Shown: one piece after another, positions 1-64,000 of the stretch
Layout of the letters: each line of letters starts with the position of its first letter
Numbering within the stretch: position 1 is the stretch's first letter
Made by a program: the position numbers and the translations under genes
The notes under the pieces: model-generated
The model's database searches: none
What the model was told of the DNA's origin: nothing
The model's input: the letters and a program-made list of their open reading frames with translations, nothing else
Source of the DNA: Engelhardtia mirabilis
GTDB lineage: Bacteria; Planctomycetota; UBA1135; GCA-002686595
Reading direction: 5' to 3'
Length of the DNA: 64,000 bases
Assembly (NCBI GenBank): GCA_007751255.1
Contig: CP036296.1
Location: 2,480,001 to 2,544,000 of the forward strand

Positions 1-96
1 TACCTGGAGCAGTCAAGCGGTGGCGACGGCGCGCCGGCAGAACTCGCAGAGCCGGAAGAGCGGGACTCGGAGGAGGAGACCAGTAATGACAACTGA
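1..96 (+). CDS. C-terminal end of an upstream gene (partial)
   Basis: An open frame enters from the left edge and ends at the TGA at 94-96. The 31 visible codons encode an acidic Glu/Asp/Ser-rich tail with mostly G or C in third positions, like real genes in this window; the two other frames are poorer in this respect. The end overlaps the ATG of the KAP NTPase at 86 by 11 nt, which suggests one operon. No function can be assigned from a tail of this kind. Confidence 0.45.
   Translation, partial: YLEQSSGGDGAPAELAEPEERDSEEETSNDN
71..79 (+). promoter_or_regulatory. Shine-Dalgarno site fixing the KAP NTPase start
   Basis: AGGAGGAGA lies about 6-9 nt before the ATG at 86. It favours that ATG over the in-frame GTG at 20, which has no comparable site and would add 22 Arg-rich residues. 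Confidence 0.7.
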
Positions 97-1525
97 GCGC
101 GTGTTGCTCGACCGGACGGCCGTGCTCGGCCGCATTTGTGACAGCCTGGGCCTCGACGGGGACGCATCGGATGGAGCGGAGGCGCCGTGCCGCAACGTCC
201 TGCTGGCCGGGCCCTGGGGTTCCGGTAAGACGACCATTCTCAAGCTCCTCGAGGCGCGAGCCGGCGCGGAGGAGACGGCGTACCACGTGCTGCGCTTCTC
301 GCCCTGGGCACAGCTGGGCGACGAGGACCCGCGCCGGGGCTTCCTCAGATACTTGGCCACCCAGGTCATCTCGACGACTCCACCGCCGACGACCGCCGGC
401 GAGGCCAAGCGGGCTTGGAGCATCTTCCGGGACTGGGGTGAGCGTTTCATCACGGACGGCTGGGGTCAGGCGGCCGTGGAGTCGATCGGGTCCATCGCCC
501 CCGGCGCGCCGGTTGCGTTTGCGCTCGCACGCCTCGCCACCGACCTCGCCAAGGGCGGCAAGGAGCCGGCCGATGGCGATACACAGCCCCAGCTGCCGCC
601 GCAAGGCGAAGCGCTGCGGAAGCAGCTTTCCGAGGTCCTCGAGACCCTGGCCGCAGCGAACGGAGCCAAGCGGCTGCTGCTGCTCGTCGACGACCTGGAT
701 CGGACGCGGCCGGAGTACGCCGTCGCGGTGCTGGAGCAGCTCCACCACCTGTTCCTGCCCCAGGAAGGCGAGACCGATTGGCCGCTCAGCAGCGTCTGGG
801 CCGTGAACATCGAGGTCCTCGAGCAGTTCCTCTACGAGCACTATCGCCATCAACCCTCCTTCGATCCGACCGCCTACCTCGAGCGCCTCTTCGACCGCAG
901 GGTGAACGTCCCGCCGCTCTTCCAGACCAAGGACTCCCAGGCGCCGAGCGAGCCAGAGCGGCTCTGGCGCGACTCCCTGGAGAAGTTCGCCGAGGACCTC
1001 TCGGCGCTCGCCGAGCGATCGCCCGAACGGAGCGAGGCCATTGCCGCCGCGTCCGAACAGTGCCGGGGATCGCTGGCCCGCGACCTCGCGGACGGCCTGA
1101 GCTACGCCTGCGTCGGGAACCTGCGGCTCTACGAGTCGATCCGCGAGGGCTGCGTCGACTACTGGCGTACCCAGCTCAAGGCCGGCGAGGAGGATTGGGA
1201 CGCCGGGCGCTCGAAGCGACTGGTCGAGGACGCTCGGCGCATCACCCTGATCCTGGCCTACCCGGGTTTCCGGGAGAGCGTGGCGCTCTTCGACGGCATG
1301 TGGCCGTTCTTCGTGAACCGCCTCAACGACCGGATGTCGAGCACGGTCACCGAGGCCATCGTCCACCCCTCCTACCGGCACCTCGACGACCCGAACCTGG
1401 CGACCCTGCTGCAGGACCTTGGCGCGCTGCGCCACGAGGACAAGGCCGAGCGTTACGTGATTCAGTGGGAGGGGGTCAACCGGCTCTCGCGGGGGCTGGG
1501 CGACATGCTCCGGCAGGGGTTCTAG
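86..1525 (+). CDS. KAP family P-loop NTPase
   Basis: A 479-residue STAND-like ATPase. Walker A GPWGSGKT lies at residues 42-49 and Walker B RLLLLVDDLDR at about 196-206, with the hydrophobic strand and double acidic pair typical of KAP NTPases. KAP proteins are often associated with membranes or with phage-defence and signalling systems, but I see no convincing inserted membrane helices, so a soluble form is likely. The frame stays open upstream, but the ATG at 86 has a near-ideal ribosome site. It overlaps the preceding gene tail by 11 nt and is followed by a 159-nt gap before the ccoS-like gene. A specific role such as defence is not supported here, since no effector partner is visible. Confidence 0.85.
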   Translation: MTTERVLLDRTAVLGRICDSLGLDGDASDGAEAPCRNVLLAGPWGSGKTTILKLLEARAGAEETAYHVLRFSPWAQLGDEDPRRGFLRYLATQVISTTPPPTTAGEAKRAWSIFRDWGERFITDGWGQAAVESIGSIAPGAPVAFALARLATDLAKGGKEPADGDTQPQLPPQGEALRKQLSEVLETLAAANGAKRLLLLVDDLDRTRPEYAVAVLEQLHHLFLPQEGETDWPLSSVWAVNIEVLEQFLYEHYRHQPSFDPTAYLERLFDRRVNVPPLFQTKDSQAPSEPERLWRDSLEKFAEDLSALAERSPERSEAIAAASEQCRGSLARDLADGLSYACVGNLRLYESIREGCVDYWRTQLKAGEEDWDAGRSKRLVEDARRITLILAYPGFRESVALFDGMWPFFVNRLNDRMSSTVTEAIVHPSYRHLDDPNLATLLQDLGALRHEDKAERYVIQWEGVNRLSRGLGDMLRQGF

Positions 1526-1684
1526 GCGCGGCCCCGACGCGGGCTCGCTGTCCCACGGCCGGCGGGGCCGAGCTCGAATCGCGGCAGTGTGGGAGCGACA
1601 GAGCGGCCCCGCTCGTGTAGAACGCGGCCCTGGGCCGGTCGCGGTTGCCGCGGGCGCGCGCTCCAGCAGGCGTCGTCCCCGTCG

Positions 1685-2080
1685 ATGAATCTCCTCCTGA
1701 TAGTCATTCCGATCGCGGGCCTGATCGTGATCGCCGCGCTGCTCGCCTTTCGCTGGGCGGTCAAGGACGGGCAGCTCGACGATCTGGAGACGCCGGCCCT
1801 GCGGATGCTGCACGACGACGAGCCTGGCCCGCGGCGGCGACCAGTCCCGGACCCCCCGCCCGGCGTGGCCCAGGAGGCCGATGACCCGGGCGCCGATGGC
1901 GGCGGCGATCCAGCCTCCGCGATGGTCGTCGCCGCGGTCCTGGCCGCAGGCGTCGAGGGAGATGCCGATTTGGACGGCGAGGCGAACGAAGGGGCGCCTG
2001 TCGGCGACGGGCCTGTCGACGACTCGTCGCGCGACTCTGGCGACTCTGGCGATGGTTCAGGCGGAGGAGACGACGAATGA
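1685..2080 (+). CDS. ccoS: CcoS-like cbb3 oxidase assembly protein with long acidic tail
   Basis: 131 residues. The first 45 or so match the CcoS pattern: one N-terminal transmembrane helix (about residues 2-22), an aromatic/Val-Lys juncture, then QLDDLETPALRMLHDDE, resembling the conserved GQ(F/L)DDLxTPAxRxLxDDE of CcoS. CcoS is needed for cofactor maturation of cbb3-type cytochrome oxidase. Normal CcoS proteins are about 45-75 residues; this one carries some 80 extra residues rich in Asp, Gly, Pro and Ser. The ATG at 1685 is chosen because it starts the helix directly; the frame is open further upstream. The gene ends in a 4-nt ATGA overlap with the next membrane protein. No ccoNOPQ, ccoG or ccoI is seen in the window, so identification rests on the N-terminus. 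Confidence 0.8.
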   Translation: MNLLLIVIPIAGLIVIAALLAFRWAVKDGQLDDLETPALRMLHDDEPGPRRRPVPDPPPGVAQEADDPGADGGGDPASAMVVAAVLAAGVEGDADLDGEANEGAPVGDGPVDDSSRDSGDSGDGSGGGDDE

Positions 2081-2499
2081 CCATCGTGCTCGCATCGATC
2101 GCCGTCGGCATGGTGGTCGCCATGCTCGGGGTCTACGCCGTCGCGCGGACCGAGATCAAGGACGGCCGCCCCCTGGGCTTCTCCTGGCGGCTCGGGTTGG
2201 CGTCGGTTCAGGCCTACATCTCCACCTGGGCGGTGGTGCAGATCGCCGCCGGCCAGGTCTTCGCCGGCGCGCCCTTCGACGAGCGCACCAACCAGCTCGT
2301 GACCTTCCTGCGCCGGCTGACCATGGCCGGGCTCGTGGGCTGGGCACCCTTCGCCATCGCGACGCTGACGATCGCGCTGCTGGCTGCCCGCCGCGGCGAT
2401 CGGGACGCCATGTTCGCGCCCCTCGTCGCCGCCGCGATCTACGCCGTGGCGCTGATGGCCCTGTTCACGTCAGGCTGGCTCACGGGGCCGATTGGCTGA
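2077..2499 (+). CDS. Small multi-helix membrane protein, unknown function
   Basis: 140 residues with about four hydrophobic segments (roughly 2-22, 42-65, 82-106, 118-136). The start ATG overlaps the TGA of the ccoS-like gene by 4 nt, so the two are probably translated together and may work together in respiratory complex assembly; that is inference from coupling only. I do not recognise the family. Its 3' end overlaps the convergent phosphoglycerol transferase gene by 20 nt, leaving no space for a conventional terminator. Confidence 0.75.
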   Translation: MTIVLASIAVGMVVAMLGVYAVARTEIKDGRPLGFSWRLGLASVQAYISTWAVVQIAAGQVFAGAPFDERTNQLVTFLRRLTMAGLVGWAPFAIATLTIALLAARRGDRDAMFAPLVAAAIYAVALMALFTSGWLTGPIG

Positions 2500-4486
2500 G
2501 CCTGCGCGCGTCCACCGCCAGAAGCTCGTCCGGCAGTCGGTAACTGCGCTCGCGGTAGAGGATCGACGGCAGGAGCGCGTAGGCCAGGGCCCGGCGCGCG
2601 AACTCGGGTTCGAGCTCGACAGGATTCAGGGCCTTGCCGTCCCAGAGGTACTGCGACGCGGGTAGCTGTGGCTGGTGGACGACGACCCGCTGCCCCTCCA
2701 TGTAGGCCTGGTTCGAGCCGTACTGCATGATCGCTCGTCCCTCGGCGTCGTCGGGCAAAGCCGTCAGGTCGGTCCCGACCATCGGGTGGACGGAGTTGAC
2801 CCCGATCAGGGACAGGAGCGTGGGCGCGAGGTCGATCTGGCTGACAACGCGCGAGTCCCTGCGCGGAGCGACATCGGTTCCGACGATCACCGCCGGGATG
2901 TGGAAGTGCTCGATCGGAACCAGGGAAGCGCCATAGACCCGCGAATCGTGGTCGGCGACGACCACGAACACGGTGTTGTCCCAGTAGGGCGCCTGACGTG
3001 CCGCGCCGAAGAAGGTGGATAGGGCGTAGTCTGCGTAGCGCACTGCGTTGTCGACGGTGGCCGGATCGTCGCCCTCGGTCTCGATGCGGCCTTCGGGGTA
3101 CTCCCAGGGCGAGTGGTTGGAGACGCTGAAGACGACCGAGAAGAACGGCTGATCGCCGGCCGCGAGGAACGTCTCGTGGGCCTTGGCGAAGATGTCCTCG
3201 TCGCTGACGCCCCAGGAGCCCTCGAAGACCGGGTGCTCGAATTGACCGTTGTCGATGATCTCGGAGAAGCCGTTCCCGGTGAAGAACCGCTTCATGTTGT
3301 CGAAGTGGCTCTCGCCCCCGTAGATGAACTGGGTCCGGTAGCCCTTGCGGCGCAGCAGCTCGCCGAGGGTGAAGAAACCCTGTTGCGACAGGCCGAGCTT
3401 GACCACCGAGCGCGCGGGCGTGGGCAGGAACCCGGCGACCACGGCCTCGATACCGCGCACCGAGCGGGTTCCGGTGGCGTACATCTGCTCGAACCACCAA
3501 CCCTCGTCGCGCAGGGTGTCGAGGAACGGCGTCGAGGGCTTACCGCCCAGGGTGCCGACGTATTGGGCGCCGAGGCTCTCTTCGAGGATCACCACCAGAT
3601 TCAGGGGGCGCTCTCGCGCTACCGTGGCGATCTGCTGGTGCAGGGTGGGGATCGAACCTGGCACGAAGGCCTCGCTCGGGACTGTGACCATGGAGGCGCG
3701 AACCTCGTCGAACACGGCGGCCTCGCTCTCGAGCGAGCCGTAGACCGTTGCGGCGTCCTCCTCGTCCTTCATCTGCGCGACCGCGTAGGCCACCGAGTAG
3801 ACCGAGCTGAGGGGCAAGTCGTTGAGCAGATGGTCGCCGCTGAAGGCCACCGAACTGGGGTTGGCCGCGCGGTGTTGGAGGCTCGACCGCGCGCCCAGGA
3901 AAAGGAGCGGCGCGAGGGCGACGAAGAGCAGGGCGCGCTTCCAGGCGGCGGTTGCGACCGTGGGTCGGACGTACCTGCCGTAGAGTCGCCAGACGAGCAG
4001 GGTTGCGGCGGTCGTGACGAGCGTCGAGACCAGGATCTCGAGCTTGTAGCCGCCGACGAGCATCGAGCCGACTTCCTTGGGGTGGACCAGGTACTCGACG
4101 AAGAGGCGGTTCGGTCGCGAATCGTACTCCTGGATGAAGGGCGGGGTCAGGACCTCCATGAACACGAACAGGGCCGTCAGCGCCGTCAGGTAGACGCGCA
4201 CGGCGGCTGAGACCATGGGACCCGTTCCCGTGCGACCACCCGCGACCAGGGACAAGAGGAAGGCGGGGGCCACGGCGTAGCACAGGACGATCAGGTCCAT
4301 CCGCACGCCCGAGACCAGGATCCTGCCGATACTGGCCGGATCGGGGACGCGCGCGCCGATCCAAGCCAGAAGTCCGAGCCGCGTCAGGGTCAAGAGCACC
4401 AGCAGCCCCACGACGAAGCGTGCATGGGCGCTGAGCAAGGCGACGGGGCGTTCGAGAGTTGGAGCGACGGTCTTGGTCGAGGTCAT
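2480..4486 (-). CDS. LtaS/OpgB-type phosphoglycerol transferase (sulfatase fold)
   Basis: 668 residues. The N-terminal third carries about five transmembrane helices; the rest is an extracytoplasmic sulfatase-fold domain. Family marks visible: VVILEESLGAQYVG with the metal-binding Glu; ATGTRSVRGIEA at about 335-346, where LtaS enzymes have their nucleophilic Thr; GGESHFDNM; GVSDEDIF; FSVSNHSPWEYPEG; and ADHDSRVYG with metal-binding Asp/His. LtaS-like enzymes move glycerol phosphate from phosphatidylglycerol to lipoteichoic acid, and OpgB relatives to periplasmic glucans. In a Gram-negative-type envelope the glucan or glycolipid role is more likely (inference). The ATG at 4486 gives a protein of normal family size; the much longer open frame upstream is a shadow of the DUF4013 region. 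Confidence 0.9.
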   Translation of the reverse strand: MTSTKTVAPTLERPVALLSAHARFVVGLLVLLTLTRLGLLAWIGARVPDPASIGRILVSGVRMDLIVLCYAVAPAFLLSLVAGGRTGTGPMVSAAVRVYLTALTALFVFMEVLTPPFIQEYDSRPNRLFVEYLVHPKEVGSMLVGGYKLEILVSTLVTTAATLLVWRLYGRYVRPTVATAAWKRALLFVALAPLLFLGARSSLQHRAANPSSVAFSGDHLLNDLPLSSVYSVAYAVAQMKDEEDAATVYGSLESEAAVFDEVRASMVTVPSEAFVPGSIPTLHQQIATVARERPLNLVVILEESLGAQYVGTLGGKPSTPFLDTLRDEGWWFEQMYATGTRSVRGIEAVVAGFLPTPARSVVKLGLSQQGFFTLGELLRRKGYRTQFIYGGESHFDNMKRFFTGNGFSEIIDNGQFEHPVFEGSWGVSDEDIFAKAHETFLAAGDQPFFSVVFSVSNHSPWEYPEGRIETEGDDPATVDNAVRYADYALSTFFGAARQAPYWDNTVFVVVADHDSRVYGASLVPIEHFHIPAVIVGTDVAPRRDSRVVSQIDLAPTLLSLIGVNSVHPMVGTDLTALPDDAEGRAIMQYGSNQAYMEGQRVVVHQPQLPASQYLWDGKALNPVELEPEFARRALAYALLPSILYRERSYRLPDELLAVDARRLSQSAP

Positions 4487-4710
4487 CGGAGCTCTCAGGA
4501 CGATTCGAGAATGGCGATCCTGAGGGCCACACTGGCCTTGCCGACATGACGGGATCCTTAACCGCGCCGGATTGCACCGGGGAAATCCCTCGATCGACGC
4601 GTTGCCGGTCCGATGCGACGGTCGGGCGGGCCGAGCTGCAATCCGAGCGTCCCGGTTCTGTTCCTCGACCGACGGCTGCCCGCGAACCGAACTCACCACC
4701 CCGTCTCCGA

Positions 4711-5580
4711 TCAGCTCGGCCGCCCCGGCAGGGGAACCGAGAAGACCGGTAGGTGCAGGACCCGGGCGGGGCCGTCCGCGGCCTCGACGGCTGCCAAGCC
4801 CCAGGCGCCGGCCGGTGCGAAGCGCGGGTCGGCGACCACGCGCGCCAGCCAACCGCCTGTGGCTTCGGTCTCCGAGTCCTCGAGCAGCAGCTCGTTGAAC
4901 AGGGCCATCGAGGCGATGTAGGCCCAGAAGACTCCCCACGGCGCGAGGGGCAGCGCGAAGGGCACGGTCCAGTTCATCCAGGCGCCGTACCACCAGGCCG
5001 CCAGGTAGCCGCGCGGTTGCCGAGCGATGAACGGCAGGCTGCGCCGCAGGTCGAAGGCCGAGCGGAAGCGACCGGTCGAGCTCACCCGCAGGAAGCCCGC
5101 CGGTATCAGGAAGATGGCGGCGCTGAAGGCCGCAAGGAGCGCGGTGGCTTCCAACGGCGAGATGCGAGCCTCGCCCGCGATCGGGGAGGCGAGGAGCAGG
5201 CAGGCGGTGGGGAAGGCGAAGTTCGAGAAGAAGGGCAGGGCGACGAAGAAGGCGGCGACGCCCACCGCACCGAGGCCCGGTTGCCAGCCGCGCGAGAACG
5301 CCAGGGCGTAGAGCATCAGGTGCACTGGCGCCGTGTAGCCCAGGATCACGCCCATGGCGCGCAGGCCATTGGCCAGGTGCTCGCGATGGCGCCCGGTCCA
5401 GTCTGGCAGGCCCGTCGGCCGGTCCTCGAAGAAGTGCGGCGCGAGGGCCTTGCGGAAGCTGAGCAGCAGCGGCCAGCCGACGAAGGGCACGAACAGCAGC
5501 CAGCCGCCACGGCGCAGCTTGCGACGCCAGTCGGGATCGGCGAGCAGGTACAGGCTCGACGGGCGCGGACCGACGCTCAC
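4711..5580 (-). CDS. DUF4013 domain membrane protein
   Basis: 289 residues from a GTG start. The N-terminus, SLYLLADPDWRRKLRRGGWL followed by a hydrophobic stretch with GWPLL, resembles the opening of DUF4013 proteins (DPxWxxKxxxGgLlxxxPivG). About six hydrophobic segments follow, with a charged C-terminal tail. DUF4013 proteins are integral membrane proteins of unknown function. The GTG at 5580 overlaps the TGA of the upstream small gene in a GTGA, which supports both this start and translation of that small gene. An upstream extension of the frame to 5766 reads through a different coding frame and is not credible. Confidence 0.75.
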   Translation of the reverse strand: MSVGPRPSSLYLLADPDWRRKLRRGGWLLFVPFVGWPLLLSFRKALAPHFFEDRPTGLPDWTGRHREHLANGLRAMGVILGYTAPVHLMLYALAFSRGWQPGLGAVGVAAFFVALPFFSNFAFPTACLLLASPIAGEARISPLEATALLAAFSAAIFLIPAGFLRVSSTGRFRSAFDLRRSLPFIARQPRGYLAAWWYGAWMNWTVPFALPLAPWGVFWAYIASMALFNELLLEDSETEATGGWLARVVADPRFAPAGAWGLAAVEAADGPARVLHLPVFSVPLPGRPS

Positions 5581-5846
5581 CAGTGTCGCCGCTCCAGCAC
5601 GAACCAGATGTCGGCGATCGAGGTCGCCCGGTCGAAGGCCAGGATCCCGAGCAGGGCTGTGAACCACGCACCCCGCCGGCCGAAGCTCGGGAGCGCCAAG
5701 AAGAGCAGCGCGTAGGTCGGCCCACGCCGGAAGTGAATCACCAGCTCCGCCGGCGACTCGACCCACTCCCGCAGCCCGTGGAAGGCGGCGGTGTCCGTGG
5801 CGCCCAGGACGCCACGGCGAGCAGCGATCGGCTGGGGACTGTCACT
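5577..5846 (-). CDS. Small membrane protein gene with an apparent one-base shift at its start
   Basis: This frame is open from 5846 to the TGA at 5577-5579 and gives about 90 protein-like residues: AAFHGLREWVESPAELVIHF, then one or two hydrophobic segments and the ending DIWFVLERRHW. Its stop overlaps the GTG of the DUF4013 gene, a normal coupling for this genome. There is no good in-frame start. The in-frame codon just upstream is TGA, created where an ATG at 5850 reads ATG AAG TGA. Removing one A of the AA pair (5846-5847) would give a clean start MSDSPQPIAARRGVLG. So either this is a damaged gene, a one-base consensus error, or a non-standard start is used. Confidence 0.55.
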   Translation of the reverse strand, partial: SDSPQPIAARRGVLGATDTAAFHGLREWVESPAELVIHFRRGPTYALLFLALPSFGRRGAWFTALLGILAFDRATSIADIWFVLERRHW

Positions 5847-5870
5847 TCATCCGAACCGGGCTCTCGGTCC

Positions 5871-6359
5871 TCACCAACCCCGCTTGCGCTTCGGGGCCCA
5901 GGTCAGCCACTGAGCCAGGCTCGCGTCGAGCACCAGGTCGAGCCCCAGGAAACGACCGGCGCCGGACATGAAGCAGCCGAAACAGCAGGCCGCCAGGAGC
6001 AGGTGCAGCAGCGCGGACTCCGCCGCGCCGAAGAGCCAGGCGTTCAGCATCAAGAGGGTCCCGATCGCGCCCAGGGGCCGCGTGAGGGCGCCGAAGACCA
6101 GGCCCAGGCCCACGGCCAGGACCAGCCACTTCCACAGGAAGGCGATGGCGTCGGGGTTCTCGAGCAGGACCGACTCACCCCACCAGCGGGCGAGGCCGGG
6201 CAGGTCCGGGAGGGCGGCTTCGACGCTGTCGCGGATGTAGGCGCCGCCGGTGGTCTCGCCAGGCAGGCCGAGCAAGCCGGCGCGGGTCAGGAGGGCGCCG
6301 GCGGCGACGCGGATCAGGACCAGGCCGGCGGTGGGGCGGGGCTGGGAGGAGGAGGCCAT
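5871..6359 (-). CDS. DoxX family membrane protein
   Basis: 162 residues with four transmembrane segments arranged as in DoxX proteins: RVAAGALLTRAGLLGL in helix 1, a short loop containing a WWGESVLLENPDA stretch, then three closely spaced helices with PLGAIGTLLMLNAWL. DoxX-like proteins are small inner-membrane proteins, some linked to quinone or thiol redox work; the exact role is unclear. The ATG at 6359 places helix 1 at the N-terminus. The small gene and the DUF4013 gene follow on the same strand after 25 nt, so the three may form an operon. It is divergent from the MoxR cluster, with 120 nt between. Confidence 0.85.
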   Translation of the reverse strand: MASSSQPRPTAGLVLIRVAAGALLTRAGLLGLPGETTGGAYIRDSVEAALPDLPGLARWWGESVLLENPDAIAFLWKWLVLAVGLGLVFGALTRPLGAIGTLLMLNAWLFGAAESALLHLLLAACCFGCFMSGAGRFLGLDLVLDASLAQWLTWAPKRKRGW

Positions 6360-6479
6360 TGGGACGGATGCTAACGTGGCCCTCCGGCGGCAAGCCATGT
6401 GGACGGCCTTTGCGGTCCATTCGGCATGGTGATCCCCGCGATGCGTATCGCCCTCGGGCGGCGTTCCGGCCGCCACTGA

Positions 6480-7655
6480 ATGCCCATGCACGATCAGAAC
6501 AACGAGTCCGTGGCCCTCGCGGCCCAGGCCCTGCGCCGCCGAGCCCGCCTGGCCGCGGCCTGCGGCGAGGCTGCTCGCCTGGGCTCCTTGGCGCTGGTCT
6601 TGGCCGGGGCGGCGGCGCTGCTCGGCCGCGCGTTTCTCGGTTGGTCGATGGGTGAGGCCGCCTGGACCTTGGCGCTTCTCGTCGTCGTGCCGCCCGTCGC
6701 TTGGATCCGGGCGGCGCGGCGCACGCCGAGCCTGGAGTCGGCGGCGACCTGGCTCGACATCCACACCGGGGGCAGCGGCGCGGTCGTCGCGGCCCTCGAG
6801 CGCCCGCTCGACGGAGTCTGGGCCAGCAGCGCGGATTCGCGCCTGGCCGCCGGCCGCTCCGCCGGCGACCTGAAGCTGCCGCGCCTGCGGACGGCGCCGC
6901 TGCTGCGGCCTTCCGCGCCGGCTGCCGTCTTCTCGATCGCTTGCCTCTTGATCCCGCTCGGCTCGGGGCTGGTGGAGCCGCCGGACGCCAAGGCGGCCAT
7001 CGAGCGGCGCGCCGAGGACCTGCGCGAGCAGCTGGAGGTCCTGGACGAGACCATCTCCCTCGACGACGACCGCGTCCAGGAGTTCGAGGACCGATTGCGC
7101 GCGGCCCTGGAGCAGGCAGCCGACGGCAACACCGAGTCCTCCTACGAAGCCATGGATCGGCTCGAGCTCGATGCGGAAGCCCTGGCCCAGCGCGCCGCCG
7201 AGGCCGCCGAAGAGGCCCTGCGCGCCATGAGCGACGCGGCCTCCGACATGGCCAGCGATCCCGCGGGCGCGCGCGAGCAGCTCGACGCCATGGCCGACGC
7301 GATGCAGGCCGCGGGCCTCGACCCCGGCGAGCTGTCGCCGGAGCTGTCGGCGGCGCTCGACGAGTTGGCGTCGCAGCTCGAGGCCCTGCCGCGCGGAGCG
7401 ACCGGCGAGGAGGGCCTCGCGGCCCTCGAGCAGCTCGCGCAGGAGTTGGCCAAGATGGCCGAGCTCTCCGAAGAGCTGCGCGAGGCCCTCGCCAAGAAGC
7501 TGGGCGAGCTGGCCGAGGCCGGCCTGCTCGAAGGCGCCGCGCTGCCGAAGATGGAGATCGATCCGGCCATGCTCCAGGCCTTGATCGAAGCCCTGAAGAA
7601 CATGGACCTGGACAAGTCCCTCTGCCCTCCCTCGCTCAAGCCCGGTGGGACCTGA
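6480..7655 (+). CDS. Coiled-coil membrane protein of the MoxR cluster, N-terminal part, ended by an in-frame TGA
   Basis: 391 residues: two N-terminal hydrophobic helices (about 36-50 and 60-76), a third near 145-160, then a long Ala/Glu/Leu-rich helical coiled-coil region to about residue 360. It is the first gene of the cluster and lies before moxR, the place where planctomycetal clusters carry a long helical protein of unknown function. The TGA at 7653-7655 falls in a Gly-rich linker, and the same frame continues without interruption to 8075. The downstream part is therefore probably the C-terminus of the same protein. Start is the ATG at 6480; a second ATG at 6486 is possible. Confidence 0.7.
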   Translation: MPMHDQNNESVALAAQALRRRARLAAACGEAARLGSLALVLAGAAALLGRAFLGWSMGEAAWTLALLVVVPPVAWIRAARRTPSLESAATWLDIHTGGSGAVVAALERPLDGVWASSADSRLAAGRSAGDLKLPRLRTAPLLRPSAPAAVFSIACLLIPLGSGLVEPPDAKAAIERRAEDLREQLEVLDETISLDDDRVQEFEDRLRAALEQAADGNTESSYEAMDRLELDAEALAQRAAEAAEEALRAMSDAASDMASDPAGAREQLDAMADAMQAAGLDPGELSPELSAALDELASQLEALPRGATGEEGLAALEQLAQELAKMAELSEELREALAKKLGELAEAGLLEGAALPKMEIDPAMLQALIEALKNMDLDKSLCPPSLKPGGT

Positions 7656-7694
7656 ATCGGCGGCAGTCTGGGCGGCGCCGGCGGCGCTGCCATC

Positions 7695-8071
7695 ATGGGT
7701 CTGCAGGGACTCGCCCAGAACGAGGGGCCGGGGTCGGAGTTCGCCCGCGCCCTGGCCGAGAAGCTGAAGGCCGCCGGCGGCGGTGGGGTCTCACGCGGGC
7801 CCGGGGAGGCCTCCCTGGACTTCACCGGCGAGACCGCGCGTTTCTCCGAACAGTTCGAGGCCACGGCCCTGCCCAGTGGTCAGTACCCGGACCTCGAACA
7901 CTCCCAGACCATCGGCATCAGCACCGGCGATCCCCAGGTGGACGTGGTGCGCCAGGGCGCGGCCCTGACCGAGTTCGGCACCGAGGGGGGGCAGTCCTCC
8001 TGGCGCCGTCGCCTGGCCCCGCGCCACCGCGACGCCGTACGCCGCTTCTTCCAGACCGACGAGAACCAGCG

Positions 8072-8075
<4 letters not shown>
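7695..8075 (+). CDS. C-terminal part of the coiled-coil MoxR-cluster protein, same frame as the preceding ORF
   Basis: The frame continues directly after the TGA at 7653-7655 with a Gly-rich linker (GGSLGGAGGAA) and reaches a first ATG at 7695, giving 126 residues. It contains GGGGVSRGPGEA, which I recall as typical of the C-terminal part of long helical proteins in comparable clusters, and a basic end. No ribosome site is visible before 7695, which argues against an independent gene. The stop overlaps the TTG start of moxR (TTGA, 8072-8075), so this part is probably translated. Pseudogene, recoding and sequencing error all remain possible. Confidence 0.55.
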
Positions 8076-9100
<1,025 letters not shown>

Positions 9101-9157
9101 GATTCGTCGCTGCGCTTCTCACCGCCGAGTCGCATACCCCACGCCCCGCACCCAGCC

Positions 9158-11029
9158 TTGCCCCCTCTCAGACTCCTCCGCCAACTCCGTTCGGCGATCG
9201 CGCTGGTCGCCTTAGCGCTCGGGATCGCGCTCCAGCCCGCCCTGGCCCAGGGTTGGCAGAACTTTGCCCCACGGTTGGAGGCGCGTGTCTCGGTTGAATG
9301 GCCCGAGGGGCTCTCCAGCGGCTACGTGCCGGCCCGGGTGGAGTTCCGCTCGAGCCGCGCGGAGGAGGTCATCGTCGTCGCCCGCTCGTGGGCCGGCAAC
9401 GACGTCCACTCGGGCACCACCAGCGTCAGCGGGATGCTGCCCCCCGGCGGCTCGACGACCCTAGAGCTGCCCATGCTGTCCGGGATCGTCGACGACCACG
9501 GCCTCAATGTCATGGCTTCGGTCGATGGCCAGGACGTCTACCTACACGCCTACGCGCGCAACCCGCGCGACGATCTGCGCGGGATCCTGGTCGTCAGCGA
9601 GCGCGCCGAGGGCGCCGGCTGGCCGGCCGATCGCGCACAGGCCCTCACCGGCGTCGTGATCCCCGACCGCGCGCCCTTCCGCGGACTGGCTCCGGCGTCG
9701 GCGGCAGCGCTGGCCTGGCAGATCGGTCTGCCCCTGCCCGAGCTCGTGCACCCCGCCACGCGCGCACCCGGACGTCCGGGCGCCCTCACGGGCACCTTCT
9801 CGGTGGCGCGGATCTCCGGTGCGTTGCTGCCCCGCAGAATCGAGAGCTACACCAGCCTCGCCGCGCTCGTGATCGACGGCGACGCGCCCCCGGCGAGCGC
9901 CGACCTGGGCGCGGCCCTGCGCTGGATGCACGCAGGCGGCACGGTGGTCTTCGCCGGCGCCGACCCGGAGCGAGCGGCACGCACGGTCCTCGCCGACGAG
10001 ATTCTCGAGAATCGGTTCGAGCTGGCGCGCTTCGGCGAGGCGCGCGTGCTGCGGCGCGGCCTGGGCTACCTGATCCTCGCGCCCGGATCGCCCCTCGTGA
10101 GCCAGGACCAGGCGGACGCGATCTATTGGGTCGTCGAGCGCGCCGCCCGCTGGGTGCCCTCGGCGCCGATCCGCCACACGTCGTTCCGACCGAGCACGGG
10201 CATCGTCACCAGGCCGCCCGTGCTGGCGCTGCTGACGATCGTGACCCTGTTCACGATCATCGTCGGACCGCTCAACTTCGCCTACGCGCGCAAGCGGCGT
10301 CGGCCCGTGCTGCTGCTCGCGACGATTCCGCTGCTCTCGGTCTCGGCTGCCGTGCTGCTCTTGGCCTACGGGACCATGCGCGACGGATTCGGCTTGCGGA
10401 CGGCGACGAGCTCCCTGGTCGTGCTCGATCAGCGCACCCACGAGCTGGCCGCGGCCAGCGCCCGTGAAGTCTTCGCGGGGCTCTTCAGCGAGCGCACCGC
10501 GAGGCCCCACGCGGGCACCGTGGTGCTGCCGGAGGTTCAGCGCTCCGACCTCGAGCGCCGAGCGCGCTTCCGCGTGGACTTCGGGACCAACACCGAGTTC
10601 AGCGGCGACGTGATCGGTACCCGCTCCGTGCGCCGCCTGCGCACGGTGGAGCAGCGCACGAGCCGACTGCGCCTTGACCTGCGCCCCGAGGGCGACGGCT
10701 GGCGCGTGACCAACGGCCTGGAGACGGGTCTGCGCGACCTCGTCTTCCGTGACGCCCAGGGCTCGCTGTTCACCATCGACCGCTTGGACGGTGGCGGCGA
10801 GGGGCTCTTGACGCCGTCGGGGGAAGAGCGCGCGCGGGACGTCCTGGCCTCCCTCGGCGTGGGCGATGGCGTGCCGCTCACGGACACGTTGTTGCCGGGT
10901 ACCTACGTGGCCCTGGTCGAGGGCGGCGCGTTGATCGACGACCTGGGCCTGGGCGGCCGCTCGCTCGCCCAAGAGCACGGCTTGATCGGAGTCGTCGATT
11001 GGTCGACGGCGGGGGGGGCGGTCCGATGA
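9158..11029 (+). CDS. Exported/membrane protein of the MoxR-ABC cluster
   Basis: 623 residues. A signal peptide (IALVALALGIALQPALAQ) is followed by an extracytoplasmic beta-rich region of some 330 residues. Two adjacent transmembrane helices follow at about 350-410, with IVGPLNFAYARKRRRP between them; VGPxN followed by basic residues recurs in many large bacterial membrane proteins of unknown function. A cytoplasmic or extracytoplasmic tail of about 200 residues ends the protein. The TTG at 9158 is chosen since it includes the signal peptide; no ATG suits. It ends in a 4-nt overlap with the ABC ATPase gene, so it may be an accessory part of that exporter. Confidence 0.8.
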   Translation: MPPLRLLRQLRSAIALVALALGIALQPALAQGWQNFAPRLEARVSVEWPEGLSSGYVPARVEFRSSRAEEVIVVARSWAGNDVHSGTTSVSGMLPPGGSTTLELPMLSGIVDDHGLNVMASVDGQDVYLHAYARNPRDDLRGILVVSERAEGAGWPADRAQALTGVVIPDRAPFRGLAPASAAALAWQIGLPLPELVHPATRAPGRPGALTGTFSVARISGALLPRRIESYTSLAALVIDGDAPPASADLGAALRWMHAGGTVVFAGADPERAARTVLADEILENRFELARFGEARVLRRGLGYLILAPGSPLVSQDQADAIYWVVERAARWVPSAPIRHTSFRPSTGIVTRPPVLALLTIVTLFTIIVGPLNFAYARKRRRPVLLLATIPLLSVSAAVLLLAYGTMRDGFGLRTATSSLVVLDQRTHELAAASAREVFAGLFSERTARPHAGTVVLPEVQRSDLERRARFRVDFGTNTEFSGDVIGTRSVRRLRTVEQRTSRLRLDLRPEGDGWRVTNGLETGLRDLVFRDAQGSLFTIDRLDGGGEGLLTPSGEERARDVLASLGVGDGVPLTDTLLPGTYVALVEGGALIDDLGLGGRSLAQEHGLIGVVDWSTAGGAVR

Positions 11030-11961
11030 CGGCGATTCTCGAGGTCGAGCGGCTGACCAAGACCTTCGACGGTCTGACCGCGGTGGACCAGATCAGCTTC
11101 GAGGTCGGCGCCGGCGAGATCTGCGGCTTCATCGGGCCCAACGGCGCCGGCAAGACCACCACCATGCGGATCTGCGCCACGCTCGAGCTGCCCGACGAGG
11201 GCGACGTGCGAATCGGCGGCCATTCGGTGCTGGAGGAGCCGCGCTACGCGCGCCACCGGACTGGGTTCATGCCCGACCACTTCGGCGCTTACCCTTCGAC
11301 CACGGTCGAGGAGTACATCGACTTCTTCGCCCGGGCCCAGGGCCTGCGCGGTGCGAAGCGCCTGTCGGCGGTGGGGGACGTGACCGAGTTCACGGGCCTC
11401 TCGCCCCTGCTAGGCAAGGCGGTCAGCGGACTCTCGAAGGGCATGCGCCAGCGCCTGTGCCTGGCCAAGACCCTGCTGCACGATCCCAAGCTCCTGATCC
11501 TCGACGAGCCCGCTTCGGGTCTCGACCCGCGCGCCCGGGTCGAGCTGCGCGAGCTGGTGGTGGCCCTGGCCGAGCTCGGCAAGGCGGTGCTGATCTCCTC
11601 GCACATCCTCACGGAGCTGTCGGAGATCTGCACCAGCGTGGCCGTGATCGAGCTCGGCCGCATCAAGGCCCACGGGAACTTGAAGGACATCCGCGCGCGG
11701 CTGTCCGGCGCGGGTCGTGCCTTCCTGCGCTGCATGGAGTCGCCCGAGCAGGTCGAGCGCGCGATGGCCGAACTTCCCGGCATTCAACAACTGGTGCGCG
11801 AGCAGGGCGGAGTCAGCTTCGACTACGGCGGCGGCGACGAGATCCTGGCAGGCATCGTCACCCGCCTGGTCACGGGTGGCCTGCGTCCGGTCGAGGTGCG
11901 GCAGGAGTCGGCGGACCTCGAGGACGTCTTCCTGGAGCTGACCGAAGGGCAGGTGCAATGA
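11026..11961 (+). CDS. ABC transporter ATP-binding protein
   Basis: 311 residues. Walker A GPNGAGKTT at about 43-51, Q-loop region near GFMPDHFG, signature LSKGMRQR, Walker B LLILDEPASGLDPRARVE and H-loop SSHILTEL. The unusual LSKGMRQ signature and the extended C-terminal domain are typical of ATPases paired with ABC-2 type exporters. Both ends are coupled by 4-nt overlaps, to the membrane protein before and the permease after. Substrate unknown. In gliding bacteria a similar ATPase/permease pair sits near MoxR-type genes, but no motility role can be claimed here. Confidence 0.92.
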   Translation: MTAILEVERLTKTFDGLTAVDQISFEVGAGEICGFIGPNGAGKTTTMRICATLELPDEGDVRIGGHSVLEEPRYARHRTGFMPDHFGAYPSTTVEEYIDFFARAQGLRGAKRLSAVGDVTEFTGLSPLLGKAVSGLSKGMRQRLCLAKTLLHDPKLLILDEPASGLDPRARVELRELVVALAELGKAVLISSHILTELSEICTSVAVIELGRIKAHGNLKDIRARLSGAGRAFLRCMESPEQVERAMAELPGIQQLVREQGGVSFDYGGGDEILAGIVTRLVTGGLRPVEVRQESADLEDVFLELTEGQVQ

Positions 11962-13433
11962 GCGACGAAGCCCAGATGTCCGTTTCGCGGATCGAGTTGC
12001 TCAGCGATCGGGTCAACCCGATCGTGGTCAAGGAGGTGCGCCAGGCCCTGCGCGGGGACGCCTTCTTCAAGTCCCTGTGGGGCGTGCTGATGCTCTCGGC
12101 CCTGGCCTGCATCGTGGCCCTGACCTTCGTCTCGAGTACGAACCAGGTGGAGCAGTTCGGCGTCGGCTTCTTCAGCACCGTCTACGTCTGCATGTGTATC
12201 GCGCTGATGGCCTTGACGCCCATCGGCGCCTTCCAGTCCCTGGCGGGTGAATGGGACGACGACAGCTTCGAGCTGCTCGTGGCCTCCGACCTCGGCCCGG
12301 GCCAGATCATCCGCGGCAAGCTCCTTTCGGCGCTCGTCCAGGGCGGACTGCTGGGCGTGGCCTTCCTGCCGATGCTCGCCGTCGCCCTGTCCCTGCCGGG
12401 ACTCGACGTCCTCGCGGCCGGCAGCCTGATCCTGATGCTGGCGCTCGGAAGCTCCGCCGCCACGAGCCTGGCGCTGGGCATCGCCAGCGTCGCAAGACGG
12501 CGGCCGGTGCGGATCCTGGCTCTCGGTCTTCTGGTGGCCTTGACCCTGGCCCTGGCCGTGTCCCTGATCCAGTTCGGGGCGATCGTCATCGTCGATCCAG
12601 GGGAGCTCTTCGACTACGACGTCCTCGCGGCCCTGGCGACCCTCGGGAGCGCGGCGATCTTCTTCGCCGGCTACGCGGTGTTGGTGGCCCAGGCCCAGAT
12701 CTCTCACCCGGAAGAGAACAAGTCGTCAGCGCTGCGGATCTGGACTGTGCTGGCGATGGTCTTGGGCGTGGCGATCTGCGGGCTGGTGCACCTTGTTGGC
12801 CCGACCCGGTCCGACGTGCTGGAGATCGCGGTTCCGATGGTGCTGGTGGGCGTATCGCCGGCCCTGTTCACCTTCGCCACCGAGTCCAAGCGCCTTCCGC
12901 GACGTGTCGAGTACGAGTTGCGCTCGGGCCGCGGTGGCCTGTCCGCGGATCTCTTGATGCCCGGTGGGGCGCGGGGGCTGCTCCTGGCCTGGGTGCTGGT
13001 GCCGATGCTGCTCTTGGTCGCCTCGATCTTCGGAGTCCTGTCCGGAGACCTCGGGGACCTCTCACCGACCTTCCTGATCGCTGTCTACTTACTGACCTAC
13101 CTGTCCCTGGGCAGCTTGTTCGTGCGCCTGGTGGGTGGCAGCCGCCGGACCGGCAAGCTGCGCGTGGGCTTCGTCCTGATGGTCATCGCTTCGATGATCA
13201 TTCCCTCGGTGATCGGGTCGACGCTGGGTAGCGATTCGATCGCGAGTGGACACCATGTCTTCAATCCCTTCTGGGTGCTCAGCGAGTACGGGGGACAGGA
13301 CCTCGATCTGTTCGATCTCGCTGGGCCCCTGACGGTCTTCCTCTACATGGGGCTCGGCCTGGCGCTCCTCATCAACTTGCCCGGGATATTCGCAGCAATC
13401 CGGCACCGCAGGCGGCTGCGGCGGCAGGGCTGA
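11958..13433 (+). CDS. ABC-2 type transporter permease
   Basis: 491 residues with about ten to twelve hydrophobic segments. The N-terminus has a short cytoplasmic stretch with NPIVVKEVRQALRG, a motif found in ABC-2 permeases that starts NPxxxKExR. A region near residues 95-115 has the conserved GEWDDDSFELLVASDLGPGQIIRGK, where such permeases carry E..TLE.L..TP. The ATG at 11958 overlaps the ATPase stop, so the two proteins should form one exporter. The DUF58 gene follows after 1 nt. Substrate unknown. Confidence 0.88.
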   Translation: MSDEAQMSVSRIELLSDRVNPIVVKEVRQALRGDAFFKSLWGVLMLSALACIVALTFVSSTNQVEQFGVGFFSTVYVCMCIALMALTPIGAFQSLAGEWDDDSFELLVASDLGPGQIIRGKLLSALVQGGLLGVAFLPMLAVALSLPGLDVLAAGSLILMLALGSSAATSLALGIASVARRRPVRILALGLLVALTLALAVSLIQFGAIVIVDPGELFDYDVLAALATLGSAAIFFAGYAVLVAQAQISHPEENKSSALRIWTVLAMVLGVAICGLVHLVGPTRSDVLEIAVPMVLVGVSPALFTFATESKRLPRRVEYELRSGRGGLSADLLMPGGARGLLLAWVLVPMLLLVASIFGVLSGDLGDLSPTFLIAVYLLTYLSLGSLFVRLVGGSRRTGKLRVGFVLMVIASMIIPSVIGSTLGSDSIASGHHVFNPFWVLSEYGGQDLDLFDLAGPLTVFLYMGLGLALLINLPGIFAAIRHRRRLRRQG

Positions 13434-13434
13434 C

Positions 13435-14307
13435 GTGGCGGCGGCCCTCGAACCGGGACAGCGGCTGCGGCCGGGCCTCGCCGCGCGCGCCTTGCTCGAC
13501 GCTTGGCGGCTGGTGCCGCCCCAGAAGCCGGTCGGTCGCCTTCCCGGCTCGGAGTTGGCATCGGGAGTCGGGGCCTCGCTCGAGATGCAGGACCGGCGCA
13601 GCTACGCGCCCGGCGACGACGTGCGCCGCTTGGACTGGGGCGCCTTCGCGCGGACCGACCAGTTGATGGTTCGCCAGTACCGCGAGGAGGTCGCGCCGAA
13701 GTTGGAGCTGCTGCTCGATGTGTCGGCGTCCATGGGCGTCGACGCGGACAAGGCCCAGTTGGCGGTGGACCTGGCCGCGTTGTTCTGCGGCCTGGCCCGC
13801 TCGGCCGGGGCCCCGGCGCAACTGGTGCTGCTCGGCGATCAGTTGACCCTTTCGGAGCCCGAGGCCCTGGACCACGGCGTGGCCTTCGAGAGCGAGCGCC
13901 CGGTCAGCGAGCTGCTGTCCGACGCCGCCGCCCACGCTCGCCCGACGGCCCAACGGGTGCTCGTCAGCGACCTCTTGAGCGAGGTCGACGCCAGCGGAGC
14001 CACGCGCTCCCTCGCCGGTCGCACCGAGCGCCTCTCGATCCTGCAGGTGCTGAGCCCCTCGGAGGTGGAGCCCGAGGCGTCCGGTCCCTCGCGCCTGGTC
14101 GACGCGGAGGGCGGCAGCAGCCTCGACGTGATCGTCGATCGCGGCGCGATCGAGGCCTACCGGCGCCGGCTCGAGCGCCTGCAGCAGTCCTGGCGCGAGT
14201 CGTCGCAACGCATCGGCGGGCGCTTCCTGAGCCTGACCTGTGGCCCGCCCCTGACGAGCCTGTGCCGCGAGCGCCTGGCGGTCGAGGGCTGGCTGGAACC
14301 GCGCTGA
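13435..14307 (+). CDS. DUF58 domain protein (VWA-like)
   Basis: 290 residues. The central sequence DRRSYAPGDDVRRLDWGAFARTDQLMVRQYREE is the DUF58 hallmark (YxxGDDxRxIDWxxxAR), followed by LELLLDVSASMG, the VWA metal-site motif DxSxSM. DUF58 proteins are partners of MoxR ATPases. The GTG start at 13435 comes 1 nt after the permease stop, so it is the last gene of the + operon. It converges with the VWA/GATase gene across only 44 nt. Confidence 0.9.
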   Translation: MAAALEPGQRLRPGLAARALLDAWRLVPPQKPVGRLPGSELASGVGASLEMQDRRSYAPGDDVRRLDWGAFARTDQLMVRQYREEVAPKLELLLDVSASMGVDADKAQLAVDLAALFCGLARSAGAPAQLVLLGDQLTLSEPEALDHGVAFESERPVSELLSDAAAHARPTAQRVLVSDLLSEVDASGATRSLAGRTERLSILQVLSPSEVEPEASGPSRLVDAEGGSSLDVIVDRGAIEAYRRRLERLQQSWRESSQRIGGRFLSLTCGPPLTSLCRERLAVEGWLEPR

Positions 14308-14351
14308 CCGGCGTCTCCTCGCGCGCAACCTGCCGCGGTCGTGCGCGAACG

Positions 14352-17123
14352 TCAGCGATCGAGTCGCCGCGCCGATGCGCCGCGCGCCTTGCGCAGGGCG
14401 GACCCGAGGCTCGGTTGCTCGGGGCTCGGACGGGAGTCGGGAGCGGTCGAGGTCTCGACCGACGTCTCGCTCGGCGTCTGCCCGGCCTCCGCGTCAGGAC
14501 CCGGCGCCGTCGCCCGCTGATTCGGCGTTCCGCGGATCGGCTGCACCCGGGCGCGCGCGCCGCGTCGCGGCAGCCTCACCAGGCCCCAGAGGTCGAGCCG
14601 TCGGAACCCGATCTCGATCAACAACACCAGGATCGCCGCGAGCAGCAGCGGACGACGCAGGGGGCGTCGGCCGGTGCCCGAGCGGGGACCCTCGAACAGC
14701 TCACCGGCCGCCGGTTCGACGCGGCCCCCGGAGAGGTCCGCCAGCCGCGCCAGGCGCCGCCGACCCACGTCGGGATCGGGTCCGCGCTCGAACTCCGGGG
14801 AGTAGGGCAGGCCGATCACGGGCAACTGCAGGGACCGGTCGTCGCCCAGGCTCACGGTGCCCACCACCACGCCGGCTTCGTCGATCGGGACCCGCGCCTC
14901 GAAGGAGCGCGGGCCGGTGCGCTCCAGCGCGACGACGCGGTTCTCGCCGCTGGGCAGGCGCAGGTTGGCCTCCAAGCGCGCGAGCTCGGTGTCCAGCTCG
15001 GCCTCGGGATCGAGCTCGACGGTGACCAGCGCCTCGTTGCCGCGGCGCTCCACGTCGGCGAAGACGCCCTCGGGTTCGCCCATGCCGACGAGCCAACGCA
15101 CGATCGACGAGAACAACGCCTGGAAGCCGGGCCAGGCCACGATCGCGCCCCCGGACTCGCCGCCCACCTGCCCGGTGTAGGCCAGGCTGCGACCGAGCCC
15201 GTACCAGGCGTAGGCGATCACGGGCGCCTTGTAGTCGTCGGTCGTGACCGCGCCCGCGGTGGCCTCGGCCTGCAAGTAGGTCAGGTTGTAGCCCGCGAGG
15301 ATCGGCAGGGCGTCGGTGGGCAGGTCGCCGATGCCGAGCAGCCCGGGCAGGCTGCGCACCTGGGTCGGCTCGTCGACGAAGCCCGAGCGCGCGGCGGTCA
15401 GGGTGTCCTGGCTGAACAGGCGCGGCAGGTCCTCGGCCTTCTCTGTGAAGTAGGCCTCGCCGCCGCCGGCCGTCGCAACCGCCTGCAGGAACTTCGCGTC
15501 GCTGTCGGTGTCCCGGCCCAGGGCGATGACCGAGCAGGTCATGCCCGCGCGGCGCAGGTCGAGCAGCAGCTCGACGCAGCCGTCTTGATCCTCGGAGTCG
15601 GCGGCGTCGGCGAACAGGATCAGGTGGCGGTTGATCTGCGGCGCCTCGAGGAGCGTGGCGGCCGCCGCCTCGATCGCGGCCTTGACGTAGATCCCGCCGC
15701 CGCTGGATTCGATCTTCAGGATCTTGTCCGCAATCGCGCCAGGCTGATCGACCTGGGTCAGCGCCACCACCTCGTGGGCAGCGGTGTCGACCGCGAAGAC
15801 GACCACGGCGTCGAGGGGCGAGAGCATCTCCACCGCCGTCGCGGAGCCCTCGTTGGCCAGGTCCATCTTGGTGCGCCCGCCGGTGACGGGCGCCATCATC
15901 GAGCCGGAGCGGTCCAGGGCGATGCCCAGGGCCACACCGACCTTGCGGTGCTCGCGGCGCATCTCCAGCGACACCGGCAGGACCGGATCGAGGGGCGAGT
16001 TGTGGTAGCCGCCGCGACCGAAGCTGGCCAGGCCACCGGTCACCAAGAGGCCGCCGCCGCGGTTCTGCACGAAGTCGGTCAGGGCGTCGAGACCGTCGTA
16101 GCCGATGCGTCCTGCGTCGACGTTCTCGAGCACCACGGCGCGGAACCCGGCCAGGGACTGGGGCGTGATGCGGACCTCTTCGGGCGCCAGCACCACCGTC
16201 GGCAGGCCGGCGCCGACGAGGGCCGCGGAGAGGGGCGAGGTCGCGCCGCCGTCGTTGAGCAACAGGACCCCGCGCTCGCCGCGCACGCGCACGCCGGCCA
16301 GGGCGCGGTCGTTCTCCGGCGCGCGATCGCCTGCGGAGTCGACGCGCACGGCGTAGCCGGCGATGCCCGCGCTGGCCAGGCGGTCGCGGAAGACCACCCG
16401 GTTCATGCCGGGCTCGAGGACGCGCGCCTCGCTGCGCAGCTCGGCGCCGTCGCGCTCGAGGGTCACGCGCGCCTCGGTGCGCTCGTCGGAGCGCACCCAG
16501 GCCACGAACTGGAAGGTCTCGCCGACCGCGACCTCGTCGGGCAACTCGACGCGCTCGACCGACACGTCGGCGCCGTCGTTGCGGGCGGTCGTGCGGACGT
16601 GGACGGGGATGCCGCGGGCGAAGGCGTGGCGCGCGGAGCCCTCGAGGTCGCCGCCGCGGGCTTCGCCGTCGGAGATCACGACCAACGCGCCGGGGCGGCC
16701 GATGGGGATCAGGGACAGGGCGGTCTCGACCGCGCCGGCCAGGTCCGATCCGTCGGCGTCGGGCGCCGGGCCCAGCTCGCCCACCTGACCCTCGCGGGCG
16801 GGGCGATCGACGATCACCCCTTCGCCGAAGGTCACCAGTCCGAGTCGGTCGCCCGTTCGCGACGAGGCCTCGGCCAAGCGCGCGACCTCGAGTCCCAAGC
16901 GCTCGCCGTCCGCGGGCATCGAGCGCGAGCGATCGAGCACCACGATCAGATCGCGACCCAGGGCGCCCTCGCGCAGGTAGGGACCGGCGATGGCGACGGC
17001 CATGAGCGCGATCGCCAGGAAGCGGATGGCCGTGCCCGGGCGCGAAGCGCTGCGCCAGGTCCACGCGACCCACAGGGCCGGCGCGGCGAGCAGCAAGAGC
17101 TCGGGGTGCTCGAGACCGATCAA
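14352..17123 (-). CDS. Large membrane protein with VWA-like and glutamine-amidotransferase-like domains
   Basis: 923 residues. Two N-terminal helices (about 8-22 and 32-46) flank a short loop. A first VWA-like domain begins with LIVVLDRSRSMPADGE at about 58-73 and includes ISDGEARGG. A middle region with GVLLLNDGG, GLPTVVLAPEEV and GGGLLVTGGLASFGRGGY is the class-I glutamine amidotransferase-like fold seen in these proteins. A second VWA domain begins GIALDRSGSMMAPVTGG near 405-420, with DAADSEDQDGC and a Ser-rich metal site. A late transmembrane helix (about 835-850) precedes a polar tail. Family members occur in BatA/MoxR clusters. It is coupled by a 4-nt overlap to the BatA-like gene upstream. 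Confidence 0.9.
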   Translation of the reverse strand: MIGLEHPELLLLAAPALWVAWTWRSASRPGTAIRFLAIALMAVAIAGPYLREGALGRDLIVVLDRSRSMPADGERLGLEVARLAEASSRTGDRLGLVTFGEGVIVDRPAREGQVGELGPAPDADGSDLAGAVETALSLIPIGRPGALVVISDGEARGGDLEGSARHAFARGIPVHVRTTARNDGADVSVERVELPDEVAVGETFQFVAWVRSDERTEARVTLERDGAELRSEARVLEPGMNRVVFRDRLASAGIAGYAVRVDSAGDRAPENDRALAGVRVRGERGVLLLNDGGATSPLSAALVGAGLPTVVLAPEEVRITPQSLAGFRAVVLENVDAGRIGYDGLDALTDFVQNRGGGLLVTGGLASFGRGGYHNSPLDPVLPVSLEMRREHRKVGVALGIALDRSGSMMAPVTGGRTKMDLANEGSATAVEMLSPLDAVVVFAVDTAAHEVVALTQVDQPGAIADKILKIESSGGGIYVKAAIEAAAATLLEAPQINRHLILFADAADSEDQDGCVELLLDLRRAGMTCSVIALGRDTDSDAKFLQAVATAGGGEAYFTEKAEDLPRLFSQDTLTAARSGFVDEPTQVRSLPGLLGIGDLPTDALPILAGYNLTYLQAEATAGAVTTDDYKAPVIAYAWYGLGRSLAYTGQVGGESGGAIVAWPGFQALFSSIVRWLVGMGEPEGVFADVERRGNEALVTVELDPEAELDTELARLEANLRLPSGENRVVALERTGPRSFEARVPIDEAGVVVGTVSLGDDRSLQLPVIGLPYSPEFERGPDPDVGRRRLARLADLSGGRVEPAAGELFEGPRSGTGRRPLRRPLLLAAILVLLIEIGFRRLDLWGLVRLPRRGARARVQPIRGTPNQRATAPGPDAEAGQTPSETSVETSTAPDSRPSPEQPSLGSALRKARGASARRLDR

Positions 17124-18955
17124 GCCACGCCTCCGCCGCGACGGCCGCGCAGGGTCCAGATGTCGAAGGCCACGGCCAAGAGGGCCAGGGCCGCGAGCCA
17201 GGCCGAGACCCGATCCGAGCTGATCGCGACGCTGGCCACCTGGGCCGCGCTTTGGCGCTCGCCGCTGGAGCGCTCGCGCAGCTCGGAGACGCTCTCGTCG
17301 GCGAAGGACTGGCCCAGGAGCGCGACCCGCTCGCCGTCGCGTTCGAGGGCGTAGATGCCGGGACGCTCGAGGGTGGCGAAACGCAGCTCGCGGCCCTTGT
17401 CGGTGGTCTGCTCCGCGGCGACGGGGCCGGAGTCGGCTTGGTCGAGGGGGCCGCGCAGGGTGTAGGTGCCGGGCTCCTCGACCAACCAGACCAGGGCCTC
17501 GCCGGCGCGCAGGTTCGTGGCCCGTGGTCCGGGCAGGGCGCGGCGCGCCTGCTCGATCAGGTTGGCCAGCAGGATCGGCCAGTCGGGCGACCGTTGCAGG
17601 GTCGAGCGGGTGGGGTCGAGATCCAGGTGCAGGTCGACGCCGCCCGAGCGCTCGACGCGCGTGACCAGGGCTTGGGAGCCCGCCGCGACCACCGGCGCGC
17701 CGGGCAGTGGGGACTGCTCGTGGCCGGTCCAGACCACGCCCTCCAGGGTCAGGCCGTCGAGGGGCGGCGTGGCACGCTCGACCAGGAACGGACCGACCCA
17801 GGAGCGCGTGGCCTCGCCCGCGGCCGGTGCGTGCAGCACGAGGCGGAAGTTGCTCCCCCGGTTGCTGTCCGCTTCGACCAGCGCCAGTTGGGCGACCTCA
17901 TCGGCACCGGCCAGGCGCACGTCGGGCACGAGCTCGAACAGGTGGTCGAGGGGCGAGCCGCCGGCGGAGCTCAGGCCCAAGAGTCGCTCGGTGGCCGCGT
18001 CGAGCTCGCTCGCGATCGACACGGTGCGGGGCGGGGCCGGCGCCAGGAAGGCCTGGTCGTCGACGGCGAGTAGGTCGCCATCCAGCGCCAAGCGCACCGC
18101 GCCGGTGCCCTCGGGGAGGGCGAGCTGCAGGTGCGAGCGTCCCCCCGCTACCAGCTCGACCTCGCGCTCGAGCAGCGGCGAGTCGGCCGGGATCGGCGCG
18201 GTGAACGCTCGCAGGGTACGCGTGGCGACGGCGTCGCCCAGGTTCGCGACCACGATCGAGATCGACTCCGCGCCGGCCTCGCGGCTGCGGTGGGCGCCGA
18301 CGATCGCGACGTTGGGCGCCGGCCGCCCGAAGGCTTGGACCCCGACCAGGTCCGGCTGGCGTTCGGGCTCGAAGCGGTCGGTGTAGAGCTCGACGGCCAC
18401 GTCGGCGCCCGGGGTCCGGGAGCTGGCCAGGCGCAGGGCGAGGGTCAGGGCGTCGCCGAGGTCGTGACGCGCTGCGGCCGGTTGCCAGCCGCCCAGGAAG
18501 TCGCCCAGCTCGCGCGCCAGGCCGCCGGGGCCCACGCGCACGGCCGCTTCCGGTCCGCTCTCGATCAGGGTCACCCGCGCGTCGCCGGGCAGCTCGTCCA
18601 GGCGCGCGCGCAGGGCTGTCGTGGCTCGCTCGGCGGGTGAGCCACCGGGCAGCTCGGCCGCCATCGACGCCGACCCGTCGATCACCGCGACGAGGTGGGG
18701 GACCTCGCGCGGACCGCTGCAGCGCGGACCCGCCAGGGCCAGGGCCAGGGCCAGGGCGGCCAAGAGCTCGGCCAAGAGCGAGGGCGAGCGGATCAGGCGC
18801 TCGCGAGTGCGTCCGCTGGCGGGCGTGCGCTCGCCGCCGCCCCACAGGAACAGGGCACTGGTCACGCGACGGCGGTAGCGCCGGCGGAAGTAGTGCAGCG
18901 CGAACACGGCCGGCAGGGCCAGGAGCGCGAGGAGTCCGAGGGGGTTGACGAACAC
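17120..18955 (-). CDS. BatA-like VWA membrane protein
   Basis: 611 residues. The N-terminus MFVNPLGLLALLALPAVFAL followed by HYFRRRYRRR and, after a 20-residue gap, a second helix is the aerotolerance BatA N-terminal domain. A VWA-like domain follows with VAVIDGSASMAAELPGG at about 89-105, keeping the DxSxSM metal site. A C-terminal transmembrane helix lies at about 580-600. BatA-type proteins anchor VWA domains in the membrane for MoxR-assisted assembly. It begins the - operon and is followed by the VWA/GATase gene with a 4-nt overlap. A 178-nt gap separates it from the divergent His-rich lipoprotein. Confidence 0.88.
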   Translation of the reverse strand: MFVNPLGLLALLALPAVFALHYFRRRYRRRVTSALFLWGGGERTPASGRTRERLIRSPSLLAELLAALALALALAGPRCSGPREVPHLVAVIDGSASMAAELPGGSPAERATTALRARLDELPGDARVTLIESGPEAAVRVGPGGLARELGDFLGGWQPAAARHDLGDALTLALRLASSRTPGADVAVELYTDRFEPERQPDLVGVQAFGRPAPNVAIVGAHRSREAGAESISIVVANLGDAVATRTLRAFTAPIPADSPLLEREVELVAGGRSHLQLALPEGTGAVRLALDGDLLAVDDQAFLAPAPPRTVSIASELDAATERLLGLSSAGGSPLDHLFELVPDVRLAGADEVAQLALVEADSNRGSNFRLVLHAPAAGEATRSWVGPFLVERATPPLDGLTLEGVVWTGHEQSPLPGAPVVAAGSQALVTRVERSGGVDLHLDLDPTRSTLQRSPDWPILLANLIEQARRALPGPRATNLRAGEALVWLVEEPGTYTLRGPLDQADSGPVAAEQTTDKGRELRFATLERPGIYALERDGERVALLGQSFADESVSELRERSSGERQSAAQVASVAISSDRVSAWLAALALLAVAFDIWTLRGRRGGGVA

Positions 18956-19091
18956 GGCTGGAGGGAGCCTATACGGGCGCGGGGGCCCTCCATGGCCGCG
19001 GCGTCGGAAAGGGGGCCCGCGTCGCGCTCCCGGACCCGGCTTCCGGCGGGAGAGGCCTCGCCCGAGCCTCGGCGTCGGCCGATGGGGTGGT

Positions 19092-19097
19092 TAGACT
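19092..19097 (+). promoter_or_regulatory. Candidate -10 element TAGACT
   Basis: TAGACT sits 37 nt before the ATG of the His-rich lipoprotein. The same or similar hexamers (TAGACT, TAGGAT, TAGGGT) recur before other gene starts in this window. No clear -35 box is seen here. Confidence 0.35.
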
Positions 19098-19133
19098 GCG
19101 CGCACTCCAGCCACCCCGACCGGAACTCCCGCG

Positions 19134-19760
19134 ATGACCCCCCGATTCGACCTCGGCCGCACCGGCCTCCTGCTCGCTCTGGCGCTCCCCCTGACCTCCT
19201 GCGACCCCGTCTTCGGCTCGCGCCCGATCGGCGGCGGCGAGTGGAACGGTTCCCTGGCCAAGATCGAGGCCCCCGCGGCCGACGTCTGGACCGCGGTCAG
19301 CGAGGTGCTCGAGGAGCTCGACGCCGGCAAGGCCACGCCCTACCCGGAGGGCTCCGCGACCTCCGTGCGCGTGTCCTGGCAAGGCAGCTGGGCCAAGGTC
19401 GCCGTGGACTCGGCGCGCCCCTACGACAGCGTCGTTTCGGCGTTCACCATGGGTCAGGACGATCACGGCGACCACAGCCACGGCGGCGAGGAGCTGTTGA
19501 GCGAGCTGCTGGCCGGTCTGAAGTCGCGCGGTTTCGCCGTGGACGAGACCTGGGAAGGCCACGGGCCCCACTCGGCCGTTCCCGCCGGTGCGTTCCAGAC
19601 CGTCGGCAAGGCCTACCGCATGCCCGGTTGGGAGGAGTTCCACGAGGAGCTCTACGGCGGGCACGGTGGTGGGCACGGTGGCGAGCACGGCGATGCCGGA
19701 CATGGCGACGCCGGACACGGTTCCGCCCCCGCGTCCGGTCACGGACCGTCCAGTCACTGA
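19134..19760 (+). CDS. His-rich lipoprotein
   Basis: 208 residues. The N-terminal signal LLLALALPLTSC is a lipobox with Cys at about residue 23, so the mature protein should be lipid-anchored in the envelope. The middle is a small domain of about 130 residues with GSLAKIEAPAADVWTAVSEV at its start, reminiscent of SRPBCC/DUF3568-like lipoproteins (low certainty). Two His-rich stretches stand out: DDHGDHSHGG near residue 105-115 and a tail of some 32 residues with repeated HG, GEHGD and AGHGD units and about eight His. This suggests metal binding (Zn, Ni, Cu or Co) at the surface. The alpha/beta hydrolase gene follows closely on the same strand. Confidence 0.8.
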   Translation: MTPRFDLGRTGLLLALALPLTSCDPVFGSRPIGGGEWNGSLAKIEAPAADVWTAVSEVLEELDAGKATPYPEGSATSVRVSWQGSWAKVAVDSARPYDSVVSAFTMGQDDHGDHSHGGEELLSELLAGLKSRGFAVDETWEGHGPHSAVPAGAFQTVGKAYRMPGWEEFHEELYGGHGGGHGGEHGDAGHGDAGHGSAPASGHGPSSH

Positions 19761-19779
19761 TCTCGAGGATCCGTCGATC

Positions 19780-20778
19780 GTGAGCGCGTCCACTGCGAAC
19801 ACGCGCTCCGTGCGGGTCAAGCGCGCCCGGCGCGTGGCCGTGACCGCCGCTGCCATCCTGGTTGCAGCGACGATCACGGCCACGTTCATTTGCACGCGGG
19901 TCGCGGAGGGCCAGTTCCCCTTCGATCCGGGCGACGGCTTCGAGGCCCACGCCCTCGAGGTCGACGGGGTGAGCCTGCGCACCATCGAGATCGGTGAAGG
20001 CCCCGCCATAGTCTTCCTGCACGGCGCCTACGGTGGAGCGGAGGACGCGATCGAAACCCTCGCCCCGTCCCTCGCCGCCGACTTCCGCCTGATCTCGATC
20101 GACCGCCCGGGCCACGGCTACAGCCAGCGCGGCGGCGCGCGGCACGACGATCCACGCGGGCAAGGCGAGACCATCGCCGCAGCCCTCGAGGCCCTGGGTC
20201 TCGAGCGACCGATCCTGGTGGGCTTCTCCTACGGCGGCGCGGTGGCGGCAGACCTAGTCGCGCGCGATCCGTCGCGGGTGGGCGCGCTGGTGCTGATCGC
20301 CGCGCCGCTGTTGCCCTGGGGCGGCGGCTCCGACGCCACGGATCTGGTCCTGGGTGCTCCGGTGGCCGGCCCGGCCCTGGCTTGGTTGGGCGCGAGCCTC
20401 TTGGCTGAAGCCATCGCCCCCGCCGAGCTCGACGCCGTCTTCGCCCCGGAGCCCGTGGCCGAGAGCTTCGACCGCTCGCCTACCGCCCTCGCCGTGCGCC
20501 CCGGGTCGCTGGTGGCCAACTCCCGCGACATCGCCCACCTCAACGACGAGCTGGCGGAGTCGGCCGCACCCTACGCAGACATCGACGTCCCCGTGGTCCT
20601 GCTCCACGGCCTCGAGGACCGCACGGTCTGGTTCGACTACCACTCCGAACCCGTCGCGCAGATCCTGCCCGACGCGGACTTGCGCCCGATCGAGGGCGCG
20701 GGGCACCTCTTGCTCTACACCCGCACGGCCGAGGTGGTGGACGCGATTCGAAGCGTGGCCGCTCGCGCGGCGAGGTGA
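19780..20778 (+). CDS. Alpha/beta hydrolase, membrane-anchored
   Basis: 332 residues from a GTG at 19780, with GAGG about 11 nt upstream. One N-terminal helix (about residues 17-38) anchors an alpha/beta hydrolase fold. Oxyanion region FLHGAYGG, nucleophile elbow GFSYGG (Ser about 149), acid GLEDRTVWF and His in IEGAGHLLLYTR complete a normal triad. Substrate is not predictable. A longer frame reaching back to 19588 overlaps the lipoprotein in a different frame and is not credible. It follows the His-rich lipoprotein after 19 nt. Confidence 0.87.
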   Translation: MSASTANTRSVRVKRARRVAVTAAAILVAATITATFICTRVAEGQFPFDPGDGFEAHALEVDGVSLRTIEIGEGPAIVFLHGAYGGAEDAIETLAPSLAADFRLISIDRPGHGYSQRGGARHDDPRGQGETIAAALEALGLERPILVGFSYGGAVAADLVARDPSRVGALVLIAAPLLPWGGGSDATDLVLGAPVAGPALAWLGASLLAEAIAPAELDAVFAPEPVAESFDRSPTALAVRPGSLVANSRDIAHLNDELAESAAPYADIDVPVVLLHGLEDRTVWFDYHSEPVAQILPDADLRPIEGAGHLLLYTRTAEVVDAIRSVAARAAR

Positions 20779-20891
20779 CCCCGCGGGCGCGGCCGCCGGG
20801 AGTGCACGACGCGGGTCGCGGTCAGATGACGGCAAGCCGCGCCGCCCCGGGGCCCCAGGATGCCCGCGGCCTGGAATACGCCGACTCAGCG

Positions 20892-20921
20892 TTGTCGGCC
20901 GCCTCGCTCGCGGACTAGGGT
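20892..20921 (+). promoter_or_regulatory. Candidate sigma-70-like promoter for the SanA-like gene
   Basis: TTGTCG (20892-20897) and TAGGGT (20916-20921) are separated by 18 nt and lie 50 nt before the ATG of the SanA-like gene. Spacing and position suit a housekeeping promoter; support is sequence resemblance only. Confidence 0.4.
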
Positions 20922-20971
20922 CGCCGGGTCCGCGCGCCGCGGCACCGGTAGGACGACGGAGTTCGAAGCTC

Positions 20972-21637
20972 ATGTGGGAACGAGTACGCAGCGTCTGCGC
21001 GGGGCGCGCCAAGTGGATCGCCGTCTGCGGCCTGGCCGTGGCCGTACCGCTGGTCTGTGACGCCAGCGTTTCCTGGTCGACCCACGTGTTCGACGACAGC
21101 GCGACGATTCCGCACCGCTCCGTGGCCCTGGTCCTGGGTACCTCGCCGACCCACGAGGGGCGCCCCAACCGCTTCTACGTGGCGCGCATGGACGCGGCGG
21201 CCGCGCTCTTCACCGCTGGCGCCGTGGACGGAATCCTCGTCAGCGGAGACAACGGGCGCCCGGACTACGACGAGTCGAGCCGGATGCGCGCGGACCTGGT
21301 CGCGCGCGGCGTTCCGGCGGAGCTGATCACCTGCGACTTCGCGGGCTTCCGCACCCTGGACTCGGTGGTGCGTGCCAAGGAAGTATTCGGCCTGGATGAG
21401 GTGACGATCGTCTCCCAACCCTTCCACGCCGAGCGCGCGGTGGTCCTGGCCCGCAGTCACGGTCTCGACGCGATCGCCTTCGGCGCGGCCAACCCGGCCC
21501 TGGGCTCCTGGCTCAAGGTGCGCGCCCGCGAGGTGGTCGCGCGCACCCTGGCGGTCGCAGACCTGGCCATCGGCCGCAGACTGCACTTCCTGGGGCCGGG
21601 GGTCGCCGTAACGACCAGGACGCCGCGCCGGGGCTGA
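20972..21637 (+). CDS. SanA/YdcF-type membrane protein (DUF218)
   Basis: 221 residues. One N-terminal helix (about 14-30) precedes a DUF218 domain: VALVLGTSPTHEGRPNRFYVARMDAAAALF, then GILVSGDNGRPDYDES, SSRMRADLVARGVPAE, CDFAGFRTLDSVVRAKEVFG and VTIVSQPFHAERAVVLAR. These are typical of SanA (vancomycin high-temperature exclusion) proteins, which affect envelope barrier function by an unresolved mechanism. Length matches SanA (about 220-240). Confidence 0.9.
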   Translation: MWERVRSVCAGRAKWIAVCGLAVAVPLVCDASVSWSTHVFDDSATIPHRSVALVLGTSPTHEGRPNRFYVARMDAAAALFTAGAVDGILVSGDNGRPDYDESSRMRADLVARGVPAELITCDFAGFRTLDSVVRAKEVFGLDEVTIVSQPFHAERAVVLARSHGLDAIAFGAANPALGSWLKVRAREVVARTLAVADLAIGRRLHFLGPGVAVTTRTPRRG

Positions 21638-22151
21638 GCGCGACGGCTGCGGTTCAGGTCAGGGCAAGCTCGCAATGGTCCGATGAGAGCCGTGAAAGGA
21701 GGATCTCCCGCTCTCCTGTGAGGGCAGCGCGAACACTTCGAGAATGGTCGGCACTGACGCGGTTCGCTTCCTCAGGGGAGCGGTGGTCTCATGAGCGACA
21801 CACTCTTCGAGCCAGGCGGCTTTGGCGCGAGATCGGGACATCGTCAGCGCAGGGCGGCGGAAATGGGGATTCTCGGTGCCAGTGAGACTGCCGAACGACG
21901 CCGAGCCCCCTACCTGAGTCTCCTGCCTGGAATCCAGGCATGGCGCATTTGGGTGTCAGTCAGCGTGCACTTGAACCGCCGGTTCAGAACCGGAGACGGG
22001 CAGCCGGCCGCTGAAGGGACTAGCCTTGTTCGACACTTTATCGAGCGAAGGCGACCGAGAATCGATTGAGTCCGGCTACCGAATGGCGATTTCGAAGTCG
22101 GCTCACGGGAGCCGTCAATATCAAGGTCACCACTCGAAGAAAGGTGTCGGC
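21638..22151. other. 514-nt stretch without a recognised gene
   Basis: Less GC-rich than its surroundings. It holds short spurious frames (for example 21791-22069 on + and 21659-21841 on -) with no recognisable domain, no good ribosome site and weak codon preference. A small GAACC-GCC-GGTTC palindrome lies near 21969. The last part is the likely leader of the propeller protein. No transposase remnant was recognised. Confidence 0.5.
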
Positions 22152-23864
22152 ATGATTGCTCTGATCGTGCTCACGGCGACAGCGCTACAAATCGATACGC
22201 CGTGTGCCTCGGCGTCGCTCGAGGCTGAGACCCCGATTGCTGGGGCGATGTATGGGATCGAGCTAGAGTCGCTCGACGATGGCCGCGTCTTCGTGACGAC
22301 GCTGAAGAACATCGGAGGCGGCGTCGGAGGCGGGTCGGTGGAAGTGCTGAAGCCAGGGGGAGGTGGACTGGGGTCGTCGCTCCTCCAGACCTTGCCGACA
22401 GTTCCGAGCTATAGCGGTCCTGAGAACTTCGGCCTGGCTCTCGACTATTCGGACGGTCTGCTCGCAATCGGGGCGCCGGGGTACAACCCAGATCCTGACG
22501 GAATCGGAACGAAGCCCGGGCAGGGAGCGGTTTACCTCTATGAGGTCAGTGGATCGGAATTCGTGGAGCGGATCAAGATGTTGTCTCCCATAGAGTTCGG
22601 GCAGAATGCGCATGACTCATTCGGGATTGATGTTGCGATCGATGGGGACTGCCTCGTGGTCGGGTCATCGGGTCGGCCGGTGGCGTGTTCGACGGGAGGG
22701 GTCTGCGACAACGCTGGGCAGGTGTTTGTCTATGACGTTTCGGATCCTGGGAATCCAGCCTTCATTCAGGCCCTGAATGCGCCGTTCGTCGACGATGATG
22801 GCCGTTTTGGGGCGGCAGTCGATGTCGAGGCGCTGAGCGGCGGCGGCGAGAGGCTCGCGGTGGGCGCCTTCTACGCCAACAACGGCGGCGTGGCACGGTC
22901 GGGGGCGGTGTATGTGTTCGAGCGCACCGGCGGGCTGTTCTCGAGCGCTGCCGTGAAGATCACGCAATCCCCTCCAGTGGCGCACGCGACCTTCGGTAAG
23001 TGCCTGGACTTGGAGGGAGATCTGCTGGTTGTCGGAGCGCCGAGCGTGAGCGTCGACCCAACGATCGAGGGGGCGGCCTACCTGTTCCAGGAGTCGGGAG
23101 GCAGCGGCTGGGTGGAGATCGGGGCGCTGACGCCAAGCCTCGGGTTCGCTGGCGACCAGTTCGGAGTCAGCCTGGATTTCGACGATGACCGAATCCTGAT
23201 CGGAAGTCCCGGCCCGCCGCCGCCCGACTCGTCAGCGGTTGCGGGGAGCGCCTATCTGTTCGTGAAGCCCCACGCCGGCTGGAGTAGCGGGAGCGAAACG
23301 GCCGTAATGTTGCCAACCGCGCCCTCGCTCTCGGCGGGGGAGCGTTGGGGCCACGCAGTTGCGCTCGATCGCTTCTCGGGCTACGTGGGGAGGACCGGAG
23401 CAAAGCCCAATGGGATTGTCGATGCCGGGAGCGCTCAAGCGTTCGTGATTGGAGGACTGAAGCTGCATTCCTGCCCCTCGACGATCGTGCTCGGGAACGG
23501 TGGCACGCAGGTTCAGTTCATCGACTTCGACGATGAGATGGCTGGAGACGTGTACATCGCGCTCTACAGCAGCGAGGTTAAGGAGGTGGGGCTTGGCGGC
23601 GACCCGCAGGGGTTGCAGCTTCCCATCGGGGTTGGAGATCCCTGGTTCGGTGCTTCGCTCAGCGGGGCCGGGGACCCTCCGTTTGTCGGTTCATTGGGCC
23701 TGCTGGATGCGGCCGGGGATGGGAATGCGTCACTATTCACGCAGGCGCTCAACCCTGTGCCGCTGCCCCTCGTGGGGGTCGAGCTCTTTACGGCGGTTCT
23801 ATCGATCGACCTCTCGGCAGGGGTCGTAGACATCTCCAACGCGACCCGGGTGCGGCTCAACTGA
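22152..23864 (+). CDS. Secreted FG-GAP-like beta-propeller protein
   Basis: 570 residues from the ATG at 22152, which has AAAGGTG about 7 nt upstream and begins a hydrophobic signal (MIALIVLTATALQIDTPCAS). About six repeats of some 60 residues follow, each with an FG(I/V/A)-(A/S)(L/V)D start and an LLAIGAPG / LVVGAPS / ILIGSPG core ending in GAVYLYE / GSAYLFV, a pattern of FG-GAP/integrin-type propeller blades. A C-terminal beta domain of about 120 residues with SCPSTIVLGNGGTQVQFIDF resembles tails of large exported planctomycetal proteins and may be for surface sorting (inference). Codon use is less GC-biased than that of neighbours. An upstream ATG at 22026 would put the signal 42 residues inside and is less likely. 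Confidence 0.8.
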   Translation: MIALIVLTATALQIDTPCASASLEAETPIAGAMYGIELESLDDGRVFVTTLKNIGGGVGGGSVEVLKPGGGGLGSSLLQTLPTVPSYSGPENFGLALDYSDGLLAIGAPGYNPDPDGIGTKPGQGAVYLYEVSGSEFVERIKMLSPIEFGQNAHDSFGIDVAIDGDCLVVGSSGRPVACSTGGVCDNAGQVFVYDVSDPGNPAFIQALNAPFVDDDGRFGAAVDVEALSGGGERLAVGAFYANNGGVARSGAVYVFERTGGLFSSAAVKITQSPPVAHATFGKCLDLEGDLLVVGAPSVSVDPTIEGAAYLFQESGGSGWVEIGALTPSLGFAGDQFGVSLDFDDDRILIGSPGPPPPDSSAVAGSAYLFVKPHAGWSSGSETAVMLPTAPSLSAGERWGHAVALDRFSGYVGRTGAKPNGIVDAGSAQAFVIGGLKLHSCPSTIVLGNGGTQVQFIDFDDEMAGDVYIALYSSEVKEVGLGGDPQGLQLPIGVGDPWFGASLSGAGDPPFVGSLGLLDAAGDGNASLFTQALNPVPLPLVGVELFTAVLSIDLSAGVVDISNATRVRLN

Positions 23865-24209
23865 TCCGAGTCCGTAGGTTCGGGCCGGGGGCCGGTGCAC
23901 TCGGTTCGTCCGGTCGAGCAGGGGGCGGCGAGACAGCGGCTCGCAGTGCGAGCGACTGTCCGCATGTCGTGGGCTGAGCCGCTCCCGCGCGCGGCCGCGA
24001 CTTCACTGCCGCAAGGGTGAGCTCCAGTCGATTGGCGGCGAATCGGTTACGGCGTAGCTGGTGCCGCGAGGACGAAGGGCATCGGCCGAGACGCACCAAC
24101 ACAGGGCGTCCTCGAGAATGGCCCCAATGAAGAGCGCCCGGATCGACTGCGGTCGATCCGAGCGCGCGGTGGGCCGAGAGCTTCGGCGTTGCAGCAGATG
24201 CCCCGACCC
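23865..24209. other. 345-nt convergent intergenic region
   Basis: Lies between the 3' ends of the propeller gene and gcvP. It contains the hairpin annotated at 24132-24167 and otherwise no gene that I can support. Confidence 0.5.
24132..24167 (-). terminator. Hairpin terminator candidate after gcvP
   Basis: A 16-bp arm pair with two mismatches around a TGCG loop; the inner nine pairs (CGGATCGAC / GTCGATCCG) are perfect. It lies 43 nt after the gcvP stop. On the - strand it is followed by TCTTCATT, a weak U-tract. Confidence 0.6.
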
Positions 24210-27140
<2,931 letters not shown>

Positions 27141-27244
27141 CGTGGATCTCGGGCTGGGGGTGGTGGGGGACAGGCGCGCGGCGCCCGCCGTGGGACGGGC
27201 GGTGTGGTCGGATGCGAACCCGATCGGTGGCCCGGGAGCCGCGG

Positions 27245-27250
27245 ATTGTA
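27245..27250 (-). promoter_or_regulatory. gcvP: Candidate -10 element TACAAT upstream of gcvP
   Basis: TACAAT on the - strand, five of six matches to TATAAT, about 105 nt before the gcvP GTG start. No good -35 is visible at 17 nt. The leader holds no recognisable glycine riboswitch. Confidence 0.4.
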
Positions 27251-27301
27251 GCCCTTGTGGGGCCCTCGCCGTCCGTCCGCTAGCCCCCGGCCCGGGGCGC
27301 C

Positions 27302-28576
27302 TCAGCGCGACCCGTCGGTCGACGCCGGCCAGAGCTCGGGCCGGGCCTCGAGCCAGGCCAGCACGGCCTCGGCCACCCGGGCGTTGCCGTAGATCGACAG
27401 GTGCCCGGCCTGGCTCACGTAGATCGACTCGAGCTCGCTCCTGGGCGCGGGCAGACGCTGTGTCTCGCGCTCCAACTCGGCCAGGGGCTCGGCCAGGTCG
27501 ATGTAGGGAATGCCCCGCTGGTCGAGGGCCGCGAGCAGGCCGCTCCAGTAGCGCTCGCCGGTGCGCTCGAACTCGAGCAGGTCCTCGTGGCTGTGGAAGA
27601 TCACCACCGGCGCTGCCTTGGCGCCGCCCTCCAGGGCCTCGCGGTGGAAGCCCTCGAGCACCGCCACGCTGGTGCGGAAGGGTTCGCCCTCCGGATCCAT
27701 CCACATCGTCCGCGGCTGCCGCGCCAGGTGGGCCAGCACCAGGCCCGCGACCCGCGCCGTGCCGAAGATCGCCAGGGGTCCGAGGGTCGGTCGCCCCGTC
27801 CAGTAGTCGTCCGGCGCCGTGAGGCGCGCGACCTCGCCGTCGCGCACCGCCCGCGCGTAGGCCATGCGATCGGGGTAAGGCGGCGGCAGCAGCAGCTCGA
27901 GCTCGTCGTTCTCGCGCAGGACGAAGCGCGGCTTGGCCGCCGGGCGCAGGGTATTCGGGCTCCAACGCGGGCGGAAGCGGTTGACGTTGCGCCCTATGTT
28001 CTCGAGCAGGATCCCGATCGCCACCACGTCGGGCTTCCACGTGGGCGAATGGCGCCGATGCAGCAGCCACGCCTGGTCGGTACCCCCGCCCGGCAGTCCG
28101 AAGTTGATCGCTTCGAGGGCGAGCCCGCGGGCGGCGGCCTGGTCCTCGAGCTGGTACGGATAGGCGGCGTGGTCGGGCACCTCGTCGCCGTAGGTGAACG
28201 AATCGCCGTAGCAGCACAGCCGCAGGGTCCCGCTCGGGGTCTCGCGCGGGTACTCGCGCGGCCCGCGCATGCCGTCGGGGGAGACCGATTGGTCGCCGTC
28301 GCCGGTGCCGCCGGGGCGCAGCGCCCAGCCGATCTCACGGTCCCAGATGCCGACACCCTCGGCCGGCTCCGGCTCGTAGACCGCCGTGGCCAACCAGATA
28401 CGCTGGGCCTCGTTGGTGGTCGACCCGAAGGGTGGCAGGGGGTAGCCCATGAACGAGCCGTCCTGGATGCCCCAGACCGAGAGCCACAGCTCCAGACCGA
28501 CCGCGGCGCCGAGGGCGGCCAACAGCAGGCGGGTGAAGGTCGGGCGCAGGCGCGATCGTCGGGGCGAGGCGGGCAC
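27302..28576 (-). CDS. SGNH/GDSL-type hydrolase, membrane-anchored
   Basis: 424 residues from a GTG at 28576 that starts just before a transmembrane segment (about residues 14-33). The block I motif [16 protein letters not shown] holds the nucleophile Ser at about 126. [16 protein letters not shown] supplies the Gly oxyanion block and [14 protein letters not shown] an Asn-containing block. The C-terminal [17 protein letters not shown] gives a His near 392 in the position of the catalytic DxxH, but with Ser-Gln-Ala-Gly before the His rather than a clear Asp. Probably an esterase or carbohydrate/lipid deacetylase in the envelope. It lies upstream of gcvP on the same strand with 161 nt between, so it is likely a separate unit. 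Confidence 0.78.
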
Positions 28577-28661
28577 GAGGGTGGCGAGGATAGCCCCTCG
28601 CGCCGGACGGCTCCCGCCTCGGGCGCGGAATCGACGGCGGGCCCCTGGGGGGCGAGCGCAG

Positions 28662-28667
28662 TAGACT
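28662..28667 (+). promoter_or_regulatory. Candidate -10 element TAGACT
   Basis: TAGACT lies 18 nt before the GTG at 28685 and 63 nt before the ATG at 28730 of the ABC ATPase gene. If used, transcription would begin near 28674. No clear -35 box. Confidence 0.35.
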
Positions 28668-28729
28668 TCGCCGACCAGCGCACCGTGACAGACAGCGACC
28701 AACAGCATCCCGGCGTGGAGCCCGCGCCG

Positions 28730-29601
<872 letters not shown>

Positions 29602-29605
<4 letters not shown>

Positions 29606-31281
29606 CCGCCATCCTCGGCGCGCCGGCCCTGCGCCGACTGCTCGGCCTCAAGGCGCGTGGCATGCTGCGCCGCGCCGGTCGGCGTCTTCGCACTCCGTCC
29701 GGGGCGGTCTTCGCGTTGCTCGGACTGGGCTTCGTCGTGATGTGGCTGACCAGCATCGGCGTCGCCTTCCAGGTGCGCGGCGATCGCGGCCTCGAGCCGC
29801 GCCTCGCCGTCCCGGTGGCGCGCCTGTCGGTCACGGTCCTGTTCCTGCTCTCGGTCTCCGGCACCATCGCCCACCGCGGCCTGTACCTGCCTGCCCAGGA
29901 GATCGAGCGTCTCTTCGCCGCGCCGGTCTCGCGCGCCGACCTGGTTCGCCATCGGCTCCACATCCTGATGGGGCAAAGCCTGGTCGGGGGGCTGATCGTG
30001 GCGCTGATCGCGTCGGTGCGCCTGCCCCATTCGCTGTGGGCGGCGGTGGGTGCGCTGCTCTTCGTGATGACCATCGCGATCGCCGGCCAGACGGCGTCGA
30101 TCCTGCTCGGCGCCCTCGAGCGTCGACTGCCGGTCAAGGCCCTGCGCCTCGCGGCACGGATCTTCAGCTTGGCGCTGCTCTCGGCCGCCGTCGGCGTGTA
30201 CGTCTTCATCGACAAGCTGCCGAGCGACCTGCAGACCAGCTTCGAGGCCGTGGTGACCCACGACGCCGCGCGCATCGTCTCCGCACCCTTCGAGCCCTGG
30301 GCGCAGTTGATGAACGCAGCCAGCCTCGCGAGCGCCGCGCCCTGGCTGATCCTGTGCCTGGTGGTGCTCCTGGGTCTGTTCGAGCTCACGGCGCGACTGC
30401 CCTTCGACTTCCGCGAGTTGGCCCTGGCCAACTCGGCCGACGTGGCCGCGCGCATGCGTCGTCTGCAACGCGGCGGTGGCGCCTCGGCCCACAAGATCTC
30501 GAGCGCCGGCGGTCTGCGCCGCGTGCCTTGGCTCTTCGGGCGCGGGCCGGTGGGCGCCATCGCTTGGCGCAAGACCGCCTCGATGCTGCGCCGCGCGCGT
30601 GCAACCCTGGGCTTCTCGGCCTTCCTGTTGACGGTCCTGGTGATCGCGGCGGTGGCCGTGGGCGACGGCGGCGAGCGCAGCACGCGCATCGCCGGCGCGG
30701 TGTTGGTGGGAGTGCTCGGCACCTTCTATCTGTGCAGCGGGCTGCGCTTCGACTTCCGCGAGGAGCTGGAGCGTATGGACGTGCTCAAGGCCTGGCCCCT
30801 GGCGTCCTGGCGCCTGTTCGCGGCCATGCTCCTGCCGGAGGCCGCGCTGATCACGGCCATGGTGGGCCTGGGCCTGGTCGCACACGGCTTGGCCACCGGC
30901 GGCGTCGACCCGGTGGGTTGGGTCGTGCTGGCCTTCATCCCGCCCTTCGTGGCCACCTGGCTGGCCCTGGACAACGCCATCTTCCTGCTCTGGCCGGTGC
31001 GTTTCGCTCCGGGGCAGGAGGGGGCCCTGCAGAACATGGGTCGGGCCGCGGTGGTCGTGCTGCTGCGGTTGGTGGTGCTGGCGGTCCTGGGCGCGATCGG
31101 TGTCGGCATCGGCTTGGGCCTGGTCTGGGTCGCGGGGAGCCTCGCCGACGCCTCGCCGACGGTGGCCGCGGTCGTGGGCCTGTTCGGCGGCTGGACCTGG
31201 CTGGTGGTGGGCTGCTGGGGCGCGATCGCCCTCGGCGGCGAGGTGCTGACGCGCTTCGAGCCCGACTCGATCACCAACTGA
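29602..31281 (+). CDS. Exporter permease, partner of the preceding ATPase
   Basis: 559 residues, about twelve hydrophobic segments. The segment LYLPAQEIERLFAAPVSRADLVRHR matches the conserved cytoplasmic motif (E.E.L..LPVSR..L...K) of putative ABC exporter permeases, and it recurs in weaker form in the second half as FREELERMDVLKAWPLASWRLF, so the protein appears to be two similar halves. The GTG at 29602 overlaps the ATPase stop. Distinct in sequence from the permease at 11958. Confidence 0.85.
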
Positions 31282-31328
31282 CGCCCCGCAGGCGGTCCCG
31301 TTCCGCGCGACGCTTCGTAGCGCCCCGC

Positions 31329-31832
31329 ATGCACTCCACCGCACCCCTCACGCGGGTCGCGGCGGCCGGACTGGCCCTTGCCCTGACGTCCTGCGTCGGG
31401 CCTTCGGCCGGAACCCTGCCGCCCGAGGCTGCCCACTTCAACGTCGGCCGCGAGCACCTGGCGCTCGAGGGCTGGGACCCGGTCTCCTACTTCCCCGAGG
31501 GCGGCGGCGAGCCGGTCGAGGGCAGCGAGAGCATCGAGACGACCTATCGGGGCCTGATCTGGCGCTTCGCCAGCGAGGACCACCGCGAGCAGTTCGTCGC
31601 CGACCCCGAGCGCTTCGAGCCCGCCTACGGGGGCTGGTGCGCCTGGGCCATGGTCGACGGCGAGAAGGTCGAGGTCGACCCGCAGAGCTTCCTGATCGAG
31701 GACGGCGAGCTGCTGCTCTTCTACGACGGCTTCTGGGGCGACACGCGCCAGATGTGGCTCGATGCCGGACCCGACGCGCACCTGCGCGACAGGGCGAATC
31801 GCGAGTGGGCGTCGATCCGCGCGATCGACTGA
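31329..31832 (+). CDS. YHS domain lipoprotein
   Basis: 167 residues. A lipobox LALALTSC places Cys near 21. A single YHS-like domain follows: FNVGREHLALEGWDPVSYF, a spacer, TTYRGLIWRFASEDHREQFV, RFEPAYGGWCAWAM and the end DPQSFLIEDGELLLFYDG. Related proteins are annotated as YHS-domain (seleno)proteins; the YGGxCA position is Cys here. They are thought to bind metal or act in redox work in the envelope, with no firm function. The next gene is a two-domain paralogue 225 nt downstream. Confidence 0.87.
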   Translation: MHSTAPLTRVAAAGLALALTSCVGPSAGTLPPEAAHFNVGREHLALEGWDPVSYFPEGGGEPVEGSESIETTYRGLIWRFASEDHREQFVADPERFEPAYGGWCAWAMVDGEKVEVDPQSFLIEDGELLLFYDGFWGDTRQMWLDAGPDAHLRDRANREWASIRAID

Positions 31833-32022
31833 AGCGAGCAGCGTTCTACGGGGGGACCGGCGCGGCTCCGATGGCCGCGGCGCGCAGGGCCGCTGGAATC
31901 CGCCTCGATCGCAGATGCTGACCGGAACGCCGGTCCCGCTCTGGTTCTGACCGCGTACCCGCGATGGCGCCCGTTGGCATCCGCATCCGCGCGCGCTTCA
32001 AGAGCCCGGTACCAAGACCAAC

Positions 32023-32041
32023 GGCCCGCGAACGGCGGGCC
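32023..32041. other. Hairpin in the leader of the two-domain YHS gene
   Basis: GGCCCGC-GAACG-GCGGGCC, a perfect 7-bp stem ending 15 nt before the ATG at 32057. It could limit ribosome access or simply terminate the upstream message; no U-tract follows. Confidence 0.35.
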
Positions 32042-32056
32042 CCGACCACCACCGCC

Positions 32057-32944
32057 ATGCGTAGCTTCCTCGCCGCCCTGTTCCTCGGAGCCTTCTTGAC
32101 CCCCTTCGCCTCCGCCGTTCAGGGTGACGAGGCCCGCCCCGCCATCGACCAGTACAACCTCGGGCGCGATGGCCTGGCGCTCCAGGGCTACGACCCGGTG
32201 GCGTACTACGAGGTCGGCGGCGGCAGCCCGACCAAGGGCGACAAGCAGTTCAGCGCCGAGCACAGGGGCGTGACCTACCGCTTCGCGAGCGACGCGAACC
32301 GTCAGCTCTTCCTCGCCGCCCCCGCGCGCTTCGAACCGGCCTACGGCGGATGGTGCGCCTACGCCATGGCCAGCGGCGACAAGACCGACATCGACCCCAA
32401 GTCGTTCCTGATCGAGGAGGGGCGCCTCTTGGTCTTCTACAACGGCTTCTTCGGCAACACCCGCAAGAGCTGGGGCAAGGAGCAGGGGCCGGTCGAGCTG
32501 CGTCCGAAGGCCGACCAGGCGTGGCGTGAGTTCAGCGGCGAGGCTGTGCCGCGATCCCTGCGCGAGTTCGACCTGCAGCAGGGACTGGCGTTGAAGGGCA
32601 TCGACCCCGTGTCGATCGCGACCGGTACTCCGGTCGCCGGCCTGCCGCGCATCGCCGTGGTGGAGCGCGGAGTGACCTACTACTTCGCAACCGAAGCGAA
32701 CGCCGCCGCCTTCCGCGCGAACCCCGCCGCCCACGAGCCGGCCTTCGGAGGCTGGTGCGCCCGTGCCATGGCCGAGGGCAAGAAGGTTGCTGTCGACCCG
32801 CGCTTCTTCGTGGCGGAGAGTGAGCAACTGCTCCTGTTCGCGGGTGGCAACGCGCGCCAGCAGTGGATCGATGGGGGCGAGGCCCTGGCAGCCCGCGCCG
32901 AGGCGGCCTGGACCAAGCTGAACGCCCCCGTGGGCCAGGGCTGA
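32057..32944 (+). CDS. Exported protein with two YHS-like domains
   Basis: 295 residues. The ATG at 32057 begins a signal peptide (FLAALFLGAFLTPFASA). Domain 1 (about 35-160): YNLGRDGLALQGYDPVAYY, GVTYRFASDANRQLFLAAPA, FEPAYGGWCAYAM, DPKSFLIEEGRLLVFYNG. Domain 2 (about 185-280): FDLQQGLALKGIDPVSIA, GVTYYFATEANAAAFRA, EPAFGGWCARAM, DPRFFVAESEQLLLFAG. Both keep the GGWC cysteine. It is paralogous to the YHS lipoprotein just upstream. The longer frame back to 31964 adds Arg/Pro-rich leader sequence only. Confidence 0.87.
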   Translation: MRSFLAALFLGAFLTPFASAVQGDEARPAIDQYNLGRDGLALQGYDPVAYYEVGGGSPTKGDKQFSAEHRGVTYRFASDANRQLFLAAPARFEPAYGGWCAYAMASGDKTDIDPKSFLIEEGRLLVFYNGFFGNTRKSWGKEQGPVELRPKADQAWREFSGEAVPRSLREFDLQQGLALKGIDPVSIATGTPVAGLPRIAVVERGVTYYFATEANAAAFRANPAAHEPAFGGWCARAMAEGKKVAVDPRFFVAESEQLLLFAGGNARQQWIDGGEALAARAEAAWTKLNAPVGQG

Positions 32945-33022
32945 GCCGCCGCCGCGACTGGCGCGGGCTTTCGAACCCCGTCACTCGCCTTCGGCGGGCG
33001 AGAGACAGCGGATCTCATGGGC

Positions 33023-33046
33023 GCGGCCGCGGAGACCCGCGGCCGC
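33023..33046. terminator. Perfect 10-bp inverted repeat between convergent genes
   Basis: GCGGCCGCGG-AGAC-CCGCGGCCGC, perfect stem with a four-base loop, 12 nt from the stop of the - strand ABC exporter gene and 78 nt past the YHS gene. No U-tract on either side, so it may act as a bidirectional, possibly Rho-aided, terminator or RNA end stabiliser. Confidence 0.5.
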
Positions 33047-33057
33047 ACCCGACCCCT

Positions 33058-34938
33058 TCATCGCACTGCTTCCCAGGCGGCCTTGCGCTCGCCGTCGGCC
33101 ACTAGGCTCTGACCCGTGTAGAGCTCGTGGTAGCGGCCGCGCAGGGCCAGTAGCTCTTGGTGGTTGCCCTGCTCGAGGATGCGACCGGCGCCGATCACGA
33201 GGATCCGGTCGGCGGAGCGCACCGTCGACAGGCGGTGGGCGATGACGAAGCTGGTGCGGCCGTGCAGGACGGTCTCCAGGGCTCGCTGCACGGCGCGCTC
33301 GGTCTGGGTGTCCACCGAGGAGGTGGCCTCGTCGAGGATCAGGATCTCGGGCTCGGCCACCAACGCGCGTGCGAAGGAGATCAGCTGCTTCTGCCCGGTG
33401 GACAGGCGCGCGCCGCCCTCGCCGACCCGCGTGTCCAGGCCCTTCTCGAGCTTGTCCACGAAGGTCTGGGCGCCCACCAGTCGCAGGGCCGCGCGCACGT
33501 CCTCCTCGGTCGCGTCGAGCCGGCCGTAGCGCACGTTGTCGAGCACCGAGCCCGAGAACAGGTGCGGCGTCTGCAACACGATGGCCAGCTTGGAGCGCAG
33601 CCAGGCCAGGCCGCGCTGGCGGTAGTCGACGCCGTCGAACAGGATCTCTCCGGCGGTCGGCTCGTAGAACCGGCACAGCAGGCCGGCGATCGTCGACTTG
33701 CCGCCGCCGGTCTCGCCCACGAGCGCGATGGTCTGGCCCGGCTCGACGGTCAGGTTGAAGTCGGCCAGCACCGGCTCGCCCGCGTCGTAGTGGAACGACA
33801 CATGCTCGAAGCGGATCTGGCCGATGCGGTCGGGCAGGCCGTCGGCTGCGAAGCCCGCCGGGCGTGCACGCCCCTCGCCCGCGGCGAGGATCGCTCGCAC
33901 CTCGTCCGAGTCGCCGATCTCGGGCACCTCGTCGATGAGTCCGAGGATCCGCTCGGCGGCGGCCTGGGCCATCAAGAGCTCGGCGAAGCGCGCCGCGACC
34001 TGCTGCACCGGTTCGAAGAATTGGCGCGCGTAGGTCATGAACGCGATCAGGGTGCCGAGGGACAGGGCGCCCACGGCGACATGCTGTCCACCCAAGCCCA
34101 GGGCCAGTGCCAGGGCCAGGCTCCCGATGGTCAGCACCACCGGCAGGTAGACCGCCGCTTGCAGGGCATTGGCGATCGAGTGTTGCGCCATGCGCTCGGT
34201 CAACTGCGCGAAGTCCGCGTGCTGCTCGCGCTCGCGCGCGAAGCCCATGGTCGTGGCCACGCCGGCCAGGTCCTCGGCGTAGGCCGCCGTGATGCGGCTG
34301 TTGACACCCCGCACCGCCCGCGAGCTCTGCAGGATTCGGCGCTGGAACCACAGGCTGATCCAGGCCAACAGGGGCACGAAGACCAGCACCGCCAGGGCCA
34401 GGCGCCACTCCAGGAACAGCATCGCCGTGGCGATCCCGCTCATCACGGTCGCGCCCCAGACCACGTCGAGCACGCCCCAGGCGAGGATGTTCGAGAGGCG
34501 CTCGCAGTCCGACGTCATGCGCGCCACGAGCCAGCCCGAGGGCCGGCGGTCGTAGAAGCGCAGGGACAGGCGCTGCAGGTTCGCGTAGGCGTCGCGCCGG
34601 ATGTCGCGGGCGATGCGCGGCCGCAGGATCCCCGCGCAGCGGATGAAGGTGAAGACCCCGCCGGCCAGGGCCAGGCTCACCCCGGCGTAGGCCAGGGCAT
34701 AGGGCCAGAGCAGCTCGAACGTGTCGATCTCGGGCGGCGCCGCGGTCACCGCGTCGATGGCCCCTCGCGTCACCAAGGGGATGCCGGTGTCGGCCGCGCC
34801 GACGACAATCGCCGCGGTCACGAAGATGCCCAGGGTCCTGGGGTAGCGCTTGGAGTAGGCCAGGAGGCGCTTCCAAAGCCCCCAGTCGATGCGCGCCGCG
34901 GCGCCGGAGTGCTCGTCGTCCAGGATCTCGTCGGTCAT
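33058..34938 (-). CDS. ABC exporter half-transporter, consensus-ATPase subunit
   Basis: 626 residues: about six transmembrane helices in the first 330 residues, with RLSLRFYDRRPSGWLVARMTSD as the exporter coupling region, then an ATPase domain with Walker A GETGGGKS, signature LSTGQKQLISFARAL, Walker B ILILDEATSSVDTQTE and H-loop AHRLSTVRSAD. The catalytic Glu after Walker B is present. The ATG at 34938 overlaps the stop of the upstream half-transporter (ATGA). Together they should form a heterodimeric exporter of the BmrCD/TM287-288 kind for lipids, drugs or peptides. Confidence 0.93.
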   Translation of the reverse strand: MTDEILDDEHSGAAARIDWGLWKRLLAYSKRYPRTLGIFVTAAIVVGAADTGIPLVTRGAIDAVTAAPPEIDTFELLWPYALAYAGVSLALAGGVFTFIRCAGILRPRIARDIRRDAYANLQRLSLRFYDRRPSGWLVARMTSDCERLSNILAWGVLDVVWGATVMSGIATAMLFLEWRLALAVLVFVPLLAWISLWFQRRILQSSRAVRGVNSRITAAYAEDLAGVATTMGFAREREQHADFAQLTERMAQHSIANALQAAVYLPVVLTIGSLALALALGLGGQHVAVGALSLGTLIAFMTYARQFFEPVQQVAARFAELLMAQAAAERILGLIDEVPEIGDSDEVRAILAAGEGRARPAGFAADGLPDRIGQIRFEHVSFHYDAGEPVLADFNLTVEPGQTIALVGETGGGKSTIAGLLCRFYEPTAGEILFDGVDYRQRGLAWLRSKLAIVLQTPHLFSGSVLDNVRYGRLDATEEDVRAALRLVGAQTFVDKLEKGLDTRVGEGGARLSTGQKQLISFARALVAEPEILILDEATSSVDTQTERAVQRALETVLHGRTSFVIAHRLSTVRSADRILVIGAGRILEQGNHQELLALRGRYHELYTGQSLVADGERKAAWEAVR

Positions 34939-36782
34939 GGCTTCACGCTCCCCTCGGGTGTGCCTTGGGCGATCTCGGCGCCCGCGGTCCGTTGCAGGTC
35001 GTCGTCCAGCTCGTCCTCCAGCGCGGTCTGGATCTGCCACAGGCGTTGGTAGGGCCCGTCCAGCCCGATCAACTCCTCGTGCCGACCCCGTTGCACCACC
35101 CGGCCACCGTCGAGCACGGCGATCTGATCGGCCGCGACCACCGACGAGAGGCGGTGGGAGATGACCACGGTCGTGGCGCGCCCTCGCCGCCGCTCGAGGG
35201 CGGCGAGGATCTCGGCCTCGGTGCGCGTGTCGACCGCGCTCAGAGTGTCGTCGAGCACCAGAATCGGCCTGTCCGCCAGGAGCGCCCGAGCCAGGGAGAG
35301 GCGCTGGCGCTGGCCGCCCGAGAGGGTCACGCCCCGCTCGCCGACCAGGGTCTCGTAGCCCTTCTCGAAGCGCTCGATCGAGGCGTGCAACGCCGCGTCC
35401 CGCGCGACGCGTTCCAGCTCGTCCGCGCCCGCGTCGCGCCGGGCGTAGGTCAAGTTGGCGGCGATGGTGCGCGAGTAGAGGAACGGCTCCTGGGCCGCGA
35501 GGCCCACTTGCCGCCGCACCCACGAGCGCGGGAGGCGCGCCAGGTCGATCCCGTCCAGGGTGATGCGCCCCCGGTCGGGGTCGTCGAAGCGACCGAGCAG
35601 GCGCACCAGGGTCGACTTGCCCGAGCCGGGCGGACCCACCAGCGCCAGGCTGCTGCCCGCCGGCACCGTCAAGCTGATGCCGTCCACGGCCCGCGTGGAC
35701 TCGTCGAAGGCGAAGGTCACGTCCTCGAACGCGAGCTCTCCCCGCACGGTCGCCGGCAGGGTCTGATCCAGCTCCGGATCCTGCTCCACCGGCTGGTCGA
35801 GGACCGCCTCCAGGCGCGAGATCGACACCAAGGCCTTGCCCGTGTCGGCCAGGACGCGACCCATGTGCCGCACCGGCCAAAGGAAGATGCCCACGAAGGC
35901 GATGAAGGCGAACAGATCGCCGACGGTGAGCAGTCCCGCGTGGACCCGCGCCACCCCGTGCAGCAGCACGAGGCCCATCTGGGTCATGCAGAGCACGTCC
36001 GAGAGGCTCCAGTAGATGGCGAACAGGCGCAGCAGCCGCTCGGTCCGCGCGCGGAAGAGGTCGTTGCAGGCGTCGAAGCGCTCGAGCTCGAACTCCTCGC
36101 GCCCGAACGCACGCACCACACGCACGCCCGTGAGGTTCTCCTGGATGGCCGTGGTCAGCTCGCCCTCGGCCTCGTCGACCTCCGTGAAGCGCTTCTGGAT
36201 GCGCCCGAAGAAGGACACGGCGAAGACCAGGATCACGGGGATCACCACGATCGAGGTCACCGCCAGGGTCGAGTCCAAGAGGAACAGGATCGGCGCGGCC
36301 GTGAGCAAGAGCAGTGCGGCGTGGCCGATCTCGACCACCTGCTGGGCCAGGAACACCCGCAGCGTCTCCACGTCCGACGTACAACGCTGGACGACGTCGC
36401 CGGTCTCGGCCCGGTCGTGCCAGGACATTGGCAGCTCGTGCAGCTTGCGGTGCAGGCGATTGCGCAGACCCTCGACCAGGCGCTCGGACGCCTGGGCCGC
36501 CCAGCGACCGCGTAGGTAGGTGAGCAGCCCCGCGCCAGCGGTGATCAGCACGGCCGCTGTGCCGTGGAGCCACAGCACGCGAGGGGGCACGACATCGCCC
36601 GCGGCCAGGCGGTTGATGGGCTCGACCAGGACCAGGGGCACGCCCAGGGTCAACAGGCCGCCCGCCCACAGGGCGAGCATGGCGCCGCCATAGCGCAGCC
36701 GCTGGCCGCGGGTCAGCTCGAGCAGGGTGCGGTGGCGCGCGAAGCGGCCCGCCGCGGTCGATTCGGAGGCAAGTGAGGTCAC
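34935..36782 (-). CDS. ABC exporter half-transporter, degenerate-ATPase subunit
   Basis: 615 residues from a GTG at 36782. Six transmembrane helices in the first 320 residues, coupling region LPMSWHDRAETGDVVQRCTSD, then an ATPase domain with Walker A GPPGSGKS, signature LSGGQRQRLSLARAL and Walker B ILVLDDTLSAVDTRTE. The residue after the Walker B Asp is Asp, not the catalytic Glu. This is the usual degenerate-site signature (LDDSLSAVD) of one subunit in heterodimeric exporters, and it agrees with the partner gene following with a 4-nt overlap. An ATG at 37001 in the same frame would read through the terminator and is rejected. Confidence 0.92.
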   Translation of the reverse strand: MTSLASESTAAGRFARHRTLLELTRGQRLRYGGAMLALWAGGLLTLGVPLVLVEPINRLAAGDVVPPRVLWLHGTAAVLITAGAGLLTYLRGRWAAQASERLVEGLRNRLHRKLHELPMSWHDRAETGDVVQRCTSDVETLRVFLAQQVVEIGHAALLLLTAAPILFLLDSTLAVTSIVVIPVILVFAVSFFGRIQKRFTEVDEAEGELTTAIQENLTGVRVVRAFGREEFELERFDACNDLFRARTERLLRLFAIYWSLSDVLCMTQMGLVLLHGVARVHAGLLTVGDLFAFIAFVGIFLWPVRHMGRVLADTGKALVSISRLEAVLDQPVEQDPELDQTLPATVRGELAFEDVTFAFDESTRAVDGISLTVPAGSSLALVGPPGSGKSTLVRLLGRFDDPDRGRITLDGIDLARLPRSWVRRQVGLAAQEPFLYSRTIAANLTYARRDAGADELERVARDAALHASIERFEKGYETLVGERGVTLSGGQRQRLSLARALLADRPILVLDDTLSAVDTRTEAEILAALERRRGRATTVVISHRLSSVVAADQIAVLDGGRVVQRGRHEELIGLDGPYQRLWQIQTALEDELDDDLQRTAGAEIAQGTPEGSVKP

Positions 36783-36870
36783 GTGGATCCCTGGAGGCAC
36801 GAGTCGGAGCCTTCGCCGGAGGGCCCCCGGAGGGGCGAGCGAGCGGCGGGTCATGCGGCCGGCGAAGGCA

Positions 36871-36910
36871 CAAAACACAAAGACCCGCTCGAGTTGCCGT
36901 CGAGCGGGTC
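36871..36910 (-). terminator. Intrinsic terminator of the 42-codon gene
   Basis: On the - strand, GACCCGCTCGA, a 7-nt loop, TCGAGCGGGTC (perfect 11-bp stem, 36882-36910) followed by TTTGTGTTTTG. This is the clearest Rho-independent terminator in the window. It begins 26 nt after the stop of the 42-codon ORF and lies about 89 nt before the ABC exporter start. Confidence 0.85.
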
Positions 36911-36936
36911 CAGGGGAGGAGAGCTGTGGGCTCTGC

Positions 36937-37065
36937 TTACTCCACTCGAGGGACCCCTCGATCCGCGGCGACCTTCCAGCCACCGACGACGCCACCGACA
37001 ACGAAGACGCCGACGCGATAGCGCGGGGCGACGTTGCGGGGGTTCATGGGCTGGATGCGGATCAT
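36937..37065 (-). CDS. 42-residue protein with strong ribosome site and own terminator
   Basis: ATG at 37065 to TAA at 36937. The start has GAGGAGAA (37073-37080) with a 7-nt spacer, the best Shine-Dalgarno match in the window besides the KAP gene, and the stop is followed by an intrinsic terminator. The product starts with a Met-Ile-Arg-Ile stretch, then NPRNVAPRYRVGVFVVGGVV with a Val/Gly-rich hydrophobic core (about residues 18-30), and ends GWKVAADRGVPRVE. The core is short for a membrane helix. I do not recognise a family. It lies between the SRPBCC gene upstream (131 nt) and the ABC exporter downstream. It could be a small functional protein or a leader peptide with attenuation. Confidence 0.65.
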   Translation of the reverse strand: MIRIQPMNPRNVAPRYRVGVFVVGGVVGGWKVAADRGVPRVE

Positions 37066-37196
37066 CTGGGTGTTCTCCTCGTTCGAGGTCGCGCGGCGCC
37101 AGTGGCTGGACCGACGTCGCGCGTCAGGAGGCTACGACGGAAACGCGGCGCGCAGCGTTCGCGAAATCCGAGTTTTTCTCGACGGTGCGCGTGAAA

Positions 37197-37637
37197 TCAG
37201 GCCTCGGCCAGCTGCTTCAGCCGCGCCAGGTCCTCGGTCTGCTTCTGATCCAGCTCCGAGCGGATCTTGCCGGACATCAACTTCAGGGCGAAGTTCCCGA
37301 GCCCGACGACGGTCTTCTGTCGCATGCGCGTTCCGGACCCAGCGGCGACCAGTTCGACCTGGACCGTGAAGGTCACATCGCGGCCCTCGGCCTCGAACCC
37401 GAAGCGAATCGGCGCCTGGGCGACCGTCACGCGCCCCTCGAGGTCGATGTGGATCGGCCCTCGCTCCAGGCGTTGGCGGAAGCGCGTGCCGACCTCCGGG
37501 AGGGCGTCGGCCGATCCCTCCGTGGGGGCCGCCGAGACCAGCCCGCCGATCCACTCCAATTGCCCCGCGGAGGTCGCAATCCGGGGGTAGAGCTCCGCGG
37601 GAGGGACGGCGATGTCGATCTGGTGCTCGATTTCCAT
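37197..37637 (-). CDS. SRPBCC family protein
   Basis: 146 residues. MEIEHQIDIAVPPAELYPRIATSAGQLEWIGGL at the start is typical of START/Bet v1-like (SRPBCC) proteins, followed by alternating beta strands (VGTRFRQRL, IDLEGRVTVAQAPIRFGFEAE, VTFTVQVELVAAGSGTRM) and a C-terminal helix with LMSGKIRSELDQKQTEDLARLKQL. Likely binds a hydrophobic ligand in the cytoplasm; no specific substrate. The ATG at 37637 is chosen; the frame is open to 37730 but adds only Arg/Pro-rich residues. Confidence 0.8.
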   Translation of the reverse strand: MEIEHQIDIAVPPAELYPRIATSAGQLEWIGGLVSAAPTEGSADALPEVGTRFRQRLERGPIHIDLEGRVTVAQAPIRFGFEAEGRDVTFTVQVELVAAGSGTRMRQKTVVGLGNFALKLMSGKIRSELDQKQTEDLARLKQLAEA

Positions 37638-37753
37638 GGGGCGGTTCCGGTGGGGCGCGGGGCGGACGGGATCGGGCTGGCGCCCGCACTTGGCAAGCCG
37701 CAAGGTACGGGCCGCCGTCCGGCGACCCAAGTCCGTCCCCCTGTCAGACCCCG

Positions 37754-38497
37754 ATGAAGACCCTGCCCACCGTCTCCACGACCTCCACCCTGGCCGCGCC
37801 CCGCAGGTTCGGCGTGGACCTGCTCTCGGCCGGCTGCGTCTGCTTGCTGCTTCTCGGCTGCGCCTCGACGGGCAACTCCCACGAAGGCCCCGGCGCGCGC
37901 GTCGCCGCCGCCTACGGCGTGGACCACTTCGGCGAGCTCGAAGCCCTGCGCTACACCTTCAACGCCGACCTGGGCGAGCGCGAGATCGCCCGCCAGTGGG
38001 AGTGGGAGCCCGGCACCGGCCGCGTGGCCCACCGCAAGGGCGACGAGCTCTTCGTCTACTTCCGCGGGTCAAACGGTGCCCCCGAGTCGCCCCGCGAGGT
38101 CGACGGCCAGTTCATCAACGACCAGTACTGGCTGCTGTTCCCCCTGCACCTCGTCTGGGATAGCGGCCTCGAGATCACCAGCCAGGGCACCGCGACCGGA
38201 CCGATCACCGGGGCGGAATGCGAGCACCTGATCTGCACCTACTCGAGTGAAGTCGGCTACACCCCCGGCGACGTATACGAGCTGTTCGTCGACGAAGACG
38301 GCGACGTGCGCGAGTGGATCTTCCGCGCCGCCGGCTCCGAGGAGCCCACCCGCACCGCGGCCTGGAGCGAGCCCACCGCCATCGGTCCGATCCGCGCCAG
38401 CCTCGAGTTCCCGGGCCCCGACCCCGAGGCCTTCCGCATCTGGTTCACCGACGTCGAGTACAAGCTCGCCGGCGGCGAATGGACCGCGGTCGAGTGA
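37754..38497 (+). CDS. Lipoprotein, unknown function
   Basis: 247 residues. An unusually long N-terminal region precedes the lipobox CLLLLGC (Cys near 36). The mature part begins AAAYGVDHFGELEALRYTFN and contains EWEPGTGRVAHR, FINDQYWLLFPLHLVWD and GDVYELFVDEDGDVREWIFR, a beta-rich domain resembling outer-membrane lipoprotein-sorting-type proteins of unknown function. The stop overlaps the GTG of the small membrane protein gene, so they are coupled. Confidence 0.8.
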   Translation: MKTLPTVSTTSTLAAPRRFGVDLLSAGCVCLLLLGCASTGNSHEGPGARVAAAYGVDHFGELEALRYTFNADLGEREIARQWEWEPGTGRVAHRKGDELFVYFRGSNGAPESPREVDGQFINDQYWLLFPLHLVWDSGLEITSQGTATGPITGAECEHLICTYSSEVGYTPGDVYELFVDEDGDVREWIFRAAGSEEPTRTAAWSEPTAIGPIRASLEFPGPDPEAFRIWFTDVEYKLAGGEWTAVE

Positions 38498-38844
38498 ACG
38501 CGGAGTCCGAGGTCGCGGACCGAACCGCCGCGAGCCGATCGCGCCCGCCGGCCACCAGCACCGGCGCGCTCCTGATCGCCGGCGCCGCGCCCCTGGTCGC
38601 GGTCGGCGCGGCGATCCACGTGGTCGCAGCCAACGCGCCCGATTGGGTGGCCGAGTTCTTCGACCCGATCTTCGCGGTGGCGGGCGGGGCGTTGGCGCTG
38701 GGCCTGGTCGTCTGCACCTTCGTCGCCGTGCGCGGAATGCGCCGCGGCGATCGCAGCGCCCTGCCCCAGGTCGCGGTGTGCGGCCTGGTGCTCTTGTTCG
38801 CCTACCTGTCGAGCATGTGGGCCCTCTTGCGCGGGCTCGAGTAG
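38494..38844 (+). CDS. Small membrane protein, unknown function
   Basis: 116 residues, GTG start overlapping the lipoprotein stop by 4 nt. A polar N-terminal 22 residues is followed by three hydrophobic segments (about 23-45, 57-78, 91-110). Not recognised. The coupling suggests a joint role with the lipoprotein. Confidence 0.7.
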   Translation: MNAESEVADRTAASRSRPPATSTGALLIAGAAPLVAVGAAIHVVAANAPDWVAEFFDPIFAVAGGALALGLVVCTFVAVRGMRRGDRSALPQVAVCGLVLLFAYLSSMWALLRGLE

Positions 38845-38974
38845 CGGCCGCTCGAGCACCGGCGCGATCGCCGCGCAACTCGCCGGCCTGTCTCCGCACC
38901 CCTGGCCAGCAACGCGTCCGGTTTCGCAGCCAGCGGCCGCCGCCGGTCACCGACACCTGTGCGCCCAGTCGGTC

Positions 38975-40003
38975 CTACCAGAGCTGCGCGATCTGAATCG
39001 CGTTGAGGGCCGCGCCCTTGAGCAGTTGATCGCCCGCCGCGAAGAGCTGCAGACCGCACGCACGACCGTCCGCATCGATGGCTTGGCTCGGATCCGCGCG
39101 CAGGCGGCCCACCAAGACCACCACCCGGCCGGCGGCCTTGAGCGGCGTCGGGAAGTCCCCGCGCCCGCGGTCGTCGACCAGCTCGAGTCCGGGGGCGCGG
39201 CCCAGGACCTCGCGCGCATCCGCGACACGGGCGGGCTCGGCCAGGGTCAGGTCCAGGGCCGTGCAGTGGGCGCGCATCACCGGCACGCGCATGCAGGTCG
39301 CCGCGACCCGCGTGGTGTCGTCGCCCCACAGCTTGGCGCTCTCGGTGACCAGCTTGCGCTCCTCCTCGTTGAGCCCGGTCTCGGGGTCGACCGGCGAGTC
39401 ATGGCTGAACACGTTGAAGGCGCAGGGCTCGGCGAAGACCTGCGGCACGGGCGCCTCCCCCGCGAGCACCGCCGCGGTCTGGTCCCGCAGCTCATCCATG
39501 GCCCGTCGCCCGGCGCCGCTGACCGACTGGTAGCTGGTGACCGACATGCGTTCGAGTCCGAATGCCCGCCGAATCGGCGTCGCGGCCAAGAGCGCGATCA
39601 CCGTGGTGCAGTTGGGGTTCGCGACCAGCCGGCCCGCGTACCCGCGCAGCACGTCGCCGTTGACCTCCGGAATCACCAGGGGCACCGCCGGGTCGTCGCG
39701 AAAGGCGCTGCTGTTGTCGACCACGCGGGCGCCCGCTTCGACGGCCACGGGAGCCCAGCGCCGCGCGGCCTCCTCACCCGCCGCCATGAAGACCAGGTCC
39801 GCACCCACAAGCGCTGCGCGCGAGGTCGGCACGAGCTCGACGGTCCCCGCGCCAAAGCCCAGGCGCTGGCCCGCGGATGCCTCGGATCCGCAGGCCCGCA
39901 CTCGTCCAGGCTCAACGCCCGCCCCGGCCAGCACTCCCAGCAACTCCGCGCCCACGGCCCCCCGCGCGCCGACCACGGCGATCTCGAGCTCGGTCAGGTT
40001 CAT
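38975..40003 (-). CDS. asd: Aspartate-semialdehyde dehydrogenase
   Basis: 342 residues, normal for Asd, which reduces aspartyl phosphate to the semialdehyde in lysine/diaminopimelate, threonine and methionine synthesis. Rossmann start IAVVGARGAVGAELLGVL, phosphate region VDNSSAFRDDPAVPLVIPEVN, active-site Cys in ANPNCTTVIAL (about 132), SYQSVSGAGR, substrate segment VAATCMRVPVMRAHC with the catalytic His, and the C-terminal ALNAIQIAQLW. The ATG at 40003 gives the normal N-terminus. No other gene of the pathway is close. Confidence 0.96.
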   Translation of the reverse strand: MNLTELEIAVVGARGAVGAELLGVLAGAGVEPGRVRACGSEASAGQRLGFGAGTVELVPTSRAALVGADLVFMAAGEEAARRWAPVAVEAGARVVDNSSAFRDDPAVPLVIPEVNGDVLRGYAGRLVANPNCTTVIALLAATPIRRAFGLERMSVTSYQSVSGAGRRAMDELRDQTAAVLAGEAPVPQVFAEPCAFNVFSHDSPVDPETGLNEEERKLVTESAKLWGDDTTRVAATCMRVPVMRAHCTALDLTLAEPARVADAREVLGRAPGLELVDDRGRGDFPTPLKAAGRVVVLVGRLRADPSQAIDADGRACGLQLFAAGDQLLKGAALNAIQIAQLW

Positions 40004-40062
40004 CGCGCGGAGCTTCGACCGGCGCCGCCCACCGCGCAAGGCCTCGGCCGGCTCAGCTCGGA

Positions 40063-40260
40063 TCAGCCCGCGGGTCGCTGGATGGAGCGATCTTCTGCGC
40101 CGAGGTCGACGACCGGTCCCGTCGGCTCGGCGGGGAGGGCCGGCGCGGGGCCGGGGGGTTCGTCCACGACGCGGCAGGCGATCCGCATGCCGAGCATCGG
40201 GGCGAGCATCTCGCGGCGGGTGGTGCGGGGCTCGAGGCGAGTGGTGGCGGGCAGGGGCAT
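40063..40260 (-). CDS. Possible 65-residue protein
   Basis: ATG at 40260 to a stop at 40063. It encodes TTRREMLAPMLGMRIACRVV followed by a Pro-rich tail, with GC-rich third positions as in real genes here. No strong ribosome site and no recognised family. It lies in the 425-nt gap between the lipoprotein at 40429-41421 and asd, on the same strand. Could be chance in GC-rich DNA. Confidence 0.3.
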   Translation of the reverse strand: MPLPATTRLEPRTTRREMLAPMLGMRIACRVVDEPPGPAPALPAEPTGPVVDLGAEDRSIQRPAG

Positions 40261-40428
40261 GGGAGCTCGGGGCGTGGGCGCTGTGGGGGGCTGGTCGGGA
40301 TCCCCGACCCGATCGCGCGGGGAGACTAGGCCCGCTGGGTCAGCGCTCGGCGTCCGCACCGCAAAGAGCCTGCTAAACAGTCGCCGGACCATGGAGCTCG
40401 TCTTCGGACGCCGTCGACGCACAGGGCG

Positions 40429-41421
40429 TCAGCGGCGCTTCCTCTCGAGTTCGAAGCGCACCTGGCCGCCGGTCTCGTCCGTGTCGATCGTCCGCATGTG
40501 CGTGCCGACGTCCGGGGAGGCGATCAACAGGTGCAGGGTCCCGGGCGGGTGGTCGAGGGACGCGCGTCCGTCGACGACCTCGGCGTCGCGGGGAGCGATC
40601 ATCAGCGGCGAGGCCTCGCCATCCTCGACCGAGACCCAGCGCAGGACCGCGTCGGTGAGCGGCTCGCCGGTAGCCCTCGAGACCAGGTCCAGCTCCAGGT
40701 GGGCCGTGGGCGGCGGCGCCTCGATCGTGATCTCGTTGGCGCCGGGCGCGAGCTGCAGCCGGCGCTCGCTGCCGCCGGGCTCGATCCGCAGGGCGTGCTC
40801 GCCGCTCGACAGGCCGTCGAGCCGGGCGACGAAGCCCGCGCCGTCGGGCTCGAGCACCAGCGGCCGGCCGATCGGATCGTCGCGGGTCTCGCGCCGCTGG
40901 GCCAGGGCTTCGTCCAGGGCGAACAGGGTCGCGCTGGGCGGACCATCCCCTTCACCCGCGGCGCGCAGGTGCAGCTCCAGGCTGGCCGGCGCCGGCGTGA
41001 CGGTGCGCAGGTCGAAGGCGACGCCGTGGTGGCGATTGGGCAGCAGGCGGAAGCGCCGGGTGGCCTTCGAGGTCTGCGTCGAGAGTTCGATCGCCACCTC
41101 GCCGGGATCCAGGAACCCGACGAAGATCTGGTCGTCCACGGCCGTGCGCGGTCCCAACTCGCGCTCGAACTCACCGCCCGCCTCGAACTCGATCCGCATC
41201 TGGATCGGCTCGTCGCGGTCGTCGCTGAGCACGTGCAGCCACAGGGCGGACTGCTCGAGGAACACGTCACCCTTCGCGGCCGGATCGAAGCCGGGCCAGA
41301 CGTCGTCGGCCACGGGCGCGCGGCTGCACGCGCAGGCGAAGAGGGCCGAGGCGAGGGCGGCCAGGGTCCGGCGACGGGCGGCGATGGGCGGGGCGACCCG
41401 ATGGGGAGCGGGGCGTTGCAT
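40429..41421 (-). CDS. Lipoprotein, beta-rich, at the end of the glycan gene set
   Basis: 330 residues. The ATG at 41421 has GGAAGG 3 nt upstream; an ATG at 41433 is an alternative. A basic N-terminus precedes ALASALFACAC, a lipobox with Cys near 32. The mature protein has several repeating beta units of about 80 residues with PGANEITIEAPPPTAHLELDLVSR and LDGLSSGEHALRIEPGGS, similar to carboxypeptidase-regulatory/peptidase-associated beta-sandwich modules. It lies 48 nt downstream of the GH20 gene on the same strand, so it may be part of that operon and have a surface binding role. Confidence 0.75.
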   Translation of the reverse strand: MQRPAPHRVAPPIAARRRTLAALASALFACACSRAPVADDVWPGFDPAAKGDVFLEQSALWLHVLSDDRDEPIQMRIEFEAGGEFERELGPRTAVDDQIFVGFLDPGEVAIELSTQTSKATRRFRLLPNRHHGVAFDLRTVTPAPASLELHLRAAGEGDGPPSATLFALDEALAQRRETRDDPIGRPLVLEPDGAGFVARLDGLSSGEHALRIEPGGSERRLQLAPGANEITIEAPPPTAHLELDLVSRATGEPLTDAVLRWVSVEDGEASPLMIAPRDAEVVDGRASLDHPPGTLHLLIASPDVGTHMRTIDTDETGGQVRFELERKRR

Positions 41422-41469
41422 CGTCCTTCCCATCGACCCCCGGGACGGCCGACCTGAACCCCGCCTGCT

Positions 41470-43143
41470 TCAGCCGTCGACGCGGGGCCACCAGGCGAGG
41501 CTGTCCTCGAGTCCGCCCGGGCGCGAGCCGGCGAGCCAGAGGCGGCGGTGCTCGGCGCGCACCCGCGCGGGCAACTCCCCGGTCGGCTCACCGGCTCCGG
41601 TGCGTGCACCCAACTCGGCCTGGTCCAGGGCGTGGTCGAGCTCGGCGTCGAGCTGGGCGTCCACGGCCGGTCGCGCGGCGCGCAGGTCGGCGAGGCGCTC
41701 GAGCGCCGCGTGCCAGGGCGCGGGATCTGCGGGCAAGCGGAAGGGGAAGCCCGAGGGGTGCAGCCGCTCGAAGAGGGCGGTGGCGTTGGTCAAACGGCGC
41801 GGCGAGCCGTCCGCCTCGGGGACGCCCGACACCGCGCGCAGGTCGCGGTCGGCGTCGCCCAGCTCCGCGAGCCAGTCCGCGAGCCGCAGGCTCTCGTCGC
41901 CGAAGACCTGCAGGCTGATCGCGCGCGGGTCCGGCTGCGCCGCCGGGTTCCAGGCCCGGCTCGCGAACTCGGCCAGGGCCAGGCGACCGATGGGCTCCAC
42001 CTGGCGGTGCCCCACGTCGCCCCACTCGGCGATCTGCACGCCTCGGGCGCCGTGTACCGCAGCGGCGGCGATGCAGCCCGCGAGGTTGGCGCGGCGCTCG
42101 GTGGTGCGCCCGGTGAAACTGCGCCAGGCCGAGGTGCCGCAGCACAGGTGGAAGGGCCGACCGCTCGCGGCCAGGGCACCGGCCTGGGCGTCGAAGGGGT
42201 GGTCGGGCTCGTAGCCCCAGGCCACCGGCACCAGGTCGGCGGAGAGCTCGGCCAGCCGGTCGGGGAAGTGCAGGGCGATGTCGGCCCAGAAGCGCGGCTC
42301 GAAACCCCGCTTGCGCGCCGCGGCGGCGACGCCGTCGAGGTGCCGGCGATACACCTCGAACACACCCACGGCCTGCACCTCCGCGCGCGAGCGACCCTGG
42401 CCCACGTCCTGGGTCTCGTCGCAGCCGACGTGGACCACGCGCGAGCTGAAGTTCTCGAGCAGCTCGTCCAGGAGGCCTTCGACGAAGGGCAGGCTGCGCC
42501 CGTCGGTGGGGCACAGGCTGAAGGGGCCTTGCAGCTCGATGCCCTCGAACACGAAGCACCCCAGGGTCTCGGCCAGGGGCGCGTAGCGCGGCAGGCGCAG
42601 CCAGCGCTCCAGGTGGCCGAAGCAGTTCTGGTTGGCGGCCAGGCGCACGGACCGACTCGCGAGCAGGGCATCGAGGCCGCGCACGTCGGCCGCGGTCAGG
42701 GGCGAGGCCGCGCGCCAGACCTCCTCGTGGTCGCGGTAGGCGAAGGTGTGTTCCGTGTACAGCTCGAGGTGGTTGAGCTTGAGCGCCGCCGTGCGCTCGG
42801 CGAGCTGGACCAAGAAGTGATTCGTCGGCACGCGATCGCGGCTGACGTCGAGCATGTAGCCGCGCTCGCCCCAGGCCGGCGCGTCCTCGATCGTGAGCCG
42901 CGGCAGGCGCGTGCCGTACTGGCGCCGCAACTGGGCCAGGGTCGCCTCGCCACGGGCGAAGCCGGCCTCGCCGAGGGCGGTGATCAACACGCCGTGCTCG
43001 TCCACGTCTAGGCGGTAGGCCTCCTCTGCGTAGCGGGTGTCGCGCCGACGGTCGGCCACGTGGTCGGCGCGCCAACCCTCGCGTCGGGTGAGCCGGCTGG
43101 GCGCCGGCACCAGCAGCGGGTCGAGCTCGCGCAGGTCGCTCAT
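41470..43143 (-). CDS. GH20-type beta-N-acetylhexosaminidase
   Basis: 557 residues. TIEDAPAWGERGYMLDVSRD opens the catalytic domain (GH20 enzymes have DxPxFxxRGxMLDxxR). LNHLELYTEHTFAY and NQNCFGHLERWL follow, and HVGCDET (about 235-241) holds the Asp-Glu pair that in GH20 orients the substrate acetamido group and acts as acid. No signal peptide, so it should act in the cytoplasm on terminal GlcNAc or GalNAc. The ATG overlaps the stop of the GH38 gene, coupling the two. The C-terminal 130 residues are helical. Some members of this branch are only annotated as GH20-like, so exact specificity is open. Confidence 0.85.
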   Translation of the reverse strand: MSDLRELDPLLVPAPSRLTRREGWRADHVADRRRDTRYAEEAYRLDVDEHGVLITALGEAGFARGEATLAQLRRQYGTRLPRLTIEDAPAWGERGYMLDVSRDRVPTNHFLVQLAERTAALKLNHLELYTEHTFAYRDHEEVWRAASPLTAADVRGLDALLASRSVRLAANQNCFGHLERWLRLPRYAPLAETLGCFVFEGIELQGPFSLCPTDGRSLPFVEGLLDELLENFSSRVVHVGCDETQDVGQGRSRAEVQAVGVFEVYRRHLDGVAAAARKRGFEPRFWADIALHFPDRLAELSADLVPVAWGYEPDHPFDAQAGALAASGRPFHLCCGTSAWRSFTGRTTERRANLAGCIAAAAVHGARGVQIAEWGDVGHRQVEPIGRLALAEFASRAWNPAAQPDPRAISLQVFGDESLRLADWLAELGDADRDLRAVSGVPEADGSPRRLTNATALFERLHPSGFPFRLPADPAPWHAALERLADLRAARPAVDAQLDAELDHALDQAELGARTGAGEPTGELPARVRAEHRRLWLAGSRPGGLEDSLAWWPRVDG

Positions 43144-46100
43144 CGGTCCAGCTCGACGTCGAGGGTGGCGACCTGGAACGGGGCCAGGCGCAGGTGCGGC
43201 CGACCGTCCTTCAGCTCGACGGCGAGGCGCGGATCCGCAGCGCCGCGCAGGTCCACGGCGCGCGCCGCGCGGACGGGGGCCGGGAAGCTCGCCGAGACGT
43301 CCACCGGTGCTCCGACGCCCTCCCAGATCCGCAGTCGCAAGCCGCCATCGATCAGCCGCAGCGACGACACGAACGCCGCGCCGCCGCCGGCAACCTGGAC
43401 GAGCTCGAAGGGGCCCGCCCGGCGCGCCGAGTCCACGTCGATGCGCGCCGGATCACCGCTCCAGGGCAGGGCCTCGGCGCGGGCGGTGATCTCCGCCAAC
43501 GGCGCGGGTCCGTCGTGGGGCACGAGCTCGATGCGAAAGCTGAGCGGCAGGGAGCTGTCGGCGGCCGGGTCGGGGAAGCGCGTCGCGCGCAGCAGCGACA
43601 GGCCGAGGGTGTCGCCCGCGCCGCTGGCCCCGTACTTCGAGTCGTTCAACACGGCTAGGCCCGCGTCGTCGCCCGACAGATCCATCCAGCGTTGGATCGG
43701 CACCTCGAAGCGCGCGCGCTCGGAGGGCGTGTCCAGGGTCAGGGGCCGCTCGAGGAAGCCGAAGGGGATCGACGCCTTCCAATGGTCCGCGCGCACGGCG
43801 ACGGGGAAGGCCATCCGCAAGAGCTTGCGCTCCTCCTTCCACGGGGTGCAGTGGATGCTCGCGCCCAGGCCGCGGCCGTCGGCGCTGGCGCGCCAGGTGA
43901 TCTTGATCACGGTGCCGGTGGCGAGTCGGCGCTCGAAGACGAGGCCCGGACCGCCGGTCAGGGGCTCGATCTTCGTGCAGGGGCCGTCGAGCTCCGCGAA
44001 GCGCGCGTGGTCCTCGGGGTCGATGTCCCAGGCCTCCCAGCGACGCGGGCGGTCGTCGTGCAGGCGCAGGGCCGCGATGGGGCGGCCGTCGATCGCCAAC
44101 TCGCGCCCGGCGGCGGTGACCAGCGAGCGCACGCGCCCCGCCTCGTCGAAGGTCGCGCGGAAGTGATCGGTGACGAGGGTCAGGTCGTCCAGCTCGCCCG
44201 CGGCGACGGCGCGGCTGCCGCCGGTTCGCAGGGTCAGGCCGAGCCCGGCGAGCGGCTCCTCGCCGAAGCACAGGACCTGCGCCCGGGTGGACGGATTGAA
44301 GACCACCTCCGTCGGGCGCGTCGCGTCCTTCTTCCAACCGCGGTCCAACTCGATCAGGGCCTCGATGTAGGCGTCGACCGCCTCCTCCACGACCTCGCGC
44401 GTGCCCGAGCCGGGGAGGATGTCGTGGAACTGGTTCAGGAGCAGCGTCCGTTGAACCCGCTCACAGGTGGCGGCGCGGTCCTCGTCGCCGGTCAGGGCCG
44501 CGATCACCTCGGACCCGCGCAGGCGCGCCTCGAGGAAGGCGTTGAGCTGCTTGAGCGAGGCCTGGCTGGTCCAGGTGCCCCGGTGCAACTCGAGGTACAG
44601 CTCGCCCTCGTGCACCGGCAGCTCGCGCCCGGCGTCGCGGGCGGCGGCGACCTCGGCGTGCAGGTGCTCGCAGAAGGCCGCGGTGCCGCGCGTGTCGACC
44701 CGCGGCAAGCCCTCGGCATCGGCGGCCAACTCGGCACGCCAAGCCTGTTCCGGCGTCGGCCCGCCGCCACCGTCTCCGAAGCCGTAGGGCAGGAGCCAAT
44801 CGTCCACGCCCGCCGTCTCGCGCTCGGCCGTGATGCGCTCGCCGCGTCGCAGCTCCACCGGGTGCACCGTCGCGTTGTAGTCCTGGCCGGGCGTCAGGTG
44901 CGCCAGGATCTCGCTGCCGTCGAGCCCGCGCCAGGTGAAGGTCGTGTGGGGGAAGGTCGTCGTCTCGCTCCACCACAGCTTGTTGGTGATGAAGGTGTCG
45001 AGGCCGGCGAGGCGCGCGAGCTGGGGCAGGCTGGCGCAGAAGCCGAAGGTGTCCGGCAGGTAGAGCAGGCGCTGGCGACCGCTCACGCCGAAGCGGCTCT
45101 CCATGTAGCGCGTGCCCTGCTCGAGCTGACGGCACAGGCTCTCGCCCGAGGGCATGTTCGCGTCGGGCTCGATCCACATGGCGCCCAGGGGCTCCCAGCG
45201 GCCGGCATCGACGGCGGCGCGCACGCGCTCGAAGAGCTGTGGCGAGTCCTCCTCGAGCCAGGCGTACTGCTGGGGTTGGCTGCACAGGAAGTGGAAGGAG
45301 CCCGAGTCCTCGATCGTGCGCAGGGCGGTGGAGAAGGTCCGCAGTGCCTTGCGGCGGGTCTGCGCCGTGGTCCAGAGCCAGGCCGTGTCCAGGTGGGCGT
45401 GGCCCACCGCGAAGCAGCGGCCGGCGTCGTCGGTCGCTCCGTTTGCGAGGACGCCCGTGAGGTGGTCGAGAGCGGCCGCAGCACCCACGCCGGGCTCGCG
45501 CGGATCGACGAGCGTGCGCACGTGCTCGAGCGCCGCCTGGAGCGCGTCGCCCCGTGCCGTGCCGTCGCCCAGGTCTTCGACCAGGTCCGCCACGAACAGG
45601 AACGCGTGCAAGAGGCGCCAGGCCACCGGGTCGCGTCGACACAGGCCCGCGCCCTCGAAGCGCCCCGGGTTCGGCTCCGCCCAGCGCCGGCGGACCTCGG
45701 CCTCGTCGAAGAAGAAGGTCGTCGCGCCCAGGGGCCGGTTGCAGTCGGCCTCGATCAGAAGCTCCACCGCGTCGCCGGGCGCGCCCACCGGGTCGATCGG
45801 GATCCGGCGCCGGTTCTCGTCGAGCCCGTGGGTCGGCGCGCCGTCGCGCCAGAGCAACGCTTCGGTCCCCGAGCAGAAGCGCAGCCAGGTCTGCCCCGGA
45901 TCGAGCCCCTCGCGAACCTCACCTCGCAGCCGGAACCAGGCCGTCGACCAGACCGGCCCCCAGCGCCAGCCGGGCTCCACCGGCTGCCAGCCCTCGGACT
46001 GCGCCGCCTCGCGGGCCGTCAACGCACGGCCGGGACGCAAGACCTCGGCCCGCAGGCGTTGGTCGACGGGGAAGGCGGCCGGTTCGAGGACCTGCTCGGC

Positions 46101-46145
46101 GTAGGTGCGCGCCCGCAGGGCGGCCAGGAGGGCATGGGTCACCAC
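43140..46145 (-). CDS. GH38 alpha-mannosidase
   Basis: 1001 residues, normal for long bacterial GH38 enzymes that release alpha-linked mannose. An N-terminal beta-sandwich domain (about 1-230) precedes the catalytic barrel with AVGHAHLDTAWLW (Zn-binding His and Asp, about 246-258), MWIEPDANMPSGESL with the nucleophile Asp near 325, LYLPDTFGFCASLPQL, and NQFHDILPGSGTREV with a Zn-binding His-Asp pair. The C-terminal third is the beta-rich GH38 domain. No signal peptide. Starts with GTG at 46145 or the adjacent GTG at 46142. First gene of the - operon GH38-GH20-lipoprotein. Confidence 0.94.
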   Translation of the reverse strand: MVTHALLAALRARTYAEQVLEPAAFPVDQRLRAEVLRPGRALTAREAAQSEGWQPVEPGWRWGPVWSTAWFRLRGEVREGLDPGQTWLRFCSGTEALLWRDGAPTHGLDENRRRIPIDPVGAPGDAVELLIEADCNRPLGATTFFFDEAEVRRRWAEPNPGRFEGAGLCRRDPVAWRLLHAFLFVADLVEDLGDGTARGDALQAALEHVRTLVDPREPGVGAAAALDHLTGVLANGATDDAGRCFAVGHAHLDTAWLWTTAQTRRKALRTFSTALRTIEDSGSFHFLCSQPQQYAWLEEDSPQLFERVRAAVDAGRWEPLGAMWIEPDANMPSGESLCRQLEQGTRYMESRFGVSGRQRLLYLPDTFGFCASLPQLARLAGLDTFITNKLWWSETTTFPHTTFTWRGLDGSEILAHLTPGQDYNATVHPVELRRGERITAERETAGVDDWLLPYGFGDGGGGPTPEQAWRAELAADAEGLPRVDTRGTAAFCEHLHAEVAAARDAGRELPVHEGELYLELHRGTWTSQASLKQLNAFLEARLRGSEVIAALTGDEDRAATCERVQRTLLLNQFHDILPGSGTREVVEEAVDAYIEALIELDRGWKKDATRPTEVVFNPSTRAQVLCFGEEPLAGLGLTLRTGGSRAVAAGELDDLTLVTDHFRATFDEAGRVRSLVTAAGRELAIDGRPIAALRLHDDRPRRWEAWDIDPEDHARFAELDGPCTKIEPLTGGPGLVFERRLATGTVIKITWRASADGRGLGASIHCTPWKEERKLLRMAFPVAVRADHWKASIPFGFLERPLTLDTPSERARFEVPIQRWMDLSGDDAGLAVLNDSKYGASGAGDTLGLSLLRATRFPDPAADSSLPLSFRIELVPHDGPAPLAEITARAEALPWSGDPARIDVDSARRAGPFELVQVAGGGAAFVSSLRLIDGGLRLRIWEGVGAPVDVSASFPAPVRAARAVDLRGAADPRLAVELKDGRPHLRLAPFQVATLDVELDR

Positions 46146-46192
46146 GCCGCGAGTCTAGTGGGGGCGGAGACGATCCGACGCCGCCCGGGCGC

Positions 46193-48166
46193 TCAAGGAA
46201 GGAACTCGAGCGGCGTCGAGCCCGAGGCAGCGCTGACTCCCGCCGCGCCGAGTGCGATCGCCGCGTGGTCGGCGCGCAGGCCCACCAGTGCCGCGGGCGC
46301 GCCGGGGGGCAGGGCGATGGCCGCCTGGGCGCGGCCGTCCTGGTCGAGGATCCCGAAGGTCTCGACGAGGGCACCCTGGTTGGCTGCGGTGAGGGTCGTC
46401 GAGGTGTAGGCGTCGAGCACGAGGGGCACGACCAGGCCGTCGACCGGGAGCCCGGGGGAGGTACCCGAGAGGCTGCCGGCCACCAGGTACGGCCTGCCGC
46501 CCTGGGTCGCACCCAGGTCGAGGGTGAGGTGCTGGGCGCCGCCCGCTGCCACGGACAACTGGGCCGTGTCGACGGTCAGGGCCTGGGCGCCGCGCTCGTG
46601 GGCGCCCATGTCGACCAGCGGTGCGCCGCCCGAGCCCACGTCCGCGGCCGGGTCGTCCTGGTTGCGTCCGCCACCCGTCAGGTCGAGCAGGGCCAGGCCC
46701 GCGACCAGGTCGTTGCGGCCCGCGTCGACGCAGGGCGAAGTCGCCGACAGGTGCAGGTCCCCGCCGACGCCGGGGACCACGAACAGCGGGTCCTGGTCGG
46801 TGCAGCCGGGCAGCTTCGAGGGCTCGATCGGGTCCTCGCCCGGCGCGTGGGGCGCGAAGATCGTCTCGACGCAGGACCAGGATAGATCGAAGCTGCCGCC
46901 GAGCTGCTCCTTCCAACCACCTTGGATCTCGACGTTGGAGGCCTGGTTGCCCCACAGGATCGAGTTGTCGATGGTCATGGTGGCGTTGTTGCCGGCGTAG
47001 AGGCCTGCGTACTTGACGGCCGTGTTGTGGGCCACGGTGCAGTTGACCATCCGCAACTCGGCACCGGCGTAGGAGTTGACCATCGCGGCGCCGCCCCAAC
47101 CGCCCTGGTCGGTGATCGTTCCGGGCACCTCGAAGGCCACGTTGTCGGCGAATACCGAGTTGACCACCAGGGTCGGACCCCAGGTCATCAGGCCGGCCCC
47201 GAGCTGCGAGCGGTTGCGCCGGAAGACGCAGTCGCGGATCTCGACGCCCGCCAGGAACGACGACAGGCCGCCGCCGTGGGTGGGGTAGTTGCTCACCGAG
47301 TAGAACTGCTTGGTCTGGTTGTCCTCGAACAGACAACCCGTGACCTCGACCGGGAGCGTCCCGAACAGGTAGACGGCTCCGCCGGAGGCGTCACCGCTGG
47401 CGGCCACGGCCACGTTGCGGGCGAAGCTGCAGCGGCGAATCGTCGGCTCGCTAGCGCCCGCCACGTACAAGGCACCGGCGTTGCCGAGGTGGGTGTAGTT
47501 CTCGAGGAAGCTGCAGTCCTCGAAGATCGGGCTGGCGTCGAACACGTAGGCCGCGCCGCCCGAGGCGAAGGCGGCCTCGCAGTGCGCGAACGTGACGTTA
47601 CGCAGGACCGGGGACGCGTCCCGGCAATAGAGACCGCCGCCGACCATCAGCTCGGAGCCCGCCGGTGTCCCGGCCGGGCCGAGCAGGCCCGCCTCGACCG
47701 TCAGGCCATCGACGATCGTTCCCGCCCCCACGTTCTGGGCCCGCAACACGTGCCCCGAGTTGGCGCTGTGGATGTTCCAACTCAGGTACCAGGACAGGCC
47801 GCTGCCGACCTCGTCGTCCTGCCCGATGTCGCCGGACAGCCGAGTCGGGTTGGCGATCCAGTCGCGCTGGGCCAGGCTCGTCTCCCCGCCCGCGAAGCCG
47901 CCGTAGAGCGCGACCCCGTCCACCAGCACGAAGCTCGCCGTGGCGTCGATGTCGGAGGGGGTGTAGACCCCGGCCGCGATCCAGATCTCGTCCCCGGCCG
48001 AGGCGGCGGCCAGGGCGGACTGCAGGTCACCGAAGGCGTCGGTCCAGGTGGTGCCGTCGGCGGCGCCGGTGGCCGCGGCGTCGACGTGGATCGTCGCCGC
48101 CTCGGCGAAGGGAGCCGAGAGGGGGGCCGCGAGGGCGATCGCGAACAGGGCTCGGGGTGTGTTCAT
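46193..48166 (-). CDS. Secreted right-handed parallel beta-helix protein
   Basis: 657 residues. Signal peptide LFAIALAAPLSAPFAEA, then TIHVDAAATGAADGTTWTDA and LQSALAAASAGDEIWIAAGVYTP, the standard opening of planctomycetal and related beta-helix surface proteins. The core (about 130-430) has repeated rungs such as PVLRNVTFAHCEA, PIFEDCSFLENY, PTIRRCSFARN and VEIRDCVFRRN, followed by SPCVDAGRN and VDMGAHE, typical of choice-of-anchor Q type proteins. A C-terminal beta domain of about 130 residues may serve sorting. Likely surface-exposed, possibly polysaccharide binding or degrading; no lyase residues can be assigned. It is divergent from the sugar-binding protein gene across 57 nt and downstream of nothing else on its strand. 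Confidence 0.87.
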   Translation of the reverse strand: MNTPRALFAIALAAPLSAPFAEAATIHVDAAATGAADGTTWTDAFGDLQSALAAASAGDEIWIAAGVYTPSDIDATASFVLVDGVALYGGFAGGETSLAQRDWIANPTRLSGDIGQDDEVGSGLSWYLSWNIHSANSGHVLRAQNVGAGTIVDGLTVEAGLLGPAGTPAGSELMVGGGLYCRDASPVLRNVTFAHCEAAFASGGAAYVFDASPIFEDCSFLENYTHLGNAGALYVAGASEPTIRRCSFARNVAVAASGDASGGAVYLFGTLPVEVTGCLFEDNQTKQFYSVSNYPTHGGGLSSFLAGVEIRDCVFRRNRSQLGAGLMTWGPTLVVNSVFADNVAFEVPGTITDQGGWGGAAMVNSYAGAELRMVNCTVAHNTAVKYAGLYAGNNATMTIDNSILWGNQASNVEIQGGWKEQLGGSFDLSWSCVETIFAPHAPGEDPIEPSKLPGCTDQDPLFVVPGVGGDLHLSATSPCVDAGRNDLVAGLALLDLTGGGRNQDDPAADVGSGGAPLVDMGAHERGAQALTVDTAQLSVAAGGAQHLTLDLGATQGGRPYLVAGSLSGTSPGLPVDGLVVPLVLDAYTSTTLTAANQGALVETFGILDQDGRAQAAIALPPGAPAALVGLRADHAAIALGAAGVSAASGSTPLEFLP

Positions 48167-48223
48167 GCGAGGGGGGAGTGCCGGGGTGCGGCGATAGTTC
48201 AGCCAATCACGGTTTTTCGTACG

Positions 48224-49648
48224 GTGTGCGCCGCGCTGCCGGCGCCAGCGGCCGGCGAGGAGCCGCGCCCCACCTTGGATGCCTCCCCCGAGCCCACCGC
48301 CCCCGGCGCCAGCGTCAGCCGTCGCGTCGCCCTGGGCCTGCTCGGTGCGGCCGGCGCCGCGGCCCTCTTGACTCCCGGCCGCCGTCGGACCGTCCCGGCC
48401 GGGCGCGTGCACCTGCGCTATTGGGAGAAGTGGACCGGCGCCGAGGGCGAGGCGGTCCAGCGCATCGTGGATCGCTTCAACGCCAGCCAGGACCGCTCCT
48501 GGGTCGAGCGCGTGCCCGTGGCCGAGATCTTCTCCAAGGCCATGGTGGCCATCGGCGGCGGTGACCCGCCGGACGTGGTGGGGCTGTTCTCCTGGAACGT
48601 GCCCTACTTCGCGGAGGCGCGCGCGCTGATGCCCTTCGACGACTTCCCCGGTGGGGCGGAGCTGGCGAGCGGCTACTACGCTCCGGCCATCGAACGCCTC
48701 TTGCAGCACGAGGGCCGGCTGTGGTGCGGCGCGAACACCTGCTACAGCCTGGTGCTCTACGCCAACCGCGCGCGCCTGGCCCAGGTCGGCCTCGACGCGC
48801 CGCCGGCGACGATCGAAGAACTCGACGCGGTCTCCGAACGCCTGGTCGAGCGCGGCGCCGACGGCCGCATCACCCGCGCGGGCTTCCTGCAGAACATTCC
48901 GCTGTGGTGGCCTTACGTCTGGCCGAGCCTGTTCGGCGCCGAGCTGATGGAGCCCGGTCACGGCGAGCGCCCGCCGCGCATGAGTCTGGCCTCGGAAGGC
49001 TGCCGCCGCGCCTACCAGTGGGTCTCCGACACCGCCGAGCGCCACGGCCGCGCCGCTTCGCGCTCCTTCGGCTTGTCCTGGGAACGCACGATGCTGTCCG
49101 CCGCGGATCCGTTCCTGTCGGGCGGGGTGGCCATGACCGTCCAGGGACCCTGGATGGCCAACTTCGCGCGGCAGTTCACGCCGAACCTCGACTACGTCGC
49201 CGCGCCCGTGCCGGTGCCCGCCGCGGACCTGGACCCGGCGCGTCCGCGCGGCCTGCTCGAGTGCGACACGATCGGCATCCCCCGCGGCTGCCCGCACCCG
49301 GAGGAGGCCTGGGAGTTCGTGCGTTTCACCCAGACGCGTGAGTCCCAGGAGGAGTTGGCTCGCGCCCACTGCAAGCCGAGCCCCCTGGCGACGACGTCGC
49401 CGGACTTCCTGGTCGGGCACCCCAATCCCTTCGTCGCCGTGCACGAGGCCGTGGCCAAGAGCCCGGCGGTGTCGGTCTTGCCCGAGACCCGCGCGTGGAA
49501 GGCGACCAGCGACCTCATGGTCCAAGCCTTCGACGCGATCTGGATGGGCGCGGACGTGGGCACCGAGCTCGAGCGCGTGCAGACGCGCGCCCAGGGTTTG
49601 CTCGAGGCCGCGCGCGAGCGCTACCGGGCGCGGCGGGAGCGAGTCTGA
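48224..49648 (+). CDS. ABC sugar transporter substrate-binding protein
   Basis: 474 residues from a GTG at 48224; other starts (TTG near 48275) are possible and no ribosome site is visible. A SRRVALGLLGAAGAAALLTPG segment (about 37-57) is a twin-arginine-like or membrane-anchor signal and lacks a lipobox. The mature domain is a family-1 solute-binding protein: LRYWEKWTGAEGEAVQRIVDRFN, GGGDPPDVVGLFSWNVPYFA, a middle segment with TCYSLVLYANRARLAQVG, TVQGPWMAN and GIPRGCPHPEEAWEFVRFTQT. It should deliver oligosaccharides to the permeases at 50822 and 51694. It precedes an ATP-grasp gene by 3 nt. Confidence 0.88.
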   Translation: MCAALPAPAAGEEPRPTLDASPEPTAPGASVSRRVALGLLGAAGAAALLTPGRRRTVPAGRVHLRYWEKWTGAEGEAVQRIVDRFNASQDRSWVERVPVAEIFSKAMVAIGGGDPPDVVGLFSWNVPYFAEARALMPFDDFPGGAELASGYYAPAIERLLQHEGRLWCGANTCYSLVLYANRARLAQVGLDAPPATIEELDAVSERLVERGADGRITRAGFLQNIPLWWPYVWPSLFGAELMEPGHGERPPRMSLASEGCRRAYQWVSDTAERHGRAASRSFGLSWERTMLSAADPFLSGGVAMTVQGPWMANFARQFTPNLDYVAAPVPVPAADLDPARPRGLLECDTIGIPRGCPHPEEAWEFVRFTQTRESQEELARAHCKPSPLATTSPDFLVGHPNPFVAVHEAVAKSPAVSVLPETRAWKATSDLMVQAFDAIWMGADVGTELERVQTRAQGLLEAARERYRARRERV

Positions 49649-49651
49649 GCC

Positions 49652-50575
49652 GTGGCTGCTGCCACGAGGCGCGCACCCGTGGCCTGGGTGCTCAACTTCG
49701 ATGCCGAGGAGGAGCTCGCGGTGCCGCGCCGCTACCAGCCCACGGCGGCGATGCTCGCCGTCCTCGCCCGGCAGCGAGCGCGACTGGTCGAGGAGTCGGC
49801 GCGCGGGCGCAGCTTCCTCGCACCCGGTGACCTGATCGTCGACGAGCGCACTCCGCCCGGCGCGGCCGCCGGCCTCGAGGGTCGCGCTTGGTGTCCGACC
49901 CCGCGGGCGGTGGGTCTGCTCGAGCGGGCGGGTGCGACGCCGCGCGGCGTCCTGGACGTCGACGTCCTGCGCCGCGTCAACGCACGCCCCTTCGCGGCGG
50001 AGCTGCGCGAGCGCCTGGAGGGCCCGGCGTTCGAGAAACGGATTGCTTCGGACCTCGACGAAGCTCTGTCTCTCGTCGCACGCCCGGCCGCCCTGGGCTG
50101 GCTCGTGCGCCGGACCTTCGGCGCGGCGGGCCGCGGCCGCCGCCGACTCGCGGCCGGACGCGTCGAGGGCCCCGACCGCGCCTGGCTCGCCGCGAGCCTG
50201 GCCCGCGGGCCGGTAGTGGTGGAGCCCTGGGCCGATGTCGTCGAAGAGCTCACCGTCTGCGGTGCCGTGACGGCCAGTGGCAACGTCCAAGTGCTCACCC
50301 CCGGCTTCCAGCTCACCACTCGCCAGGGCGCCTGGACGCGAACCGACGCGGCCGACCCGAATCACCTCGGCCGCGCGGACGATTCCACGGTGCTCGCCGC
50401 CTGCAATGAAGTCGGCCGCGCCCTCGCTGCCGCTGGCTACCGCGGTCCCTTCGGAATCGACGCTTTCCGCCACCGCCCCGCCCCGGGAGCCGCGCCGCAC
50501 CTCAACGTCCTCAGCGAGATCAACGCACGCCTGACCATGGATCGGATCGAGTCGGTCGGAAGCGACAACCGCTGA
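49652..50575 (+). CDS. ATP-grasp domain protein
   Basis: 307 residues from a GTG, 3 nt after the binding-protein stop. The start VAWVLNFDAEEELAVPRRY and WCPTPRAVGLLERAG, then LDVLRRVNARPFAAEL, the lysine-like block LGWLVRRTFGAAGRGRRRL, VVVEPWADVVEELTVCG and YRGPFGIDAFRHR...LNVLSEINARLTM with the acidic/Asn metal site, match a family of ATP-grasp proteins of unknown substrate in planctomycetes and myxobacteria. ATP-grasp enzymes join a carboxylate to an amine, thiol or similar group. Placement inside a sugar-import operon is unusual. No signal peptide. Confidence 0.78.
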   Translation: MAAATRRAPVAWVLNFDAEEELAVPRRYQPTAAMLAVLARQRARLVEESARGRSFLAPGDLIVDERTPPGAAAGLEGRAWCPTPRAVGLLERAGATPRGVLDVDVLRRVNARPFAAELRERLEGPAFEKRIASDLDEALSLVARPAALGWLVRRTFGAAGRGRRRLAAGRVEGPDRAWLAASLARGPVVVEPWADVVEELTVCGAVTASGNVQVLTPGFQLTTRQGAWTRTDAADPNHLGRADDSTVLAACNEVGRALAAAGYRGPFGIDAFRHRPAPGAAPHLNVLSEINARLTMDRIESVGSDNR

Positions 50576-50734
50576 CCGAACCGCGCTCCCGGTCCGAAGC
50601 CGGGCCGCGGATCAGCCCTCCCGCGCACCGCGGACCGAGTGCGATCCGAGATCGTGTGGTAGCGCCACGGGTGCCCGGATTCCCGAGACCCTCCGGCTCG
50701 TGGCTCGAGGGACGGGCCTGCAGGCCTGCGCCCG

Positions 50735-50754
50735 CCGTCGCTAGGATGCGACGG
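50735..50754. promoter_or_regulatory. Inverted repeat around a TAGGAT box
   Basis: CCGTCGC-TAGGAT-GCGACGG: a perfect 7-bp inverted repeat flanking a six-base centre that resembles the window's -10 motif, 68 nt before the first permease start. It may be an operator overlapping a promoter for the permease operon, such as for a LacI-like regulator, though none is encoded here. Confidence 0.45.
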
Positions 50755-50821
50755 TGAATCCCGGGCTCAACGACTGCGTGGCTCCTGCTCAGCGCGCCAG
50801 GGGCGTGGGCGAGGTCACAGG

Positions 50822-51697
50822 GTGAGTCGCGCTACCGAGCACCGCGCCGGCTGGATCTGGGCCTCGCCCTTCCTGGTGGGAGCCGTGGTCTTCCTCGCCG
50901 TGCCGGTCGGGTTGGCGCTCTACACCGGATTCACCGACTACGCCCTGATCGAGTCGCCCCTGTGGATCGGACTCGACAACTACCGGGAGATGGGGGACGA
51001 CCCCGTGTTCTGGCAGAGCATCCGCAACACCGCCGTCTACACCGCCGCGGCGGTGGCGCTCAACTTCCTGGTGTCGCTGGGCCTGGCGCTGCTGCTCGAA
51101 CAGCGGCTGCGCGGGCGCGAAGTGGTGCGGGCGGTGGTCTTCGCGCCGGTGCTCGTGCCGATCGTTGCCTCGGCCATCGGCTGGATGTGGCTCTACCACC
51201 AGGAATTCGGGCTGTTCAACGTGGTTCTGCGGCGGCTCGGGCTGTCCGGCGTCGACTTCCTCGGTGACGGGCGCTTCGCCCTGATGTCCCTGGTGGTGAT
51301 GGGGGCCTGGGTGGTCGGCTCCCAGGTGCTGGTGCTGACGGCGGCCCTGCGCGGCGTGCCGCGGGAGTTGATCGAAGCGGCGGGCCTGGACGGTGCTTCG
51401 GCCATCTGGCGGCTGCGCGCGGTGGTGCTGCCGGCGATCGGCCCGGCGCTGATGTTCAACCTGATCGTCTCGATCATCTGGGCGGCGCAGGTCTTCGCCG
51501 CGCCCCTGGTGATGACCCGCGGCGGTCCGGCGGGGGCGACCCAGGTCTTCACCATGTCGATCTTCCAGAACGCCTTCCAGTACGGCCGCATGGGCTACGC
51601 CAGCGCCCTGGCCTGGTTGCAGTTCTTGGTCATCCTCGGGCTGACGGCCATCGCCCTGCGGCTCGGACGACGCTTCGTGCAGACGGAGGCGGTGTGA
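50822..51697 (+). CDS. ABC sugar transporter permease, MalF type
   Basis: 291 residues with six transmembrane helices. AGWIWASPFLVGAVVFLAVPVGLALYTGF at the N-terminus and the EAA loop ELIEAAGLDGASAIWRLRAVVLP (conserved EAAxxDGA...F..I.LP) are typical of MalF-type permeases. MTRGGPAGATQVFTMSIFQNAF also matches family. GTG start. Coupled by 4 nt to the next permease. Confidence 0.93.
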   Translation: MSRATEHRAGWIWASPFLVGAVVFLAVPVGLALYTGFTDYALIESPLWIGLDNYREMGDDPVFWQSIRNTAVYTAAAVALNFLVSLGLALLLEQRLRGREVVRAVVFAPVLVPIVASAIGWMWLYHQEFGLFNVVLRRLGLSGVDFLGDGRFALMSLVVMGAWVVGSQVLVLTAALRGVPRELIEAAGLDGASAIWRLRAVVLPAIGPALMFNLIVSIIWAAQVFAAPLVMTRGGPAGATQVFTMSIFQNAFQYGRMGYASALAWLQFLVILGLTAIALRLGRRFVQTEAV

Positions 51698-52593
51698 GGC
51701 GCTCGCGTTTGCAGGCTTGGCTGCTGTATCCGTTGCTGGTCCTGGTGGGGGCGGTGTGGGCCTTGCCTCTGTTCTGGATGCTGTCGACGTCGCTGAAGCC
51801 GGAGAGCCAAGCCCTGTCGGCGGACGTGGGGCTGCTGCCGGTGGTGGTCGACGCCGAGGGTGCGCCGCGCTCGGCCCTGGAGCCCGCCTATTGGGCGGAA
51901 GCCGCCGCGACCGCCGCCGACAACTACACCGACGTGTGGACCAGCCCCTCCGCCGACTTCCCGCGCTACTTCCGCAACTCCGTGCTCGTCGCGAGCCTGT
52001 CGACCCTCGGCATGACCCTCTCCAGCGCGATCGTGGCCTACGCCCTGGCGCGCCTGCGCTGGCGGGGGCGGCAGCTCGTGTTCGGCATCGTCCTGGCGAC
52101 GATGACCCTGCCGTTCACCGTGTTGATGGCGCCCCAGTACCTCCTGTTCAAGCACCTGGGCCTGATCGGCACGCTCGTGCCCCTGTGGCTGCCGGCCTGG
52201 TTCGGCGGCGCCTTCTCGATCTTCCTTCTGCGGCAGTTCTTCCTGACCCTGCCCAAAGAACTCGACGAGGCCGCGGAGATCGACGGCTGCGGCCGCTGGG
52301 CGACCTTCTGGCGGGTGCTGATGCCCAACGCCGTGCCGGCCCTGGCGACGGTGGCCCTGTTGCAGTTCGTGGCCTCCTGGAACGACTTCATCGCGCCGCT
52401 GGTGTTCGTCAACCACCAGGAGCAGTACACCCTGGCGCTGGGTCTGCGGATGTTCCAGAGTCAGCACGGCGGCACCCAGTGGACCGAGCTGATGGCCGCC
52501 AGCGTCTTGACCACGGCGCCGGTGCTGGTGCTGTTCGTGGTCTGCCAGCGCTTCTTCGTCCAGGGCTCCGCCAGCGAGGGGCTCAAGGGCTGA
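51694..52593 (+). CDS. ABC sugar transporter permease, MalG type
   Basis: 299 residues, six transmembrane helices. YFRNSVLVASLSTLGMTLSSAIVAYALARLRW and the EAA loop ELDEAAEIDGCGRWATFWRVLMP, then ALLQFVASWNDFIAPLVF, are typical of MalG-type permeases. It has an insertion of about 40 residues after helix 1 (residues 40-75). GTG start overlapping the first permease. No ATPase gene lies in the locus, so a shared MsmK-type ATPase is implied. Confidence 0.93.
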   Translation: MRRSRLQAWLLYPLLVLVGAVWALPLFWMLSTSLKPESQALSADVGLLPVVVDAEGAPRSALEPAYWAEAAATAADNYTDVWTSPSADFPRYFRNSVLVASLSTLGMTLSSAIVAYALARLRWRGRQLVFGIVLATMTLPFTVLMAPQYLLFKHLGLIGTLVPLWLPAWFGGAFSIFLLRQFFLTLPKELDEAAEIDGCGRWATFWRVLMPNAVPALATVALLQFVASWNDFIAPLVFVNHQEQYTLALGLRMFQSQHGGTQWTELMAASVLTTAPVLVLFVVCQRFFVQGSASEGLKG

Positions 52594-52610
52594 GACCCCC
52601 ATAGAGATCC

Positions 52611-53393
52611 ATGCACCCCAGCGACCTGGACCCCGAGGACGAGACCGATCTGGCGCCCTACGAGCGCGAGCTGCCGCGGCGCCAGGTGCGTCGGCGCTAC
52701 ACCGCCAAGCGCGCGGCGGAGACCTTCGAGATCGACGGGGACCTGACCAAGAAGGCCTGGGCCGCAGCCGAGTGGACCGAGGACTTCGTGGACATCGAGG
52801 GGCCGCTCAAGCCCGAGCCGCGGCACCGCACGCGGGCCAAGCTGCTGTGGGACGCCCAGCACCTCTACATCGCCGCCGAGCTGGTCGAGCCGCACCTGTG
52901 GGCGACCCTCACCGAGCGCGACGCGGTGATCTTCCACGACAACGACTTCGAGGTCTTCCTGAACCCCTCCTGCGACGGGCTCAACTACTACGAGCTAGAG
53001 GTCAACGCCCTGGGCACCGTCTGGGACCTGGTGCTGCGTAAGCCCTACCGCATGGGCGGGCCGGCCGACAGCGAGTGGCGGATCGAAGGGCTCCGCACGG
53101 CGGTGCAGCTCGACGGCACGCTCAACGACCCGACCGACACCGACCGCGGCTGGACGGTGGAGATCGCGATCCCCTTCGCGGCCCTCGGGATCCACACCGA
53201 AACGCCGGCGGCGCCGGAGGTCGGCGACAGGTGGCTACTCAACTTCAGCCGCGTGCAGTGGGACCTCGAGGTGCACGAGGGCGCTTACCGCAAGGTGCCC
53301 AAGACCCCCGAGCACAACTGGGTCTGGTCGCCCCAGGGCATGGTCGACATGCACCTGCCCCTGCGTTGGGGCTGGCTCCACTTCGCCGAGTGA
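52611..53393 (+). CDS. CBM9-like carbohydrate-binding protein
   Basis: 260 residues. TFEIDGDLTKKAWAAAEWTEDFVDIEG, RAKLLWDAQHLYIAAELVEP, FHDNDFEVFLNPSCDG, NYYELEVNALGTVWDL and WTVEIAIPFAAL are the CBM9-like pattern (the domain that in some xylanases binds sugar ends). No signal peptide and no catalytic domain. Coupled to the beta-mannosidase by a 4-nt overlap and 17 nt after the permease, so it is probably part of the same operon, perhaps holding imported oligosaccharide. Confidence 0.85.
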   Translation: MHPSDLDPEDETDLAPYERELPRRQVRRRYTAKRAAETFEIDGDLTKKAWAAAEWTEDFVDIEGPLKPEPRHRTRAKLLWDAQHLYIAAELVEPHLWATLTERDAVIFHDNDFEVFLNPSCDGLNYYELEVNALGTVWDLVLRKPYRMGGPADSEWRIEGLRTAVQLDGTLNDPTDTDRGWTVEIAIPFAALGIHTETPAAPEVGDRWLLNFSRVQWDLEVHEGAYRKVPKTPEHNWVWSPQGMVDMHLPLRWGWLHFAE

Positions 53394-55885
53394 GCGCCAA
53401 CTGCAGCGTCGAGGTCGGCGGCTGGACCCTGCGCCAAGCGGGACGGCGGCCCCGCGTCGAGGGCGAGATCGCGGCGGTGGTGCCGGGATCGGTCCAGGCC
53501 TCGCTGCTGGCGGCGGGGCTCCTGCCGCCGCTCGAGGAGGGTCTGGCCGAACTCGATTGGCAGTGGGTGCCGCGGGCCACTTGGAGCTACCGCGACGAGC
53601 TCGCGATCCCTGCCGAGCTCGCCGCTGCGCGCCGCCTGCGCCTGCGCTTCGGCGGGCTCGACACCCTGGCGCAGGTCCGACTGGGTCGACGGGATCTGGG
53701 CCGCACCGACAACGCCATGCGGACCTGGGACTTCGACCTGACCGGCTCCAAGCCCGGCACCCACGCCCTGCGCGTGGACTTCGAGCCGATCTTCGCCTAC
53801 CTCACCGAGCGCGATCTCGAACGCAACCTGCCCGCCTGGGGCGTCGGCGCCGACAAGGACCACTCGGGGGCCTGGGTCCGCAAGCCGCCGGTGCACTTCG
53901 GTTGGGACTTCGCGCCGAAGGTCGTGCCGGTGGGGATCACCGGGAGCGTGTGGTTGGAGGCGACCGACCTGGCGCGGATCGATTGGGTGCGAGTGGATCA
54001 GGAGCACCGCCGCGGTCGGGTCGACCTGCGCCTGGGCGTCGAGTTGGATCGCGTCGGCCGCGGGTCCGTCGTCGTCACCTCACGGCTGTCCTTCGCGGGC
54101 GAGTCGATCGCAGAGGCGACCGCAACGGTTGGCGGCGCACGGTCGGAGCTGGGTCTGCGCGTCGACGATCCCAGACTCTGGTGGCCGCGGGGGCTGGGCG
54201 ACCAACCCCTCTACGACCTCGAAGTCGTCGCGCACGATCGCGATGGCGCCGAGCTCGACCGCTGGAGCCGCCGGATCGGCCTGCGCCGCCTCGAGCTCGA
54301 GCGGCGCCCGGACGCCGATGGCGAGGGCTTCGCCTTCGTGGCCAACGGCCGACGCTTCTTCGCCCGCGGGTCGAACATCGTGCCGCCGCTGGCCCTGCCG
54401 ACCCAAGGCGGCGCGACCGCCGGGGCCGAGGCCGCCCTGGTCGACGAAGCGGCCGCGGTCCACATGAACTGCCTGCGCGTGTGGGGCGGCGGGCCCTACG
54501 CCTCAGACGCCTTCTACGACCGCTGCGACGAGCTGGGCCTGATCGTCTGGCAGGACTTCCCCTTCGCCTGCTGCACCTATCCGACCTTCGACCGCGAGTG
54601 GATGGCGAACGTGCGCGCGGAGGCCACCGAGCACGTGCGGCGCTTGCAGCACCGGGCGTCGCTGGCGCTGTGGTGCGGCAACAACGAGCTGGAGAACGGC
54701 CTCTCGGGTCCGCGTTGGACCGATGTACGCATGTCCTGGAGCGACTACCGTCGGCTCTTCGACCGGCTCTTGCCCGAGGTCGTCACCGCCCACGACGGCA
54801 CGCGCCCCTGGTGGCCCGGCAGCCCGCATTCGCCCTCGGGCGATCGCATGGCGTTCAACTCGCCGGACTCGGGCGACGCACACCTGTGGGGAGTCTGGCA
54901 CGGGGGCGAGCCCTTCGAGAGCCAGACCGCGAGCCGCCACCGCTTCGTGAGCGAGTTCGGGTTCCAGAGCTTCCCGGCGCCGGCGACGTTCAACGCGCGC
55001 ATCCCGGCCGCGCAGCGCAGATTGGATTCGGACGCGGTGGGGCACCGCCAGCGTTCAGGCGTGGGCACGGCGCGCCTGCTCGAGTACCTGCGACGCGAAC
55101 ACCGCCTGCCGCGCACCTTCGCCGATCAACTCTGGCTGACGCAGATCCTTCAAGCCGAGGGGATGCTGCTCGGGATCGAGCATTGGCGGCGCTCGGCGCG
55201 CTGTTCTGGCGCGCTGCTCTGGCAGCTCAACGAGCCCTGGGCCGCGCCGACTTGGTCGACGATCGACCGCGACGGCCGCTGGAAGGCCCTGCACTTCGCC
55301 CTGGCGCGGGCCTTCGCGCCGCGGGCCATGTCCCTGGCCCAGCGCGGCGGTCGGGTCGAGGTCTGGGCCCTCGACGACGGCGGTGCGGCCGAGGTGGAAG
55401 GCAACGCGCGGTTGTGGAAGTCCGACGGAGACCTGGCGCGGGAGTGGAGCTTCGGCGGGCAGATCGGTCGCAGCGGGCGGGGCAAGGTCTGGACCCTGGA
55501 CCTGGCCGCTGCCTGCGCGGAGGTGTCGCTGCCGCAAGGCGAGGCCCTGTTGGCGGTGGACGTGACGGTCGCGGGTGAGTCCATCGCCAGGCCGCAGCTG
55601 GCGAAGTTGGTTCCCTGGCGCGAGGTTGCACTCGGTCATCCGAACGTCCGTCTCGTGGAGGTCGCGCGCGAGAACGGCCGCGTGCGCGTGCGCGTCAGCT
55701 GCGACCGCCCGGCGCCGTGGACCTTCGTCCAGGCGGGCGCGGGCGTGCGCGGCGAGGCGCCCCGACCGATCGCGGGGCAGGAGGGCGGACAATTCCTGCA
55801 TCTGTTCCCCGATGTCGAACGGGATCTGGTCCTCGAGACCCGATCCCATTCGCTCAGCCCGCGGTCTTTGCAGTCCCTGACCTGA
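53390..55885 (+). CDS. GH2 beta-mannosidase
   Basis: 831 residues, the normal length of GH2 beta-mannosidases. A GH2 N-terminal sugar-binding domain (TWSYRDEL, RLRLRFGGLDTLAQVRLG, NAMRTWDFDL), a second sandwich domain, then the barrel: FVANGRRFFARGSNIVPP, HMNCLRVWGGGPYASDAFYDRCDELGLIVWQDFPFACC, acid/base in ALWCGNNELENG (Glu about 433) and nucleophile in FVSEFGFQSFPA (Glu about 521), and SGALLWQLNEPWAAPTWSTID. These fit beta-mannosidases better than beta-galactosidases or glucuronidases. No signal peptide, so cytoplasmic. Last gene of the + operon; GTG start overlapping the CBM9-like gene. Confidence 0.93.
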   Translation: MSANCSVEVGGWTLRQAGRRPRVEGEIAAVVPGSVQASLLAAGLLPPLEEGLAELDWQWVPRATWSYRDELAIPAELAAARRLRLRFGGLDTLAQVRLGRRDLGRTDNAMRTWDFDLTGSKPGTHALRVDFEPIFAYLTERDLERNLPAWGVGADKDHSGAWVRKPPVHFGWDFAPKVVPVGITGSVWLEATDLARIDWVRVDQEHRRGRVDLRLGVELDRVGRGSVVVTSRLSFAGESIAEATATVGGARSELGLRVDDPRLWWPRGLGDQPLYDLEVVAHDRDGAELDRWSRRIGLRRLELERRPDADGEGFAFVANGRRFFARGSNIVPPLALPTQGGATAGAEAALVDEAAAVHMNCLRVWGGGPYASDAFYDRCDELGLIVWQDFPFACCTYPTFDREWMANVRAEATEHVRRLQHRASLALWCGNNELENGLSGPRWTDVRMSWSDYRRLFDRLLPEVVTAHDGTRPWWPGSPHSPSGDRMAFNSPDSGDAHLWGVWHGGEPFESQTASRHRFVSEFGFQSFPAPATFNARIPAAQRRLDSDAVGHRQRSGVGTARLLEYLRREHRLPRTFADQLWLTQILQAEGMLLGIEHWRRSARCSGALLWQLNEPWAAPTWSTIDRDGRWKALHFALARAFAPRAMSLAQRGGRVEVWALDDGGAAEVEGNARLWKSDGDLAREWSFGGQIGRSGRGKVWTLDLAAACAEVSLPQGEALLAVDVTVAGESIARPQLAKLVPWREVALGHPNVRLVEVARENGRVRVRVSCDRPAPWTFVQAGAGVRGEAPRPIAGQEGGQFLHLFPDVERDLVLETRSHSLSPRSLQSLT

Positions 55886-55944
55886 GGTCGGGTCTCCGAT
55901 CGACGACATCCGAGCCGCCACCTGAGTCGAGGGACGTCGAGCGC

Positions 55945-56913
55945 TCAGGAGGGGCTCCGCTCGAGGTCCTCGAGCAGCTCTCGCCAGGCCTGGCGCTCGA
56001 CCGGCGGGGCGAAGCGCGGTGCGAGTTCGCGGCTGCGCGCGCGTAGGTGCTCGAGGAATGCCCCGTCGTTCTCCGCGCGGCTCAGGATCGATGCCAGGGC
56101 CTCGGCATCTCCCGCGGGGAACAAGCCCGGGTGATCCTCCCCGAGCACGCCGACGTTGCCCGGCACGCGCGAGGCGACCACGGCGACGCCTGCAACGATG
56201 GCCTCGGTCAGAACCGCGGCGCCGCCCTCCGCGAGGGAGGGAACCAGGCAGACCTTGGAGTGGCCCAGGAGCTCGGCGGCGGCGCCGCGATCGAGTGCAC
56301 CCAACCAACTCCATCGCGGCAGGTCGCGGCTCAGCTCCGCCGCCCGCTTGCCCAAGCCCGGGTCGAGCACGGCGCCCGCGTGCAGGATCCGGATGCGCGA
56401 GGACTCGGGCAGCAGCTCGGACGCCTTGGCCGGCAGGAGCGGGTCCTTGACCGCCCGCAGATGAGCGAGGACACAGACCTCGAAGACATCGTCCCTCGGC
56501 GTCGGATGGACCTGCGGGCTCGCCGCGGACTGGAGGATGACGCGCGTGCGCGCCTGAAGTCCGGCGGGAAGCGCTCGGCGCGACTCGGCTTGCAGGGTCA
56601 CCAGCGCATCGCACTCGGCCACGAGCTCCGCGTCGATCCCCGGCTCGAGGTACAGGTCGGTGCCCGAGACAGCGCCGATCAGGTGTGGACGGTGGGGCAG
56701 GTCCGCCACTGCGCGCAGCAACGCGGCTCCGCGGCGCAGGTGCAGGACGATCACCAGGTCGAAGGCCCCGAGGTCGAGCTGCCCGGGATCCGCTTCCGCC
56801 GTCACCCGCACGGAGTGACCCAGGGAGCGCAGTCAGCGTGCCCAGCGCAGGACGGTCCGTCGGTTGCCTGCCAGGGATCCCCGCGGCGCCGGACTGGCGA
56901 TCAAGATTCGCAC
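55945..56913 (-). CDS. senB: SenB-like selenosugar glycosyltransferase, interrupted by an in-frame TGA at codon 27
   Basis: The full gene would be 323 codons from the GTG at 56913. Codons 1-26 read VRILIASPAPRGSLAGNRRT then VLRWAR, next a TGA at 56833-56835, then LRSLGHSVRV and a complete GT4-type protein in the same frame. The body fits the TIGR04348/SenB family: VIVLHLRRGAALLR, IGAVSGTDLYLEP, CDALVTLQAESRRALP, ARTRVILQSA, FEVCVLAHLRAVKDPLLPA, IRILHAGAVLDPGLG, WSWLGALDRG, VCLVPSLAEGGAAVLTEAI, ASRVPGNVGVLGEDHPGLFPAGD. SenB makes selenosugar from UDP-GlcNAc and selenophosphate for selenoneine. A start at the GTG 56811 would lose the N-terminal nucleotide-fold strand. No senA or selenophosphate synthetase gene is adjacent. 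Confidence 0.7.
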
Positions 56914-57072
56914 GGGACGGAGTGTACGGCTCACACGAGCCGGCGCAGCGGGGCACCGTACGAACGCCTACCCCGCCCGCCAGGTGCAGTTTCTCCCGGA
57001 TGCTTGCAGCGCTTGATCCCTCGGCGGCGAGTGGGGGTGAGACTCGCCGCTTCACCACGAAACCTCCGGCCC

Positions 57073-58116
57073 ATGCAACTCGCTGCACTGTCCCTCGTCG
57101 CGCTGCTCCTCTCCGCCTCCCCGCTTCCGCGCCAGGAACCGCCCATCGCAGCCGTCGACACCTGGGGTCTGCGGAGCGTCGATCGAGCGACTGTCGTCGC
57201 GGCCCTCGGCTGGGCGCTGGGCGACATCAGCGAGCTGGACCGCGACGCGGCCCTGGCGCGACTCCAGGCCCTCGAAGGCGTAGCCGAGGTCAGCCTGATG
57301 GAGATGCTCGGCCCGGGGGAGCGGATCGTGATGGTCGGCATCCGCGAGGTCGGACGACCCCAGCGCAGGCTGCTGCCCGAGCCCGACGGCGATGCCCGAC
57401 TCGATCCGGCACTGGTCGCCGCCTACGACCGCTCCATGGAGCTCCTCGGCGAAGCGATCGAGGCGGGGGTCTGGGGCGAGGACCACGTGGACGGTTACTC
57501 ACTCTCCAAGTACGAACAGCGCCGCGCCGTCGAGCTGCAAGCGGTCGCGATCGCCCAGCGCCAGACGGCGACTGTCGCGCGCACCCTGCGCGAGTCGGCC
57601 GACGCCCACCACCGAGCGGCGGCGGCTTGGGCCCTGGCCTTCGGCGCCGACAAGGCCCTGGTCGCCCGCGAACTGGCCCGCGCCGCGTCCGATCCGGATT
57701 CCTCTGTGCGGAACAACGCCACCCGCGCCCTGGGGGTGCTGGTCGACCACGCCATCGCGCACCCGGAGTTGGAGCTGTCCATCGACCCCGAGCCCTTCGT
57801 CCAGATGCTCGATTCGATCGAGTGGACCGACCTCAACAAGGCCAGCTTCCTGCTACTGAGCCTGACCGCGCGACACGACGAGGTCCTCTACGCCGAGCTG
57901 CGCGCCACGGCCTTGGACGGACTCGCTGATATCGCCCGTTGGAGCTCGAAGGGCCACGCCTACCCCGCGGTCGTGACCCTCGGACGGCTCGCCGGTGTCG
58001 ACGACGAGACGATCCGCGCGCGCATTGCCGAGGCGAGCGGGGTGGACGACCGCCGAGCCCTGGCGGAGGAGTTCCTGGCTCGCGCCGAGGCCGGAGCGAC
58101 CGCGGCACGGCGCTAG
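57073..58116 (+). CDS. Exported protein with POTRA-like and HEAT-like regions
   Basis: 347 residues. Signal peptide LAALSLVALLLSASPLP. The next 75 residues (VDTWGLRSVDRATVVAALGW ... LEGVAEVSLMEMLGPGERIVMVGIRE) look like a POTRA-type fold: strand-helix-helix-strand with a GLRxV start and a final basic-hydrophobic strand. The rest is helical with a HEAT-like unit, SADAHHRAAAAWALAFGADK then LARAASDPDSSVRNNATRALGVL. Likely periplasmic scaffold; no enzyme motifs. It is followed after 9 nt by the S41 peptidase, so they may be co-transcribed. Confidence 0.75.
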   Translation: MQLAALSLVALLLSASPLPRQEPPIAAVDTWGLRSVDRATVVAALGWALGDISELDRDAALARLQALEGVAEVSLMEMLGPGERIVMVGIREVGRPQRRLLPEPDGDARLDPALVAAYDRSMELLGEAIEAGVWGEDHVDGYSLSKYEQRRAVELQAVAIAQRQTATVARTLRESADAHHRAAAAWALAFGADKALVARELARAASDPDSSVRNNATRALGVLVDHAIAHPELELSIDPEPFVQMLDSIEWTDLNKASFLLLSLTARHDEVLYAELRATALDGLADIARWSSKGHAYPAVVTLGRLAGVDDETIRARIAEASGVDDRRALAEEFLARAEAGATAARR

Positions 58117-58125
58117 GATGGGCCC

Positions 58126-59499
58126 ATGCTGCGCCTGATCCAGTCCCTGCCGCTGATCCTTGTCCTCGCCTCGCCGCCGTCCGCGGTCAGCCGCGACAAC
58201 CCCACGACCCCGACCGCCGCGAGCGCTTGCCTCGTCGGTCCGTCCGCCGCCGAGACCGACTACGCCGCCGACATCGACTTCGCCCTCGACCAACTCGAGC
58301 AGCAGTGTGGCCACTTCTTCGACCTCAAGCAGATCGACTGGAAGAAGGTCTCCAAGCAGTTCAAGAAGGAGGCCAAGGACGTCGAGACGGATCAGCAACA
58401 CCTCGTGCTCCTGGTGCGCCTGTTGGCGCGGCTCGAGGACGGTCACGCACAGGTGCGGCCCCTGCCCGCCGGCGAGGACGTGCGTTGGCCGGAAGAGCCG
58501 GAGCGGACCGGCCCAGGCATCTTCTTGTGCGAGTCGGGCGGCAAGGTCTACCTCAAGAACGTCTGGAACGACGCGGCAGACCTGGGCCTCGAGCCGGGCA
58601 TGGAGGTGGTCGCGATCGACGGCGTGAAGGCCGGCAAGTGGCTCGACGGGCGCGTCGAGACGCTCTCGGACACGCTCAGCTTCTCCACCGACCATCAAGC
58701 GCGCTTCTACGCCATGCACCAGGGACTGGCCCAGGAAGTCGGCACGCGGATGGACGTCGAGCTCAAGACTCTCGAGCGCAAGAAGAAGCAGCGCACCATC
58801 ACCTACCGCAAGTCCAACCCGACCCCCTGGGGCCCGGCCTTCTACCCCGAGGGCCTGAAGTCGACCGATGACCTCAACTACGGCCTCTTGCCCTCGGGCC
58901 ACGGCTACGTCCAGGTGCGGCGTTGCAAGGACACGGTCGTGGAGCAGATGGACACGGCCCTGGCGGCCCTCGGGCAGGTGCCCGGTCTCGTGCTCGACTT
59001 CCGCGGCAACTCCGGCGGCGGCTTCGACCACGAGCAGCTCCTGGGCCGCTTCGTCCCCGAGGGCTACACCCTCGAGCACGCCAAGCCCCAGGGCTCGACG
59101 GGCGCGAACCAGTACGGCGGCCCGATCGTCGTCATCGTCGACGCCACCTGCCGCAGCGCTGGGGAGACAGGCGCCGGCATGTTCAAGGAGGACGGCCGCG
59201 CCTACATGATCGGCGAGAGCCCGACCGCCGGCATGAGCTCGAGCAAGACCACCATCGACTTGCCCTCGGGCCTCTTCTCGCTCTACGTCTCGGTCGCCTC
59301 CAACAAGGGCCGCTTCAACGATGGCCGCGGGATCGAGGGCATCGGCGTGATCCCCCACGAGCTGGTCGAGTACGACCCCGAGGACCTCGCCGAGTCCCGC
59401 GACACCCTGATCGAGCGCGCGGCGGCGCTACTCGACGACTTCCCCCAGCGCGAGGTGTCCTACGACCCGAAGGACGCGGGCTGGGAGCATGGAGGCTAG
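58126..59499 (+). CDS. S41 family peptidase (C-terminal processing peptidase type)
   Basis: 457 residues with signal peptide (LIQSLPLILVLASPPSA). An N-terminal helical region with ARLEDGHAQVRPL is the S41 pattern (LxDGHxxV). A PDZ-like part (GGKVYLKNVWNDAADLGLEPGMEVVAIDG) follows, then the S41 core: GLVLDFRGNSGGGFDHEQLLGRF, YGGPIVVIVDATCRSAGETGAGMF with the catalytic Ser near 344, and GESPTAGMSSSKTTIDLPSG with the likely Lys. Periplasmic protease. Starts 9 nt after the POTRA/HEAT gene. Confidence 0.9.
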   Translation: MLRLIQSLPLILVLASPPSAVSRDNPTTPTAASACLVGPSAAETDYAADIDFALDQLEQQCGHFFDLKQIDWKKVSKQFKKEAKDVETDQQHLVLLVRLLARLEDGHAQVRPLPAGEDVRWPEEPERTGPGIFLCESGGKVYLKNVWNDAADLGLEPGMEVVAIDGVKAGKWLDGRVETLSDTLSFSTDHQARFYAMHQGLAQEVGTRMDVELKTLERKKKQRTITYRKSNPTPWGPAFYPEGLKSTDDLNYGLLPSGHGYVQVRRCKDTVVEQMDTALAALGQVPGLVLDFRGNSGGGFDHEQLLGRFVPEGYTLEHAKPQGSTGANQYGGPIVVIVDATCRSAGETGAGMFKEDGRAYMIGESPTAGMSSSKTTIDLPSGLFSLYVSVASNKGRFNDGRGIEGIGVIPHELVEYDPEDLAESRDTLIERAAALLDDFPQREVSYDPKDAGWEHGG

Positions 59500-59601
59500 T
59501 GTCCTGGATCAGCAATTCGGCGTCACTTCCCGGGCTCCGATCGCCCCTGGCGTCGCCAGCGCCTCCTCCGAGGATCGCAGCGAGTACGCGTCGTCGGCGC
59601 G

Positions 59602-61059
59602 CTATCCAGGGAGCTCGAGCAGACCGGACAGGTCTGACATGAAGTGGCGGTGCGGGCGCGGGATGAGGCGAATCTGTTCCCGCTGGCGCGTCGCTTGGCG
59701 CAGTCCGGCGCTCTTGGGGCGGTAGGGACGGTCGAGTAGCGCGCCCCTTGACCTCGGTGGAGTGCCCCCGTCGCTGCGGGTCCGGAGGATTCCTAGCCGA
59801 CGACCGGCGTCGAGTAGGTAGCGCCAGTAGACATCATCGTTCTTGACGCGGCTCGAAGCGTGTATCGCTGTCTGGATCAAGCCTCGGGCTCGCTGGACTC
59901 GCTCGACTTCGCTGGTGACGCTCGAACGCAAGACGGACTCTGCCGCTTGGAATCCGGTGAGCGCCGCATTCCAAACGTCGCCGATTTCCATCAGCTCGAG
60001 AGCGCCCGCTTCCAGACGCTCGGCCGACTCGCCGAAGGAGCCGAGCTGGAACAGGGTATGGGCCACATTGAGTGTTCGGCGAACCTCGGGCAGGGCCCCC
60101 TGTCCCTCGACGCGATTGGCGACGGACTCGGATCTCGAGACCAGGGAGCTCGCGCTGGGGCGGAGCCCTCTTGGGTAGCTGGACCAACGAGCGACATCGC
60201 GTAGATGAATGAAGGCGTCGAGGTGGACGAGCGTTCGCTCACCATCTACTCCGATCAGTCGCAGTTCGTCCCGCAGGTCGTCCAGTTGCCCCATCCGGAC
60301 GAAGGCCTTGGATGCGCGTCCAGACGTCATCAAGTGGTTCGCGAGCTCTGTCGTCCGCTTGGTGCGAATCAGAGTCTTGAAACGAAGAGAGAGCGGAGCC
60401 CGGTCCACGTAGCAGATGCTCTCCTCGGTCAGCCCCACGGCCAGGCTCATGTCGCCGAACATCTGGGCTGCCTGCGCGGCGATCGAGAAGGCTCCTGCGA
60501 GTTCGATGTCATCGTCTTGGTCCGTTGCTCGGAGGAGCCCCCGAGCGGCTCGCCACGCCTCGGCAGCCTTACCCTGCGCCAGGAAGATCTCCGCCTCCTC
60601 GGCCAACAGGCTCGGCCCTCCAGGAAAGCGAGCCTTCAGTTGCCAGATCTCTGAGCGAAGGTTGCCTCGTGGCTCGGCGTGGATCGCGCTAGCGATCGCG
60701 ATGCGCTCGTACTCCGCCGTGGGAAGGGCCTCGCCCGGTCGACCACGAACATCGTCGAGGGCGAAGCGCAGGCGTTCGCGGCCATCGGTGCAATCGAATT
60801 CGCGGTGGTGTGGGAGACACAGGATGAAGACGTTCTCCGGGTCCGTGGCGCCACCCTGGGACCAGGCGCAGAAGTGTGCCTCCTCGATCTGGAAGTCGAC
60901 GGGCAGAGCGGCCGATTCGCCATTGAAGCGCGCCTCGCGCAGGCACTCGAAGCATCGCCCGCCATCCCGCTTCAACACCTCGCGGCGCTCGGCTCCATTG
61001 AGGCGGCGCTTGATCGGCCTCGGTCCCGCTGAATTGTCGGTATCGCTTCTCGATCGCAT
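59602..61059 (-). CDS. HNH-nuclease-like N-terminus fused to a helical repeat region
   Basis: 485 residues from the ATG at 61059. Residues about 16-90 hold an HNH-like zinc motif: REVLKRDGGRCFECLREARF, then FQIEEAHFCAWSQGGATDPENVFILCLPHHREFD, giving CxxC, His, Asn and CxxHH positions. The remaining 390 residues are helical and resemble TPR-type repeats (AEEAEIFLAQGKAAEAWRAARGLL, AGAFSIAAQAAQMFGDMSLAVGLTEESI, LNVAHTLFQLGSFGESAERLEAGALEL). Base composition is less GC-rich than that of neighbours, hinting at acquisition. A single gene without a methylase or toxin-antitoxin partner. The function is unknown; a defence or regulatory nuclease is one option. Confidence 0.72.
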   Translation of the reverse strand: MRSRSDTDNSAGPRPIKRRLNGAERREVLKRDGGRCFECLREARFNGESAALPVDFQIEEAHFCAWSQGGATDPENVFILCLPHHREFDCTDGRERLRFALDDVRGRPGEALPTAEYERIAIASAIHAEPRGNLRSEIWQLKARFPGGPSLLAEEAEIFLAQGKAAEAWRAARGLLRATDQDDDIELAGAFSIAAQAAQMFGDMSLAVGLTEESICYVDRAPLSLRFKTLIRTKRTTELANHLMTSGRASKAFVRMGQLDDLRDELRLIGVDGERTLVHLDAFIHLRDVARWSSYPRGLRPSASSLVSRSESVANRVEGQGALPEVRRTLNVAHTLFQLGSFGESAERLEAGALELMEIGDVWNAALTGFQAAESVLRSSVTSEVERVQRARGLIQTAIHASSRVKNDDVYWRYLLDAGRRLGILRTRSDGGTPPRSRGALLDRPYRPKSAGLRQATRQREQIRLIPRPHRHFMSDLSGLLELPG

Positions 61060-61541
61060 GTTCGGCAGATCCGTTCTCGCGCGAAGTCGATCCAAGGCAT
61101 TGCCGTAGGTCACCGTCGCCGGCGCTTCGTCTGTCGGACAGCGTCGCACGGGCCGGACCGGATCGTCGAGTGTCAGACTGCCGTCAAAGTGCGGTTTTCG
61201 CCGCCACTGACGGGCGCGGCCGGGCGGAGCGCTCCACCGACCGGCGAGGACGCCCCACTCACCTGGGAGAAGCCCTCGTTGGATCGATCCTCGAGATGGC
61301 CAAGGCCACCGGAAAGGTGCCTGGAACGAGCGCCCGACCGCCCTTGAGATGGTCTGGCCCTGTTGGTGGCAGCGCGGATTTCGAGCGGGATCACCGGTGG
61401 GAGCCGACAGAGCCCTCCCCGGAACGCGGAGGCCTTCAGGTCGCGCGTCTCGATCGGGCGTGGGCGGACGGAATGGTGCAGCGCTGGCTGCCGAGTGCTC
61501 GCAGGGGCGCTCTTGTGCCAATCGAGTAGCGGGCGAGGCTG
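61060..61541. other. 482-nt stretch without a recognised gene
   Basis: Upstream of the HNH gene and downstream of the DoxX gene on the - strand. Short open frames here (for example 61170-61529 on +) have no recognisable domain or ribosome site. Less GC-rich than the surrounding coding regions. No hairpin with a U-tract was seen. Confidence 0.45.
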
Positions 61542-61967
61542 TCAGGGGCGACGGGCAACCAGGCCCAGGAATGCCCGCCATTCGCACAGGAGCAAGAACA
61601 CGGCCAGGCCGACCACGCCCAGGAACATCGGCTCCATCAGGCCTTCGCCGCCGGTGATGAACACATGGAAGGCGACGATGTTCACGATGATCGGGCACAG
61701 GATCAACAGACCCAGCCGGCGCAGGCGCGGGATCATCACCAGCGCTCCGCCGGCGACCTCGCAGACCTTGACGAAGGCCATGTAGCCGGTCGGGACCATG
61801 GCGCCCATGAACAGGGCCATGGGGGAGCCCTCGGGCGGGTCGGGTTGCTCCGGGACCATGTCCAGGAGGAAGGTCAGGCCGGCCGCGAGGAAGGCGAGGC
61901 CGAGCAGGACGCCGGCGATGGCCGGGACGACGGAGGTGAGCTTGGTGCTCTTGTTGGCTTTGGACAT
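61542..61967 (-). CDS. DoxX-like membrane protein
   Basis: 141 residues with four transmembrane segments; VVPAIAGVLLGLAFLAAGLTFLL in the first, then MALFMGAMVPTGYMAFVKVCEVAGGALVMIPRLRRLG and LLILCPIIVNIVAFHVFI, a pattern typical of DoxX/DUF4345-like proteins. The ATG at 61967 is used; an ATG 24 nt upstream in frame is possible. Second such protein in the window (the other at 5871-6359), but they are distant in sequence. Confidence 0.83.
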   Translation of the reverse strand: MSKANKSTKLTSVVPAIAGVLLGLAFLAAGLTFLLDMVPEQPDPPEGSPMALFMGAMVPTGYMAFVKVCEVAGGALVMIPRLRRLGLLILCPIIVNIVAFHVFITGGEGLMEPMFLGVVGLAVFLLLCEWRAFLGLVARRP

Positions 61968-62062
61968 GGGGTTGGGGCCGATGGGGAGCATCGCTCGCCA
62001 GCGCAGCGTCGACAGGGTACGCCCCGGGTGGCCGCGCATCACCGGGTCGCCGCGCGCGCCGG

Positions 62063-64000
62063 CTACCGGACGCCACCGTGGCGGAGCGGCGGCGCAAGGG
62101 TCGACAACGGAACGTCCTCGCGCAGGCGCCGGCCGTCCTCGGCAGTCGCGGTCAAGCTCACCAGGGGATCCGGGCGCTCCCAGTCGATCTCGACCAGCCC
62201 CCAGTTGGCGACCCAGAGCGGCGAGCCGACGCGGTGGGGGTTCTCGATCTGGGTGAACTCCCAGCCCTGGTTCATGCCGCTGGAGGTCAACTCGAACAGG
62301 GGGTAGCCGACGCCGGAGTCCCAGGGATCGACGCGGCTCAGTTCGGCCCAGTGGGTGTCGCCCGAGAGCAGCACCACGCCACCGGCGCCGCTTTCGCGGA
62401 TCGTGTGGAGGAGGCGTTGGCGCTCCAGGGGCATCATCGCCCAACCCTCCCAGTGGCAACCCTCCGAGAGGGCCTGCAGGCTGGTGCCGATCAGCCGCAC
62501 GCGCGCCGGGGTCCGCAGTTGCTCTTCGAACCAATGCCACTGCTCCTCGCCGAGCATGGTGGCGCCGGGGTCCAGGTTCGGCGCGTAGCCGCCGGGGTGC
62601 CCGTCGCCGCGGGCGGGACCCTCGTGGCGTCTGACCCAGGGCGACTTGAAAGTGCGCAGGTCGAGCAGGATCACCTGCACCGAGCGCTCCGGCGGGCCGA
62701 AGGTCCACGAGCCGTAGACGCCCTCTCGCGCTCGCCGCGGGGAGTCGGCCGGGACGTCGAAGTGCGCGAACATGATCTCCTTGGAGTCGCGCTTGCGCGG
62801 ATAGCTCGCGCCGCCGTCGTCCTGTCCGAGGTCGTGGTCGTCCCAGGTGGCCAGGACCCGGGTCCCGGCTCGCAGGGCCGCATACCCGGGCTGCGCCGCG
62901 AGCAGGGCGTACTGGGCGCGCAGGTGGTTCATGTCGACGGTGTCGCCGTAGACGTTGTCGCCCAGGAACAGGAACAGGTCCGGGTTCGCGGCCACGACGT
63001 GGTCCCACAGGGGCGTGGGCCGGCGCTGGTCGTTGCAGGAGCCGAAGGCGATGCGCGACAGGGCGCGCGGATCGACGACGTCGGGCTCGATTGCCGGGGC
63101 GCTCAACTCGTCGAGGAACAGGCGCCGTCGCATCAGCACGCCGCCGTCGCCCGCGTCTCGAACGGACAGCTCCACGTGGGGGCGCTCGGCGTCGAAGTCG
63201 ATCTCGACCAGGCCGAAGTTCGGGCCGAACCACTGATCGCCCAGGCGCAGGCCGTTGCGCTCGGGCGCCCAGGTGCGCGACTGGTTGAGCGCGCTCGAGG
63301 TGACGTCGAACAGCGCATAGCCCGCGTCGAGCCCGTCGCGCTGCGTGGGCAGCACCGAGAGCTCGGCCGCGTGCCGGTCTCCGGAGAGGAAGACCACGCC
63401 CTTTGCCCCCGTGGCGGCCAGGAGGCGATTCATGCGCCGGCGCTCGTGGGGGAAGTTGCCCCAGTTCTCGCCACCGCTCTCGTGCGCGACGAACTGGATC
63501 GAGGAGCCGATCAGGCGCAGCTCGGCGGGTTCGCGCAGTTGCTGCTCCAGCCAGGTCCACTGGGTCTCGCCCAGCAGCGTTCCCTCGCCATCGGGGCCCG
63601 CCTGGTAGGGCGCTGCCCACTTCCATTCCTCCAGCGGGCCTTCATTGCGGGTCAAGGAAGTGCGGTGGTAACGGGTGTCGAGCACGATCACCTGCACTCG
63701 CTCGCCGGGAGGACCGAAGACCCGGGCGTGGTAGACGCCCTCCCGCGCACGGCGTGGCGAGTCGTCGCCCACGCCGAGGAAGTCCAGGAGCGCCGTTTGG
63801 GACTGGGCCTTGATCGGGAACTCGGCTCCGGCGTCGTCGCGCCCGTAGTCGTGGTCGTCCCACGTGGCGAGGAGCTCCACCCGTTCGCGCAGCCCTGCGA
63901 AAACCGCAATCGCCGCCAGCCGGGCCCAGGCCGCGGCCAGCTCGCTCGCATCGTCGCTGTCGGCGTAGACGTTGTCTCCCAGCAGCACCAAGAGGTCAGG
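62063..64000 (-). CDS. Tandem PhoD-type phosphatase/phosphodiesterase, 5' end outside the window
   Basis: At least 645 residues; the frame is open to the right edge and the first visible residues, LLVLLGDNVYADSDD, lie inside the fold, so the N-terminus is missing. Two similar catalytic units follow one another: unit 1 with LGDNVYAD, LATWDDHDYGRDDAG, VIVLDTRYHR and FLSGDRHAAEL; unit 2 (after a linker near 63100) with FGSCNDQRRPTPLW, FLGDNVYGDTVD, LATWDDHDLGQDDGG, VILLDLRTFKSPW and LLSGDTHWAEL. Each keeps the DNVY, WDDHD and SGDxHxxEL motifs that bind metal in PhoD enzymes. Both units have DSPRRAREGVY. Likely exported; the signal would be in the missing part. Confidence 0.9.
   Translation of the reverse strand, partial: PDLLVLLGDNVYADSDDASELAAAWARLAAIAVFAGLRERVELLATWDDHDYGRDDAGAEFPIKAQSQTALLDFLGVGDDSPRRAREGVYHARVFGPPGERVQVIVLDTRYHRTSLTRNEGPLEEWKWAAPYQAGPDGEGTLLGETQWTWLEQQLREPAELRLIGSSIQFVAHESGGENWGNFPHERRRMNRLLAATGAKGVVFLSGDRHAAELSVLPTQRDGLDAGYALFDVTSSALNQSRTWAPERNGLRLGDQWFGPNFGLVEIDFDAERPHVELSVRDAGDGGVLMRRRLFLDELSAPAIEPDVVDPRALSRIAFGSCNDQRRPTPLWDHVVAANPDLFLFLGDNVYGDTVDMNHLRAQYALLAAQPGYAALRAGTRVLATWDDHDLGQDDGGASYPRKRDSKEIMFAHFDVPADSPRRAREGVYGSWTFGPPERSVQVILLDLRTFKSPWVRRHEGPARGDGHPGGYAPNLDPGATMLGEEQWHWFEEQLRTPARVRLIGTSLQALSEGCHWEGWAMMPLERQRLLHTIRESGAGGVVLLSGDTHWAELSRVDPWDSGVGYPLFELTSSGMNQGWEFTQIENPHRVGSPLWVANWGLVEIDWERPDPLVSLTATAEDGRRLREDVPLSTLAPPLRHGGVR

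Follow-up and report, generated by a model that had tools for sequence, protein, structure and literature searches.

What does a planctomycete gain from a GH38 alpha-mannosidase, a GH20 hexosaminidase and a GH2 beta-mannosidase encoded around a sugar ABC importer? The question is raised by a locus within a 64,000-nucleotide stretch of the Engelhardtia mirabilis genome (the window), for which an earlier note had proposed uptake of N-glycan-type mannosides followed by degradation inside the cell. We consider it probable that the locus imports short N-glycan-type mannosyl-GlcNAc oligosaccharides and dismantles them in the cytoplasm. Genes were called with a custom composition script and from open reading frames, and key genes were checked with Pfam, which recovered the three hydrolases, the importer and the CBM9-like protein listed in that note (Table 1).

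Table 1. Features of the mannoside locus, in window positions.
Feature	Position	Strand	Basis or remark
Lipoprotein, LFAC lipobox	40429..41433	-	No match in Pfam scan
GH20 hexosaminidase, divergent, without signal peptide	41470..43143	-	Pfam, export screen, alignment
GH38 alpha-mannosidase, Ams1/MAN2C1 type, without signal peptide	43140..46145	-	Pfam, structure-database matches
Right-handed beta-helix protein, secreted	46193..48166	-	PF13229, signal-like N-terminus
ABC sugar-binding protein, Tat-like N-terminus	48314..49648	+	PF01547; alternative starts 48212 or 48224
ATP-grasp-fold protein, probably passenger	49652..50575	+	
ABC permease 1	50822..51697	+	PF00528
ABC permease 2	51694..52593	+	PF00528
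CBM9-domain protein, without signal peptide	52611..53393	+	PF06452
GH2 beta-mannosidase, without signal peptide	53390..55885	+	PF22666, solved-structure matches

Four-base overlaps join GH38 to GH20 (ATGA), permease 1 to permease 2 (GTGA) and the CBM9 gene to GH2 (GTGA), and the beta-helix gene (56.2 bits to its Pfam family) shares the strand of GH38 and lies upstream of it at a distance of 47 bases. Export was called from a screen of hydrophobicity and motifs, not from SignalP. By this screen GH38, GH20, GH2 and the CBM9 protein all lack an export-type N-terminus, as had been claimed for the hydrolases; signal-like N-termini were seen in the lipoprotein and the beta-helix protein. Neither of the latter two had a counterpart in the other GH38 loci compared, save for weak matches to the beta-helix protein in locus L034. 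The ATP-grasp-like gene between the binding-protein and permease genes was missing from the earlier list. A part for it in the pathway finds no support, its family being present in 68 of 121 relatives and its copy in genome G029 lying at 4.88 Mb, with the GH38 of that genome at 3.33 Mb; the protein is probably a passenger.

The N, middle and C domains of GH38 are all present in the alpha-mannosidase (PF01074, 244.6 bits, plus PF07748 and PF09261). Its top solved match was fungal Ams1 (7vqo, 382 bits), to which it is much nearer than to SpGH38 (2wyh, 25 bits) or 3lvt, and these matches place it in the Ams1/MAN2C1 (free-oligosaccharide) branch. Ams1 and MAN2C1 act on free oligosaccharides derived from glycoproteins (PMC7609781). 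The GH2 protein matched PF22666 at 111.5 bits, and its 11 best solved matches, from 365 to 268 bits, are all named beta-mannosidase. It carries the Glu expected of such enzymes in both the WCGNNE and the VSEFG regions (5n6u has Cys at the first). On this basis the enzyme is beta-mannosidase-like.

The binding protein is of the CUT1 type (71.6 bits), with an N-terminal SRR and hydrophobic stretch that appeared Tat-like in the motif screen. An oligosaccharide ABC importer is linked to the hydrolases; it consists of the binding protein and two permeases, with no ATPase within the locus. A single OB_MalK (PF17912) match in the window genome, at 3.90 Mb, is a candidate ATPase. The top solved match of the binding protein was 4r9f (MBP1; 112 bits, with the next at 50), which we take to be CpMnBP1, a manno-oligosaccharide binder of a mannan system; if so, this Caldanaerobius polysaccharolyticus protein is its closest solved relative. 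Unlike the window locus, the Caldanaerobius importer belongs to a manno-oligosaccharide system for mannan, in which we know of no alpha-mannosidase. CpMnBP1 of this organism is named in PMC4792470. On the preferred reading the window protein would bind Man-GlcNAc oligosaccharides. The CBM9 protein (40.3 bits) has counterparts in 7 of 34 loci of the window GH38 clade. Among 20 CBM9 loci fetched, a clade GH38 was found only in L156 and L161 and other GH38s in L150, L151, L163 and L164; CBM9 is therefore not specific to the mannoside system. No SusC/SusD pair was matched by Pfam among the locus proteins scanned, in keeping with the contrast to SusCD-type loci drawn earlier.

Conservation of the gene set, which the note had named as a check, proved partial. 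The combination of GH38, binding protein, permease pair and GH2 is found again in four other Planctomycetota loci (L061, L035, L047 and L049); GH20 is not conserved. A sodium symporter replaces the importer in other related loci, and GH130 sometimes replaces GH2, which was found in 7/34 clade loci (10/34 when GH130 is counted as a substitute). This exchange of ABC importer for sodium symporter and of GH2 for GH130 beside a conserved GH38 offers a testable case of module swapping. An alpha-fucosidase (GH29) was present in 5/34 loci, and a Tat-exported glycosylasparaginase-like gene in 4/34, against 0.085 expected from a rough estimate that assumes random placement and counts related loci as independent. 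None of the scored partner families was detected in 18 of the 34, several of which are on short contigs; L046, L052 and L054, among these 18, carry weakly similar ABC permeases. As a conserved core hydrolase GH20 was rejected: the window-type enzyme occurs in 1/34 loci, the single case being the window, and one further locus has an ordinary GH20. Orthologous loci thus regularly miss one of the three hydrolases, an outcome that the earlier note had listed as counting against its proposal. Import before degradation of alpha- and beta-mannosyl N-glycan-type oligosaccharides remains likely, given the Ams1-like GH38, the beta-mannosidase-like GH2 and the GH29, glycosylasparaginase-like and GH130 genes of related loci.

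How such glycans would be released was examined genome-wide. No GH18, GH85 or GH29 match was obtained in the whole window genome (completeness 90.5%); across 14 genomes, GH18 was positive in two and GH85 in none. The window genome does contain a glycosylasparaginase-like gene at 1.418 Mb (L207:9772-11091), 1.1 Mb from the locus. Enzymes of this kind have been described chiefly from lysosomes, Elizabethkingia and lactobacilli. The window-genome copy, with putative GlcNAc-Asn cleavage, scored 196 bits with glycosylasparaginase and 113 with isoaspartyl peptidase, and the copy in L036 scored 214 and 117.5 bits, so that both are nearer to the former; those in L047, L048 and L061 were classed by phmmer against L036. 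A Trp near the mature N-terminus, looked for as a mark of glycosylasparaginase, is found in L036, L048 and 1p4k and is absent in the window genome, G029 and L047. The G029 gene lies inside the GH38 locus.

Glycosylasparaginase-type genes were found in 11/14 genomes with the window GH38 clade versus 2/38 with other GH38s (P = 4e-7 by genome), and in 5/7 versus 2/16 families (P between 0.003 and 0.026). This sample comprised 52 of the 61 genomes with a GH38 match (G095, G132, G150, G170, G213, G214, G292, G340 and G382 were excluded). In the final 2/38 tally, G383 counts as glycosylasparaginase-type; in G184 the larger piece falls, like the second G324 match, in the other type, and a small piece has no match. 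Counting PF01112 genes of any type, which mixes glycosylasparaginases and isoaspartyl peptidases, gave 12/14 versus 10/38 genomes. Six of the 11 co-occurring genes belong to a second subtype, and in five of these six no clear export signal is seen, the protein starting with the catalytic domain or close to it, which lowers the probability of a route through an exported glycosylasparaginase.

The Pfam matches of GH20 are above cut-off but weak (PF00728, 33.5 bits; PF02838, 36.7 bits); with these domains and a D242-E243 pair invariant among 13 aligned sequences, it qualifies as a member of the family. Its closest relatives point to murein recycling, AnmK adjoining 10 and MurQ 9 of the 12 examined, and in the window genome MurQ, a symporter and AnmK are neighbours at 2.087-2.091 Mb, with no GH20 among them, and one copy of the window-type GH20 was recorded (3 of 21 candidates scored). 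These observations would suit an enzyme that serves murein recycling only, in trans with AnmK and MurQ, its adjacency to GH38 being accidental and the mannoside system independent of it. We regard this as doubtful: the ATGA overlap implies translational coupling with GH38, and the structure nearest to the predicted GH20 model is S. pneumoniae GH20C, which belongs to a pneumococcal N-glycan locus (PMC5215778). Moreover, GH20 and AnmK are on different contigs in 10 of the 11 other window-family genomes with both (the exception is G029), which means that adjacency to AnmK is no general rule; the AnmK of those ten is of a higher-scoring type (249-280 bits versus 154 in the window genome). Because of this split, a simple departure of GH20 from an AnmK-MurQ operon in the window lineage can be put forward only as a possibility.

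Were the importer to take up beta-manno-oligosaccharides of plant or algal mannan, GH2 could degrade them and GH38 trim alpha-mannose; 4r9f, taken as CpMnBP1, belongs to a mannan system, and mannan oligosaccharides are also substrates of GH2 and GH130 enzymes. A Bacillus mannan cluster likewise has an importer without its own ATPase gene (PMC4792470). This reading is nonetheless unlikely, as the Pfam scan of the locus proteins matched no mannanase family, it is hard to see what an alpha-mannosidase of free oligosaccharides would do on beta-mannan, and related loci add a fucosidase and a glycosylasparaginase-like gene. If the cell were turning over mannose-containing glycans of its own surface, and not scavenging glycoproteins from outside, the O-antigen-ligase-family gene (PF04932) that G029 has between its GH38 and binding-protein genes would fit. 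This is quite improbable, the importer, fucosidase, peptidase and glycosylasparaginase-like genes of related loci being better suited to scavenging. Least credible is that the locus serves to break down a small alpha-mannoside, for instance the solute mannosylglycerate, in the manner of E. coli MngB, itself a GH38 enzyme. The mannosylglycerate hydrolase model did match GH38, albeit weakly (59.3 bits against a cut-off of 1138); with Ams1 far closer, that identity was judged unlikely, and it would leave the beta-mannosidase and GlcNAc-related partners unexplained.

Import of N-glycan-type oligosaccharides has its nearest parallel in the S. pneumoniae NgtS-NgtP1-NgtP2 locus, where Man-GlcNAc oligosaccharides are imported by a binding protein with two permeases and broken down in the cytoplasm, GH38 and GH20C included (PMC5215778); the window substrate is presumably similar. 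S. pneumoniae also has EndoD (GH85), GH92, GH125 and GH29, partly at separate sites (PMC5215778). The window has GH2 and CBM9, and the closest relatives of its GH20 lie beside AnmK-MurQ. An alpha-mannosidase and a core beta-mannosidase without export signals agree with a pneumococcal-type system; the endo-beta-N-acetylglucosaminidase (GH18/GH85) does not appear in the window genome. The 25 bits of the S. pyogenes enzyme suggest that pneumococcal GH38 comes from another branch than the window enzyme. The Bifidobacterium longum high-mannose system also has an importer and an endo-enzyme. Its GH38 enzymes act on high-mannose N-glycans, but its operon encodes three of them and one GH125 (PMC10154615). 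Ams1/MAN2C1 catabolism, which removes alpha-mannose from free oligosaccharides through the same GH38 branch, is a eukaryotic pathway without an importer (PMC7609781). In Lactobacillus casei alf-2, glycosylasparaginase, alpha-fucosidase, peptidase and permease are clustered for an N-glycan-derived glyco-amino acid, Fuc-GlcNAc-Asn; AsnA2 is intracellular, and 'mannosidase' does not occur in the text (PMC6960285). The window subgroup differs in its Tat-exported glycosylasparaginase-like enzyme and its mannosidases. Import followed by degradation, the most likely reading of the locus, is a strategy known from other bacteria, with a different set of parts here; glycosylasparaginase in place of an endo-enzyme is a possible novelty.

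From the gene content, families, overlaps, missing export signals and partial conservation observed, we infer the substrate and direction of flow. The Tat-exported binding protein would capture the oligosaccharide in the periplasm, and the two permeases would take it up, powered by a MalK-type ATPase encoded elsewhere. Ams1-type GH38 would remove alpha-mannose and GH2 beta-mannose, and GH20, whose translation is coupled to that of GH38 and which may have come from a murein-recycling operon, may split the remaining chitobiose. For glycan release, the exported glycosylasparaginase-like enzyme encoded elsewhere is the one candidate found in a search that covered GH18 and GH85 (without matches). 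Several observations count against this explanation: the 18 clade loci without scored partners, the window genome's distant glycosylasparaginase-like gene without the Trp, the second subtype among the co-occurring glycosylasparaginase-type genes, the non-specific CBM9, the murein link of GH20 relatives, the mannan system to which the nearest solved binding protein probably belongs and the genome's lack of GH29.

More tentatively, some Planctomycetota may follow an exo-acting, lysosome-like N-glycoprotein route, in which exported peptidases, a fucosidase and a Tat-exported glycosylasparaginase detach the glycan from its asparagine in the periplasm and so replace endo-glycosidase or PNGase, import proceeds by mannoside ABC importer or sodium symporter, and degradation is completed in the cytoplasm by an Ams1-type GH38 together with GH2 or GH130, joined in the window organism by a GH20 from murein recycling; in other families the glycosylasparaginase would work intracellularly. 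If so, N-glycoprotein scavenging by planctomycetes would need no endo-glycosidase, glycosylasparaginase would head a fuller N-glycan pathway, and annotators would gain a means to spot such loci outside the gut. Among the related loci, L061 encodes an M28 peptidase domain (L061:9925-12477), and, in favour of the main reading, L056 carries a NagB/PIG-L fusion and a GlcNAc 2-epimerase family gene next to GH38.

The window genome comprises 6.95 Mb on two contigs, and the gene list that an earlier note had drawn up for the candidate mannoside locus proved right, with families assigned by Pfam. On the minus strand, the order of transcription is beta-helix protein, GH38, GH20, and lipoprotein; on the plus strand, it is binding protein, ATP-grasp-like gene, two permeases, CBM9, and GH2. 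Four-base overlaps join GH38 with GH20, permease 1 with permease 2, and CBM9 with GH2, which argues that each pair is probably co-translated. The ATP-grasp-like protein had no match in Pfam or among PDB sequences; its predicted model matched PurK-like enzymes. This family is present in 68 of 121 relatives, and of the five ABC-type loci, it is only in the window that the gene separates the binding protein from the permeases. An S41 peptidase gene (58126-59499, plus strand) and a PhoD-like phosphatase gene (62063-63991, minus strand) lie 3′ of the locus.

Features of the candidate mannoside locus and a pair of homologous small secreted proteins (L207, another stretch of the window genome; L061, GH38 locus of related genome G029)
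Feature	Position	Strand	Assignment
Lipoprotein	40429-41433	-	
GH20	41470-43143	-	Pfam family
GH38	43140-46145	-	Pfam family
Secreted beta-helix protein	46193-48166	-	Pfam family
ABC binding protein	48314-49648	+	Pfam family
ATP-grasp-like gene	49652-50575	+	
Permease 1	50822-51697	+	Pfam family
Permease 2	51694-52593	+	Pfam family
CBM9 protein	52611-53393	+	Pfam family
GH2	53390-55885	+	Pfam family
Small secreted protein, window genome	L207:8969-9727		
Small secreted protein, G029	L061:17303-18142		

The 11 highest-scoring solved structures for GH2 all bear the name beta-mannosidase (365 to 268 bits); they include 6ddt, presumably the C. acnes enzyme. The binding protein best matched 4r9f ("MBP1," 112 bits; next match, 50 bits), presumably CpMnBP1. 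CpMnBP1 binds manno-oligosaccharides, according to the available text of PMC4792470. For GH38, the best solved match was fungal Ams1 (382 bits), and SpGH38 (2wyh) scored 25 bits; the substrates of Ams1 and MAN2C1 are free oligosaccharides released from glycoproteins (available text of PMC7609781). In a screen based on hydrophobicity and motifs rather than SignalP, no export signal was detected in GH38, GH20, GH2, or CBM9 of the window, bearing out the expectation that the three hydrolases lack signal peptides, and the N-terminus of the binding protein was Tat-like. Import followed by internal degradation, as proposed earlier, is likely right. A lipobox was present in six of eight CBM9 relatives screened (L024, L042, L151, L153, L156, and L161) and absent from those of L061 and L035. 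The window genome (90.5 percent complete) yielded one OB_MalK match and no match to GH29, GH18, or GH85.

The window GH38 (P0003) had matches in 12 of 61 relatives, in 59 of 392 genomes when the phylum was searched with a cut-off of 1e-60, and at 26 loci in a genome-contig search; its named relatives are mostly Planctomycetota records. In a tree of 40 GH38 rows, 34 formed one clade (100/100), comprising 33 planctomycete records or relatives and one locus (L048) labelled as a cyanobacterial metagenome bin. The window was sister to G029 (100/99), and both grouped with loci L035, L036, and L048 (94/97). Across these 34 loci, in fetched stretches reaching up to ~11 kb from GH38, we found an ABC importer whose binding protein is homologous in 5, an SSS symporter in 8, GH2 in 7, GH130 in 3, CBM9 in 7, GH29 in 5, a glycosylasparaginase-like gene in 4, and window-type GH20, ordinary GH20, NagB/PIG-L, and epimerase in 1 each. 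None of the scored partners was found in 18 loci, several of them on short contigs; three of these (L046, L052, and L054) carry ABC permeases of weak similarity. Within the window's subgroup, each of the five rows carries either the importer or a glycosylasparaginase-fucosidase pair. These counts indicate, at the level of gene content, that the conserved theme is GH38 with a transporter, often with a beta-mannoside enzyme, and that ABC and SSS transporters, like GH2 and GH130, are apparently interchangeable beside GH38. The proposed gene set was thus conserved in part: GH38 with its transporter and often a beta-mannoside enzyme held, and GH20, put forward as a central hydrolase, was left unsupported in that role. 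CBM9 appears more loosely tied to GH38, with clade GH38 in 2 and other GH38 in 4 of 20 CBM9 loci fetched. An SSS symporter lies near GH38, with the ABC importer missing, in L024, L028, L042, L156, L161, L181, L184, and L185. At L056:8322-15101, GH38 is flanked by a GlcNAc 2-epimerase family gene and a NagB/PIG-L fusion, pointing to amino-sugar use.

The window GH20 is distant from all solved sequences, the best match reaching 41 bits; its predicted model (pLDDT 86.7) was nearest S. pneumoniae GH20C and S. gordonii GcnA (TM ~0.7), and D242-E243 was invariant in 13 sequences. Window-type GH20 was matched in 55 of 392 genomes. In 12 of the GH20 loci, mostly chosen from the best matches and with examples verified by Pfam, the neighbors were AnmK-like (10/12), MurQ-like (9/12), and a symporter (6/12), and in G029 all four genes lie together. 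This planctomycete GH20-AnmK gene set suggests a GH20 step in murein recycling. GH20 and AnmK, mostly with MurQ and often with an SSS symporter, occur in L169-L171, L173-L178, and L180 (e.g., L178:7590-13291). Against a simple AnmK-operon story, the window's family includes ten other genomes in which GH20 and AnmK occupy different contigs, and AnmK scores higher there (249-280 bits) than in the window genome (154) or where GH20 adjoins (164-204); the window genome carries MurQ, symporter, and AnmK without GH20 at 2.087-2.091 Mb (L223). The window GH20 is up to 51 percent identical to AnmK-linked GH20s versus 40-44 percent to those of these ten family members, and it likely came beside GH38 from an AnmK-linked setting. 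The open-access library searched yielded no description of a GH20-AnmK-MurQ operon, nor of AnmK with a hexosaminidase in Planctomycetes. In genome G255, an ordinary GH20 (360 bits; L156:9788-11230) between CBM9 and GH38 represents a separate GH20-GH38 pairing.

What would surprise specialists is the putative link of the mannoside locus to genes of predicted glycosylasparaginase activity. In G029, a PF01112 gene sits between CBM9 and GH2; L036, L047, and L048 have one near GH38. Glycosylasparaginase outscored an L-asparaginase/isoaspartyl-peptidase-type enzyme for the copies of L036 (214 versus 117.5 bits) and the window genome (196 versus 113 bits). The latter copy lies 1.1 Mb from the locus, carries a Tat motif, and has a DPPIV/S9 peptidase gene ~3 kb away; its small secreted neighbor has a homologue 3′ of GH2 in G029. 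The comparison took in 52 of 61 GH38-positive genomes, with nine left out; glycosylasparaginase-type genes occurred in 11 of 14 with clade GH38, G245 and G339 being placed there by fragment identity only, versus 2 of 38 others (p = 4e-7). By family, the counts were 5/7 versus 2/16 (p between 0.003 [for 1] and 0.026 [for 3]); relatedness therefore accounts for part of the signal. A Trp common to L036, L048, and 1p4k is absent from the copies in the window genome, G029, and L047, so the substrate of the glycosylasparaginase-like copies is uncertain.

S. pneumoniae is described as coupling ABC import to subsequent breakdown inside the cell in the available text of PMC5215778, whose table includes GH20C, GH38, GH125, GH92, GH29, and EndoD with NgtS, NgtP1, and NgtP2. 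A 2023 review (PMC10154615) assigns demannosylation to GH38, GH92, and GH125 and action on Man-beta-1,4-GlcNAc to GH2, GH5_18, and GH130, and lacks the terms "asparaginase," "ABC," and "Planctomyc"; the main text of a planctomycete CAZyme survey (PMC11131199) lacks "GH38," "N-glycan," and "mannosidase." Polysaccharide uptake into the planctomycete paryphoplasm is reported (PMC5520146, in part). In the literature covered, which mostly excludes subscription journals, aspartylglucosaminidase was not found with Planctomycetes, and L. casei alone represents a bacterial N-glycan gene cluster with glycosylasparaginase, there joined to a fucosidase (PMC6960285, in part); among the matches listed for aspartylglucosaminidase with bacterial N-glycan degradation, none concerned the combination seen here. 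The ABC-import-and-degrade route itself is already known, and the glycosylasparaginase link is the possible new point.

Tat motifs were found in all six glycosylasparaginase-like proteins screened (L036, L047, L048, the window genome, G029, and G255). Of five GH29 proteins screened, those of L035 and L036 have a clear signal at the start, and in that of L047 a signal follows an internal start; none was seen in L164 or in the stretch screened of L049. The 11 clade genomes with glycosylasparaginase-type genes divide into five with the window-genome type (the window genome, G029, G079, G245, and G255) and six with a second subtype (G299, G368, G389, G413, G416, and G339). Five of these six copies carry no clear export signal, and such enzymes would act intracellularly, like their L. 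casei counterpart.
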